Below are positions 1 to 64,000 of a stretch of DNA of 64,000 nucleotides, in pieces; position 1 is the first letter of the stretch; each line of letters begins with the position of its first letter. Source of the DNA: Branchiostoma floridae (taxonomy: Eukaryota; Chordata; Leptocardii; Amphioxiformes; Branchiostomatidae); contig NC_049992.1 in the NCBI RefSeq assembly GCF_000003815.2, positions 4,274,998 to 4,338,997 on the forward strand, read 5' to 3'. The translations under genes and the position numbers were made by a program. The notes below the pieces were generated by a model, which saw only the letters and a list, made by a program, of their open reading frames with translations, made no database searches and was not told where the DNA came from.

Positions 1-44
1 TTTGTATTCTTGAAGTACTGATAGATTTCTTTCTTTTCTCACAG

Positions 45-226
45 ATCTGCTTAGAATGTTCTTTGACACACTTTACGACGAAGATGTAATATCGGAGGAC
101 GCCTTCTATGCCTGGGAGTCGAACACGGACCCAGCAGAGCAAGAGGGAAAGGGAGTCGCGTTGAAATCCGTGACTGCCTTCTTCACATGGTTAAGAGAAG
201 CGGAGGAGGAAGAGACGGATAGCTGA
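45..226 (+). CDS. EIF4G: eIF4G-family translation initiation factor, last coding exon (partial)
   Basis: An acceptor AG at 43-44 opens a 59-residue exon ending in TGA at 224-226. Visible blocks are [30 protein letters not shown] and [20 protein letters not shown] followed by an acidic tail. These match the very C-terminus (W2/HEAT-type domain) of eIF4G1 and eIF4G3, the scaffold that joins eIF4E, eIF4A and eIF3 on capped mRNA in the cytosol; in vertebrates this end recruits Mnk kinases. The exon starts with a split codon (phase 1 upstream), so the rest of the gene lies left of the window. Which vertebrate paralogue it is closest to cannot be told from 59 residues, and amphioxus may have a single pre-duplication gene. 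The identification as eIF4G1/3 type rather than eIF4G2 rests on the [13 protein letters not shown] block. Confidence 0.92.
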
Positions 227-3200
227 AACCCCCTTACACAGCCTCAACTGATGCATATACATAAATCAGATTATTGAAACCCCGGTATACGAGGCTGAGT
301 GGAATTAAAATAGGGCTGCGTTATCATGGTCAGCTCTGACAACAAAACGAAAAGAAGCATCCGTAATTTATTTTATGTCTGAAGGGGGAAGAAAGAAAAA
401 AAAATGCAGTGTACGACGGATAGAAATGAAGAAAAAATGATGATAATGTAGTAAGAGGCCATAGTTCCAGCTAAAAGCAGTAGATTTCTAGCACTACTGA
501 AATGTATCTTCCAAGTCCAAATGAATTCTGTTAGCTGGAAATATGGCCAATCTAACCATGCAGCATTGTAGTTGGAAAGGAGAAGCAGCAAGAAAAAAAA
601 AGAATACATGTGCTCTGACAAGCTTTGTATATGTACATGCTCTTACAATCAAATTGACAATTTTTCCTTTCTGCAGAGAATAAAGAATAATTTATTATTG
701 CAGAAGACTGACTAAGATGTGCGACACCAACATTTGTATTCAAAGAACGCAAGTTCTGGTGTCTGCAATGAAGTTCTCAGAAAGCAGTTCTGAGAAAATG
801 AAATAAAGCAGTTGAATGTGATACGATGTCGTCTCAAAATCTCTGCTGTCAATGTCCGACCGACCAAGGCGCATTTCTGTAGGGCGATGGAGTAGAAGAC
901 ATGCTTGCAATCGGTCAGCTATTCAAGAGCCTCGTGGGAGATGTAGAATGCGATGACACGTTTTATACGCTAATGCTGACCAACTCTGTGCTTCCTAAGA
1001 AAAAAAGAAAGAATTGAGGTGGAAAAAGAAGATATAGTCCACTTTTTGCAAATCAGAAAAAGAAAGCAGCGAGCAAAGAAAATGATGACGAAAAACTGCA
1101 ATTTGTGTTTCCAACTCTTCCCGAATCCCCCCATCACATGTTGTAAAGTTTCCTAAAGTTGTAAATAAATAAAACATGAAGCTGTAAAAAAAGTGGAGAT
1201 GTCTTTGCTGTTTCCTCCTTGTAGGCACTAGCCTGAGATTGAGCCTTGTTCAGCTTTTGTCTGCTCGAACTGTTGCTACCGAGATCCTAAGTCCAGATAT
1301 TTTAGGAAGGCAGCAATGGTTGGAGTGTACCAAAGTTGAACAAGGCTGGATGCCAGGGTATATGTTTATAGTGTTCATTACCCATACAAAAGAATGGTAG
1401 CTGTAGACATGTTTTCTTTCTGAGCTCCCCCATAGATTAAAACAGATTCACACATTTCATTTAATACGTAGTCTTTCTTAAACACCCTTGGTGAGAACTA
1501 ATACACTAATGAAATGCATTGAAATTTAGTAGAGTGGGAAACGAAATCCCGAGTACTCATTAATAGTTTTGCACCTTGTGACCTACCAGGACAGTTTGGC
1601 CTCAGCAATTGCAACCTTGAAAGGTTTCTTCTTGAGAGCGACAGTCACTGATAATTGGACTCCTGTTCAGAATAGGAATGCCTTAACTTGGGGATACCAA
1701 ATGGATGTGCTGTTTCTCCAATGCAGACTCAAACCAGCGTCCTATACCACTGCTTGGTTTGATGGGGGTTCGAATCTGCGTAAAACTTTGTGCAACTGGT
1801 AGAGGCTTCTGGTAGCCATTTGAAGTCGCCAGTCTCATAGTGGTATTATTGAAGGAGTCTTAAACTGGTACACTAATCATCAAGGCTTACAATAATTACT
1901 CTTTAGCAAAAAAAAAAAAGAGCTGAGCCCAAAAGTTGTTTTATCTGACCCATGAGGTCAACATACCGTTTATTGCAAACTAAAGATGTGCCAGGCATGG
2001 AGCACAAACAAGTCCCCAGCCCCCCTAATGGCAGTGTTTCCAGGATAGCAAGGCCTAGCTGCACTTCATTCATACATGTACATGTACATACAGCACAAAA
2101 CAAGACTTAGTGGTACAGTAGGAGGCAAAAATACACAACAGGGCTGCTGGGTGTTGCCAATACAAGTATGAACGCACACTAGAAAGAAGGTCAATAAATG
2201 CAGTAGAACAGACAGGTAAATGATGAACTCTTTCCTTCCTGACTTCAGTAGACAATACATACAATATTAATCAGGTTCACCAAGGTACCCCTTCAAGTTG
2301 TATTTAGCTAAGCTAAAATTTCAGTAGTCAATTGGGTAGGACAGTGAAAACTTCACAATTTCTATGTTGGAATTAAACAATGACAGAAGGAAAACCAGTT
2401 TAACCTAATGTCAAAAACTGCCTACAACAATGGCAGCATAGGAACAAAAAGTGACAGGATAGGAAAAAATTGTTTTAAAAGCATGGACCAACTACTAATG
2501 AGCATACAATAACTAGTCATAATTTTGACACTTATCTAGGTTACACTTGGTTTGTAAATCGTCAGGGTACTACTATCTGGGCTACACATATTTACAAACA
2601 GAAGACCAACAAAACATTTGGTACAAGATTCAGAGACGTGAACAGGCAAAATATCATACTGAACAATACAACACTGAAATGTGCTGGTCAGGGCCTAAGC
2701 TATACTGTGTGTCCATCATACCCTAACGTACAGGAACGAAGAAAACACTTTGCCTCCAAATAACATACATAGTGAATTGCACTAAGGATGTTCACCCCAC
2801 CACAGCCTGTTAAAATCATACAAATGTACTAGTCCAAGTAGTAACATTGTTGTATACCTAATATGCACAGCATAAGTCAAGCCTCCAACAATCAAAAAAT
2901 TACCTAAAACAAATAAAATCATACCTACATCTTTTCACAAATACCATGCAACAAGGACCCCTTTGAATATATACCCATATTACACATAAGATACCATGTT
3001 GAAATTCGGAGCAGACACTACCACAGGCCTCTGTACAAAAATGGACACAAATTATTAATGGCAAATATCACATATTGTTACAAGTTTACAAGTGGCCATA
3101 CATATCTATCTTACAGTCATTTCTTTCTCCTGTACCTAAAATCTACAGTAAAACCAAACTCTGTTGGTGAACAACACAAAATGGACTAAAACCTTGGTTT

Positions 3201-4390
3201 CAAATGACCACACCGATTTTAATGAATTGGTTTTGGAAACACAGTTTCATACTTGTACATATACAAGTAGACTCAAGTTTTTCTATGTTCTTCAATTTTC
3301 ATTTGCTCTCTAGTCTAAAAACCAAAGAATTGAATCAGTGTGGTCTAAGTCAGATTTCACTTTGCATCAAAACTAAAGTTTAGTCCCTTACCTAACAACA
3401 AATTGCAGCAAGTCAAATTTGATCCATGTACATCTATCGTAACCACCCTGGTGTGCATAGTACCAATACTATACATACAGTCATACATGTACGGTTAAAA
3501 ACAGAAATATACTGTGTCCACCTCTCCACCACATTTTAGACCCTTTATATTTTTACATACATATCTTGAAAAAGGTGCAACACTTTTTTCTAGCTACACA
3601 CAACTTGCTTAAAATACAGTCTGGCCTCTTTCAATTAAGATATTATACATTATGCACCTATTAACGTTACTATGTATTGTTACAAGATACACAAAAACCA
3701 TCATAATCTCAGACATGTAACTGTTGTCACAATAACGACAACAAAATTATTTTCATTGGTTTTAAATTTACATCCTCAATATTCTTTCTCTCATGCAGAC
3801 TTCATCACAGCAATTTTATCTAAATCATTCTCTCAACTTTCGACATTTTGGAAAGGCACGGAATCGATGTGCCTTTTATTCTGATTCGGGAAAATATACA
3901 ATTTTCTCCATGTATGCAACTCGCAAGCTTTCAGGTGTGTGAAAACACAAGTATAACTTCATTTCTCAAGTTGAACGGAGAGTCAACTTTGATCCCTTTT
4001 ACAAAGCGAAGTTTACTTCTTCGGAGTAAAATGGCTGAAAAGTTAGCTCCACCCTGGAGTAAAAGGAAACATTAACCCTGTAACTGCTGGCTTCCGCTGT
4101 AACCTTTGCAAACCCAGGTACAGAGATAAGCCCACTGCAGTGGAGGGGTTAAATAAAAACTACACATGTACATGTAAACCTTAGAGATATGAAATCCCTT
4201 TAACAATCGTGACAGTCTTTCGTAGCATCTTTTCATATTAAAAACAGATTTCTGTTTGCTTGCTCGACCAATTACAACCACAGGAATTTTGTGATCCAGT
4301 AAACACTTGTGATCCCTTCTTGCTCAACTCGAACCAAACTCCAGTACGTCAGCAGGTTGACCTTTGCCCCTACGTGTCAGGGTTCAGAGG
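227..4390. other. 3' flanks of eIF4G (+) and of the TNK2-like gene (-)
   Basis: No coding exon is supported here. Plus-strand AATAAA signals at 679-684, 802-807 and about 1163-1172 could end the eIF4G transcript. On the minus strand an AATAAA at 1974-1969 could end the TNK2-like transcript, giving a 3' UTR of about 2.4 kb; this is inference. Short arms at 1242-1257 and 1331-1347 (AGCCTTGTTCAGCTTT against its near complement) form a weak 100-bp foldback. Repeats of ACATGT/TGTACA occur near 2070-2095 and 4160-4176. Confidence 0.5.
1969..1974 (-). promoter_or_regulatory. candidate poly(A) signal for the TNK2-like gene
   Basis: TTTATT on the plus strand reads AATAAA on the minus strand. It lies 2.4 kb downstream of the TNK2-like stop codon with no other coding exon between. 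It is a candidate only; transcript ends are not visible from sequence. Confidence 0.35.
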
Positions 4391-4943
4391 TCATCTGGTG
4401 TTCCAATCCTCCAGCACAGCAGCACTGGCCTTCTCCAGGTTCCAGTTGAAGGCCTCCAGCATTTTCTGACAGCGGTCTTTGGACTGGACACCGATTCGAA
4501 ACAGCTGCTCAACCTGGACGAATAGGGAAACCAAGTGTCTGTTATCTACATGTAGGCTGGTAGATTAACAAACAGTCTATACTGTCAATGCAGGTGGTTT
4601 TATGTTTACTTTTTTTGCAGAGATTGCAAACTCAAAACCACCTGGAAAGTTTATGTTTTGTCTACTCCCCGCTTACATGTACACCTACATGCACTAATGT
4701 ACTGAAGATTTTTATTTTACACTTGCATCAGTTTTGGAGTATTCAGACGATGTCATCCATAAAATGAAATCAACATGGCCTAACAACCTTCATGCCCAAT
4801 ATAAACCCCCACTGCAAAGATGAAAAACTGGTGTAACTATGTCCCACCTTGAGGTAGTCAATAGCCTTCTTGACCTCCCAGTTGTTGTTCTGCAGAGCGT
4901 GCTCACATTCATCCGTGGTCACTCCGTGCACACTCATCTGAAC
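4391..4943 (-). CDS. TNK2: ACK1/TNK2-like non-receptor tyrosine kinase, last two coding exons (C-terminal UBA region)
   Basis: Two phase-0 exons on the minus strand: 4943-4848 (32 residues) and 4513-4391 (40 residues plus TGA). The first contains VHGVTTDECEHALQNNNWEV and KKAIDYLK. The second starts VEQLFRIGVQSKDRC and continues KMLEAFNWNLEKAS. From memory, vertebrate TNK2 ends with the same order: VHGVTxEEC, a tryptophan-containing UBA-like helix, YLKVEQLF, then an EMFDWNLEQA-type helix and a short tail. This is the ubiquitin-binding C-terminus of a cytosolic/endosomal Cdc42-activated kinase. Both splice sites are canonical (AG at 4944-4945 and 4514-4515; GT at 4846-4847). The kinase, SH3 and CRIB exons should lie at higher coordinates but none is visible before the 5662-6171 gap or beyond it, so the gene is truncated in this assembly. 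TNK1 is an alternative. Confidence 0.82.
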
Positions 4944-5233
4944 CTGGGAAGTAACACATCATCATTTAACACATGGTTTTGATGTAAAGGTACAGGTACA
5001 TAATTTATGCAGATTGCGACTGCTATACTTCTGATGTTATTTCTTTATGAAGCATTTATATAGCATTCTACTGATTTTCTGAATCAAAAGTGTCTTAGTA
5101 GTACTAGTAACTCTTACATGCAGTTTTCACTCAAATACATGGTTTTGATGTACAGGTACATAATGCATTTCAGCCTGTGACTGTCCTGCTATACTTACTT
5201 AAGTTATTCCTTTCTAAAAGGAAACAGTTACTA

Positions 5234-5661
5234 CAGTCAAACCTGCCCAAGACGACCACCCGGGGGACCGAGAAAAAGCGGTCGATTTGGACAGGTGGTC
5301 GCTGAGAAGAGTATTGACTCAAAACATGCCCGATGCAAAGTATAAATGGTTTCCGTTGTGTTTAATGGCAAATAGTAATCACACTGCACGCACGCAAAGA
5401 AGCAATGGTCTTTAATGTCAAATACAACACGCACACTGTAAACTGTAAATTCAACCCCAAAATCCGACGCAAACTGGCCAATTTCGGCACAAAATCGCGC
5501 TAGTTATCATCAAAAATCGATGAAAACCTCAATTTTGAAACTGATGCGGTCGTTATGGGTCCCAATTTGGGCCGGTCGCGGTCGCGTTGGCCAGGTGGTC
5601 GTTGAGAAAAGGTCGCTTAATGCTTAAGTCAATGGGAAAATAAATCGGGACCGAGAAAAAG
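5234..5661 (-). mobile_element. pogo/Tigger-like non-autonomous DNA element, copy 1 (cut by gap)
   Basis: Starts CAGTCAAACCTGCCC directly after TA (5232-5233). Its body is the reverse complement of parts of the copy at 6631-7452: 5290-5460 matches about 7230-7390, and 5500-5640 matches about 6660-6860. The far end is lost in the gap at 5662. It lacks the middle segment of the other copy (about 6870-7230), so it is either an internally deleted derivative or the ancestral shorter form. Confidence 0.7.
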
Positions 5662-6171
5662 NNNNNNNNNNNNNNNNNNNNNNNNNNNNNNNNNNNNNNN
5701 NNNNNNNNNNNNNNNNNNNNNNNNNNNNNNNNNNNNNNNNNNNNNNNNNNNNNNNNNNNNNNNNNNNNNNNNNNNNNNNNNNNNNNNNNNNNNNNNNNNN
5801 NNNNNNNNNNNNNNNNNNNNNNNNNNNNNNNNNNNNNNNNNNNNNNNNNNNNNNNNNNNNNNNNNNNNNNNNNNNNNNNNNNNNNNNNNNNNNNNNNNNN
5901 NNNNNNNNNNNNNNNNNNNNNNNNNNNNNNNNNNNNNNNNNNNNNNNNNNNNNNNNNNNNNNNNNNNNNNNNNNNNNNNNNNNNNNNNNNNNNNNNNNNN
6001 NNNNNNNNNNNNNNNNNNNNNNNNNNNNNNNNNNNNNNNNNNNNNNNNNNNNNNNNNNNNNNNNNNNNNNNNNNNNNNNNNNNNNNNNNNNNNNNNNNNN
6101 NNNNNNNNNNNNNNNNNNNNNNNNNNNNNNNNNNNNNNNNNNNNNNNNNNNNNNNNNNNNNNNNNNNNNNN
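5662..6171. other. assembly gap, 510 N
   Basis: Sized run of N. It interrupts the first pogo-like element copy and may hide upstream exons of the TNK2-like gene. Confidence 1.
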
Positions 6172-6630
6172 TGTGACCTTTCACCTTTACCCCATTAGTG
6201 CGATCTGACGTCCGCCATCTTGTTTTGTGGCTCGTCTTGCGTTTTTCATATCCTCAAAACTGAAGCGATTTTTACGACTTGTAGGAGTTTTGGACACCGC
6301 TTACTACAGTAGACCTACAGGTAAGACTGCTAATTATAGTTAATACTGCCTGGTTGGTGCTTGTTGGGCGGTAAATTACAATTAGATGTGTGTTTTCGAT
6401 CGGTAGTCGATGGGGAGGGGGGCATTCAAACTAAATTATGTGTGAAATCTAACGACAGCCAAATATCATTTTGCATCTCAAATATAATGCCAGACATAAC
6501 AAAGTATTGCATTATTTTATAATTCAAATAATAGATTAAGTGACGATCGTTATATTCGTGCACCATAATGCGAAACTTTTCCTAGTAGTGACCTGCCCAC
6601 CATTTTTTTTGGTATGCAGCTATAGCTATA

Positions 6631-7452
6631 CAGTCAAACCTGCCCGGGCGACCACCTCTTCTCAGCGACCACCTGGCCATTTCGACCGCTTTTTCTCGGT
6701 CCCGATTTTTTTTCCTATTGACGTAAGCATTAAGCGACCTTTTCTCAGCGACCACCTGGCCAACGCGACCGCGACCGGCCCAAATTGGGCCCCTTAACGA
6801 CCGCATCATTTTCAAAATTGAGGTTTTCATCGATTTTTGATGATAACTAGCGCGATTTTGTGCCGGATTTTGACTGCCATTACGATGTTATGTTTAGAAT
6901 AAAGATTGCGACGGTCAATGGGTGGGTCAATTGGGCACTCTACTGTAATATGGGAGGAAATTTCTAAGAAAGATCTGTGTAGCTCATACCTTTTAAAGAA
7001 AGATCTGTGTGAGTGCTTTTGTCAAACTGTACTGTACATTCACCCTTGGGTAAGTACGCTATTGGGACGTACCGGGCATAGAATTCGAAAGGTGCACCGT
7101 AGTTATTTCAGATACGGCGATCTAGAACACAGCGACGCATAAAGGCTTGTATGGTAACTGACAGCATCAAAGTTCCCTTACTGTCTAAAACGTTAGTGTA
7201 CAAATATTATACTGTATCGTATAAAAGCTGGGGTTAAAGTTACAATTTACAGTGTGCGTGTTGTATTTGACATTAAATACCTCGCTTCTTTGCGTGCGTG
7301 CAGTGTGCTTGCTATTTGCCATTAAACACAACGGAAACCGCTATACTTTGCATAGGGCATGTTTTGAGTCGATACTCTTCTCAGCGACCACCTGTCCAAA
7401 TCGACCGTTTTTGTCCGGTCCCCCAGGTGGTCGTCTTGGGCAGGTTTGACTG
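6631..7452. mobile_element. pogo/Tigger-like non-autonomous DNA element, copy 2 (complete)
   Basis: 822 bp with terminal inverted repeats CAGTCAAACCTGCCC at 6631 and GGGCAGGTTTGACTG ending at 7452, flanked by TA on both sides (6629-6630, 7453-7454). TA duplication and a CAGT start are typical of Tc1/mariner-pogo elements. A subterminal GACCACCTGGCC motif is repeated several times in alternating orientation. No transposase reading frame is present. Confidence 0.75.
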
Positions 7453-7626
7453 TATATAGAAGTCAACTCCGTTTTGTGTGCAGTCATTATTTTCGCATAA
7501 TCATGAAAATACCAAGAAGCTACAGTGCCAGTGAAATGTATTTTCCACCAGACCGATGCCGGAAAAGTTTCCACTGTCCACTCTTCTATTACACCATTGT
7601 ACAATCTCATATTTGTTCTACCACAA

Positions 7627-8218
7627 TTAACCCTATCCAGACCGGGCTTTTTTGGAATACCTGGGACCGGGGGGGGGGGGGCTCTTTTGACCCCCCCTTC
7701 GTAATTTCAAACCGGCTTGGGTTACGATCACCAAATTTGGAGGGGATAATGTACTAGTACAGTTTTATATTTTCTGTAAGTTTAGAATCGCTATGACGTA
7801 ATATGACGTAATTATGACGTCATAATGTCATATTTTGGGCTAAAATCGTCTATATAAGAAATTTCCGCTATACTTAAAGGTATTAAAGAAAAAGATGACT
7901 ATAAAGGTTATCATATTGGTGTTCAAGTCTGCCAAGTCTTTTGTTCTCAATGACGACGACACTGACGCCAATATGACGTCAGAAAATGACGTCATTTGTC
8001 CGCCATCTTGGATCGACAAGCTTGAATTTTCTAAAATACGATTTTTTTCACATATAACCCCAAAACCCAATGGAAGTGGACTAAAAAGGTTCAAATGATT
8101 GTGTTTTGTAAGAAAATGAAAGATTTTGACGGAATTTGAGTAAAAATAACATGTATTTATCGTTGAAAATGGCATTGTCCGCCATCTTGGATTTTGACCC
8201 ATGACGTCATCAAAATAG
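7627..8218. repeat. candidate interspersed repeat
   Basis: Begins near ACCCTATCCAGACCGGGC, carries a 13-base G run at about 7668-7680, then several TGACGTCA and CCGCCATCTTGGAT motifs (about 7975-8010 and 8170-8205). The internal repetition of these motifs suggests a repeat family, but boundaries and class are not determined. Confidence 0.35.
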
Positions 8219-8624
8219 CATAAATTATGAATAATTAATTATAAATGTAACTTAAACTTACACAGGATCTTAATGATATAGATAAACAAGTTTGGTTTAG
8301 CAATAAAACTATGAAATCCCACAATTCAAACTGGAATTAGCAAATTTGGTAAAATATGCCCTTCAGAAACCCGTTGCCATGGCAACACAAAAAATCGGAA
8401 ACTAAAATTTTTTTCGCAAAATTGTTGCTAACAATATTTTAGGAAAAGTCACCAAGTTTCGTAGTCCTAGCACACTTCCTTCAGCAGTTATAAGACGTCA
8501 AAGTTGGCGCGGGCACTTTTAGCGGTAAAAAAATTCACAGAAGACTTTCTTTTCTGCATTATAAAATGTTTAATAAATAATTATGTGTTTTTCACATACT
8601 TGTTTTCTTATCATCATTTTAGAG

Positions 8625-9636
8625 ATGGCCGAGTTCACATTTGTGCCTCCCGTTAAAGAGCTTCATGCGGAACAAACTGCGAACGAGACGCACATCAAAG
8701 AGGAGCCGACAGGAGACACTGGATGGCAACAGGATGGACAAGAGAACGTTCAGTGCCAGGAAACGTACAGTGGGGACCAGGAAACCTACGGCTACCAACC
8801 AAACGGGCACCCTTGGAGTGAGATTTACAACAGTTGCGAGCAGACAACAGACACAGGATGGCAGCTGGACGAGGAAAGGGACGTTCCAAACGACGAAATG
8901 CGCGGTATAAAAGCAGAAATAGATGAGTCCAATAGTGGGCTTTCTACCGGAGAACTGTGTACAGAACACCTTGGAAAGGAGAGTGACAGCAGGGAGTCCC
9001 AGACAACAGACATGGGCCTGCAGCAGGAAACGTGTGATGTGAACTTTTCAAAATCTGACAATACATCAACCTCACAGGTACAAAAGACCATAGGCATTAC
9101 TGGAATGTATGTGGTTGAACACACCGGTGAGAAACCTTTCGTGTGTGGGGAGTGCGGGTACAGGGCAGCTTATAGGTCTCACATATCCCAACATATGAGA
9201 ACCCATACAAGAGATAAACCCTACAAGTGTGACCAGTGTGGGTACAGGACAGCTTGGAAGTCTCATTTATCCCAACATATGAGAACTCATACTGGTGAAA
9301 AACCCTACAAGTGTGACCAGTGTGACTACTCGGCAGCACAGAAATCCACCTTGGATCAACATGTAATAAAACACAGCGGTGAGAAACCCTACAATTGTGA
9401 GATGTGTGGGTACAGGACAGCGAAAAAGTCTCACCTATCCAGACACATGAGAACCCACACAAGGGAAACACCTTTCAAATGTGACCAGTGTGACTATTCT
9501 GCAGCACACAAATCTACTCTAGACGAACATGTGACAACACACACCGGTGAGAAACCCTACATGTGTGGGGAGTGTGGGTTCAGAGCGACAAGAAAGTCTG
9601 AGTTATCCCGACATATGAGAACCCACACTGGAGAAG
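8625..9636 (+). CDS. C2H2 zinc-finger protein, truncated by gap
   Basis: The start is taken at ATG 8625, just after an AG acceptor at 8621-8622; a 14-codon in-frame extension to 8583 reads intron-like sequence and is rejected. About 337 codons stay open to the gap at 9637. Residues 1-165 are acidic and unstructured-looking, with two sumoylation-type motifs (IKEE, IKAE) and three related DTGWQ/DMGLQ segments. Six canonical CX2CX12HX3H fingers follow, separated by TGEKPY/TRDKPY linkers; odd-even alternation of GYRTAxKSHLSxHMRTH and DYSAAxKSTLDxHV fingers shows duplication in pairs. It is likely a nuclear DNA-binding protein; the target cannot be read. A further finger begins at the gap (THTGE), so the array is longer. 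Its place between the PSMD2 and TNK2-like gene pieces is suspicious and may be an assembly join. Confidence 0.85.
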
Positions 9637-9736
9637 NNNNNNNNNNNNNNNNNNNNNNNNNNNNNNNNNNNNNNNNNNNNNNNNNNNNNNNNNNNNNNNN
9701 NNNNNNNNNNNNNNNNNNNNNNNNNNNNNNNNNNNN
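9637..9736. other. assembly gap, 100 N
   Basis: Ends the zinc-finger array. PSMD2 exon 10 begins only 86 bp to the right on the other strand, so this gap is a candidate misjoin. Confidence 1.
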
Positions 9737-9737
9737 G

Positions 9738-20707
<10,970 letters not shown>

Positions 20708-21015
20708 GATGTTCTGAGTGTTCAATGCGCGTGCGCCAGATGGGGCTACGGATCACTAACTTTCCGATGTATGCAAATAAGAATATTCGAATAAATGCAA
20801 AAACTGCAATATCTTATACGTACACGGAGAGAAACACAGATAAATGGAGTAATCTGTAGGTTTGAAAAGCCTGAAGATTATTGGAGAATCGTGAAGAATG
20901 ATAGGAAACCACGGAGGAAGCCAGAAACGTACGGAGAACCTTGCGAAATTGTTGATTTGCATATATCGGAAAGGTCAATAGTTTCCTATTGCACCACGGG
21001 AGGGTGAAATACAAA
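20708..21015. promoter_or_regulatory. bidirectional promoter between PSMD2 (-) and DNAJC11 (+)
   Basis: 308 bp separate the two start codons. TGCGCGTGCGCC at 20726-20737 reads GCGCACGCGCA on the minus strand, a match to the NRF-1 core common in house-keeping and mitochondrial gene promoters. An octamer-like ATGCAAAT lies near 20769-20776. Both starts sit in ATGGCG contexts like YY1 sites (AAAATGGCG at 21014). No TATA box at a useful distance. Shared control is inference from spacing and orientation. Confidence 0.65.
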
Positions 21016-23089
21016 ATGGCGACGCCCATGGAAGATGATGAGCCTGTCAGCTCGGACGATTATTATTCGCTCCTGAACTGTCCCAGGACGGTAAGAGTGG
21101 CGGGTTTGGGGGTGTAAGAATGCGGGACGGTTTGTAGAACACGAAAGAGTTTTGTGTCATGTCCATACCTGTATGGTAATTGAATGCACGAGAGGTTTTA
21201 AAATAAGAGGTCGCGCCATAGGCATAACGGTTGTGTAACTAACTGTAAAGTCAGTATGGGAATGTTATTATTAGGCTATGATGCAAGAATTATTCTGTAG
21301 TACAGTAGAATTATAAAACTCATATCTAATAGTAGTATCCAGTATTTGGTTATACTGTTGCTGGGATCCCTGCCAGTCGGCTAAATTGGGCCGTTCCAAA
21401 AAATAAATGTGGGGGGTAGGTTGAAGAGGTCGGATTTTACTGAGGGGGGGTCAAGCAAATCTTGGATTTGGATTTCGTTTGAACGGGGGGTCAAGGTAAG
21501 TCTGGATATGGTTTTTTCTACAAAAAAGTAAAGAAAATCTGGATTTAGATACTTCTACTCCTATCTTAGTTACAGTAATGTAAGAGCAAGGTTCTAGGAT
21601 GAAAATTATGAGGGGGTAAGGTTATTCAGATGAAATAAAAGGGGTATAAGAGGCATTTGGGACTTGGATGAAATAAAGGGGGGGTCAGAGCTCTCGGATG
21701 AAATTAGACGGGGGTCCAGGCACTCGGATGAAATTCAAAGGGGGGGTCAGGCACTCGGATGAAATCCAAAGGGGGGTTGAAGCAATTGGAAAATCCGACC
21801 TCTTCAACCCCCCCTCTACATTTATTTTTTGGAACGGCCCATTATGTTCTTGGTACAACTAGTAAGAGAACAAGAACTGTGAAAATACCTTGAGGATGTA
21901 AAGTTGTAGAAGGCATACCGCCTGTTGAAACAACCTCCTTTCATGTAAATGAAACCACCATAGAAATCCCATTCTTCACAGTAGTTTACAGCAACTTGTT
22001 ACTGCTTTGTTGTGATCACTCAAGTATTCCTTTGTCCCCAGGCGACCCAAGATGAGCTGAAGGCAGCCTACAGAAGATTGTGCATGGTGTACCACCCAGA
22101 CAAACACAGGGAAGACGAAGACAAGCAGTTGGCAGAACAACTCTTCAACCAAGTCCACACGGCATATGAAAGTCAGTTAGACTTATGTTCTATCTTAATG
22201 ATTAGACTAGGCGTACCTTGTTACCTTNNNNNNNNNNNNNNNNNNNNNNNNNNNNNNNNNNNNNNNNNNNNNNNNNNNNNNNNNNNNNNNNNNNNNNNNN
22301 NNNNNNNNNNNNNNNNNNNNNNNNNNNCATTATGTATTTGCTATTTGTTATGGGTAGCTATATTTGTTCCACTATTTTACAGGGTGACAGAAAGGGAAAG
22401 TAAGGTCAGAGCCAGCCAGGATTAGTAATTTACCAAACTGTCCTTCTAACTGGACTGATATTTTAGGACATGGGAGGAATGAAAGAGCCTACACTACTGT
22501 AGTTCAAAGGGAGGTATGTTTTTTGATGTAATAGTAATTGTGTTTTTAAGAATGACATTCATATTTCAGATGCTAGTCATATTCATAAGTTGACACTGGA
22601 AGTGATGATCACCTGATTGTTACCTGGTTATTGTTCCTTTCTTTCTAAAGTTTTGTCCTTCAGGTTGTGTTTCCAAACCCTTTATCGAGGGAGGGATTGA
22701 CCAAAGAAGATCGTGCAAAAGCGTTAATCTCCAAGCAGATCCTATGGTATTTCTGGTAGCTGTACACAATCCTAGGCCAGCTTCAATCCTCTGCCAGCTT
22801 TGATACTATCATATGCTACCATAGGATCTCCTTGGAGATTACAATAGTTTTACCACAATAGGAGAAACAAGTTATTGGTTGCTTGTATCTACTTATTTGT
22901 TTTCTTGTGTCCACAGCTCTTAGCGACCCCCAGAAGAGGACGATCTATGACATCTACGGTAAGAAGGGTCTGGAGGTGGAGTGGGACGTGGTTCCCAGGA
23001 CACGGACGCCGCAGGAGATCCGAGAGGAGTACGAGAGACTACAGAAGGAACGGGAGGAGCGCAGACTACAGCAGAGAGCCAACCCTAAG
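21016..23089 (+). CDS. DNAJC11: DNAJC11 mitochondrial J-domain protein, N-terminal 126 residues
   Basis: Exons 21016-21090 ([20 protein letters not shown]), 22042-22171 ([20 protein letters not shown]) and 22917-23089 ([44 protein letters not shown]) join in phase 0, 1 and 0. The J domain is complete, with the HPD motif at about residues 43-45 and the LSDPxxRxxYD end. The match to human DNAJC11 runs without a break through the charged helix after the J domain. In vertebrates the protein is peripheral to the mitochondrial outer membrane, associates with the MICOS/SAM cristae complex and works with Hsp70. The large beta-rich C-terminal part (most of a protein of about 559 residues) is absent: no further exon is visible to 25.3 kb. 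The gene is therefore truncated in the assembly or has very long introns. Confidence 0.93.
21388..21840. mobile_element. inverted-repeat element (MITE) in DNAJC11 intron 1
   Basis: 453 bp with about 50-bp near-perfect inverted ends beginning GGGCCGTTCCAAAAAATAAA and flanked by ATT on both sides (21385-21387, 21841-21843). Between the ends, a 25-30 bp unit GGGGGGTCAGGCACTCGGAT recurs four to five times with variation. No reading frame. The family is not recognised; a 3-bp duplication would suit PIF/Harbinger-like elements. Confidence 0.65.
22228..22327. other. assembly gap, 100 N
   Basis: Falls in DNAJC11 intron 2; both flanking exons are intact. Confidence 1.
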
Positions 23090-25300
23090 GTGTGTTGATT
23101 TGATGTGATTAAGACTTGTTACTTAAACCCTGAAATAGACCAATCCAGGGCTCGAAATACCACCTGCATATGTGCAGGAAAAACTGGACCTGTGCAGGTA
23201 TTTGTGATGTCTACCTGCACCTAACCTGCACTGGTCCATGCACTGGGTTTTATACATAAATTTCATATGATGTAGATGTATGTGGATTGATATAAGCTGC
23301 ATTGAATGTTAACACCTAGAAAGTGGAAAAGAAAAATAGCAATGGTTCCTGAGCATTTGGTGTGATCCATGCTTCCTGAATTTAGAGTGGTGCAGGTAAA
23401 ATTTGAATGGTGCAGGTAATTTTCAATGTTACCTGCACCAGTGCAGGACTATGCAGAAAAAAGTATTTTTGAGCCCTGCCAATCCCATAGCCCTGCCAAT
23501 CTCTGTTAAAACATAGAAACGAAACAAAACAAAACATGAAAATGCATTACATTTGACATACATGTACATGTGTATGCAGCCTTTCTCTCATTGGCCAAAC
23601 CGATATTGGTAGTTGCCATTCTCTCATTGTATGATCAGCTAATTGTTATGATTGGCTGTAAAGTTTGATCTACTGTTAACCAGGATTAGATAGGACAATC
23701 CTGTACAGATAGCTTTTCAAGTGGATTTTCAAATAAAGTCTCAAGTCTCTACAGATAACTTTTCAACTACATATATTTCATGCATTTAATATTTCTTTAA
23801 ATCATACAATTGTTTGTTTGTTTTTCATTTTGACCTGAATTTTTTTAGAATTTTATTTTTTGCCCAANGATTTTTTAATTCCGTTCAATGTTGAAGTCTG
23901 CGACTGTTGGCCGGGAGCGTTAGTAGTATAAGCGATAATAGGCCAACAGTCGACTCTGCGGCTACTTAATAATAAGCTTAAACAGTAGTAGATATCACTT
24001 TTGAAGGCTACAGATCAGAAGTTCTGAATCTAGGATGACACTTGAACTTGCTATTGAACGTTAGGACAGCTTAAAAAATTGAGATTGAATTACTGTATGC
24101 AGTAATCTGCAGAACTTGAAAAAAGTTGTGAAAGCCTTCTGCAGAGATCTACAAATTCCAACTGCGGCCATGTGAATTCAAAATAAACAGCTCACAAAAC
24201 TGACGATCTTCGTATTAAGTGAAAATAGCTAACTTAGTAAGTGAATGCCTGTATATAGTTGTAACGCAGTATGAAAAGCTAGCAAATTCTAGCATTAATC
24301 CGATGTTATAAAACTCTGTCATTTTTTTTTATGCCATCCCAGAACACTGAAAATCTTCAAAATGTTCAAGAACAACACAGGCGTTAAAAGTCAGTGACCA
24401 CATGTTACTGCCTAAATAAACTTCCCATGGGAGACACAACTTTTCAATAAATGCAAATAAAATTAGAATTAGAGCACTGTGACAAAAAACATAGATAGCA
24501 AACATAGTCTGGGATCTGATTCCGGGGATAGATTATATGACAGCAGCATCGAGGTTGCACCTAAACTTTCTCAGGGTGTGTATCTTGATTGACGGGGCGG
24601 CTCTTTTGAAAATCAAAAGTCACCTCCCTGAGGTTTTGTCCATGGAAAATTCGCATTGGCAGCAAAGTCTCCATCTGGTGATTGCCAGAAATTATTGGGG
24701 GAAATCCTTCTTACACCACCTGATGACATTTGACCTCAATAAAGAATACCTGATGATATACACACTGCACTTCCTTTACAGTTTTCCGGACACTCCAGAC
24801 ATGGCGAAAAGCCTATTTTTCTAACGTTATCAAATTGCCAAAATCCTTACCTGTAACATCTTGCTAAAAAAATACCAATGTTCCCAAGAAAAACACTTTA
24901 AACTTTGTTTTAAAAAGACTGCCGCTGTATGGACTCATTTGGACCTTCTGCATCGGTGTGGATTGGTGACCTTTGCCCTAAAGTAAAATTTTGTCGAGTG
25001 TCCTATTTCTGGTGCAAGTTTGCACGCACAATATAACTAGACGTATCTCACTCTCAGTGGAGCGTATTTATTTTATTTTCTCTGGATAATTTTGATTTAA
25101 ACTTAAAGTACAGATACCCGGAGAAGGAAGAAAAACTCCATTAATCCAAATTTATCAAGTTACCGTTTATGTTTTAGTTAGGAAAATTTGTGTGGAACTT
25201 GCCCCCAAATTGGGGGTGCGTACTTTAATATAATGGTAATAAAACAAAGTTGGCTAAATGTGCAGATATAGAGTCAATTCCACTTTACCAAGAGGGTAGT
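23090..25300. other. stretch after DNAJC11 exon 3 without supported exons
   Basis: Holds the 333-bp inverted-repeat element at 23146-23478, a 12-bp-arm hairpin (CGACTGTTGGCC at 23901, complement at 23941) and an unresolved base at 23868. Later DNAJC11 exons were looked for and not found. Confidence 0.5.
23146..23478. mobile_element. hAT-like short element
   Basis: Ends CAGGGCTCGAAATAC and GTATTTTTGAGCCCTG are inverted, and CCAATC repeats directly on both sides (23140-23145, 23479-23484). The body is rich in CCTGCA/TGCAGG repeats. CAGGG-type ends fit hAT elements, although the visible duplication is 6 bp rather than 8. Confidence 0.6.
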
Positions 25301-25392
25301 CAGCCTTGTCCAAAACAAGGCGGCAGGCGGGGGATTTTAGCCCGCCTACTTACATTTTTCCAGCCGGCTACTTTGGGGTAGAATTTCAAAAA
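25301..25392. mobile_element. hAT-like element end, cut by gap
   Basis: Begins CAGCCTTGTC and continues with GGCGGCAGGCGGGGGATTTT, CCGCCTACTTACATTTTTCC and GCCGGCTACTTT. This matches the reverse complement of the right end of the element at 19439-20038. The remainder is lost in the gap at 25393. Confidence 0.6.
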
Positions 25393-25492
25393 NNNNNNNN
25401 NNNNNNNNNNNNNNNNNNNNNNNNNNNNNNNNNNNNNNNNNNNNNNNNNNNNNNNNNNNNNNNNNNNNNNNNNNNNNNNNNNNNNNNNNNNN
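25393..25492. other. assembly gap, 100 N
   Basis: Separates the DNAJC11 side from the lectin cluster; the inverted block starts immediately after it at 25493. A misjoin here would explain the truncated DNAJC11. Confidence 1.
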
Positions 25493-26404
25493 GCATGCAA
25501 TGACCCGCGAAATCCGGTCAGGAAAGATATGCTAATAAACTGCTGCCCCACGAGCATGACAGCTCCTTTTAACAGGGCCAACAACATGGTTTTCTGGAGA
25601 CTGGAGACATATCTTCTCGCTCGTTCACAACGAAAGAAAAGCTGTAAAAGGAGAGACATATATACATTGTACCAAAGAGATTTCATCAAGTTGTACCATG
25701 AGTATTCATCATTTTGGCGGGAAGAAAGGTGCCAACGTGAGGAATTTGTGCAAAGGATATTGGTAAATACAATTTCTGTCAACAATTTTCCGTCATATTC
25801 AATACAAATAAATTTCTGCCTCTTGCGACCGACATCAGGCCCTCGCTGATGATAAAAAATCCCAATGCCGGGTTTAGATGTCCTGGTTGCAAAACAAATT
25901 TAAGGCGTTGTATTAATATTAATGAAAGTGTGAAAAAAAAGGAAGGAAAAATAATTCCCAACATGCTGGGCTCGAACTTCCGATCGTCGACTTCCCTGGG
26001 TTCGAACATGCGACCTATATTTCTCTAAGGTCAAGTTCTTACAAATTGTGCAATACATATACTTGTAACTTTGCTATCATTGCATTTTTTTAACAACTAT
26101 ATCCACATAGCATGGCTTTTTATGATAAAATATGCGTAATCGTTCTCGACATAATCCATTTCTTCTTGTGAAATTTTATAATATAAATGTAATATGGATA
26201 TTCTAAGGAATGTTATAACCACATTAACACGTACATGAACATAGATATGCATAGATAGGTCTCATCAATATTCATTCCTCCCCATGAACATTGCTATAGG
26301 AATTTCGTGGAACAAGCCGCAAAATGCATTTGCCGATCACAGTTTACCTTTTCCTAATATTACCATCGATTTTATTTGAATTTGCTTCATGCTTCGTTCC
26401 TTTT
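25493..26404. repeat. left arm of inverted repeat IR1
   Basis: Near-identical reverse complement of 36307-37218: paired coordinates sum to about 62711 throughout, with few differences. It carries no lectin exon. The outer edge is a gap here, and the partner's edge at 36306 is also a gap. Confidence 0.9.
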
Positions 26405-26509
26405 CGCACCTTTTCGATCCTTTTCGTTCCTTTTCGTTCCTTTTCGTTCCTTTTCGTTCCTTTTCGTTCCTTTTCGTTCCTTTTCGTTCCTTTTCGTTCC
26501 TTTTCGCAC
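26393..26509. repeat. decamer minisatellite (TTTTCGTTCC)n, copy 1
   Basis: About eleven head-to-tail 10-bp units with rare variants (TTTTCGCACC, TTTTCGATCC). A second array lies at 37549-37680 in the same orientation. Long open frames rich in Phe/Ser/Arg or Lys/Glu/Arg cross it on both strands and are artefacts of the period. Confidence 0.9.
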
Positions 26510-26713
26510 TTTCGGTAGACCCCTATACGCGTACCTGGTACAGCGACAACTGTTGACAACGACCGTTCTGTTCGTCTACCGTTTCAGAACGTGATTAACA
26601 TTTCGAAGCCGCCAAATGCCTATTGCCAGTGCATCATACGACGTTTGTTCAATCTTCCTGAGTGACTACCTAGAAGATTTCATCATGATGGTTTCTGTGC
26701 ATGTTATACTCAC

Positions 26714-27301
26714 CTTGTTTAAGGAGCTCTACTTCTTCTGTCAGATTCCTGACCTGTTCCTCCAACTCTGTCAGCCGAACGTCCTGGAGTACAAGAGATT
26801 TTAATCAAATATTAGTTTCTCGATATGAGCTTGCCCATGGCCACTTGAATTTGAAAAGACGTTCTACATAACGTGGACTTCACTTATAGCTTAATCTCCC
26901 ATTCTCCCACTAGGAGAGATACCGCATACAGAGTACATACAGTTAAACAACGCGCAATTCACTTTACTAGCCACGATAATTCACCTAACTGTTCAATATA
27001 CAGAGCAGTGAACAATGACTCACAATTCCAAACTTCTGTTCTAAGGACAGGTCTTTCTAGAGGCGTGCAAGCTTGGTCCGCGGGAAATAAAGGGATAATA
27101 AGGGGATACAACTCGCACCTGGCTGGTTCCCGTCTCGTCGCTTTCCCCCTGCTTGTCCCTGTCGTTGTGAACATGAATGACAGGGCTGCACACATACTTC
27201 TCCTCGGTCCTCGGACCGGAACAGCCCCAGGTCGGCTGGCCTGAAGTCTGGATGGTCAACACCAGCACAGCAGCGGCCACGATCACCACATTCATGCTCA
27301 T
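26714..27301 (-). CDS. secreted C-type lectin SEC1, first two exons only (CTLD exon missing)
   Basis: Exon 27301-27119 (61 residues) and exon 26783-26714 (70 bp, phase 1). The first encodes a signal peptide (MSMNVVIVAAAVLVLTIQTS) followed by PTWGCSGPRTEEKYVCSPV and an acidic tail. The second encodes DVRLTELEEQVRNLTEEVEL ending LLKQ, a short heptad coiled coil with one NLT glycosylation site. Both match exons of the complete paralogues at 28316-29902 and 40119-42228. No CTLD exon follows to the left: the sequence runs into the IR1 block and the gap at 25393. A conserved Cys of the N-terminal segment (KCVC in paralogues) is Tyr here. It is either a broken gene or a contig end. Confidence 0.8.
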
Positions 27302-28850
27302 TGTTTCTTTCGAAGTTCGGTGCAGAGTATTTTCGTGTCTCAAATACAACGTTACAGTCCCACAAGGAAATGACACTTGATATCCTTGTTGTTGATGTGG
27401 CCAATACAGCTCCGTGTGAGCCATTGAAGCCCAGCACTGGTAACTCTAGACCACAAGTATTGTTCAGCATTTTGTACAGTAGAATTCAGCGGTAAGGTCG
27501 ATAGCCTGCACAAATTTTATCATAGTTACCAACCTCACAAGCTTAACGCCTTCCGAAGCTCGGCCCTGCTGTCATTAAATGTCCCTATGCCTCAGATACT
27601 TTGAAAGATTAACCTACGTATTTTCGTTGTTGGTAGGTCTTGACCCATGAAAGAAAGGCAACACTATTCTTCTTGTTTAACTGTTTATTTAAGAAGTTGC
27701 AAATGAGCCAATTTCTGCTACATGTACTATACAGGCGCTCGGCTTAGAGGTGACTATTGTTTCTTGAAAGATCCAACAACACACACAGAAAATAGTATGG
27801 CTCCAACCGGTGTGAGTAGATCAAGTCTTCCAGTCCGGTATTAAGCACTTTGTACTTAAGTGCTCTGCCTCGCAGACAAAGATTGTACCAAGTTGTATCA
27901 TTGTATCCAACAATAACTAGATAAACTTTGGATGGGAAAGATGCTTTGGATTTTTAAAATGTACCCATTGTGTAAGTGGAACTGTAAAGCTGTACAAGAA
28001 GAAAGAGACAATTACTGGTCAACACGGCTTTATTTCTATTCACATGCTAGCTTACATATCCATCAAAAGGGTAAATATCACGTTTTACATTCCTTTGGAC
28101 CCACCTGTCAATATTATTCTTTGACTATATAACTTTATTACAGGTACACTTTGATAGCTTGGTGAACAGGTAGAATAAATTCACTACGAAAGTCCTTATA
28201 TCATCACACAGAGAAAATAGTTTTGTATAGGTAGGACTAAATCACACCCAGCTGACAAACTTCAATCTCCTTACTTGCTGTAGGTTATGACCAGTGACTT
28301 GGCGTTTTTTTGAGGCTAGGGAACGGCCGCACTAACTTCACATACATAATACTGACTATGAGAGCATCTCCGATCGTTCCACTTGTAGCCATACGAACCG
28401 TGCCAATGGGCACAGCTCTCAGCAGAGCCACCGTTAGGTTCCCCTGGATACCAGTTGCTCCAGCCGGTGAGCGGCGTCCCGTCCTCCCACACAAAGGTTC
28501 CCTCCTGCGCCAGGTCTGTCAGGCCGAACCAGGCGTCCGAGCCACTAGGGTACCTGGTCAGTTGGTTGCGCAGGATGTCGTTGGTTGCCTGGTCCTTAGG
28601 CATAGCCAGGTGCCCGCCGGCAGCCTGACAAGCAGACCTGGCACCGGCGTAGTTCTTCGTGTCGGTAGAGAAGCTGAAGCATCTGTCCTGGAACTTGACA
28701 GAACCGTTGGGACAGACTAGATTCTCACGGCCTGTGTACAATGGAAACAATTGTTTTAAGGAGATGCTAGAGTCTCCATTACTGAAATGCTTAGAAAATA
28801 TACTTTTACCGGTATATATTTGCTGATTACATCGTTTTGCTGTCAACATT
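27119..28850. repeat. left arm of inverted repeat IR2
   Basis: Reverse complement of about 38550-40301, paired coordinates summing to about 67401-67420. It includes a whole CTLD exon (28731-28316 against 38670-39085), the spacer and the signal-peptide exon of the next gene. Confidence 0.85.
27764..27864 (-). mobile_element. probable SINE tail
   Basis: GATCCAACAACACACACAGA, TCCAACCGGTGTGAGTAGAT, CAAGTCTTCCAGTC and GCACTTTGTACTTAAGTGC recur with changes at 33755-33870 and, inverted, at 39540-39645. The shared block order suggests the 3' part of a SINE family. Orientation is uncertain. Confidence 0.4.
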
Positions 28851-29902
28851 TTTTTGTCATTTTCTTGTGATGACAATGATCTTGCATCCTTTCATTTGCA
28901 TACACCCTAAGATTCTTGATATGCAAGCTACTTGACCCTTCCATTCTTGACTGTTACAAAAGCACGGTCCGCACCGTAAAGGTTAACAAGACACAAAAGG
29001 AAACCTGAGAGTGGAAGATATGCACGAGCAGTGGTATGCAGGTCAACAATGTTAGCTTTTTTATCCCTCAACATCGCTACACTTACAAGAAGAGTCTTAA
29101 GTATCAACCAACTGGAATAGGCAACCTCTATATTATACTAGTAGCTACTAGTGTCCAACCGGCGTACCTGGTACAGCGAGAAAGGTTGACAAGGAACGTT
29201 CCTTTCGTCTACCTTTTCAGAACGTGATTGACATTTCGAAGCCGCCAAGGCCTATTGCCAGTGCATCACACGACGTTTGTTCAATCTTCCTGAGTGACTA
29301 CCTGGAAGATTTCATCATGATGATTTCTGTGCATGTTATACTCACCTTGTTTAAGGAGCGCGACTTCTTCTGTCAGATTCCTGACCTGTTCCTCCAACTC
29401 TGCCAGCCGAACGTCCTGGAGTACAACAGAATTTAATCAAATGCTAGTTTCTCGTTTATAGGCTTGTCCACTTGAACATGACAAGAAGTTAAACATGACC
29501 TGGACCTCGCTTATATTCTTCCACTGGGAAAGACGCTGCATGTAGCCATACAGTGAAACAACGTCAATGTACCAAGATAATTCACCTAATTCACCTAACA
29601 GTAGACAATGGCTCACAGGTGCAAACTTCTGTTGTAGTAGGACAAAGTCTTTCTAGAGGCGTGCCTGGTCGGGGGAAATAAAGGGATAATAAAGAGATAC
29701 AACCCTCAATAAGTCTCACCTGGCTGGTTCCCGTATCTGAGCTGTCCTCCTGCTTATCCCCGTAGTTGTGAACATGAATGACAGGGCTGCACACACACTT
29801 CTCCTCGGTCCTCGGACCGGAACAGCCCCAGGTCGGCTGCCCTGAAGTCTGGATGGTCAACATCAGCACAGCAGCGGCCACGATCACCACATTCATGCGC
29901 AT
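28316..29902 (-). CDS. secreted C-type lectin SEC2 (signal peptide, coiled-coil neck, EPN-type CTLD)
   Basis: Three exons: 29902-29720, 29415-29346 and 28731-28316, phases 0 and 1, giving 222 residues. Residues 1-22 are a signal peptide (MRMNVVIVAAAVLMLTIQTS); a three-Cys segment (CSGPRTEEKCVC) follows. The second exon encodes the heptad neck LEEQVRNL, which probably trimerises the protein. The CTLD exon has six cysteines (long form), the WFGLTD variant of WIGL, GEPN and WND, the mannose-type calcium/sugar-binding signature. A secreted carbohydrate-binding protein, perhaps in immunity or the gut, is the likely role; the ligand is inferred only from the motif. Stop is followed by a family-wide AATAAA (28034-28029 on the minus strand). 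Close partner: the CTLD exon at 38670-39085. Confidence 0.9.
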
Positions 29903-30899
29903 GGTTGGTTCTTTCGGTGGACGAGGATTGAAAGTTTAAGAAAACCTTTTGTGTCCCCACTACACCCTGTCGTCTCACAAGGAAATGACACCTGATATCC
30001 TTGTTGTTGTTAAATGCGCTCGCTGTGACGTGCGTCAAGTGAAGCTCATCACTGGCAAACACGATATATACTGCCAGTATTGTAAAACCTTTTGTTCATC
30101 TGCTGTTATTAAGGGGAAATGACAGTAAGATGGTCAACAGCATATAATTGTCTTATGATAGTTAGATCCCCGACCCTCAAACCCTGCTAGCATTACTTAT
30201 TCCTTTGCTATAGATGTGTTATGAGCCCACTGTGAATCAACCATGACCGCTCCTACAAAGCCCCCTATTTCAGAGTGGATGAGTCCAGTAAACTTAGAAT
30301 CATGGATTCAACACATATCTGAGTGTCATGAAGTCAACACAAAAAGGATGATAAAAGTCCAGTGTGCGGCGGGTTCTTAACAATATACATAGCAAGATCA
30401 AGCGGTCGCGATTGTTTCTGAAGAAAACAAGAGCTCGGAGACATCATACCTCCGTAAAATATTTGGAGCCTTTGTAGATTTATTGTTTCATCTTGTCTCA
30501 TTCTTTATGCTAGTAAGGCTGTATTGTAATAATGCAAATGAACCATAGATTCATAAAGCTGCAGTTGCTGCGGGAACAGTTTGAACAATGCTGCGCAAGA
30601 AGACAGCAACCACTACTAGTCAAGACGTCTTTATTTCTAGTCATATGAATACTTACAATATAAATGTCAATTAAAAGTGCAGATGTCACGTTTACATTTC
30701 TTTCTGCCCCCACCTGTTACTTTATACTTTTATTTATTACATAGATAAACTAAATATACACTTGGATAGCCTGGTACAAAGGTTGACTGAATACACTTAT
30801 ATCTTTATTAAACGCCGAGAGAATTATCAAGTCGAGAACTAAATCATACGTAACTGACCAACTTCAATATCTGACTCGCTGTACATAGGTCATGTGGGG

Positions 30900-32731
30900 C
30901 TAGAGAACGGCTATGCTGACTTCACACACATAATAATAACTACCGGTGATTGGCTCATCGTTCCACTTGTAGCCATAAGTATTTTTCCAAAGAGCACAGT
31001 CTTCACCAAAGTTAGCATTGTCAGGTTGCCCTGGATACCAGTTGCTCCAGCCGGTGAGCAGCGTCCCGTCCTCCCACACAAATGTTCCCTCCTGGGCCAG
31101 GTCCGTCAGGCCGAACCAGGCGTTCGAGCCATCGTGGTACCTGGTCAGCTGGTTGACCAGGAAGTTGTTGGTTGCCACGTCTTTAGGCATAGCCAGGAGC
31201 CCGCCGGCAGCCTGACATGCGGACCTGGCGTCGGAGTAGTTCTTCTGGTCGCTGGAGAATTTGAAGCAGCTGTCCTGGAACTTGGCATAGCCGCTGGGAC
31301 AGGCTGGGTTCTCAGGACAGACCGTGCCTGGTTGTGCGGCATCACGTCCATCTCTTCCTGGCTGACCTGTACCATCTCGCCCCGGTAGGCCGTCTCTCCC
31401 CGGAACCCCAGGAGGTCCGGGCGGTCCCTGCAGGCAGCCTGAGAACATACAACTTGATGATAGTCACAACTTCTTTGGGCAGTCGCGTTAGGTTAGGCAT
31501 TTTGGTTTCTCCCTACCTTTTTTTTTTCTAAATATCATAATCTAGTCTTGCTCTCAGGGACTGGGGATTACCTAAACGGACGATATTGATCTTACTTCGT
31601 GTATTTCTATAAATCTGTTCATCTCATTTAGCCCTTTTTCCTGTTATGCGTAGGTAGCCGAGTTTGGTGTACGCAGGGAAAACCGTAATACATTGTGAAG
31701 CGTACAAATTTTGCGTGATTGCCTTACTTGATTTTAGTGTAATACGTAGGGTGTTCTTTGAATTCAGTGCACGTGTATTCTGACTATAACCCCCCCCCCC
31801 CCCCTACAAGTACACCTTATTCATCATCTAGCCTGAAAAACATAACTACCCCAGTTTGCCCTGCGAAGTATAGAAAAAAGGTACAACACCAAAAACAAAC
31901 TCACTTCCAAAGGGCATGGTGACGCTATTGGCGGACCTTTTTGACCGGTGGTAGTTCTCTTTCCCAGTCAAGCTCTCCTTCCCTGGGTCTGCCTCGGTAT
32001 CACCATCCGGGCGCTAAAACCAGACGAGCAGGAAGTCATTATCGTGTGACGCAAGGGTTGACACCTACGCCTTTGTTGTTGACCAGCCAAACTGATTGTT
32101 TTCGTGGAAATGTCTGTCCGATTAGAAGAAACTTTGAATGTCCTCTTATCAAAGAGACGAGAAAATGGCAGACAGCCAATAATGTCGATATTGCAGTCAC
32201 CATTGAACCAAGTGTCCACAATGACTACTGTAAATGCATTTAGGTGCGTGGGGATTTAATTTCGCGGTAGCCGGAAAAAGACTGTTCGCGGCCGGTGGTT
32301 TTAAGTTCGCGGTAGCACCGTGCACTGTAGTCTCTTACTGCCATGTTCTCGTTAAATTTGCAACGCGAAAACCGCCAACATAAAACCACGGCAAGTTCAG
32401 AGTGTCACATTGAAACTTGCAGAAATTCTTCCTTAAAACTTTTAAGCGTTCAGATATAAGTGCAATAAAGTACTGTTGATAATGTTAAGATCTGAGAAGA
32501 CAATTTCTACGGACTCACCTTGGCGTCCTGAAGATCTGCAAAGTCTGTGCCGTCCGGAACTGCTTCCTTGTGACGCAGTTTTGTTTCCTGGAGTTCTGAT
32601 CTCAAGTTCCTCACCTCCAGAACGACCACCACCATTGTTACCATGGTAACAATGCTTAGAACGCAGACAGCCATGGCAACAACTGTCGTGAACCACCCAT
32701 ATTTGGGTGCAGAATGCTTAAAAGGTAACAT
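30900..32731 (-). CDS. type II membrane collagen-lectin COL1 (QPD-type CTLD, one cysteine missing)
   Basis: Exons 32731-32519 (71 residues), 32013-31905 and 31438-30900; phases 0 and 1; 286 residues. The start MLPFKHSAPKYGW is shared by all four paralogues. Residues about 14-39 are one hydrophobic span without a typical cleavage site, so a type II anchor is likely; a charged helix VRNLRSELQETKLRHKE follows. Exon 2 contains ENYHRSKRSANS, a furin-type RSKR site. Exon 3 starts with about 12 Gly-X-Y triplets (GPPGPPGVPGRDGLPGRDG, with a GTG break) and then a CTLD with GQPD (galactose-type) and WND. After WND the usual Cys is absent (WNDEPITG), leaving the inner disulphide unpaired. An AATAAA lies at 30635-30630 on the minus strand. 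It lies downstream of SEC3 on the same strand, as COL2 follows SEC4. Confidence 0.9.
32225..32395. mobile_element. short DNA element fragment in COL1 intron
   Basis: Begins ACTGTAAATGCATTTAGG, followed by GGGGATTTAATTTCGCGGTA and, near the other end, GCGAAAACCGCCAACATAAA, a partly inverted arrangement. ACTGTAAATG...CGCGG elements are common short inverted-repeat elements in marine invertebrates. The right end is worn and no target duplication is visible. Confidence 0.4.
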
Positions 32732-33589
32732 TTTGTCAGACCGTCGGAGGCCACAGCTTAGTGCAGTCAGTGCTTCAACCCTGACAGTGCAAGTCTGCTG
32801 TTGACGTGGTAGCGTTGAGTTGATAAACAGCTTTAAGTTACTCACAGTCAGGTGGATCTACCAACAACATTTGACCTTTAATTGTCCATGAGACTCTCTT
32901 CCCTAAATGTCACGTTTGTTTTACTGGTATAGTAAGCTTAGCTTGAATATAATCGCGCTCCTAAAGTTGTCACCTGCCGCCACCTCTCGGGAAGGGGGAT
33001 TGTTTGTTTGTTTGTTTGTTTGTTTGTCATTAACCCCAACCAGCGAGAGCTTGTGTAAACACAGGCTGATAATAAACCTATGTGCCCTGAGTTATAATCT
33101 CAGGGAAGGGTCAAGGTTGAAATTATAGATCATTTATCGAAAGCATAATTTTTGCTCATACAAACGTCCGAAGAGACCATTTGTCCAACTGTATAAGACG
33201 TCGAATTTGTCACTGTGACCAAATCAACTCTTTGGTTGGATATTGGTGACAGATTAAGACATTAGACATCAGTAAATATCATATTATTGTTAAAATGATA
33301 ATCATGAAGGGATATGTCTATGATTATAAGTTGTTTTGTAGCTTGTACATTTACGGAGACGGAAACCTCTTGTCTGCCATGCGGGAGAGAGTCGTGTGGG
33401 GGCATTTCATGCTGCAACGTTAACAGATGAAGTGATCTGAACTTGCCGATATGGCCTGAGCTTCCACCTCTGTGTGACTTTGTGCAATACTCTCATGTAA
33501 CTATGAACTCATGTGTATATTATGTTATGTGTGTGAGCTTGCCTGAGGAAACAAATTGTTGCATTTTTTAATCATATATGTCTCCTTGG

Positions 33590-33870
33590 TGACGCCAAGG
33601 TGGTCAGGTTGCAAGCTGGCGATGTGGTTAAGGATGTGGACTAAGAATCTAAATGTTCTAGCTCAAATCGCCAGCAGGCCCGAATGTATTACCTATTTCC
33701 TAACTTGGTTATTAGAGAGGTGTTTGAGAACTACCGCATCTCGAGCTCGTTAAAGATCCAACCACGCATATCGAAAAGAGTATGGGCCCATCCCAGTGTG
33801 AGTTGATCAAACCTTCCAGTTGGTCTTGAGCAGCTGGTACTTACGTGCTAAGCATTAAGGTGGTTTACTG
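33590..33870 (+). mobile_element. probable tRNA-derived SINE
   Basis: AAGCTGGCGATGTGGTTAAG, GTGGACTAAGAATCTAAATG and CTAGCTCAAATCGCC resemble a worn tRNA head. GTTAAAGATCCAACCACGCA and GTGAGTTGATCAAACCTTCC form the body seen in other copies at 27764 and 39540. Boundaries are approximate. Confidence 0.45.
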
Positions 33871-34548
33871 TTTATTCGAAACAAACGGAGATGTGACCCC
33901 GCTGATTTAGTGTACTTCACAGTGGCCACACTAAATTTGTATTTGTGACATTGACTCATTTACTTAGTGGGGCAGACTGAAAATATTGCGATGATGCATG
34001 CACAATAAGACAGAGATCATTACTGGTAAACTTTGCTTTATTTCTAGTCACGGGAAAGACGTACACGTCTGCATCAAATGTGCAAATATCACTTTTACAT
34101 GCCCACATTCCCATCTGCCCCAACCTGTTACGATTATACTTGACTGAACTGAAGTTACACTTAGTACCTTAGTACAAACGTAAAATGACATAGTTTGAGA
34201 GTCGGGTCCCTGAAGCTTCAAGACTATCTCTTTTGTCTGGAACCATAAACCATACACCTCAATCTCTGTACTCAATGTAAGTCATTAGCAGTGAACCTGT
34301 ACTGTACTACACGTTTATAATCCATTCTGACCCTACCTATGAAGATTATTATTTTGCTATTTACCTAAGCTGTAGATAAACTTAGATAGCTTGTTAGATA
34401 GAATGAACTCACAATGAAAGTCCTTATATCTATGTCAAACACCGAGAAAATGGTTTTGTCTAGGTAGGACAAAATCACACCAAACTGACAGAATTCAATC
34501 TCCTTACTCGTTGTTGGTTATGACCAGTGAAGGTATACTTGACTTCGG

Positions 34549-36206
34549 CTAGGGAACAGCTGCACTGACTTCACACACATAATATTTACTAAAGGAGCAT
34601 GGAATATCGTTCCACTTGTAGCCATAGACGTCTCTCCACTCAACACAGTCCTCACCAGAGCCACCATCGTCAGGTTCCCCTGTATACCAGTCAGACCAGC
34701 CGGTGAGCGCCGTCCCGTCTTCCCACACAAAGGCTCCCTCATCTGCCTGATCTGTCAGGCCGAACCAGATGGAGCCAATGGAGTACCTGGTCAGTTGGTT
34801 GACCAGGAAGTTGTTGGTTGCCTGGTCCTTAGGCATGGCAAGACGCCCACCGAGAATTTGACAGGCAGACCTGGCACCAGCGTAGTTCGGCCGGTCAGTA
34901 GAGAAGCTGAAGCATCTGTCCTGGAACTTGACATAACCGTTGGGACAGGCTAGCTTCTCATGGAAAGCTGTGCAATGGAATGAATTGTTTTAAGGAGCGG
35001 CTGGCATATTCAAATGAAATGCTTTAGAAAAAAATCTACTTTTTTGGCACATCGTTGCTGGTTTGATTGTTTTCCTGTGAACAGTTTTTGTAATTTTCTT
35101 GTACTGTGTTTGCCTTGGCCAAAGGAACCTGATGACGTTTGCGACCATACTGTAAATCGTAAAAAGAGAAGTTGCAAAATGAGTAAATATATGCCATGGT
35201 TTAAAAACAATATCGAATAATGGTATTCAATTGTCTCTTTTCCTTATCGTAGGATGGCATCGCTTAGTAATACTCGATACCCCATATGCGCGCATGGTGG
35301 CCAAGACACTCTGCTCCACTCATTTGCATACATATCAGGAGATTCTTAGTAAGCAAGCACTTTGACCTTTCCATTCTTTACTATCACACCAGCACGGTCC
35401 GTACCGTAAAGGTTAACAAGACACAAAAGGAAACCTGAGAATATGCACCAGCAGTGGTATGCAGGTCAACTTTGTTCACTATNNNNNNNNNNNNNNNNNN
35501 NNNNNNNNNNNNNNNNNNNNNNNNNNNNNNNNNNNNNNNNNNNNNNNNNNNNNNNNNNNNNNNNNNNNNNNNNNNNNNNNNNCTACAGCTACTAGTGTCC
35601 TATACGCGTACCTGGTACAGCGACAACTGTTGACAACGACCGTTCTGTTCGTCTACCTTTTCGAAACGTGATCAACATTTCTAGGCCGCCAGTGCATCGC
35701 ACCTAGATTTCATCATAATTTCTGGGCATATAAGACTCGCCTTGTTTAAGGAGCGCTACTTCTCCTGTCAGATTCCTGACCTGTTCCTCCAACTCTGCCA
35801 GCCGAACGTCCTGGAGTACAACAGAATTTAATCAAATATTAGTTTCTCGATATGAGCTTGCCCATGGCCACTTGAATTTGAAAAGACGTTCTACATAACG
35901 TGGACTTCACTTATAGCTTAATCTCCCATTCTCCCACTAGGAGAGATACCGCATACAGAGTACATACAGTTAAACAACGCGTAATTCACTTTACTAGCCA
36001 CGATAATTCACCTAACTGTTCAATATACAGAGCAGTGAACAATGACTCACAATTCCAAACTTCTGTTCTAAGGACAGGTCTTTCTAGAGGCGTGCAAGCT
36101 TGGTCCGCGGGAAATAAAGGGATAATAAGGGGATACAACTCGCACCTGGCTGGTTCCCGTCTCGTCGCTTTCCCCCTGCTTGTCCCTGTCGTTGTGAACA
36201 TGAATG
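34549..36206 (-). CDS. secreted C-type lectin SEC3 (EPD-type CTLD), first exon cut by gap
   Basis: Exon 1 is visible from 36206 down to its donor at 36146 (the signal-peptide part lies in the gap 36207-36306). Exon 2 is 35810-35741 (neck, LAELEEQVRNLTGEVALLK) and exon 3 is 34967-34549 (138 residues plus stop). The CTLD starts AFHEKLACPNGYVKF, has six cysteines, WFGLTDQADEG, GEPDDGGSGEDC and WNDIPC. EPD replaces EPN or QPD, so sugar preference is uncertain. The neck exon is followed by GCGAGT, which needs a GC-AG intron; the copy at 41090 has the same donor, while SEC1 and SEC2 have GT. The protein is identical to the last part of SEC4 in the opposite orientation. A family poly(A) signal lies at 34042-34037. 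Confidence 0.85.
35483..35582. other. assembly gap, 100 N
   Basis: Between the SEC3 CTLD and neck exons, near the centre of the inverted region. The inverted partner near 41250-41330 is continuous, and the same segment elsewhere carries a decamer array, which may have caused the break. Confidence 1.
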
Positions 36207-36306
36207 NNNNNNNNNNNNNNNNNNNNNNNNNNNNNNNNNNNNNNNNNNNNNNNNNNNNNNNNNNNNNNNNNNNNNNNNNNNNNNNNNNNNNNNNNNNNNN
36301 NNNNNN
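36207..36306. other. assembly gap, 100 N
   Basis: To its left the sequence is a direct copy of 26520-27179 (offset 9027); to its right it is an inverted copy of 25493-26404. A switch from direct to inverted copy across a gap suggests a misjoin at the decamer array. Confidence 1.
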
Positions 36307-37218
36307 AAAGGAACGAAGCATGAAGCAAATTCAAATAAAATCGATGGTAATATTAGGAAAAGGTAAACTGTGATCGGCAAATGCATTTTGCGGCTTGTTC
36401 CACGAAATTCCTATAGCAATGGTTCAATGGAGGAATGAATATTGATGAGACCTATCTATGCATATCTATGTTCATGTACGTGTTAATGTGGTTATAACAT
36501 TCCTTAGAATATCCATATTACATTTATATTATAAAATTTCACAAGAAGAAATGGATTATGTCGAGAACGATTACGCATATTTTATCATAAAAAGCCATGC
36601 TATGTGGATATAGTTGTTAAAAAAATGCAATGATAGCAAAGTTACAAGTATATGTATTGCACAATTTGTAAGAACTTGACCTTAGAGAAATATAGGTCGC
36701 ATGTTCGAACCCAGGGAAGTCGACGATCGGAAGTTCGAGCCCAGCATGTTGGGAATTATTTTTCCTTCCTTTTTTTTCACACTTTCATTAATATTAATAC
36801 AACGCCTTAAATTTGTTTTGCAACCAGGACATCTAAACCCGGCATTGGGATTTTTTATCATCAGCGAGGGCCTGATGTCGGTCGCAAGAGGCAGAAATTT
36901 ATTTGTATTGAATATGACGGAAAATTGTTGACAGAAATTGTATTTACCAATATCCTTTGCACAAATTCCTCACGTTGGCACCTTTCTTCCCGCCAAAATG
37001 ATGAATACTCATGGTACAACTTGATGAAATCTCTTTGGTACAATGTATATATGTCTCTCCTTTTACAGCTTTTCTTTCGTTGTGAACGAGCGAGAAGATA
37101 TGTCTCCAGTCTCCAGAAAACCATGTTGTTGGCCCTGTTAAAAGGAGCTGTCATGCTCGTGGGGCAGCAGTTTATTAGCATATCTTTCCTGACCGGATTT
37201 CGCGGGTCATTTGCATGC
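36307..37218. repeat. right arm of inverted repeat IR1
   Basis: Reverse complement of 25493-26404. It ends on both sides of the window's apparent symmetry centre and holds no lectin exon. Confidence 0.9.
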
Positions 37219-38669
37219 GGCGCTCCCCTCTAGGGAGAATAAAAGCCACCCAAATACAACAACAACGTTACAATCTTGCCTCATCCTGAAAATGTATAAT
37301 AATCGATATTCATCTACCACCCAATGAATTTTAGTCCTTACTTTCTTATCTGAGTTCCGTTTCTTTGTATTTCGCAGATCTTCAAAGAATGATTTAGCCA
37401 CACAAAAACAACAGCCTGAAACAGCGCTGTAAAAATTTGATAATGTCAAATTCTCGGTAAAATAAAACACGTTTCATAGGCTTCTAACGCCCGCAGTACC
37501 GATTCCTTATATTCTCATTGATTTTGTTTAAGTTTGCTTCATACTCCATTCCTTTTCGTTCCTTTTCGTTCCTTTTCGTTCCTTTTCGTTCCTTTTCGTT
37601 CCTTTTCGTTCCTTTTCGTTCCTTTTCGTTCCTTTTCGTTCCTTTTCGTTCCTTTTCGTTCCTTTTCGATCCTTTTCGCACTTTCGGTACACCGGCGTAT
37701 AGGACACTAGTAGCTGTAGTATAGTTGAAGTTGCCTATACAAGTAGGTTGATACGACTCTTGTATGCATTGCAATGTTATGGGACAAAATAGTGAACAAA
37801 GTTGACCTGCATACCACTGCTGGTGCATATCTTCTATTCTCAGGTTTCCTTTTGTGTCTTGTTAACTTTTACGGTACCGACCGTGCTGGTGTGATAGTAA
37901 AGAATAGGTTTAAAGAGCTTGCATACTAAGAATCCCCTGATATACATGCAGATGATTGGAGCAGAGTCTCTTGTCTGCCATTGGGTATCGTGTAACACTA
38001 AGCGATACCAACACATTTCCATTAGATTTTCCTGCTTAATTCCAACACTTTTTTCATCATGTCCGTTTGCAATAACTTTGGAATATATCAAGGAAAATGA
38101 AACTACTAGTATTGGAGCATGGTCAGAATTTATAACATTTTCGTGTCATCTGAAGAGAAAAGGCCTGCTTTGAGGGCAATAAAAATGGAACAATTATGGA
38201 ACACTGTTGAACATGTTAAGAATATTTTCCATCGCACGATGCTCTGTGATGGCTAACGTATGATTTGCAAGCGATTGACGCAGATAGGCTAACCTATCCG
38301 TAGCTGTATTCTGTATCTATATAGCCGGTATAACCGCCCTTCGGCGTAACACACCAGCTTCGAAGGCACGCGGCGCGGCAGCAGCTGGTTATATTACACT
38401 GAACGACCCGTTACATCTAACTTTTGCACATCTATGATATTGTTGTTAAACCAAGGCAAATATTTACTCATTTTGCGACTCTTTATGATATGGTCGCAAA
38501 CGTCAAGTTCCTTTGGCCAAGGCAACCCCGAGCACAAGAAAATGACAAAAACTGTTCACAGGAAATCAATCAAATCAGCAGTTATATGCCAGTAAAAGTA
38601 TATTTTTCTAAGCATTTCAATAATGGAGACGCCAGCATCTCATTAAAAAAATGTTTTCATTGTACACAG
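37219..38669. other. spacer before orphan CTLD exon
   Basis: Holds the second decamer array (37549-37680) and AT-rich sequence. Near 38325-38390 lies a CCGGTATAACCGCCCTTCGG / CAGCAGCTGGTTATAT segment that looks like a worn repeat. No signal-peptide or neck exon for the CTLD exon at 38670 was found here. Confidence 0.5.
37549..37680. repeat. decamer minisatellite (TTTTCGTTCC)n, copy 2
   Basis: About thirteen 10-bp units, nearly uniform, in the same orientation as 26393-26509. The flanks (GTTTGCTTCATAC before, GCACTTTCGGTA after) also match those of copy 1, so the array moved with its flanks. Confidence 0.9.
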
Positions 38670-40301
38670 GCCGTGAGAATCTAGTCTGTCGAAACGGTTC
38701 TGTCAAGTTCCAGGACAGATGCTTCAGCTTCTCTACTGACATGAAGAACTTCGTCGGTGCCAGGTCCGCCTGTCAGGCTGCCGGCGGGAGTCTGGCTATG
38801 CCTAAGGACCAGGCAACAAACGACTTCCTGCGCAACCAGCTGACCAGGTACCCTAGTGGCTCGGACGCCTGGTTCGGCCTGACAGACCTGGCGCAGGAGG
38901 GAACCTGGGTGTGGGAGGACGGGACGCCGCTCACCGGCTGGAGCAACTGGGCACCAGGGGAACCTAACGGTGGCTCTGCTGAGAACTGTGCCCATTGGCA
39001 CGGTTCGTATGGCTACAAGTGGAACGATCGGAGATGCTCTCATAGTCAGTATTATGTATGTGAAGTTAGTGCGGCCGTTCCCTAGCCTCAAAAAACGCCA
39101 AGTCACTGGTCATAACCTACAGCAAGTAAGGAGATTGAAGTTTGTCAGCTGGGTGTGATTTAGTCCTACCTATACAAAACCATTTTCTCTTTGTGATGAT
39201 ATAAGGACTTTCGTAGTGAATTTATTCTACCTGTTCACCAAGCTATCAAAGTGTACCTGTAATAAAGACTTTAAGTTATATAGTCAAAGAATAATATTGA
39301 CAGGTGGGTCCAAAGGAATGTAAAACGTGATATTTACCCTTTTGATGGATATGTAAGCTAGCATGTGAATAGAAATAATGCCATGTTAACCAGTAATGGT
39401 TTCTTTCTTCTTGTACAGCTTTACAGTTCCACTTACACAATGGGTACATTTTAAAAATCCAAAGCATCTTTCCCATCCAAAGTTTATCTGGTTATTGTTG
39501 GATACAATGATACAACTTGGTACCATCTTTGTCTGCGAGGCAGAGCACTTAAGTACAAAGTGCTTAATACCGGACTGGAAGACTTGATCTACTCACACCG
39601 GTTGGAGCCATACTATTTTCTGTGTGTGTTGTTGGATCTTTCAAGAAACAATAGTCACCTCTAAGCCGAGCGCCTGTATAGTACATGTAGCAGAAATTGG
39701 CTCATTTGCAACTTCTTAAATAAACAGTTGAACAAGAAGAATAGTGTTGCCTTTCTTTCATGGGTCAAGACCTACCAACAACGCAAATACGTAGGTTAAT
39801 CTTTCAAAGTATCTGAGGCATAGGGACATTTAAGGACAGCAGGGCCGAGCTTCGGAAGGCGTTAAGCTTGTGAGGTTGGTAACTATGATAAAATTTGTAC
39901 AGGCTATTGACCTTAATGCTGAATACTACTGTACAAATTGCTAAACAATACCGGTAGTCTAGAGTTACCAGTGCTGGGCTTCAATGGTTTACAACTTCAC
40001 ATGGCATTGTACTGACCACGTCAACAACAAGGATATCAAGTGTCATTTCCTTGTGGGACCGCAACGTTGTAGACGAAAATACTTCTTAAATCTCTCTGCA
40101 CCGAACTTCGAAGGGACCATGGGTGCGAATGTGGTGATCGTGGCCGCTGCTGTGCTGATGTTGACCATCCAGACTTCAGGGCAGCCGACCTGGGACTGTT
40201 CCGGTCCGAGGACCGAGGAGAAGTGTGTGTGCAGCCCTGTCATTCATGTCCACAACGACAGGGAGAAGCAGGAGGAAAGCGACGAGACGGGAACCAGCCA
40301 G
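38550..40301. repeat. right arm of inverted repeat IR2
   Basis: Reverse complement of about 27119-28850, holding the SEC5 CTLD exon, a spacer with a SINE tail (39540-39645) and the SEC4 signal-peptide exon. Confidence 0.85.
38670..39085 (+). CDS. secreted C-type lectin SEC5, CTLD exon only (EPN type)
   Basis: An AG acceptor at 38668-38669 opens an exon that reads RENLVCRNGSVKFQDRC, then 137 residues to a TAG. Six cysteines, WFGLTDLAQEGTWVWEDG, GEPNGGSAENC and WNDRRC give a complete mannose-type CTLD. It is the inverted partner of the SEC2 exon (28316-28731) but differs by several residues (DMKNFVGAR for DTKNYAGAR; NWAPGEPN for NWYPGEPN), so it is a diverged allele or paralogue. No upstream exons are present between 37.2 and 38.67 kb; they may have been lost at the assembly join. 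A plus-strand AATAAA is at 39261-39266. Confidence 0.82.
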
Positions 40302-42228
40302 GTGAGTCTTAGTTAGAGTTTTTATATCCCTTGAGTTTTTATCCCTTTATTTCCCCCCGGCCAGGCGTGTACGGCTCTAGAAAGACCTGTCATTAGAACA
40401 GAAGTTTGGAATTGTGAGTCATTGTTCATTATTGCTCTGTATATTGAACAGTTAGGTGAGTTATCGTGGATAGTAAAGTGAATTAGACGTGTTTAACTGT
40501 ATTTATGTCATACCTGTGACGCGAAAACGTTCGATACGGGTGTTCCGGCCGGGCCATAACTTCCGTATCGCACAGGTTCGAAAGGCGTATCACACGGGCT
40601 CAATTTAAATAAATCGAACTGTTTCGAGCGGGCCGAGTGCGGTGCCATCGAAAGTTCGAATACCTGATTCGGACGTTGGAATATTACTGTTGCAACACTT
40701 TTTGTTCGAAGGCACCAAATTTGTTCAACGTCTGGCGCATTTCGCATCAAAACAAGGGTTTTCTCAGGTGGGTATGACATAAATAAAATACAATACGGTG
40801 TATTCCGCATCACCCTCTGTCCAAGCCCTCCCGCTGATACGGAATACACCGTGTTGTATTCTATATGTACTCTATACGCAGTATCTTTCCTAGTGGGAGA
40901 ATGGGAGAATAAGCTATAAGTGAAGTCCAAGTTATGTAGAACGTCTTTTCAAATTCAAGTGGCCATGGGCAAGCTCATATCGAGAAACTAATATTTGATT
41001 AAATTCTGTTGTACTCCAGGACGTTCGGCTGGCAGAGTTGGAGGAGCAGGTCAGGAATCTGACAGGAGAAGTCGCGCTCCTTAAACAAGGCGAGTCTTAT
41101 ATGCACAGAAATTATGATGAAATCTAGGTGCGATGCACTGGCGGCCTAGAAATGTTGATCACGTTTCGAAAAGGTAGACGAACAGAACGGTCGTTGTCAA
41201 CAGTTGTCGCTGTACCAGGTACGCGTATAGGACACTAGTAGCTGTAGTTGCCTATACAAGTAGGTTGATACTCAAGACTCTTGTATGCATTGCAATGTTA
41301 TGGGACAAAATAGTGAACAAAGTTGACCTGCATACTCTCAGGTTTCCTTTTGTGTCTTGTTAACCTTTACGGTACGGACCGTGCTGGTGTGATAGTAAAG
41401 AATGGAAAGGTCAAAGTGCTTGCTTACTAAGAATCTCCTGATATGTATGCAAATGAGTGGAGCAGAGTGTCTTGGCCACCATGCGCGCATATGGGGTATC
41501 GAGTATTACTAAGCGATGCCATCCTACGATAAGGAAAAGAGAAAATTGAATACCATTATTCGATATTGTTTTTAAACCATGGCATATATTTAGTCATTTT
41601 GCAACTTCTCTTTTTACGATTTACAGTATGGTCGCAAACGTCATCAGGTTCCTTTGGCCAAGGCAAACACAGTACAAGAAAATTACAAAAACTGTTCACA
41701 GGAAAACAATCAAACCAGCAACGATGTGCCAAAAAAGTAGATCTTTTTTCTAAAGCATTTCATTTGAATATGCCAGCCGCTCCTTAAAACAATTGATTCC
41801 ATTGCACAGCTTTCCATGAGAAGCTAGCCTGTCCCAACGGTTATGTCAAGTTCCAGGACAGATGCTTCAGCTTCTCTACTGACCGGCCGAACTACGCAGG
41901 TGCCAGGTCTGCCTGTCAAATTCTCGGTGGGCGTCTTGCCATGCCTAAGGACCAGGCAACCAACAACTTCCTGGTCAACCAACTGACCAGGTACTCCATT
42001 GGCTCCATCTGGTTCGGCCTTACAGATCAGGCAGATGAGGGAGCCTTTGTGTGGGAGGACGGGACGGCGCTCACCGGCTGGTCTGACTGGTATACAGGGG
42101 AACCTGACGATGGTGGCTCTGGTGAGGACTGTGTTGAGTGGAGAGACGTCTATGGCTACAAGTGGAACGATATTCCATGCTCCTTTAGTAAATATTATGT
42201 GTGTGAAGTCAGTGCAGCTGTTCCCTAG
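40119..42228 (+). CDS. secreted C-type lectin SEC4 (signal peptide, neck, EPD-type CTLD)
   Basis: Exons 40119-40301 (61 residues: signal peptide MGANVVIVAAAVLMLTIQTS, then a three-Cys segment), 41020-41089 (neck DVRLAELEEQVRNLTGEVAL) and 41810-42228 (CTLD plus stop); phases 0 and 1; 223 residues. The CTLD has the long-form six cysteines, GEPDDGGSGEDC and WNDIPC. The donor after the neck exon is GCGAGT, so a GC-AG intron is needed. Intron 1 contains two inserted foldback elements (40503-40782 and 40788-40859) that are absent from the matching introns at 27.0 and 36.0 kb. It probably forms secreted trimers; ligand unknown. Poly(A) signal at 42740-42745. COL2 follows on the same strand, the same order as SEC3-COL1. 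Confidence 0.9.
40503..40782. mobile_element. 280-bp inverted-repeat element in SEC4 intron 1
   Basis: Ends TTATGTCATACC and GGTATGACATAA are inverted. The homologous introns at about 26910 and 35940 read straight from GTACTC to GTTTAACTG-type flanks without it, which is direct evidence of insertion. The body holds several TTCGAA-centred palindromes. Confidence 0.75.
40788..40859. mobile_element. 72-bp foldback adjoining the previous element
   Basis: ATACAATACGGTGTATTCCG and its near-complement ending GTGTTGTAT form a hairpin with about 25-bp arms. It too is absent from the homologous introns, so it was inserted with or next to the 280-bp element. Confidence 0.6.
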
Positions 42229-43903
42229 CCGAAGTCAAGTATACCTTCACTGGTCATAACCAACAACGAGTAAGGAGATTGAATTCTGTCAGTTTGGTGT
42301 GATTTTGTCCTACCTAGACAAAACCATTTTCTCGGTGTTTGACATAGATATAAGGACTTTCATTGTGAGTTCATTCTATCTAACAAGCTATCTAAGTTTA
42401 TCTACAGCTTAGGTAAATAGCAAAATAATAATCTTCATAGGTAGGGTCAGAATGGATTATAAGCGTGTAGTACAGTACAGGTTCACTGCTAATGACTTAC
42501 ATGGAGTACAGAGATTGAGGTGTATGGTTTATGGTTCCAGACAAAAGAGATGTAATAGTCTTGAAGCTTCAGGGACCCGATTCTCAAACTATGTGATTTT
42601 ACTTTTGTACTAAGCTACTAAGTGTAACTTCAGTTCAGTCAAGTATAATCGTAACAGGTTGGGGCAGATGGGAATGTGGGCATGTAAAAGTGATATTTGC
42701 ACATTTGATGCAGATATGTACGTCTTTCACGTGACTAGAAATAAAGCAATGTTTACCAGTAATGATCTCTGTCTTATTGTGCATGCATCATCGCAATATT
42801 TTCAGTCTGCCCCACTAAGTAAATGAGTCAATGTCACAAATCCAAATTTAGTGTGGCCACTGTGAAGTACACTAAATCAGCGGGGTCACATCTCCGTTTG
42901 TTTCGAATAAACAGTAAACCACCTTAATGCTTAGCACGTAAGTATCAGCTACTCAAGACCAACTGGAAGGTTTGATCAACTCACACTGGGATGATCACTT
43001 CATCTGTTAGGTTAACGTTGCAGCATGAAATGCCCCCACACGACTCTCTCCCGCATGGCAGATAAGAGGTTTCCGTCTCCGTAAATGTACAAGCTACAAA
43101 ACAACTTATAATCATAGACATATCCCTTCATGATTATCATTAAAACAGTAATTTGATATTTACTGATGTCTTAATCTGTCACCAATATCCAACCAAAAAG
43201 TTGATTTGGTCACAGTGACAAATTCGACGTCTTATACAGCTGGACAAATGGTCTCTTCGGACGTTTGCATGAGCATCTTAGAAAAATCATGCTTTCGATA
43301 AATGATGTATAATTTCAACCTTGACCCTTCCCTGAGTTTATAACTCAGGGCACATAGGTTTATTATCAGCCTGTGTTTACACAAGCTCTCGCTGATTGGG
43401 GTTAATGACAAACAAACAAACAAACAAACAAACAAACCCCCTTCCCGAGAGGTGGCGGCAGGTGGCAACTTTAGGAGCGCGATTATATTCAAACTAAGTT
43501 TATTATACTAGTAAAACAAACGTGACATTTAGAGAAGAGAGTCTCATAGATAATTAAAGGTCAAATGTTAACCAGATCCACCTGACTGTGAGTAACTTGT
43601 TTGTCAACTCAACATTGCCACGTCGACAGCAGACTTGCACTGTCAGGGTTGGCGCACTGACTGCAGTAAACCGCACCAAAATGCGACAAAATGCTACCTT
43701 CTAAGCATTCCGCACCCAAATATGGCTGGTTCACCACAGTTGTTGCCATGGCAGCCTGCGTTCTAAGCGTTGTTACCATGGTAACGCAGGTGGTGGTTGT
43801 TCTGGAGGTGAGAAACTTGAGATCAGAACTCCGGGAAACAAGACTGCGTCACAAGGAAGCAGTTCTTGACGGCGGAGATCTTGCAGAGCTTCAAGACGCC
43901 AAG
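41020..43903. repeat. right arm of inverted repeat IR3
   Basis: Reverse complement of 32519-35810, covering the SEC4 neck and CTLD exons and the COL2 first exon. It lacks about 360 bp present in the left arm. Confidence 0.88.
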
Positions 43904-45771
43904 GTGAGTACGTGAGTCCATAGAAATTGTTTTCGCAGATCTTAACACCAGCTTCAACTTAATTGCACTTATATCTAAAGGCGTTGAGGTCTTAAGGAAG
44001 AATTTCCTCAAAGTTTCAATACATGTCAATATGACGTTGGGTTTGGGGGCGTGTCAGATGCCATAATGTACCACATGAAACATCTAAGGCAACGGAATTG
44101 CCATCTATATATTTACGTGGTTACTTGTACGAACACAGCGCTTGTAAACTTTTTCGAGGAATATTGATGTCTTAACACATATATTCTAGACAAGCCTTAT
44201 TGCTGTCAGGGGCTGGCTGGGCCCCTTCCCTGAGGGGTTTGACTCCAATGGAAGGGATAATAGAAGCGTGTGTAGTACTACGTAGTTTAGTCAGCAGACA
44301 GTTTTTCTTGCCTAACAACGATACCATACTCGTACCTAAGTATTTGCATTCGAGGATCCCCGTTTACTTCTTGTTCTTGCTCTTGTGTAAATACTGGGTA
44401 ACATCCCTTAGTGTTGGGGCTTTCCACTCAGGGCGATCCACTCATACTTGCCATGAAACTTCATGGTGAAGTTCGAAAATCCACTCAGCCAAAACTTTAC
44501 ATTTTATGTAGTCATAAAATTTTCTCTTCAAGTTGAACTGAGGACATTCTAAGATTCTTCTTAACAAGCGTACAGTTCCACGAAAACAATCTGTTTGGCT
44601 GGCATGGCCCATGTAACAACAAAGGCGTATATGTCCACACTTTCCTCACACGATAATGACTTCCTGCTCGTCTGGTTTCAGCACCCGGAGGGGACAGGCT
44701 CTCATGGTGACATCATCGAGGCACAGCACCCTGGGAAGGAGAGCTTGACTGGGAAAGAGAACTACCACCGGTCAAAAGAGGTCCGCCAATAGCGTCACCA
44801 TGCCTTTTGGAAGTGAGCTTGTTTTTTTGTGTTGTCTTTTTTTCAACGTTTCAAGTACACCATGCGTTGTTCAGGCTGGGCAATGAGACGAAATGAAAAG
44901 AAATTAAATGGATAGACTGGAATAAAATAAAACAAAATAGAATAGGACGAGTGTGATAAGAATAGTTAGCTCAGTTCAACATCAGTTTTAGAGCATTACG
45001 GGTAGATAAGCATAAAAGTAAAAATACACCTGCTGGGCGACCTCGAATAACTCACATAGACCAGCTTGCTCGTAATGTGGGGTTGCGGGTCGAGGACATA
45101 AAGAACGTTTTGAGGGACAGAGCTGTCTGGAAAGAAAGAGTGGACCTGGTCATTAACTTAGTGACATGTCAGAAGAAGTTCCCCACCAATCGGACAATAA
45201 CGACAAACATTTTTATTCTGTGATCTATAAAGGCTGCCTTCAAGGATCCCCTGGGATTCCGGGGAGGGATGGTCTACCTGGCGCAGCCGGTTCACCGGGG
45301 CGAGACGGCCAGCCAGGAAGAGATGGACGCGATGGGCAACCAGGCACAGTCTGTCCTGGGAGCCCAGTCTGTCCCAGTGGTTACGTTAAGTTCCAGGACA
45401 GATGCTTCAAATTCTCCACCGACAAGAAGACCTACGCCGATGCCAGGTCCGCCTGTCAGGCTGCCGGCGGGCACCTGGCCATGCCTAAGGACCAGGCAAC
45501 CAACGCCTTCCTGGTCAACCAACTGACCAGGTATCCCAGTGGCTCCAACGTCTATTTCGGCCTGACGGACCTAGCCCAGGAGGGAACCTTTGTGTGGGAG
45601 GACGGGACGCCGCTCACCGGCTGGAAAAACTGGTCACCAGGGCAACCTGACGATTATAGATCTGTTGAGGACTGTGCTCATTGGTGGGGTTCGTATGGCT
45701 ACAAGTGGAACGATCGGTCATGCTCTGATAGTGATTATTATGTGTGTGAAGTCAGTGCAGCCGTTCCTTAG
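43691..45771 (+). pseudogene. type II membrane collagen-lectin COL2 (QPD type) with a one-base frameshift
   Basis: Exons 43691-43903 (71 residues, TM anchor as in COL1), 44682-44812 and 45233-45771 (collagen and CTLD). The second exon is 131 bp where COL3 and COL4 have 130: GGTCAAAAGAGGTCC has one A more than GGTCAAAGAGGTCC. The frame shifts at the RSKR site and reaches TAG soon after, so the furin-type site, collagen and lectin parts would not be made. The third exon is nevertheless fully open, with GXY repeats (GIPGRDGLPGAAGSPGRDG), six cysteines, GQPD and WNDRSC. The extra base sits in a run of A, so a sequencing error is quite possible and the gene may be sound. The acceptor of exon 3 is AAAG, weaker than CTCAG in paralogues. 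Confidence 0.75.
45032..45171 (+). mobile_element. LINE 3' fragment (C-terminal tail of reverse transcriptase ORF)
   Basis: Reads AGRPRITHIDQLARNVGLRV, then EDIKNVLRDRAVWKERVDLV in one frame. A GRPRxTxIDQL...DRxxWKxxV pattern is the usual C-terminal end of non-LTR retrotransposon polyproteins. Only this short end is present, in COL2 intron 2, just upstream of the collagen-CTLD exon. Confidence 0.65.
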
Positions 45772-46971
45772 CCCCACAAATGTCAAGTAGAAGTTGGCTG
45801 GCCATGACCTACAGCGAGTACAGAGATTGAAGTTGGATATGATTTAGTTCCAGACTAAAAAGATGTGACAGTTTTGAATTTTATAAAGCTAATTAGGGAT
45901 ATTAAACGATCTTTAAATTGGTGTTCATTTTACCTTTGTATCAGCGTGTAAAGAGATTGCATTTTGTCAGTTTGTGTGACTTATTCCTAGCTGGACAAAA
46001 CAATCTGTCGGTGTTATAATGATATAAGAACATTTACAGTGTGTTCATTCTATCTTTGTACCAAGCTATCGTTGTGTATTTTCAGTTTAGTTATATAGTC
46101 AAAGAATAGTCTTCATGTGTAGGGTCAGAAAGGAATATAAGCGTGTAGTACAGTAAAGGTTTACTGCTAATGGCCTACAGCGAGTACAGACGAGATGGAG
46201 GTGTATGATTTAGTTCCAGATTAAACGGATGTGGCAGTCTTGAAAAGTTAGGGACCCGACTTTCAAACTGTGTCATTTTACGTTTGTACCAAGCTATACA
46301 AGTATACTTTCAGATTAGTCATATTGTCAAGTATAATCTTAACAGGTGATATTTGCACTTTTGATAGATATGTAAATCGATCATGTGACTAGAAATAAAG
46401 CATTGACATATCCCTCCATGATTATCATAAAACCAGTAATATTTACTAATGTCTAATGTCTTAATTTGTAAACAATATCCAACCACAAAAGTTGATTTGG
46501 TCACCGTAACAAATTCGACGTCTTCTACAGGTGAATAAATGTTCACTTCGGGCATTTGTATGAGCATCTTAGAAAAATTATTCTCATGGTAAATAATCTA
46601 ATTTCAACCTTGACCCTTCCCTGAGTTTATAACTCAGAGAACATCTTAGGTTTATTATCAGCCTGTGTTTACACAATCTCTCGCTGGCTTGGGTTAATGA
46701 CCCCCTCCCCGAGAGAGGCGGTAGTTGGCAACTGAAGGGCCGGCCGCTAGGGGCGCGATTTTAGTCAGGCTAGGTTTGTTATCACTAGCAAAACAAACGT
46801 GACATTTAGAAAAGAGAGTCTCGTGGATAATTATAGGTCAAATGTTGTTGGTAGACCCACCTGACTGTGAGTAACTTAAAGTTGTTTGTCAACCCAACGC
46901 TGTCACGTCGACAGAAGACTTGCACTGTCCGACTGCACTAAACTGTCACTGGTCTTCGAGGGTCTGACAAA
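45772..46971. other. spacer between COL2 and COL3 with internally repeated 3' flank
   Basis: A block with CCTACAGCGAGTACAGA, TTTAGTTCCAGA and GTACCAAGCTAT recurs about three times (near 45805, 45945 and 46170), so the 3' flank has been duplicated in place. The family poly(A) signal GACTAGAAATAAAG is at about 46388-46401. No exon. Confidence 0.6.
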
Positions 46972-49157
46972 ATGTTATCTTCTAAGCATTCTGCACCCAA
47001 ATATGGGTGGTTCACGACAGTTGTTGCCATAGCAGCCTGTGTTCTGAGCATTGTTACCATGGTAACGCAGGTGGTGGTTGTTTTGGAGGTGAGGAACTTG
47101 AGATCTGAACTGGAGACAAAACTGCGTCACAAGGAAGCAGTTCTGGGCGGCGGAGGTCTTGAAGAGCTTCTGGACGCCAAGGTGAGCAAGGGTCCCACAG
47201 AGACTGTCTGCTCATATGTGAACAACAACCGCAATTCTTCGTTGTACTTATATCTTAACGCTCAAAGGTCTCCAGGTAGCCCTTCTCTATGCTTCACTAT
47301 AAATTCCGCTCTTCTTGCTACAGTATTTATACACATGGGTAAACATCAGTACTAAAGTGACAACTCGGGTTATGGGCCTTACCAGACGTCAATGTGGCGC
47401 AATACCAAAACACTTTTTACTTGCCTAACAATGCTTACACGCGTGATTATTTCCATTCTAGATGACCCCACTTTATTCCTCCATAAAATTCAAGAGTCAC
47501 GTTTGGAAAAGCCACTCAGACGAAACTTTATGTTGAACATGAATGCAAACGAATTGTGACGGTACTAACGGCAGCCTGTGGTAGTCCACTGGGCGACCAC
47601 GTATAGACCACATTGGCCTCTGTCTCACTCCTTCACTTCTCAATTTTCTTTAAATCTCTTTTCCTTGAAACTTTTCTTTGTTTCTATCTTGAGCAGAATA
47701 AAACAACAACAAAAAGTATTCATACTGGATACTTGATACAATAAATTCAGCATGCTTATTTTAGATGTCTGCAATTTTCTCTTCACTTTGATTTTAGGAC
47801 ATTCTAAGTTTCTTCTAAACACAAGTCTGTTCCACGACAATAGTCAGTTTGCCTGACCATTGTGACCCATGTAACAACAAAGGCGTACGTGACCACACAG
47901 TCGTCAAACGATAATGACGTACTGCCCGTCTGGTTTCAGCGCCCGGAGGGGACAGGCTCTCATGGTGACATCATCGAGGCAGAGAGCCCTGGGAAGGAGA
48001 GCTTGACTGGGAAAGAGAACTACCACCGGTCAAAGAGGTCCGCCAATAGCGTCACCATGCCCTTCGGAAGTGAGCTTGTTTTTGGTGTCTTGTTATTTAG
48101 GACAATGAGTAGTGTTTGAAGGGGGGGGGGGGGGAGACAACGATTTACGCTGAATTCCGAGGAACCCCTTACGTTTTACGCTAAAATAGAGGAAGGCAAT
48201 CACGCAAAATTTGGTCGCCTGGCAACGAATTATTGGAAATTACTTCAAAACGGCTTTCCCTATTGCAATGAAGCCAGACTGTTTACGCAAAGGGGCATGA
48301 AGGCTATTAATTAGATGTAATGACAATAAATATGTTAGGAATACAAAGAAATAAGATGAGAATCGTTCTTTTAGATCACCCTTAGTACCCTTAGTCCTAG
48401 GAAATAAGAGTAGACGAGGGTATAAAGAAATAGCTATATAGAATAAAACCAAATGGATTGTCCAAAGAAGTTTAATATCGGACAATCAATGACAATTTGT
48501 ATGTTCTCAGGCTGCATGCAGGGACTACCCGGACCTCCTGGTGTCCCAGGGAGGGACGGGCTACCGGGAAGAGATGGTCAGCCGGGCGCAGCCGGTTCAC
48601 CGGGGCGAGACGGGTTACCAGGCATAGCCGGTTCACCGGGAAGAGACGGCCAACCAGGAAGAGATGGACGCGATGCCGGACAACCATGCACAGCCAGTTC
48701 ATCGGGAGGGGATAGACACGATGGGCAACCAGGCACTGCCTGTCCTGGGAACTTAACCTGTCCCAGCGGCTACGTTAAGTTCCAGGACAGATGCTTCAAA
48801 TTCTCCACCGACAAGAAGAACTACGCCGATGCCAGGTCCGCCTGTCAGGCTGACGGTGGGCACCTGGCTATGCCTAAGGACCAGGCAACCAACGACTTCC
48901 TGCGCAACCAATTTACCAGGTACACCAGGTTCTCCATCTGGTTCGGCCTGACAGACTTAGTCCAGGAGGGAACCTGGGCGTGGGAGGACGGAACGCCGCT
49001 CACCGGCTGGACCAACTGGTTTCGAGGGCGACCTGACGATCATCAATCTGCTGAGGACTGTGCTGAGTGGAGAGCAGAGTGGAACTACAACTGGAACGAT
49101 ATGTCATGCTCTCTTAGTCAGTATTATGTGTGTGAAGTCAGTGCATCTGTTCCCTAG
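46972..49157 (+). CDS. type II membrane collagen-lectin COL3 (longest collagen stalk, RPD-type CTLD)
   Basis: Exons 46972-47181 (70 residues), 47940-48069 (43 residues) and 48511-49157; phases 0 and 1; 328 residues. Cytosolic MLSSKHSAPKYG, a hydrophobic anchor, the helix VRNLRSELETKLRHKE, then RPEGTGSHGDIIEA and ENYHRSKRSANS with an intact furin-type RSKR site. The collagen part is the longest of the four (about 20 triplets of GRDG/GLPG/GSPG type, ending in an imperfect ASSSGGDRHDGQPG stretch). CTLD: long-form cysteines, GRPDDHQSAEDC in place of EPN/QPD, and NYNWNDMSC in place of GYKWND. The altered motif could reduce or change sugar binding. Intron 1 is almost identical to that of COL4 over about 750 bp, so the two duplicated or converted recently. 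Confidence 0.92.
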
Positions 49158-51064
49158 CCCCGCAAACGTCAAGTATAACTTCACTGGTCATAACCTACAG
49201 CGAGTACAGAGATTGAAGTTTGTAAGTTGGGTATGAGTTTGTTCCAGACTGAAAAGATGTGGAAGTCTTGAATTTTTTTTAGCTAATCAGGGATATCCTA
49301 CGGAATTTTGAATGGTGTTTATTTTACCTTTTTACCAGCGTGTAAAGAGATTGATTTTTTGTCAGTTAGTATGACTTATTCCTAGCTGGACAAAACAATC
49401 TGTCGGTGTTATAATGATATAAGGACTTTCACAGTGAGTTACGAAGCTGTCCAAGTGTATTTTTAGTTTAGTTATATAGCAAGAGAATAACCTTGGTAGG
49501 TAGGGTCAGAAAGAAATATAAACGTGTAGTACAGTACAGGTTTACTAATGGCCTACAGCGAGTACAGAAATTGAGGTTTATGATTTAGTTCCAAACTAAA
49601 CGGATGTTATAGTCTTGAATAGTTAGCCAAGGCCAGACCTTCAAACTTCAATCTTACTTTTGTACCAAACTATCCAAGTGTATTTCAGTTTAGTTATATA
49701 GTCAAGTAACTTTTTTTTATAATCTTAACAGGTTAGCCTGGAATCCAGCCGTATTATAGCTCCCGAGTCTCTTCTGTCCTCTCCGCAAATACGGAGAGAG
49801 ACTCGGGAGCTATAATACGGCTGGATTCAAGGCTATAACAGATGGGGTAAGACAGGAATGTCAACGTGATATTTGCACTTTTGGTAGACATGTGAGTTCA
49901 TCATGTGACTAGAATAATAAAACAGTGTTGATCAGTGATGGTTCTTGTGCATAATTGCAATATTTTCCATTCTGTCCCACTTACCTAATGAGTGCATTTT
50001 GTAAAGCCAAAGTATCTTTCCACTCCAAAGTTTCGTGGCCACGGTAAGATACTCTAGTGCAGCTGGATAACATCTTCGTTCTAAGGTTTAGAATTAGATG
50101 GCAACACAACAACACATTAGCAACGACACAGTCAGGAACCTTACTAGCCAATCTATCCACAAGACAATTTAGATTCTTTGTCCCTAACACTAAATTGATA
50201 CCTGACCACCATGACGTCATTTAAGAGGTAGATACGTCAGAAATGTAACAATGTGTTTCTTTAATCAGGAGACAATCTCACACACATTACATGATATACA
50301 CATGAGTTAATGGATACTTGACAATATTTCACAAAGTCACAACACACGAACCACTGTGCTTTGATATTGGTAGAAGCTCAGGCCATATTGTCAAGTTCAG
50401 ATCACCTCACCCGTTAGGTTACAGCATGAAATGCCCCCTTACGGCTTTCTCACACATGGCAGACAGAGGTCTATCTAGGTAAATGTACAATCTACAATAC
50501 AACTTATAATCATAGACATGTCCTTTAATGATTATTATTAAGACAGTAGTACCCTATTTACTGAAGCCTAATGTCTTAATCTCCCAACAATACTTACTAC
50601 AATAACCATCCAAATTTGATTTGGTCACTGTAAAAAATTCAACGTCTTATACAGGTGGACAAATGTTCTCTTCGCACATTTTTATGGGCTTCATAGAAAA
50701 TTAGGCTTATGATGAATAATCCATTTTCAACCTTGACCCTTCCATGAGTTTATACCCCAGGCACAAAGGTTGTGTTTACAGAATCTCTAGCTGGCTGGGA
50801 TTAATGACCCCTCCACGAGAGGAGGCGGCAGGTGGTAATTGCCGCTAGGAGCACGATTTTAGTCAGGCTAGGTTTATTATTACTAGCAAAACAAACGTGG
50901 CATTTAGAGAAGATGATCTCATGGACAATTAAAGGTCAAATGTTGGTAGACCCACCTGACTGTGAGTAACTTAAAGTTGTTTGTCCACCCAACACTGTCA
51001 CGTCGACAGCAGCCTTGCACTGTCAGACTGCACTAAACTGTGGCCCTTTCGACTTTCTTACAAA
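49158..51064. other. spacer between COL3 and COL4
   Basis: Holds the same 3'-flank blocks as after COL2, a 102-bp snap-back insertion (49734-49835), and further right the upstream-region blocks shared with COL1-COL3 (CTTGACCCTTCC, ACCCACCTGACTGTGAGTAA). No exon. Confidence 0.6.
49734..49835. mobile_element. snap-back element with perfect 32-bp arms
   Basis: 49741-49772 and 49797-49828 are perfect reverse complements (GAATCCAGCCGTATTATAGC and on); TAGCCTG/GGCTA ends extend the stem with one mismatch. The loop contains a second small hairpin (CTCCG...CGGAG). The empty site is seen in paralogous flanks near 42655 and 46340, where AACAGGT runs on without it; AACAG occurs on both sides here. Confidence 0.8.
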
Positions 51065-53207
51065 ATGTTACCTTCTAAGCATTCTGCACCCAAATATGGG
51101 TGGTTCACGACAGTTGTTGCCATGGCAGCCTGTGTTCTGAGCATTGTTACCATGGTAACACTGGTTGTGGTTGTTCTGGAGATGAGGAACTTGAGATCAG
51201 AACTTGAGACAAAACTGCGTCACAAGGAAGCAGTTCTGGGCGGTGGAGATCTTGAAGAGCTTCGGGACGCCAAGGTGAGAAAGGGTCCCACAGAGACTGT
51301 CTGCTCATATGTGAACAACAACCGCAATTCTTCGTTGTACTTATATCTTAACGCTCAAAGGTCTCCAGGTAGCCCTTCTCTATGCTTCACTATAAATTCC
51401 GCTCTTCTTGCTACAGTATTTATACACATGGGTAAACATCAGTACTAAAGTGACAACTCGGGTTATGGGCCATACCAGACGTCAATGTGGCGCAATACCA
51501 AAACACTTTTTACTTGCCTAACAATGCTTACACGCGTGATTATTTCCATTCTAGATGACCCCACTTTATTCCTCCATAAAATTCAAGAGTCACGTTTGGA
51601 AAAGCCACTCAGACGAAACTTTATGTTGAACATGAATGCAAACGAATTGTGACGGTACTAACGGCAGCCTGTGGTAGTCCACTGCATGGGCGACCACGTA
51701 TAGACCACATTGGCCTCTGTCTCACTCCTTCACTTCTCAATTTTCTTTAAATCTCTTTTCCTTTAAACTTTGCTTTGTTTCTATCTTGAACAGAATAAAA
51801 CAACAACAAAAAGTATTCATACTGGATACTTGATTCATCAAATCCAACACACTTAGATGTCTGCAATTTTCTCTTCACTTTGATTTGAAGACATTCTAAG
51901 TTTCTTCTAAACATAAGTCTGTTCCACGACAATAATCAGTTTTTTTCGTATGACCAGCGGGACCCATGTAACAATGAAGGCGTACGTGCCCAAACAGTCG
52001 TCGTACGATAATGACTTCCTGCCCGTCTAGTTTCAGCGCCCGGCGGGGACAGGCTCTCATGGTGACATCATCGAGGCAGAGCAGCCTGGGAAGGAGAGCC
52101 TGACTGGGAAGGAGAACTACCACCGGTCAAAGCGGTCTGCCAATAGCATCACCATGCCCTTTGGAAGTGAGCTTTTTTTTTATGTTGTCCCTTTTTTCAG
52201 TATGTCAAGCAGAGCAACCCGTACGCGTGATCCTCCAATACTAATGCTCTTTAGCCTAGAGAAAGAGGAGTGTTTGTATATGCGAGGGATGGGAGATCAG
52301 ACAACGCTTAATGCTGAATTCAGAAGACCCGCTAGTACGTAATATGCTAAAATCAAGGAAGGCAATCACGCAAAATTTGGCCGCCTAGCTACAAATTACG
52401 TGTATAAGACGGCTGCCTACACCTTGCAGGCCCTAAATGAGATGAAATGGCAACAAAGGATTAGGAAGGAAAGAATTAAGAGCAAGATTGAAAGCGTTCG
52501 TTCATGCCAGCCTCATAAAATATATAATGATGTACGGTGAAAACAAATGATTACTAATACCCAAACACAACTCTCCAAAGAGGTTGTGACTATCGGATAA
52601 TCATTATAAACATATTTGACAATGTGTAATACTATGCAATTTTGTGTTCTGAGGCTGCCTTCAGGGACCACCCGGGCCCCCTGGTGTTCCGGGGAGGGAT
52701 GGTCTACCTGGGAGAGACGGTACCGGTCAGCCAGGCGCAGCCGGTTCACCGGGAGGGGATGGACGCGATGGGCAACCAGGCACAGCCTGTCCTAGGAGCT
52801 TAGCCTGTCCCAGAGGTTACGTTAGGTTCCAGGACAGATGCTACAGCTTCTCTACCGACAAGAAGACCCAGGACGCTGCCAGGTCCGCCTGTCAGGCTGC
52901 CGGCGGGCACCTGGCTATGCCTAAGGACCAGGCAACAAACGACTTCCTGGTCAACCAACTGACCAGGTACCCCAGTGGCGAGGACATCTGGTTCGGCCTG
53001 ACAGACCTGGCGCAGGAGGGAACCTGGGTGTGGGAGGACGGGACGCCGCTCACCGGCTGGAGCAACTGGTATCCAGGGGAACCTAACGATTCTGGCTCTG
53101 CTGAGGACTGTGCCCATTGGTACGGTTCGTATGGCTACAAGTGGAACGATCGGAGATGCTCTCATAGTCAGTATTATGTATGTGAAGTTAGTGCGGCCGT
53201 TCCCTAG
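51065..53207 (+). CDS. type II membrane collagen-lectin COL4 (EPN-type CTLD, probably converted)
   Basis: Exons 51065-51274 (70 residues), 52037-52166 (43 residues) and 52654-53207; phases 0 and 1; 297 residues. An upstream in-frame ATG at 50981 is rejected because all paralogues start at MLPSKHSAPK/MLSSKHSAPK. Domain order as in COL3: anchor, charged helix, RSKR site (HRSKRSANS), about 12 Gly-X-Y triplets with a GTG break, CTLD. Unlike COL1-COL3 the CTLD has GEPNDSGSAEDC and WNDRRC, the mannose-type motif of the secreted lectins. Its last 100 nucleotides differ from SEC5 by a single base but clearly from COL2 and COL3. It is therefore a chimera by conversion or unequal exchange. A gap starts 13 bp after the stop. 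Confidence 0.92.
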
Positions 53208-53219
53208 CCCCACAAAAGG

Positions 53220-53319
53220 NNNNNNNNNNNNNNNNNNNNNNNNNNNNNNNNNNNNNNNNNNNNNNNNNNNNNNNNNNNNNNNNNNNNNNNNNNNNNNNNN
53301 NNNNNNNNNNNNNNNNNNN
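53220..53319. other. assembly gap, 100 N
   Basis: Directly after the COL4 stop; the sequence to the right bears no likeness to the 3' flanks of COL2 or COL3, so the lectin cluster's true right neighbour is uncertain. Confidence 1.
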
Positions 53320-54084
53320 ACTATTGTTGTGCAATAAAGTTATTATGATAAGCGAGGCTCGGGCGATTGCCGCAGAATCGTCGTCCGATCGATTTTCGCC
53401 AAATGCGACAGGGGTATAATTAATCTTTGGCTCTGTCAGGAACAAAACACGCCACTCGTGTAACATGCTAGTCAACCGTGCAAATTTAATTTAGGTGCTC
53501 GTCATTGTGAAATGTCTAGAACCAACAAATGCACATTCGAACAAGCAGTCTACTTGGTTTTGACTTCTAGTTGATACGGGATCCTGTAGTTTTTTTCCCT
53601 CTGGAATAAATTGAGGAACGACGACACTCAAGATTCGACGAGACTGAAAATCGAAGAAATACTTTGTAAAGCATGCGCAGTGTCGTGGAAAGGGTCTTCC
53701 ATTGATGCTAGAGGTCAAATGAAGCAAGCTGACATGACCTTCTGATGTGCTGTTGTCCTGATCAACTGTGCAGCTTTAAAGGACTATAGTTGTGTTCAAC
53801 AACAATGAAAGTTAACATGAACGAGTACACAGACCATGTATGCTAACGTCGCATAGTATTCTTACACGGTAGATTGTACGATAAACGATAACGCTTTACC
53901 TTCGTTGCTGTACCTTTTTCAGTTACCCCCAGGCAAGGTTATTTGTAATTATACATCGTCAAGAAGCCTCCCATACAACAGGCCGCAAAAGTCGTTGGAC
54001 AAGGCTGCAAGTCGAAACTTTTTCGGTAGATGGCGCTGCTGCACTGTTGTTGTTTCCTCAGCTGGCTTAGTTGACAGGGGTGCC

Positions 54085-54275
54085 TAAGCATTTGCACGAA
54101 CCCTATGAAATTCGTACGAATATTATGTGATACACACGAATCACTATGCGAAAACGCACGAATATTATGAAATTCGCACGAATCACTATGCAAAAACGCA
54201 CGAATATTATGAAATTCGCACGAATCACTATGTGATTCACACGAACCTTATGAGATTTGCACGATCCTTATGCGA
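54085..54275. repeat. degenerate tandem repeat built on GCACGAATnnTATG
   Basis: About ten units of 18-22 bp (GCACGAATATTATGAAATTC, GCACGAATCACTATGC and variants), themselves arranged in a higher-order repeat of about 42 bp. A frame rich in His, Ser, Cys and Asp on the minus strand results from the period and is not coding. Confidence 0.8.
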
Positions 54276-54992
54276 AATGGCGCAACCACTGCCGGGGTCA
54301 CGTGACAGACGGAGCGGGATTTTCAAGAGTGCTGACGAATATTCAGCACTGGAAATCCAGTGCTGAAGCTATATTCAGCTCTGGAACCGAGTGCTGAAAA
54401 AGGAGGGTGAAGCTTTCGTAGCTTTGCCTCACAGGCTATCAAATACATCTTTGCTACGGTTAATGTCCATTCCATGCCTTGAAATATAAATATCACGGGT
54501 AGAAACGCTCAAAATCATGCCTCCTCCCGGCCGCCGTTTTTGCCAATACACAAAACAATGGGGAAAGGCTATCAACATTGGTATGTTACTTGTACAATGT
54601 AGTAGTAGTCCACTGTATTCTGCTGATGCAGTGGTCTGGACACTCTGCATCAGCAATCAGTCTTTCTTCATCTTTCTCCACTGCGTCCTATTCATCGCCA
54701 GCTTCCTGAGCTCCCGCAGATGATAGTAGTTGTTTGTAATTAAGATTAGATTTTTCCTTGGAAATGTATCACTATGAATTTATTTGTTGATGATTTTCTA
54801 CCTCATTGTTTCTAGTTTTCTCACTTTAGAACTTAGCAAAGTTGATTTGCACGGGGCATATTCTGTCTCATTTGTTTATGTTAAATAGAATGCCATTTGC
54901 ACTAAAGTCGTTTAAGTTTATGATATTTTAGAGATTTTGTTACACACAACCATATTTTAAGCTTTCGGTGTGTAGATAGCTATGGTAGCAAT

Positions 54993-55344
54993 TAGTGGTG
55001 GGTACTGGTACGATGTACCGGTACAAAACAGTGTTTTTGTTTCTTGTTGGACCGGTCCTGAAAAAAACAGACTTGAAAAAATGCAGTGGACCGGATGTTG
55101 GACTGAGTAAAAAATTAACAGATACCTAAAAAAATATCTATTCTCCAAGCAGTTGTTGGATTGCGTAGATTTTTACTAGATCAAATGGCAACCACTACTA
55201 CATCTTCGCAACCCAACCTCTGCTTGGAGAATACATTATACCAGCACTACTACATTCACAAATGATCAGGTCTGGATCTGGACCTCATCCTCTGGACCTG
55301 GGCTGTACCTGTACCTGAATTTTCTGTACCGGTACCCACCCCTA
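54993..55344. mobile_element. hAT-like MITE with exact 8-bp target duplication
   Basis: Ends TAGTGGTGGGTACTGGTAC and GTACCGGTACCCACCCCTA are inverted; GTAGCAAT repeats exactly on both sides (54985-54992, 55345-55352). TAGxGGTGGG ends with an 8-bp duplication are typical of hAT elements. A nested inverted pair (ATTCTCCAAGCAG and its complement) lies inside. No transposase. Confidence 0.85.
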
Positions 55345-57889
55345 GTAGCAATAGAATGATGAGACAGTTGTAGTTTTGTGAAGGAAGAGCTATTTTATCA
55401 CTAAAGCTATCATTGCACCAGTTTACATTTACTGTCTCTTGTTGGTTTTATCCTGTATCTGCCTAGTTCTGTAGTTCATATAGATTTTATAGATAGATAA
55501 CATCTTTTCATTCTATGGTAAGTAGCATGGGTTTGTTAAGCATACAAATAAAAAATGCAGTCAAATAGTTTTCTTTAATCACTATAAATAGCCAAAAAAA
55601 ACTTTCGATGTGCATGTAACAGCCTAGTATCCATAGAAATACAGTGTATGCCGTTAACAGTGGTGATGTACTTCTTGATGGCCAGTGTCATAGCGATCTT
55701 GCCCTCCCTAGGGGCGAAATCGCTAGTGTTTTCGCCCCCCTCTAGAATTGTGTATGTACATTTGTACTTACTTTGGTCGGACTCCCGCTCATTGATGTAA
55801 ATAGGGGACTATGGCCAAGTTAGCAGTAAAAGCCTAGTAGGAGTTAATTGGCATAGGAGTATACTGACCGGCCGTGATAGCTGGATAGACTTAAAAAAAC
55901 TTAACGAAATTTCGTGGCAACTTATTTTGTCCCTATTTGGCCAAATCTCTTTTGTCATCCAGCTGACAGTCCAGTCTGCTTGGAGACTACACAAGTTCTG
56001 CATGCATCCAGCTTGGAAACTTTGTTTACGACCTAATCAAGTACTTTTTGCTCTCGACTGGCCAGCTAATAACAGTAGACTTGTAAATATCGGACATGCG
56101 TTTTTTTTCTGTAGTTTTTTTTTTCGAAATTAAGAACATGCTATAATACATGCGATTAAGGTATAGATAAACAGAATGCTTTCTTCCTTGCTTACTAATA
56201 TGACATTCACAAATATTTTCTGTAAAACATCAAGCTGAAACAAAACGAATTCATTTGTCACACTCCTTAACTCGAAGCCGAAATATTGAAAAAAACTATT
56301 TTACAATAGTTTCTTTACTGTTTTTACTATTCAAAATGTTAGGATGTTAAAAATTAGTTTCTTACTACTGAATTAGTTCAACCGACTAATAAAAGAAGTC
56401 AAATTCAACATTCCAAGAAATAACAGCATCTTACACCACGTAGGCTGCATACATTATTTGGTAATTTCCATAATCATATGCAAATTATGCAGGTCAGGAG
56501 TTACTTTGGATAGTTAATGAATAAATTTTAGAACTCTGCTGTGATTCCAAAACACATGACATATACATCTGGTAACCAGTGAGAAAGAGAGTTCTCTAGA
56601 TATATATCAATTACGCAAATGAAGACCTCATTTGCATGGTTTAGGAGAAAATATCATAATTACATAGTTGTTAATGATGATTGGGACATTCAATTCTTGC
56701 AGCATTTGGAATGAATGTAAGATTATAAGATAAAGTTCTGCATATGAAAGCTCATTTACATCTTTTATCAGGAAATAACATCTATTATCATAATACCGGT
56801 ACGTTTACGACGATTTCTCTAGCCATACTGATTTGACAAATTGTCAACGCATCATTTTCTCCAGTTACATGTTGCTGTTATAGGTTACCCTTGCCACTTC
56901 TTCTGTGTAACTTTTCTGCCACTCTTGTCCTGCTAAAAGCGTAATATTGTAATTGTAACACGCCGCGGAATTACACGGCGAACGGGCGCGTGGTTGGGAG
57001 GGGGTACAAAATACCGGTAGGAAGAAACACGGCACAATTAACTGCCGCTATGTACATTTATACATCCTCTGATGTTCCTTCCTTTTCTGTCAGTAAATGC
57101 ATAAAACATAAACCTGCATGAGCATACAAAATGTCATGAGAAAACGGACGTATACTGTCAAGAATTTTCATTTAACTTCTGTCCGTCGCAACCGCTATGA
57201 CGTAACACTTCACTGCTAGCGTAGATATAAAAATGGCGGGAAAATGGCTGCGTACGTTCAATTTTGCCCATTCAGTCGTAGATCCGGGCTATTATGCAAC
57301 GGTTCTTCACACTTTTACATGAGTTGTAGGTCACCAACAGAAATTCAAGATTGTTGTTGAATCATGTTCGTCTTGTGCCGTGAGCATGTGTAATTATGAT
57401 CTATATAAATTTGGCAATGAATGTGACAGTGTGTTCGTCCCACGACGAGCTGTCTACCCCGAAATTTAAAAAAAAGTATACTGAAAACTTTTGGCCTTGT
57501 TGTCTTCGAATGCATTGTTATCGATGCTTTGTAAATGGTGTATTGGACACCTAGATGTCTGAAGTGTGCACAGCTCAGAAATAACTATTGTTGCATGTGT
57601 AGATCTCTTTAAGTTCCAGTATTTTTAATCTACCGGTATAAGTCTTACTACCGGTATTATGCCAATGCATGTTAACCCTTTTGCTAAGACGAGACTTTCT
57701 TACTCTGAACAACTAGTGTTATTTGGGTACAGAAAATGATCAACAGTATAAATGTATGCAAATGAGATTCTTTGAGGCTCTATTATCTAGTTCTAGTTGT
57801 ATAATCGATGAGAGACGTGTATGATATGTTACTCGAAGAGGTTAACATCATCAGGTGAAGGTATGAGGTCGCGGAACTCTAGTTGGTTG

Positions 57890-60800
57890 TTAAACTGATT
57901 TCTCACAAACGTAGGCACAAGGAACGCGGCATTTGAAGTCGTCCCATTCTCCTAGATCCAGCTTTTTAGTAAAAATCCACAGATGTCTGTAGTCCTGTCA
58001 AAAATGACACAGAACATATTCTACATTCAGATGACACAAGATATATATATAGAGAGAGATTTAGGCATATTTGTTGGTTGTGATGTTTTTACAACGCGGT
58101 CCCAAATGTAAAGGAGCGTAATACATACATATATAGCAGTTTTTAAATACATGTAAACAAATACATTTGGGAAAAACTCGCAACAATCACTGTATATATA
58201 TGTAATTACTTTAGGTTTGTGACCGCATCTGTAAGCAGCGACACCTATATCTGCAGTGCAATGTGAAGCAATCAGATTTGCCTTGAGGAAGGTGACAGAC
58301 CGATCACCGAAATTACAGTGAAAATAAAGTTGTAATTATCTCTTTCAGTTCCTTTTTAGTTCATCCTCGGAGAGGTGACACCATCGTCTTTATACCGTGA
58401 CATACCAACCTGTCGAAACTATTGCTTTGTTAGTTCTGCCAGTTCATTCTAGTGACACTGTAGAAGAGTGATGGATGTCAGTCGAAACGTCCTTTATCTT
58501 ATTCAAAAAGAACTAAGGAATACACACCTTTGAATATACGATGGCACAATTCATGTCCTTCCTTTTACCCGGCTCTCCCGGCGCCCAGTTACTGTAGTCA
58601 AATTTTGACCCATCCGTCCACTTCCATCCACTAGCTCCCTTTTGAAGACCCATCCAGATGATGGGTTTAACATTTCTTTTACCATAAGGATCTGCAATTG
58701 AAAGAGAACCAGTCTGTTACAGTAGAATCCTGTTAATGATCGTTAATGGCATGGCCAATTTGTCAGAGGATTTAGAAAACCACGTAAGGCCCACAGAAAG
58801 ATTGAAGACGCATTTCACATACAGTTGGCAGGTGCGAAGCTGAACGGCAATGATGGCTGCGAGCTGTCCAAGTCCTATTTACCCCTACTCCGCGAGGAGG
58901 CAGGGTGAGGGGCAGAAGATCGACGCAAGTCTCGAGATAGGCTCGCACTCTCGCAAGACTAGGACACTTCGTGAGCAAGATGGACAGATAGCCATCGGAG
59001 GTACGTGTGTTTACCTTTGAAAAGTAGTCACTGTTTGATGAAAATTCTATTAAGTGTGTACAAACGTGACTAATGAATCTCATCAACGAGGATTTATGCA
59101 GTTTTTAGGCTAAGTCAATTAACCCCAGGAGACCAAATGAGTAGCACTGGCCCCAAACAGGCAACTTTGTCAAGTTGACTGTTCTGTTTCCTTGCATAGA
59201 CCAATAACCTCTGTGTTGCCGACGTCCGGCTGAGCCACTTATAGACAGCTTAGTAACGTTTCAAGAAATAGTAACCATATTTAACGCAAGCATTTAATCA
59301 ATACAAACCAAAGCAAAAAGACGCCATTTTATAATATGAGTACTAGACTAGTAGTCAATCAAGGACACAACACCAATATAATGTGACTTGAAATCACAGA
59401 TAAAAAGAAATAAGAACGGTAATTGATTTGCATGCAATTAGTAATGAGATTAAGAGAGACGTGATCAGCATTGATAAGAATTTCTGTGTGATTAGTACAC
59501 CACAGAGATACATTTACGTGTAAAGGCCTGTAAATGTTACCCACATCCCGAGATGAGGTTTTTGACGAAGTTGTTCTCGCCCTGACCGTTGATGGAGGTA
59601 AGCATGGCGCCATGTTGTCTGCATCGCGATCTCGCTGTAGACCAACTGACTGTAGTTGTCATCAGTTTGTAGCAGTGGTTGTTATATTTTCTCCAATCAC
59701 CAGGACACTTCAGGACTGTAGTAAAATGTAGAATTTTACAGTTAAATTTGGAATTTCACAATAGTAAATTTCGAATTTCACAGTATTAAAATTTCGAATT
59801 TCACAGTATTAAAATTTCGAATTTCACAGTATCAAAATTTCGAATTTCACAGCAGTAAAATTTCGAATTTCACAGTAGTAAAACTTGGAATTTTACAGTA
59901 GTAAACGGAAAGGGAAATTTGAGAAACAAATAATAACATAAAAAAAAGGTTTATACTACATAGAGGAAAATAAAGTGCTCGAGAGGAACGACCACAAGAA
60001 ATGACCAAAAAAAAATAATAATAATAGCTCACCTCGCTGGCAGTCCTGCCCGGTCCATCCAAGTGAGCAGGTACATTTGTAGCCACCATCTTTGTTCACA
60101 CAGCGTCCATGTCGGCATGGGTTCCTCTTACACTCATTGATGTCTGTGTTATAAATGAATATTGTATGATTGACCACTCATGCCGAGAAGTAGCTCAATT
60201 TTAGATTATACATATATAGATGCTGAACGTATAAGAATAAAGCAGTCTAGAAAAAAATAATTCACCTTGCTGACAGTTCTGTCCAGTCCATCCAGGTGAG
60301 CATGTGCACTTGTAGCCGCCATCTTTGTTCACACAGCGTCCATGTTGGCATGGGCTCAAGGCACACTCGTCAATGTCTATATTATGAATGATATATTGTA
60401 TGATTTAGGCGAGTGCAAGTTACATTGCAGATGCTGAATGTGAAAGGATAAAACAGTCTATAAAAATAACTCACCTTGGTTACAGTTCTGTCCAGTCCAT
60501 CCAGGCGAGCAGGTGCATTTGTAGCCGCCATTTTTGTTCACACAGCGTCCATGTTGGCATGGGCTCAAGGCACACTCGTCAATGTCTATATTATTAATGA
60601 TATATTGTATGATTTAGGCGAGTACAAGTTACATTGCAGATGCTGAATGTGAAAGGATAAAACAGTCTATAAAAATAACTCACCTTGGTTACAGTTCTGT
60701 CCAGTCCATCCAGGCGAGCAGGTGCATTTGTAGCCGCCATTTTTGTTCACACAGCGTCCATGTTGGCATGGGCTCAAGGCACACTCGTCAATGTCTATAT

Positions 60801-61223
60801 TATGAATGATATATTGTATGATTTAGGCGAGTACAAGTTACATTGCAGATGCTGAATGTGAAAGGATAAAACAGTCTATAAAAATAACTCACCTTGGTTA
60901 CAGTTCTGTCCAGTCCATCCAGGCGAGCAGGTGCATTTGTAGCCGCCATTTTGGTTCACACAGCCTCCATGTTGGCATGGACTCCTGGCACACTCGTCGA
61001 TGTCTGTGGAATAAATGGTATTGTATAATTTAGGGGAGTAGTGGATCAATGCTGGATTGTAGATACTAAATGTTTAAGAATAAATCAGTCAAGAAAAATA
61101 ACTCACCTTGCTGACAGTTCTGTCCAGTCCATCCAGGTGAGCAGGCACATCTGTAGCCGCCATCTTTGTTCTTGCAGGTTCCATGTTTGCATGTTTTCTT
61201 GGCACACTCGAGCTCCTTCATGT
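57890..61223 (-). CDS. EGF-repeat C-type lectin, 3' part: six EGF domains, then a three-exon CTLD
   Basis: Minus-strand exons, all phase 1 until the last: EGFs at 61223-61107 ([12 protein letters not shown], lacks the calcium motif), 61003-60893, 60794-60684, 60585-60475, 60376-60266 and 60143-60033; CTLD at 59715-59545, 58691-58528 and 57994-57890 with TAA. Five EGFs start DIDEC/DINEC and carry CVNKxGGYKCTC, the calcium-binding and Asn-hydroxylation signatures. The CTLD begins [15 protein letters not shown], has [30 protein letters not shown] in place of EPN/QPD, and [18 protein letters not shown]. Without full EPN and WND motifs, calcium-dependent sugar binding is doubtful. It is an extracellular protein of adhesion or matrix type; function not known. 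The CTLD is split into three exons, unlike the single-exon CTLDs of the cluster. It probably continues into 62456-63985. Confidence 0.85.
58280..58520. repeat. repeat fragment in EGF-lectin intron
   Basis: Contains TGAGGAAGGTGACAGACCGA and, further on, GATGTCAGTCGAAACGTCC, a GAAGG...CGAAACGT phrase found in many invertebrate interspersed repeats. It ends a few bases from the CTLD exon at 58528. The class is not determined. Confidence 0.35.
59700..59905. repeat. tandem repeat TTTCGAATTTCACAGTA
   Basis: A 21-27 bp unit (AAATTTCGAATTTCACAGTA with AT or AG variants) repeats about seven times immediately upstream (in transcript order) of the CTLD exon at 59715, and includes its acceptor region: each unit ends in ACAGT, resembling the real TACAG acceptor. 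Confidence 0.75.
60266..61003 (-). repeat. four EGF exons in an exact 209-bp tandem repeat
   Basis: Exon ends at 60266, 60475, 60684 and 60893 are exactly 209 bp apart: 111 bp of exon and 98 bp of intron. The introns (ATTTAGGCGAGTACAAGTTA, CATTGCAGATGCTGAATG) are nearly identical, and the three exons at the right differ little. Symmetric phase-1 exons let copies be added or lost without a frame change. Confidence 0.93.
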
Positions 61224-61385
61224 CTGTAAGAAGTGAAGTATAAGTGAATATAAATAACAAAATACAAATAAACATAAGCCACCAAATGACACAGAAATAA
61301 AACAGAGCATCACAAACAGAAACTTCATGAGGTTAAAATACATGGTATGTTAAAACAAATGAATAATCTCGAACCAACATTCGCC

Positions 61386-61575
61386 AAAAAGTTACTCAGA
61401 CAAGCAACTGAATATGGTTTTGGAAACGGTCAGACGTTCCAACTATTACATTGTATCCAGTAGTTTTCGTCAGTGCTACTGGATAGTAGTTAAAACGTCG
61501 ATCTAACTGTTTCCAAAACCATATCCAGTTGCTTGAGTAACTACTTTTTGGAGTATCTTATTACCTGGATGTCGA
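61386..61575. repeat. foldback repeat
   Basis: Arms at about 61386-61438 and 61493-61549 (CAACTGAATATGGTTTTGGA against TCCAAAACCATATCCAGTTG) enclose a second hairpin (TATCCAGTAG...CTACTGGATA). The right arm and the TTACCTGGATGTC after it recur at 11036-11130. Confidence 0.65.
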
Positions 61576-61643
61576 ATCTACATCGTCAAACCAACATGAC
61601 TTCTCTCCCGTTCTCAGATTCATACAAGATGTTGAAGGGAGCT

Positions 61644-62204
61644 NNNNNNNNNNNNNNNNNNNNNNNNNNNNNNNNNNNNNNNNNNNNNNNNNNNNNNNNN
61701 NNNNNNNNNNNNNNNNNNNNNNNNNNNNNNNNNNNNNNNNNNNNNNNNNNNNNNNNNNNNNNNNNNNNNNNNNNNNNNNNNNNNNNNNNNNNNNNNNNNN
61801 NNNNNNNNNNNNNNNNNNNNNNNNNNNNNNNNNNNNNNNNNNNNNNNNNNNNNNNNNNNNNNNNNNNNNNNNNNNNNNNNNNNNNNNNNNNNNNNNNNNN
61901 NNNNNNNNNNNNNNNNNNNNNNNNNNNNNNNNNNNNNNNNNNNNNNNNNNNNNNNNNNNNNNNNNNNNNNNNNNNNNNNNNNNNNNNNNNNNNNNNNNNN
62001 NNNNNNNNNNNNNNNNNNNNNNNNNNNNNNNNNNNNNNNNNNNNNNNNNNNNNNNNNNNNNNNNNNNNNNNNNNNNNNNNNNNNNNNNNNNNNNNNNNNN
62101 NNNNNNNNNNNNNNNNNNNNNNNNNNNNNNNNNNNNNNNNNNNNNNNNNNNNNNNNNNNNNNNNNNNNNNNNNNNNNNNNNNNNNNNNNNNNNNNNNNNN
62201 NNNN
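61644..62204. other. assembly gap, 561 N
   Basis: Lies between the CTLD exon at 62456-62626 and the next EGF exon; large enough to hide the second and third exons of that CTLD. Confidence 1.
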
Positions 62205-62455
62205 CTAGTCTCTTGTTCCTTTATGCTGCATGGCAGTAATGTTAAAACTTGGGGTGAAAACTGAATGTCTTAAGGAGGTATGAAGTCTCCGAAGTCTTGT
62301 AGTATGTTATAATGGGATTTTTGTTATATTTTTTTCTAAATCAGAAAACCGATAAATCAAATGTACATGGATGTGTGTTAAAAGCAAATGTCTAAGAATG
62401 ATAAAAAAAGAGCTATAATTGTGATTGAAAAGAATCTGTTCTGTTCAAAACCTAC

Positions 62456-63985
62456 CATTCGAGATGACACCTTTGATGAAGTTGTTCTCAGCGCTGCTTG
62501 TGATAGTGGCCAGGATGGCACCTTGTGTCTTACACATAGAATCTGCTAAATACCAGCTCGCTTTGTCTCTCATCAACTTGTAGCAGTGGTTGTTGTGTTC
62601 CCTCCATCCACTTTGGCATTGTTTGGCTGTAAGAAACAGTACGTTTGATGAGCTAACTGTGACACAAAATGTGCAAGAAGCTTTAATTGCAAGTCGAGTT
62701 TGTTTTGTCCCAGTTGAGAATACATCTTGCAAAAGTGTAACTGTGTTTTTGTAGTCATTCCATTTACTTTGCAATCGTTGGCTGTAGAATAGCTATTTCA
62801 CCATGCTAATTGCTGTAAGATAACACCAAATTTACCACACATTTTTGGCCGACTCCGTCAGTGGTATTCACGATATGGACCCGTCTACTATAGCTTCCGG
62901 AATGTAACGTCGGAGACACGTGACTGCAACACAGGGCCGTAACTGCCAGATAACCTGTGTCGCCCCCCGTCTCTGTTCAGCGTTGAACGGTGGACGCGGA
63001 TGTACACAGCCTCCTTCATGAATCCAGGCTCTGAACTTTACTTATTCAAGCGAAACAGAGTGTTCCGGCGACTCTGTATGCATATGCTGAGAAACCTATG
63101 AGTTCACAGTACTTGGTCGTTGATGTTCAAGGAATCTCATTTTTAATGACACATCCGCGCCGTCTTCCATCGCTGAACAGAGACGGGAGGCGACACAGAT
63201 TATCTGGCATTTACGACCCTCTGCTGCAGTCACGTTTCGGAAGCTACAGCTTGTAGACTGGTCCATTCCATAAACAAGACTGACGGAGTCGGTCGAAAAT
63301 TTGAGGTAAGTCCCAATCGGTTTTAGTGTTGGTTAGATAAAGTTCAGTTTATCCATTTACGAATAGAGACGAACTTTCATGCTAAAAATCAACTCACCTT
63401 GCTGACAGTTCTGTCCAGTCCATCCAGGCTCGCAGGCACATTTGTAGCCGCCATCTTGGTTCACACATTGTCCATGTTGGCATGGGTTCCAGATGGTACA
63501 CTCATTTATGTCTGTGTAGTGGAAAGGAAGAAAAGGAATGCTGTAGATATTTAGAATGATTGGCGTTGTTTTGTACATTTTACTAGAATATATTTTAAAC
63601 CCTTAAACTGCCAAAACCGAATATATCCGGCACACATATACATGCCTTTGTGCCATGCCCAGTTATAACCGGGATAGCGTATTCCCCCAAAGTAGCAGCT
63701 TTTTGCACGTGTAGCGCACGAACCCCAGAAGTTAGGGACTTCTGTCTTGTTCGGGTGTCTCTTTTCGAAATTTCTGGGGTCAGCGGCCAACCCTGGCAAT
63801 AATAGCATTTTATAGGGCTGAAACTCTGGCAGTTTAAGGGTTAAGTATTTGAACCACATTGACAAAGAACTCACCTTGCTGACAGTTTTGTCCAATCCAT
63901 CCAGGCTCGCAGGTACATTTGTAGCCTCCATCTTGGTGACGCATCGTCCATGTTGACATGGGTTTCCCGGTACACTCATTTATGT
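62456..63985 (-). CDS. EGF-repeat C-type lectin, 5' part: two EGF domains and first CTLD exon
   Basis: Minus-strand exons, phase 1: EGF 63985-63875, EGF 63511-63398 ([36 protein letters not shown]) and CTLD exon 62626-62456 ([20 protein letters not shown], then ADSMCKTQGAILATITSSAE and NNFIKGVISN). The CTLD exon is 171 bp, exactly the length of its counterpart at 59545-59715, with the same phases. Its partner exons are not seen before the gap at 61644-62204. In the EGF at 63875 the flanks are in frame ([18 protein letters not shown]) but the middle reads KPMSTWTMRH and loses two cysteines: two small indels cancel each other. Shifted by one base the middle reads NPCQHGRCV. More 5' exons must lie beyond the window. 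Joining to 57890-61223 as one gene is likely but not proven. Confidence 0.78.
62627..63397. other. intron with a large inverted pair
   Basis: CCGACTCCGTCAG near 62850 is mirrored by CTGACGGAGTCGG near 63280. The inner blocks ACAGGGCCGTAACTGCCAGATAACCTGTGTCG (here 62932-62963) and its altered complement near 63185-63222 also pair, as do CTCTGTTCAGCG and CGCTGAACAGAG. So about 62845-63295 is a foldback element. No exon. Confidence 0.55.
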
Positions 63986-64000
63986 CTGTGTAGTAGAAAA

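Follow-up and report, generated by a model that had tools for sequence, protein, structure and literature searches.

Gene structure of the cluster

The window, a stretch of 64,000 nucleotides from Branchiostoma floridae, contains four paralogous genes, here called G1-G4 (Table 1). The three-exon plan proposed for them in the preliminary description was reproduced by our splice models, in which the ATG and the stop codon of each gene fell exactly at the positions given there. All eight introns have GT-AG borders, with intron 1 in phase 0 and intron 2 in phase 1. The spliced open frames of G1, G3 and G4 comprise 286, 328 and 297 amino acids, respectively, and these three proteins, together with their Pfam matches, have the expected order of anchor, RSKR, collagen and CTLD. 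EGF-like exons, CTLD exons and a zinc-finger gene were observed in the neighbourhood of the cluster, a gene content that would fit a cephalochordate.

The exon borders are shared by the four genes. Exon 1 has 70-71 codons and ends in phase 0 at GACGCCAAG/GTGAG. Exon 2, which is indeed a small exon reserved for the RSKR site (36-43 codons plus one base), is preceded by TTTCAG or TTTTAG, begins in phase 0 and extends beyond SANS to MPFG(S). Its 3' border consists of the RSKRSANSVTMPFG codons and one A, followed by /GTGAG in phase 1. Exon 3 opens with /GCTGC, and the Ser codon is completed across the junction to give ...MPFGSCLQGPPGPP.

The motif HRSKR↓SANS is kept in G1, G3 and G4 and, as had been described, is lost only through a frameshift in G2. 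One extra A within TCAAAAGAGG, in the RSKR codons, leads to a stop four codons past HRSK, and exon 3 remains open. Inspection by eye found no alternative splice site that would rescue the frame. Both a true pseudogene and an assembly error in the A run are possible.

Table 1. Positions of the genes and exons in the window
Feature	Position	Strand	Basis
G1 gene	32731-30900	-	splice model
G1 exon 1: MLPFKHSAPKYG cytosolic start, hydrophobic anchor, charged helix	32519..32731	-	splice model, tblastn, hydropathy
G1 exon 2: linker with HRSKR↓SANS	31905..32013	-	splice model
G1 exon 3: Cys, ~9 interrupted Gly-X-Y triplets, QPD CTLD minus one cysteine	30900..31438	-	splice model, Pfam
G2 gene	43691-45771	+	splice model
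G2 exon 1: anchor and helix	43691..43903	+	splice model, tblastn
G2 exon 2: frameshifted RSKR codons, without intact product	44682..44812	+	splice model
G2 exon 3: 12 Gly-X-Y triplets and QPD CTLD, open	45233..45771	+	splice model, Pfam
G3 gene	46972-49157	+	splice model
G3 exon 1: anchor and helix	46972..47181	+	splice model, tblastn
G3 exon 2: linker with HRSKR↓SANS	47940..48069	+	splice model
G3 exon 3: Cys, 17 uninterrupted triplets and degenerate stretch, RPD CTLD	48511..49157	+	splice model, Pfam
G4 gene	51065-53207	+	splice model
G4 exon 1: anchor and helix	51065..51274	+	splice model, tblastn
G4 exon 2: linker with HRSKR↓SANS	52037..52166	+	splice model
G4 exon 3: Cys, 13 triplets with one interruption, EPN CTLD (mannose-type motif)	52654..53207	+	splice model, Pfam
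Sister CTLD exon, EPN, collagen-free, phase 1 start	28316..28731	-	tblastn
Signal-peptide exon, probably with CTLD 28316-28731 (pairing inferred)	29720..29902	-	tblastn, hydropathy
Sister CTLD exon, EPD, collagen-free	34549..34967	-	tblastn
Sister CTLD exon, EPN, collagen-free	38670..39085	+	tblastn
Signal-peptide exon (MGANVVIVAAAVLMLTIQTSG↓QP), probably with CTLD 41810-42228 (pairing inferred)	40119..40301	+	tblastn, hydropathy
Sister CTLD exon; CTLD protein identical to the 34.5 kb copy	41810..42228	+	tblastn

Collagen-free sister genes

Eight closely related CTLDs were located in the cluster with tblastn. Four belong to genes with the anchor-furin-collagen exons, and four are collagen-free (at 28.3, 34.5, 38.7 and 41.8 kb). 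Three signal-peptide exons were matched by tblastn (27182-27301 and 29783-29902 on the minus strand, 40119-40238 on the plus strand). They read MxxNVVIVAAAVLMLTIQTSG↓QP, with a hydrophobic run of 17-18 residues and a plausible cleavage site. The signal-peptide exon of the CTLD at 34.5 kb extends into an N gap (36207-36306), and none was found upstream of the CTLD at 38.7 kb. The collagen-free CTLD exons begin in phase 1, which is consistent with homologous exon borders. Since the signal-peptide exons end in phase 0, another small exon must intervene before the CTLD exon; no such exon was found in the cluster.

Collagen and CTLD

A range of 12-20 Gly-X-Y triplets had been proposed for the family. 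It does not apply throughout: G1 has only about nine triplets, interrupted, and G4 has 13 with one interruption, next to 12 in G2 and 17 plus a degenerate stretch in G3. Only G2 and G3 reached the Pfam Collagen cut-off; in G1 and G4 the helix is too short and interrupted to do so. One cysteine lies three residues ahead of the first triplet and another just past the collagen. In G4, six residues lead from the last triplet to the first CTLD cysteine, with no helical neck.

The C-terminal domain scored 67-88 bits against Pfam Lectin_C (cut-off 22.6) in G1-G4 and was also found by PDB sequence search and Foldseek. It is a long-form CTLD, whose features (three disulfides and the calcium-site motifs EPN/QPD and WND) are complete by sequence in G2 and G4. 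The G3 motif RPD is non-standard, and G1 lacks one cysteine, with WNDEPIT instead of WNDRSC. Compared with single-domain PDB chains, the family profile ranked CL-11 at the top, with DC-SIGNR and mincle close behind. AlphaFold modelling of exon 3 from a shallow alignment reached a mean pLDDT of 54 and gives weak support for the CTLD fold. In the Foldseek search with this low-confidence model, DC-SIGNR was ranked first, and the COLEC12 CTLD was 28-30% identical.

The heads diversify while the delivery part stays constant. Among the variable codons, 20 of 21 change the amino acid in the sugar-binding loop compared with 37 of 53 in the CTLD ahead of it, and the sugar-binding motif is EPN in G4 and the 28 and 38 kb copies, QPD in G1 and G2, RPD in G3, and EPD in the 34 and 41 kb copies. 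Moreover, the G4 head differs from the 28 and 38 kb copies by 0.07-0.10 at synonymous sites, versus 0.16-0.20 from G2 or G3, and sliding windows showed 89-100% identity to the same two copies over the C-terminal half. This pattern suggests that gene conversion or exon shuffling has exchanged heads between the two gene classes.

The furin-type site

Exon 2 is 91-95% identical between the genes over aligned bases. Identity falls to 58-71% in the 120 bases that begin 20 bases downstream of it, and most of intron 2 could not be aligned. The segment of 27 codons that runs from PGKES to MPFG was compared among G1, G3 and G4 only. Eight codons vary; seven of the eight changes are synonymous, and the remaining one is Val/Ile. 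Three of the silent changes hit K-R↓S itself, in the codons for Lys, Arg and Ser (P2, P1 and P1'). As about 22-28% of changes would be expected to be synonymous without constraint, at least seven out of eight corresponds to P of about 2e-4 to 7e-4. The upstream part of the exon is less constrained: ahead of HRSKR↓SANS, G1 is seven codons shorter than G3, with the frame kept. We must also note that the constraint spans the whole half-exon, so it may serve the linker; it backs a site-bearing linker and is not proof for the four residues. The site lies 14 residues ahead of the first triplet in G1, G3 and G4.

Exon 2 skipping was considered as a source of a site-less membrane form and rejected. 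In all four genes, joining exon 1 straight to exon 3 shifts the frame and gives a truncation without the CTLD, so every intact anchored product would carry the site.

Comparison with known systems

Collagens XIII, XXIII and XXV undergo furin-like cleavage directly N-terminal of the first collagen domain, and ectodysplasin and the colmedins are also shed (PMC7848082). The likeness to transmembrane collagens, ectodysplasin and COLEC12 drawn in the preliminary description is supported. The membrane collagens XIII, XXIII and XXV share with G1, G3 and G4 the type II anchor and the convertase site right before the first collagen domain. However, these collagens and nematode COL-99 are built from several long collagen domains, with conserved non-collagenous regions, and lack a lectin head, whereas G1-G4 have one short collagen and a CTLD. 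Ectodysplasin A and the colmedin gliomedin combine a type II anchor, a short collagen and a C-terminal head, as G1-G4 do, and their ectodomain is shed, but the heads are TNF-like and olfactomedin instead of CTLD. The soluble collectins (MBL, SP-D, CL-11) have collagen followed by a sugar-binding-type CTLD, as in G1-G4. They carry a signal peptide, not an anchor, and a helical neck between collagen and CTLD, which G1-G4 lack.

The nearest lectin to this design is COLEC12 (CL-P1, CL-12, SCARA4/SRCL), with the same order of type II anchor, helix, collagen and C-terminal CTLD, and with a soluble form. It is far larger than the G1-G4 proteins and has long coiled coils, whereas the charged stretch between anchor and collagen in G1-G4 is only about 20 residues, helix-like, with a weak heptad pattern and coiled-coil signal. 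The soluble form of COLEC12 arises from the cell-bound one, and only the soluble form recruits properdin (PMC7511233). In a 2012 survey, class A scavenger receptors including COLEC12 were not found outside vertebrates; to be placed in the class, a protein had to resemble known members overall and have a collagenous region of 70 aa or more (PMC3567963). The collagen is shorter in G1, G2 and G4 (about 30-42 aa), and G3 alone approaches 70, counting its degenerate stretch. By the survey's criteria, G1-G4 are not COLEC12 orthologues, nor is their CTLD specially close to that of COLEC12.

The preliminary description could name no vertebrate C-type lectin with such a site between anchor and collagen. 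We found no literature report of a furin-cut C-type lectin, of an amphioxus anchor-collagen-CTLD protein, or of a furin site between the COLEC12 anchor and collagen. The novelty is nevertheless smaller than had been suggested, given that the position of the site is that of collagens XIII, XXIII and XXV and that COLEC12 occurs in both forms. The family combines known parts in a new way: membrane collagens (XIII, XXIII, XXV, ectodysplasin, gliomedin) are released by furin, and COLEC12 has a soluble form. Amphioxus has 66 collectin genes according to a review (PMC5794833); hence proteins of this kind may already be present, without a name, among the gene models. In short, the family would function in the manner of a furin-shed membrane collagen and looks like a small version of COLEC12, which does not show membership of either group.

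Proposed release of a soluble trimer

The evidence from gene structure and codon substitutions supports the reading of G1-G4 as anchored collagen-lectins that are probably furin-releasable. Our preferred interpretation, to which we assign a probability of roughly 0.6, is that they are small type II membrane collagen-lectins built for release, whose anchor would serve mainly for assembly. The uncleaved N-terminal anchor would take the chain into the ER, and the membrane anchor and juxtamembrane helix would probably gather three chains. The collagen would wind from its N-terminal end, because no neck lies between collagen and CTLD, and the two cysteines that flank the collagen are positioned so that they could lock the trimer. 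A furin-type convertase would then cut at the constrained motif HRSKR↓SANS. The cut would free a disulfide-linked trimer with three CTLD heads and chains of 189-225 residues (20-24 kDa). The heads would bind sugars, probably on microbes, and the protein may have an immune role.

Furin is a constitutive late-Golgi enzyme. As it acts during exit from the cell, the soluble form would probably be the main product, and a soluble trimer that is released constitutively is a better fit than the "switch" between surface and soluble forms suggested earlier. In such a switch, a substantial share of the protein would stay as a cell-surface receptor, and furin release would be a regulated change to a soluble lectin. 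Precedents exist in collagens XIII, XXIII and XXV, known in membrane-tethered and shed forms, and in the two forms of COLEC12 with their different recruitment of properdin. We nevertheless regard the switch as unlikely in G1-G4: the sequence has no pointer to regulated release or to a cell-surface role, the cytosolic tail of about 12 residues has no recognisable endocytic or signalling motif, and no in-frame exon skipping leaves out the site.

A stable COLEC12-like type II receptor, in which RSKR is an incidental basic patch that stays uncut, is less probable still. The overall domain order is that of COLEC12, and an R-X-[KR]-R motif arose in 5-8% of the shuffles of each of these basic linkers, which makes the motif weak evidence alone. 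Because shuffled linkers so often give a basic quartet, the case for the site rests on the codon pattern instead. Against an uncut receptor stand the furin consensus motif, which is invariant and has Ser at P1', the silent substitutions within it, and its location in the linker adjoining the collagen, a position that is cut in other membrane collagens.

The topology check asked for in the preliminary description disfavoured a cleaved signal peptide in exon 1. The exon encodes a hydrophobic run of 28 residues (YGWFTTVV...VVVVL). Over 19 residues, the Kyte-Doolittle maximum of this run is 2.4-2.8, versus 1.87 for the local signal peptide, and its octanol energies are strongly favourable. The dN/dS of exon 1, 0.14-0.44, indicates constraint. 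An Ala-X-Ala within the run (VVAMA↓A) could be read as a cleavage site, and the products would then be collectin-like proteins that are secreted in the ordinary way and begin with a basic stretch. A cut there would, however, leave about 18 more hydrophobic residues, and the run is far longer than the 17-18 residues of the true signal-peptide exons that adjoin the genes, so we consider this reading very improbable. On hydropathy, exon 1 is predicted to encode an uncleaved type II anchor. The flanking charges (+2 before, +1 after) are nearly balanced, and the positive-inside rule is nearly neutral; therefore, the orientation is assigned from the collagen, the disulfide-rich CTLD and the N-glycosylation sequons after the anchor.

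Least probable of all is a tandem array in decay that has lost most or all of its function. The frameshift in G2, the missing CTLD cysteine in G1, and the RPD motif and degenerate collagen of G3 might point to it, but it is at odds with three open frames, intact splice sites, and dN/dS values that lie well under 1 for exon 1 and, among the intact genes, for exon 2.

Implications

A broader evolutionary reading is that, with G1-G4, a furin-released membrane collectin arose independently outside the vertebrates. A fixed cassette of anchor, furin site and collagen and a signal-peptide cassette would swap rapidly diversifying heads inside the one cluster, so that one sugar specificity would be offered in two formats. 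We put this forward only tentatively, with the odds somewhat against it. The constant delivery part can be paired with each head, which makes release, trimer formation and sugar binding directly testable. If the release of soluble collagen-lectins is true, convertase-released, membrane-anchored collagen trimers, as in collagens XIII, XXIII and XXV and ectodysplasin, would also be used for pattern-recognition lectins in an invertebrate. It would also bear on whether the design of vertebrate COLEC12 is inherited or convergent.

Duplication and divergence within the lectin cluster

The segments 28133-36000 and 38600-45800 form a large, imperfect inverted duplication, the arms of which are 79-99% alike and reach 99% complementarity between 34226-35033 and 41744-42551. 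The inverted copy is G1, one of the four paralogues (G1-G4) composed of an anchor, an RSKR linker, collagen and a C-type lectin domain (CTLD). This arrangement could represent either a palindromic duplication or mis-assembled haplotypes. In the collagen-free gene at 34.5 kb, a 100-base N gap (36207-36306) interrupts the signal-peptide exon, of which only the 3' part is readable (HNDRDKQGESDETGTSQ).

Tandem repeats and coding features of the window
Feature	Position	Strand	Description
Tandem repeat	14470-15370	minus	diverged; repeated units read as 31-letter protein sequence
Short tandem repeat	37528-37734	minus	KERKGTKRNE in many copies
EGF-like and CTLD exons	59549-59707, 61066-61332, 62475-62618, 63357-63602	minus	second cluster, unrelated
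C2H2 zinc-finger protein	8577-9839		open frame with several tandem fingers; N gap cuts the frame

Immediately 5' of the start of G2, the paralogue frameshifted at RSKR, we observed an additional, out-of-frame ATG (43680-43694; AAAATGCGACAAAATG), which, like the frameshift, hints at possible impairment of G2 and is the second feature to do so. Between the CTLDs of G4 (52806-53204) and the collagen-free 28 kb gene (28319-28714), dS was 0.074 but dN was 0.085 (ratio 1.16); these values suggest a recent exchange combined with diversifying selection.
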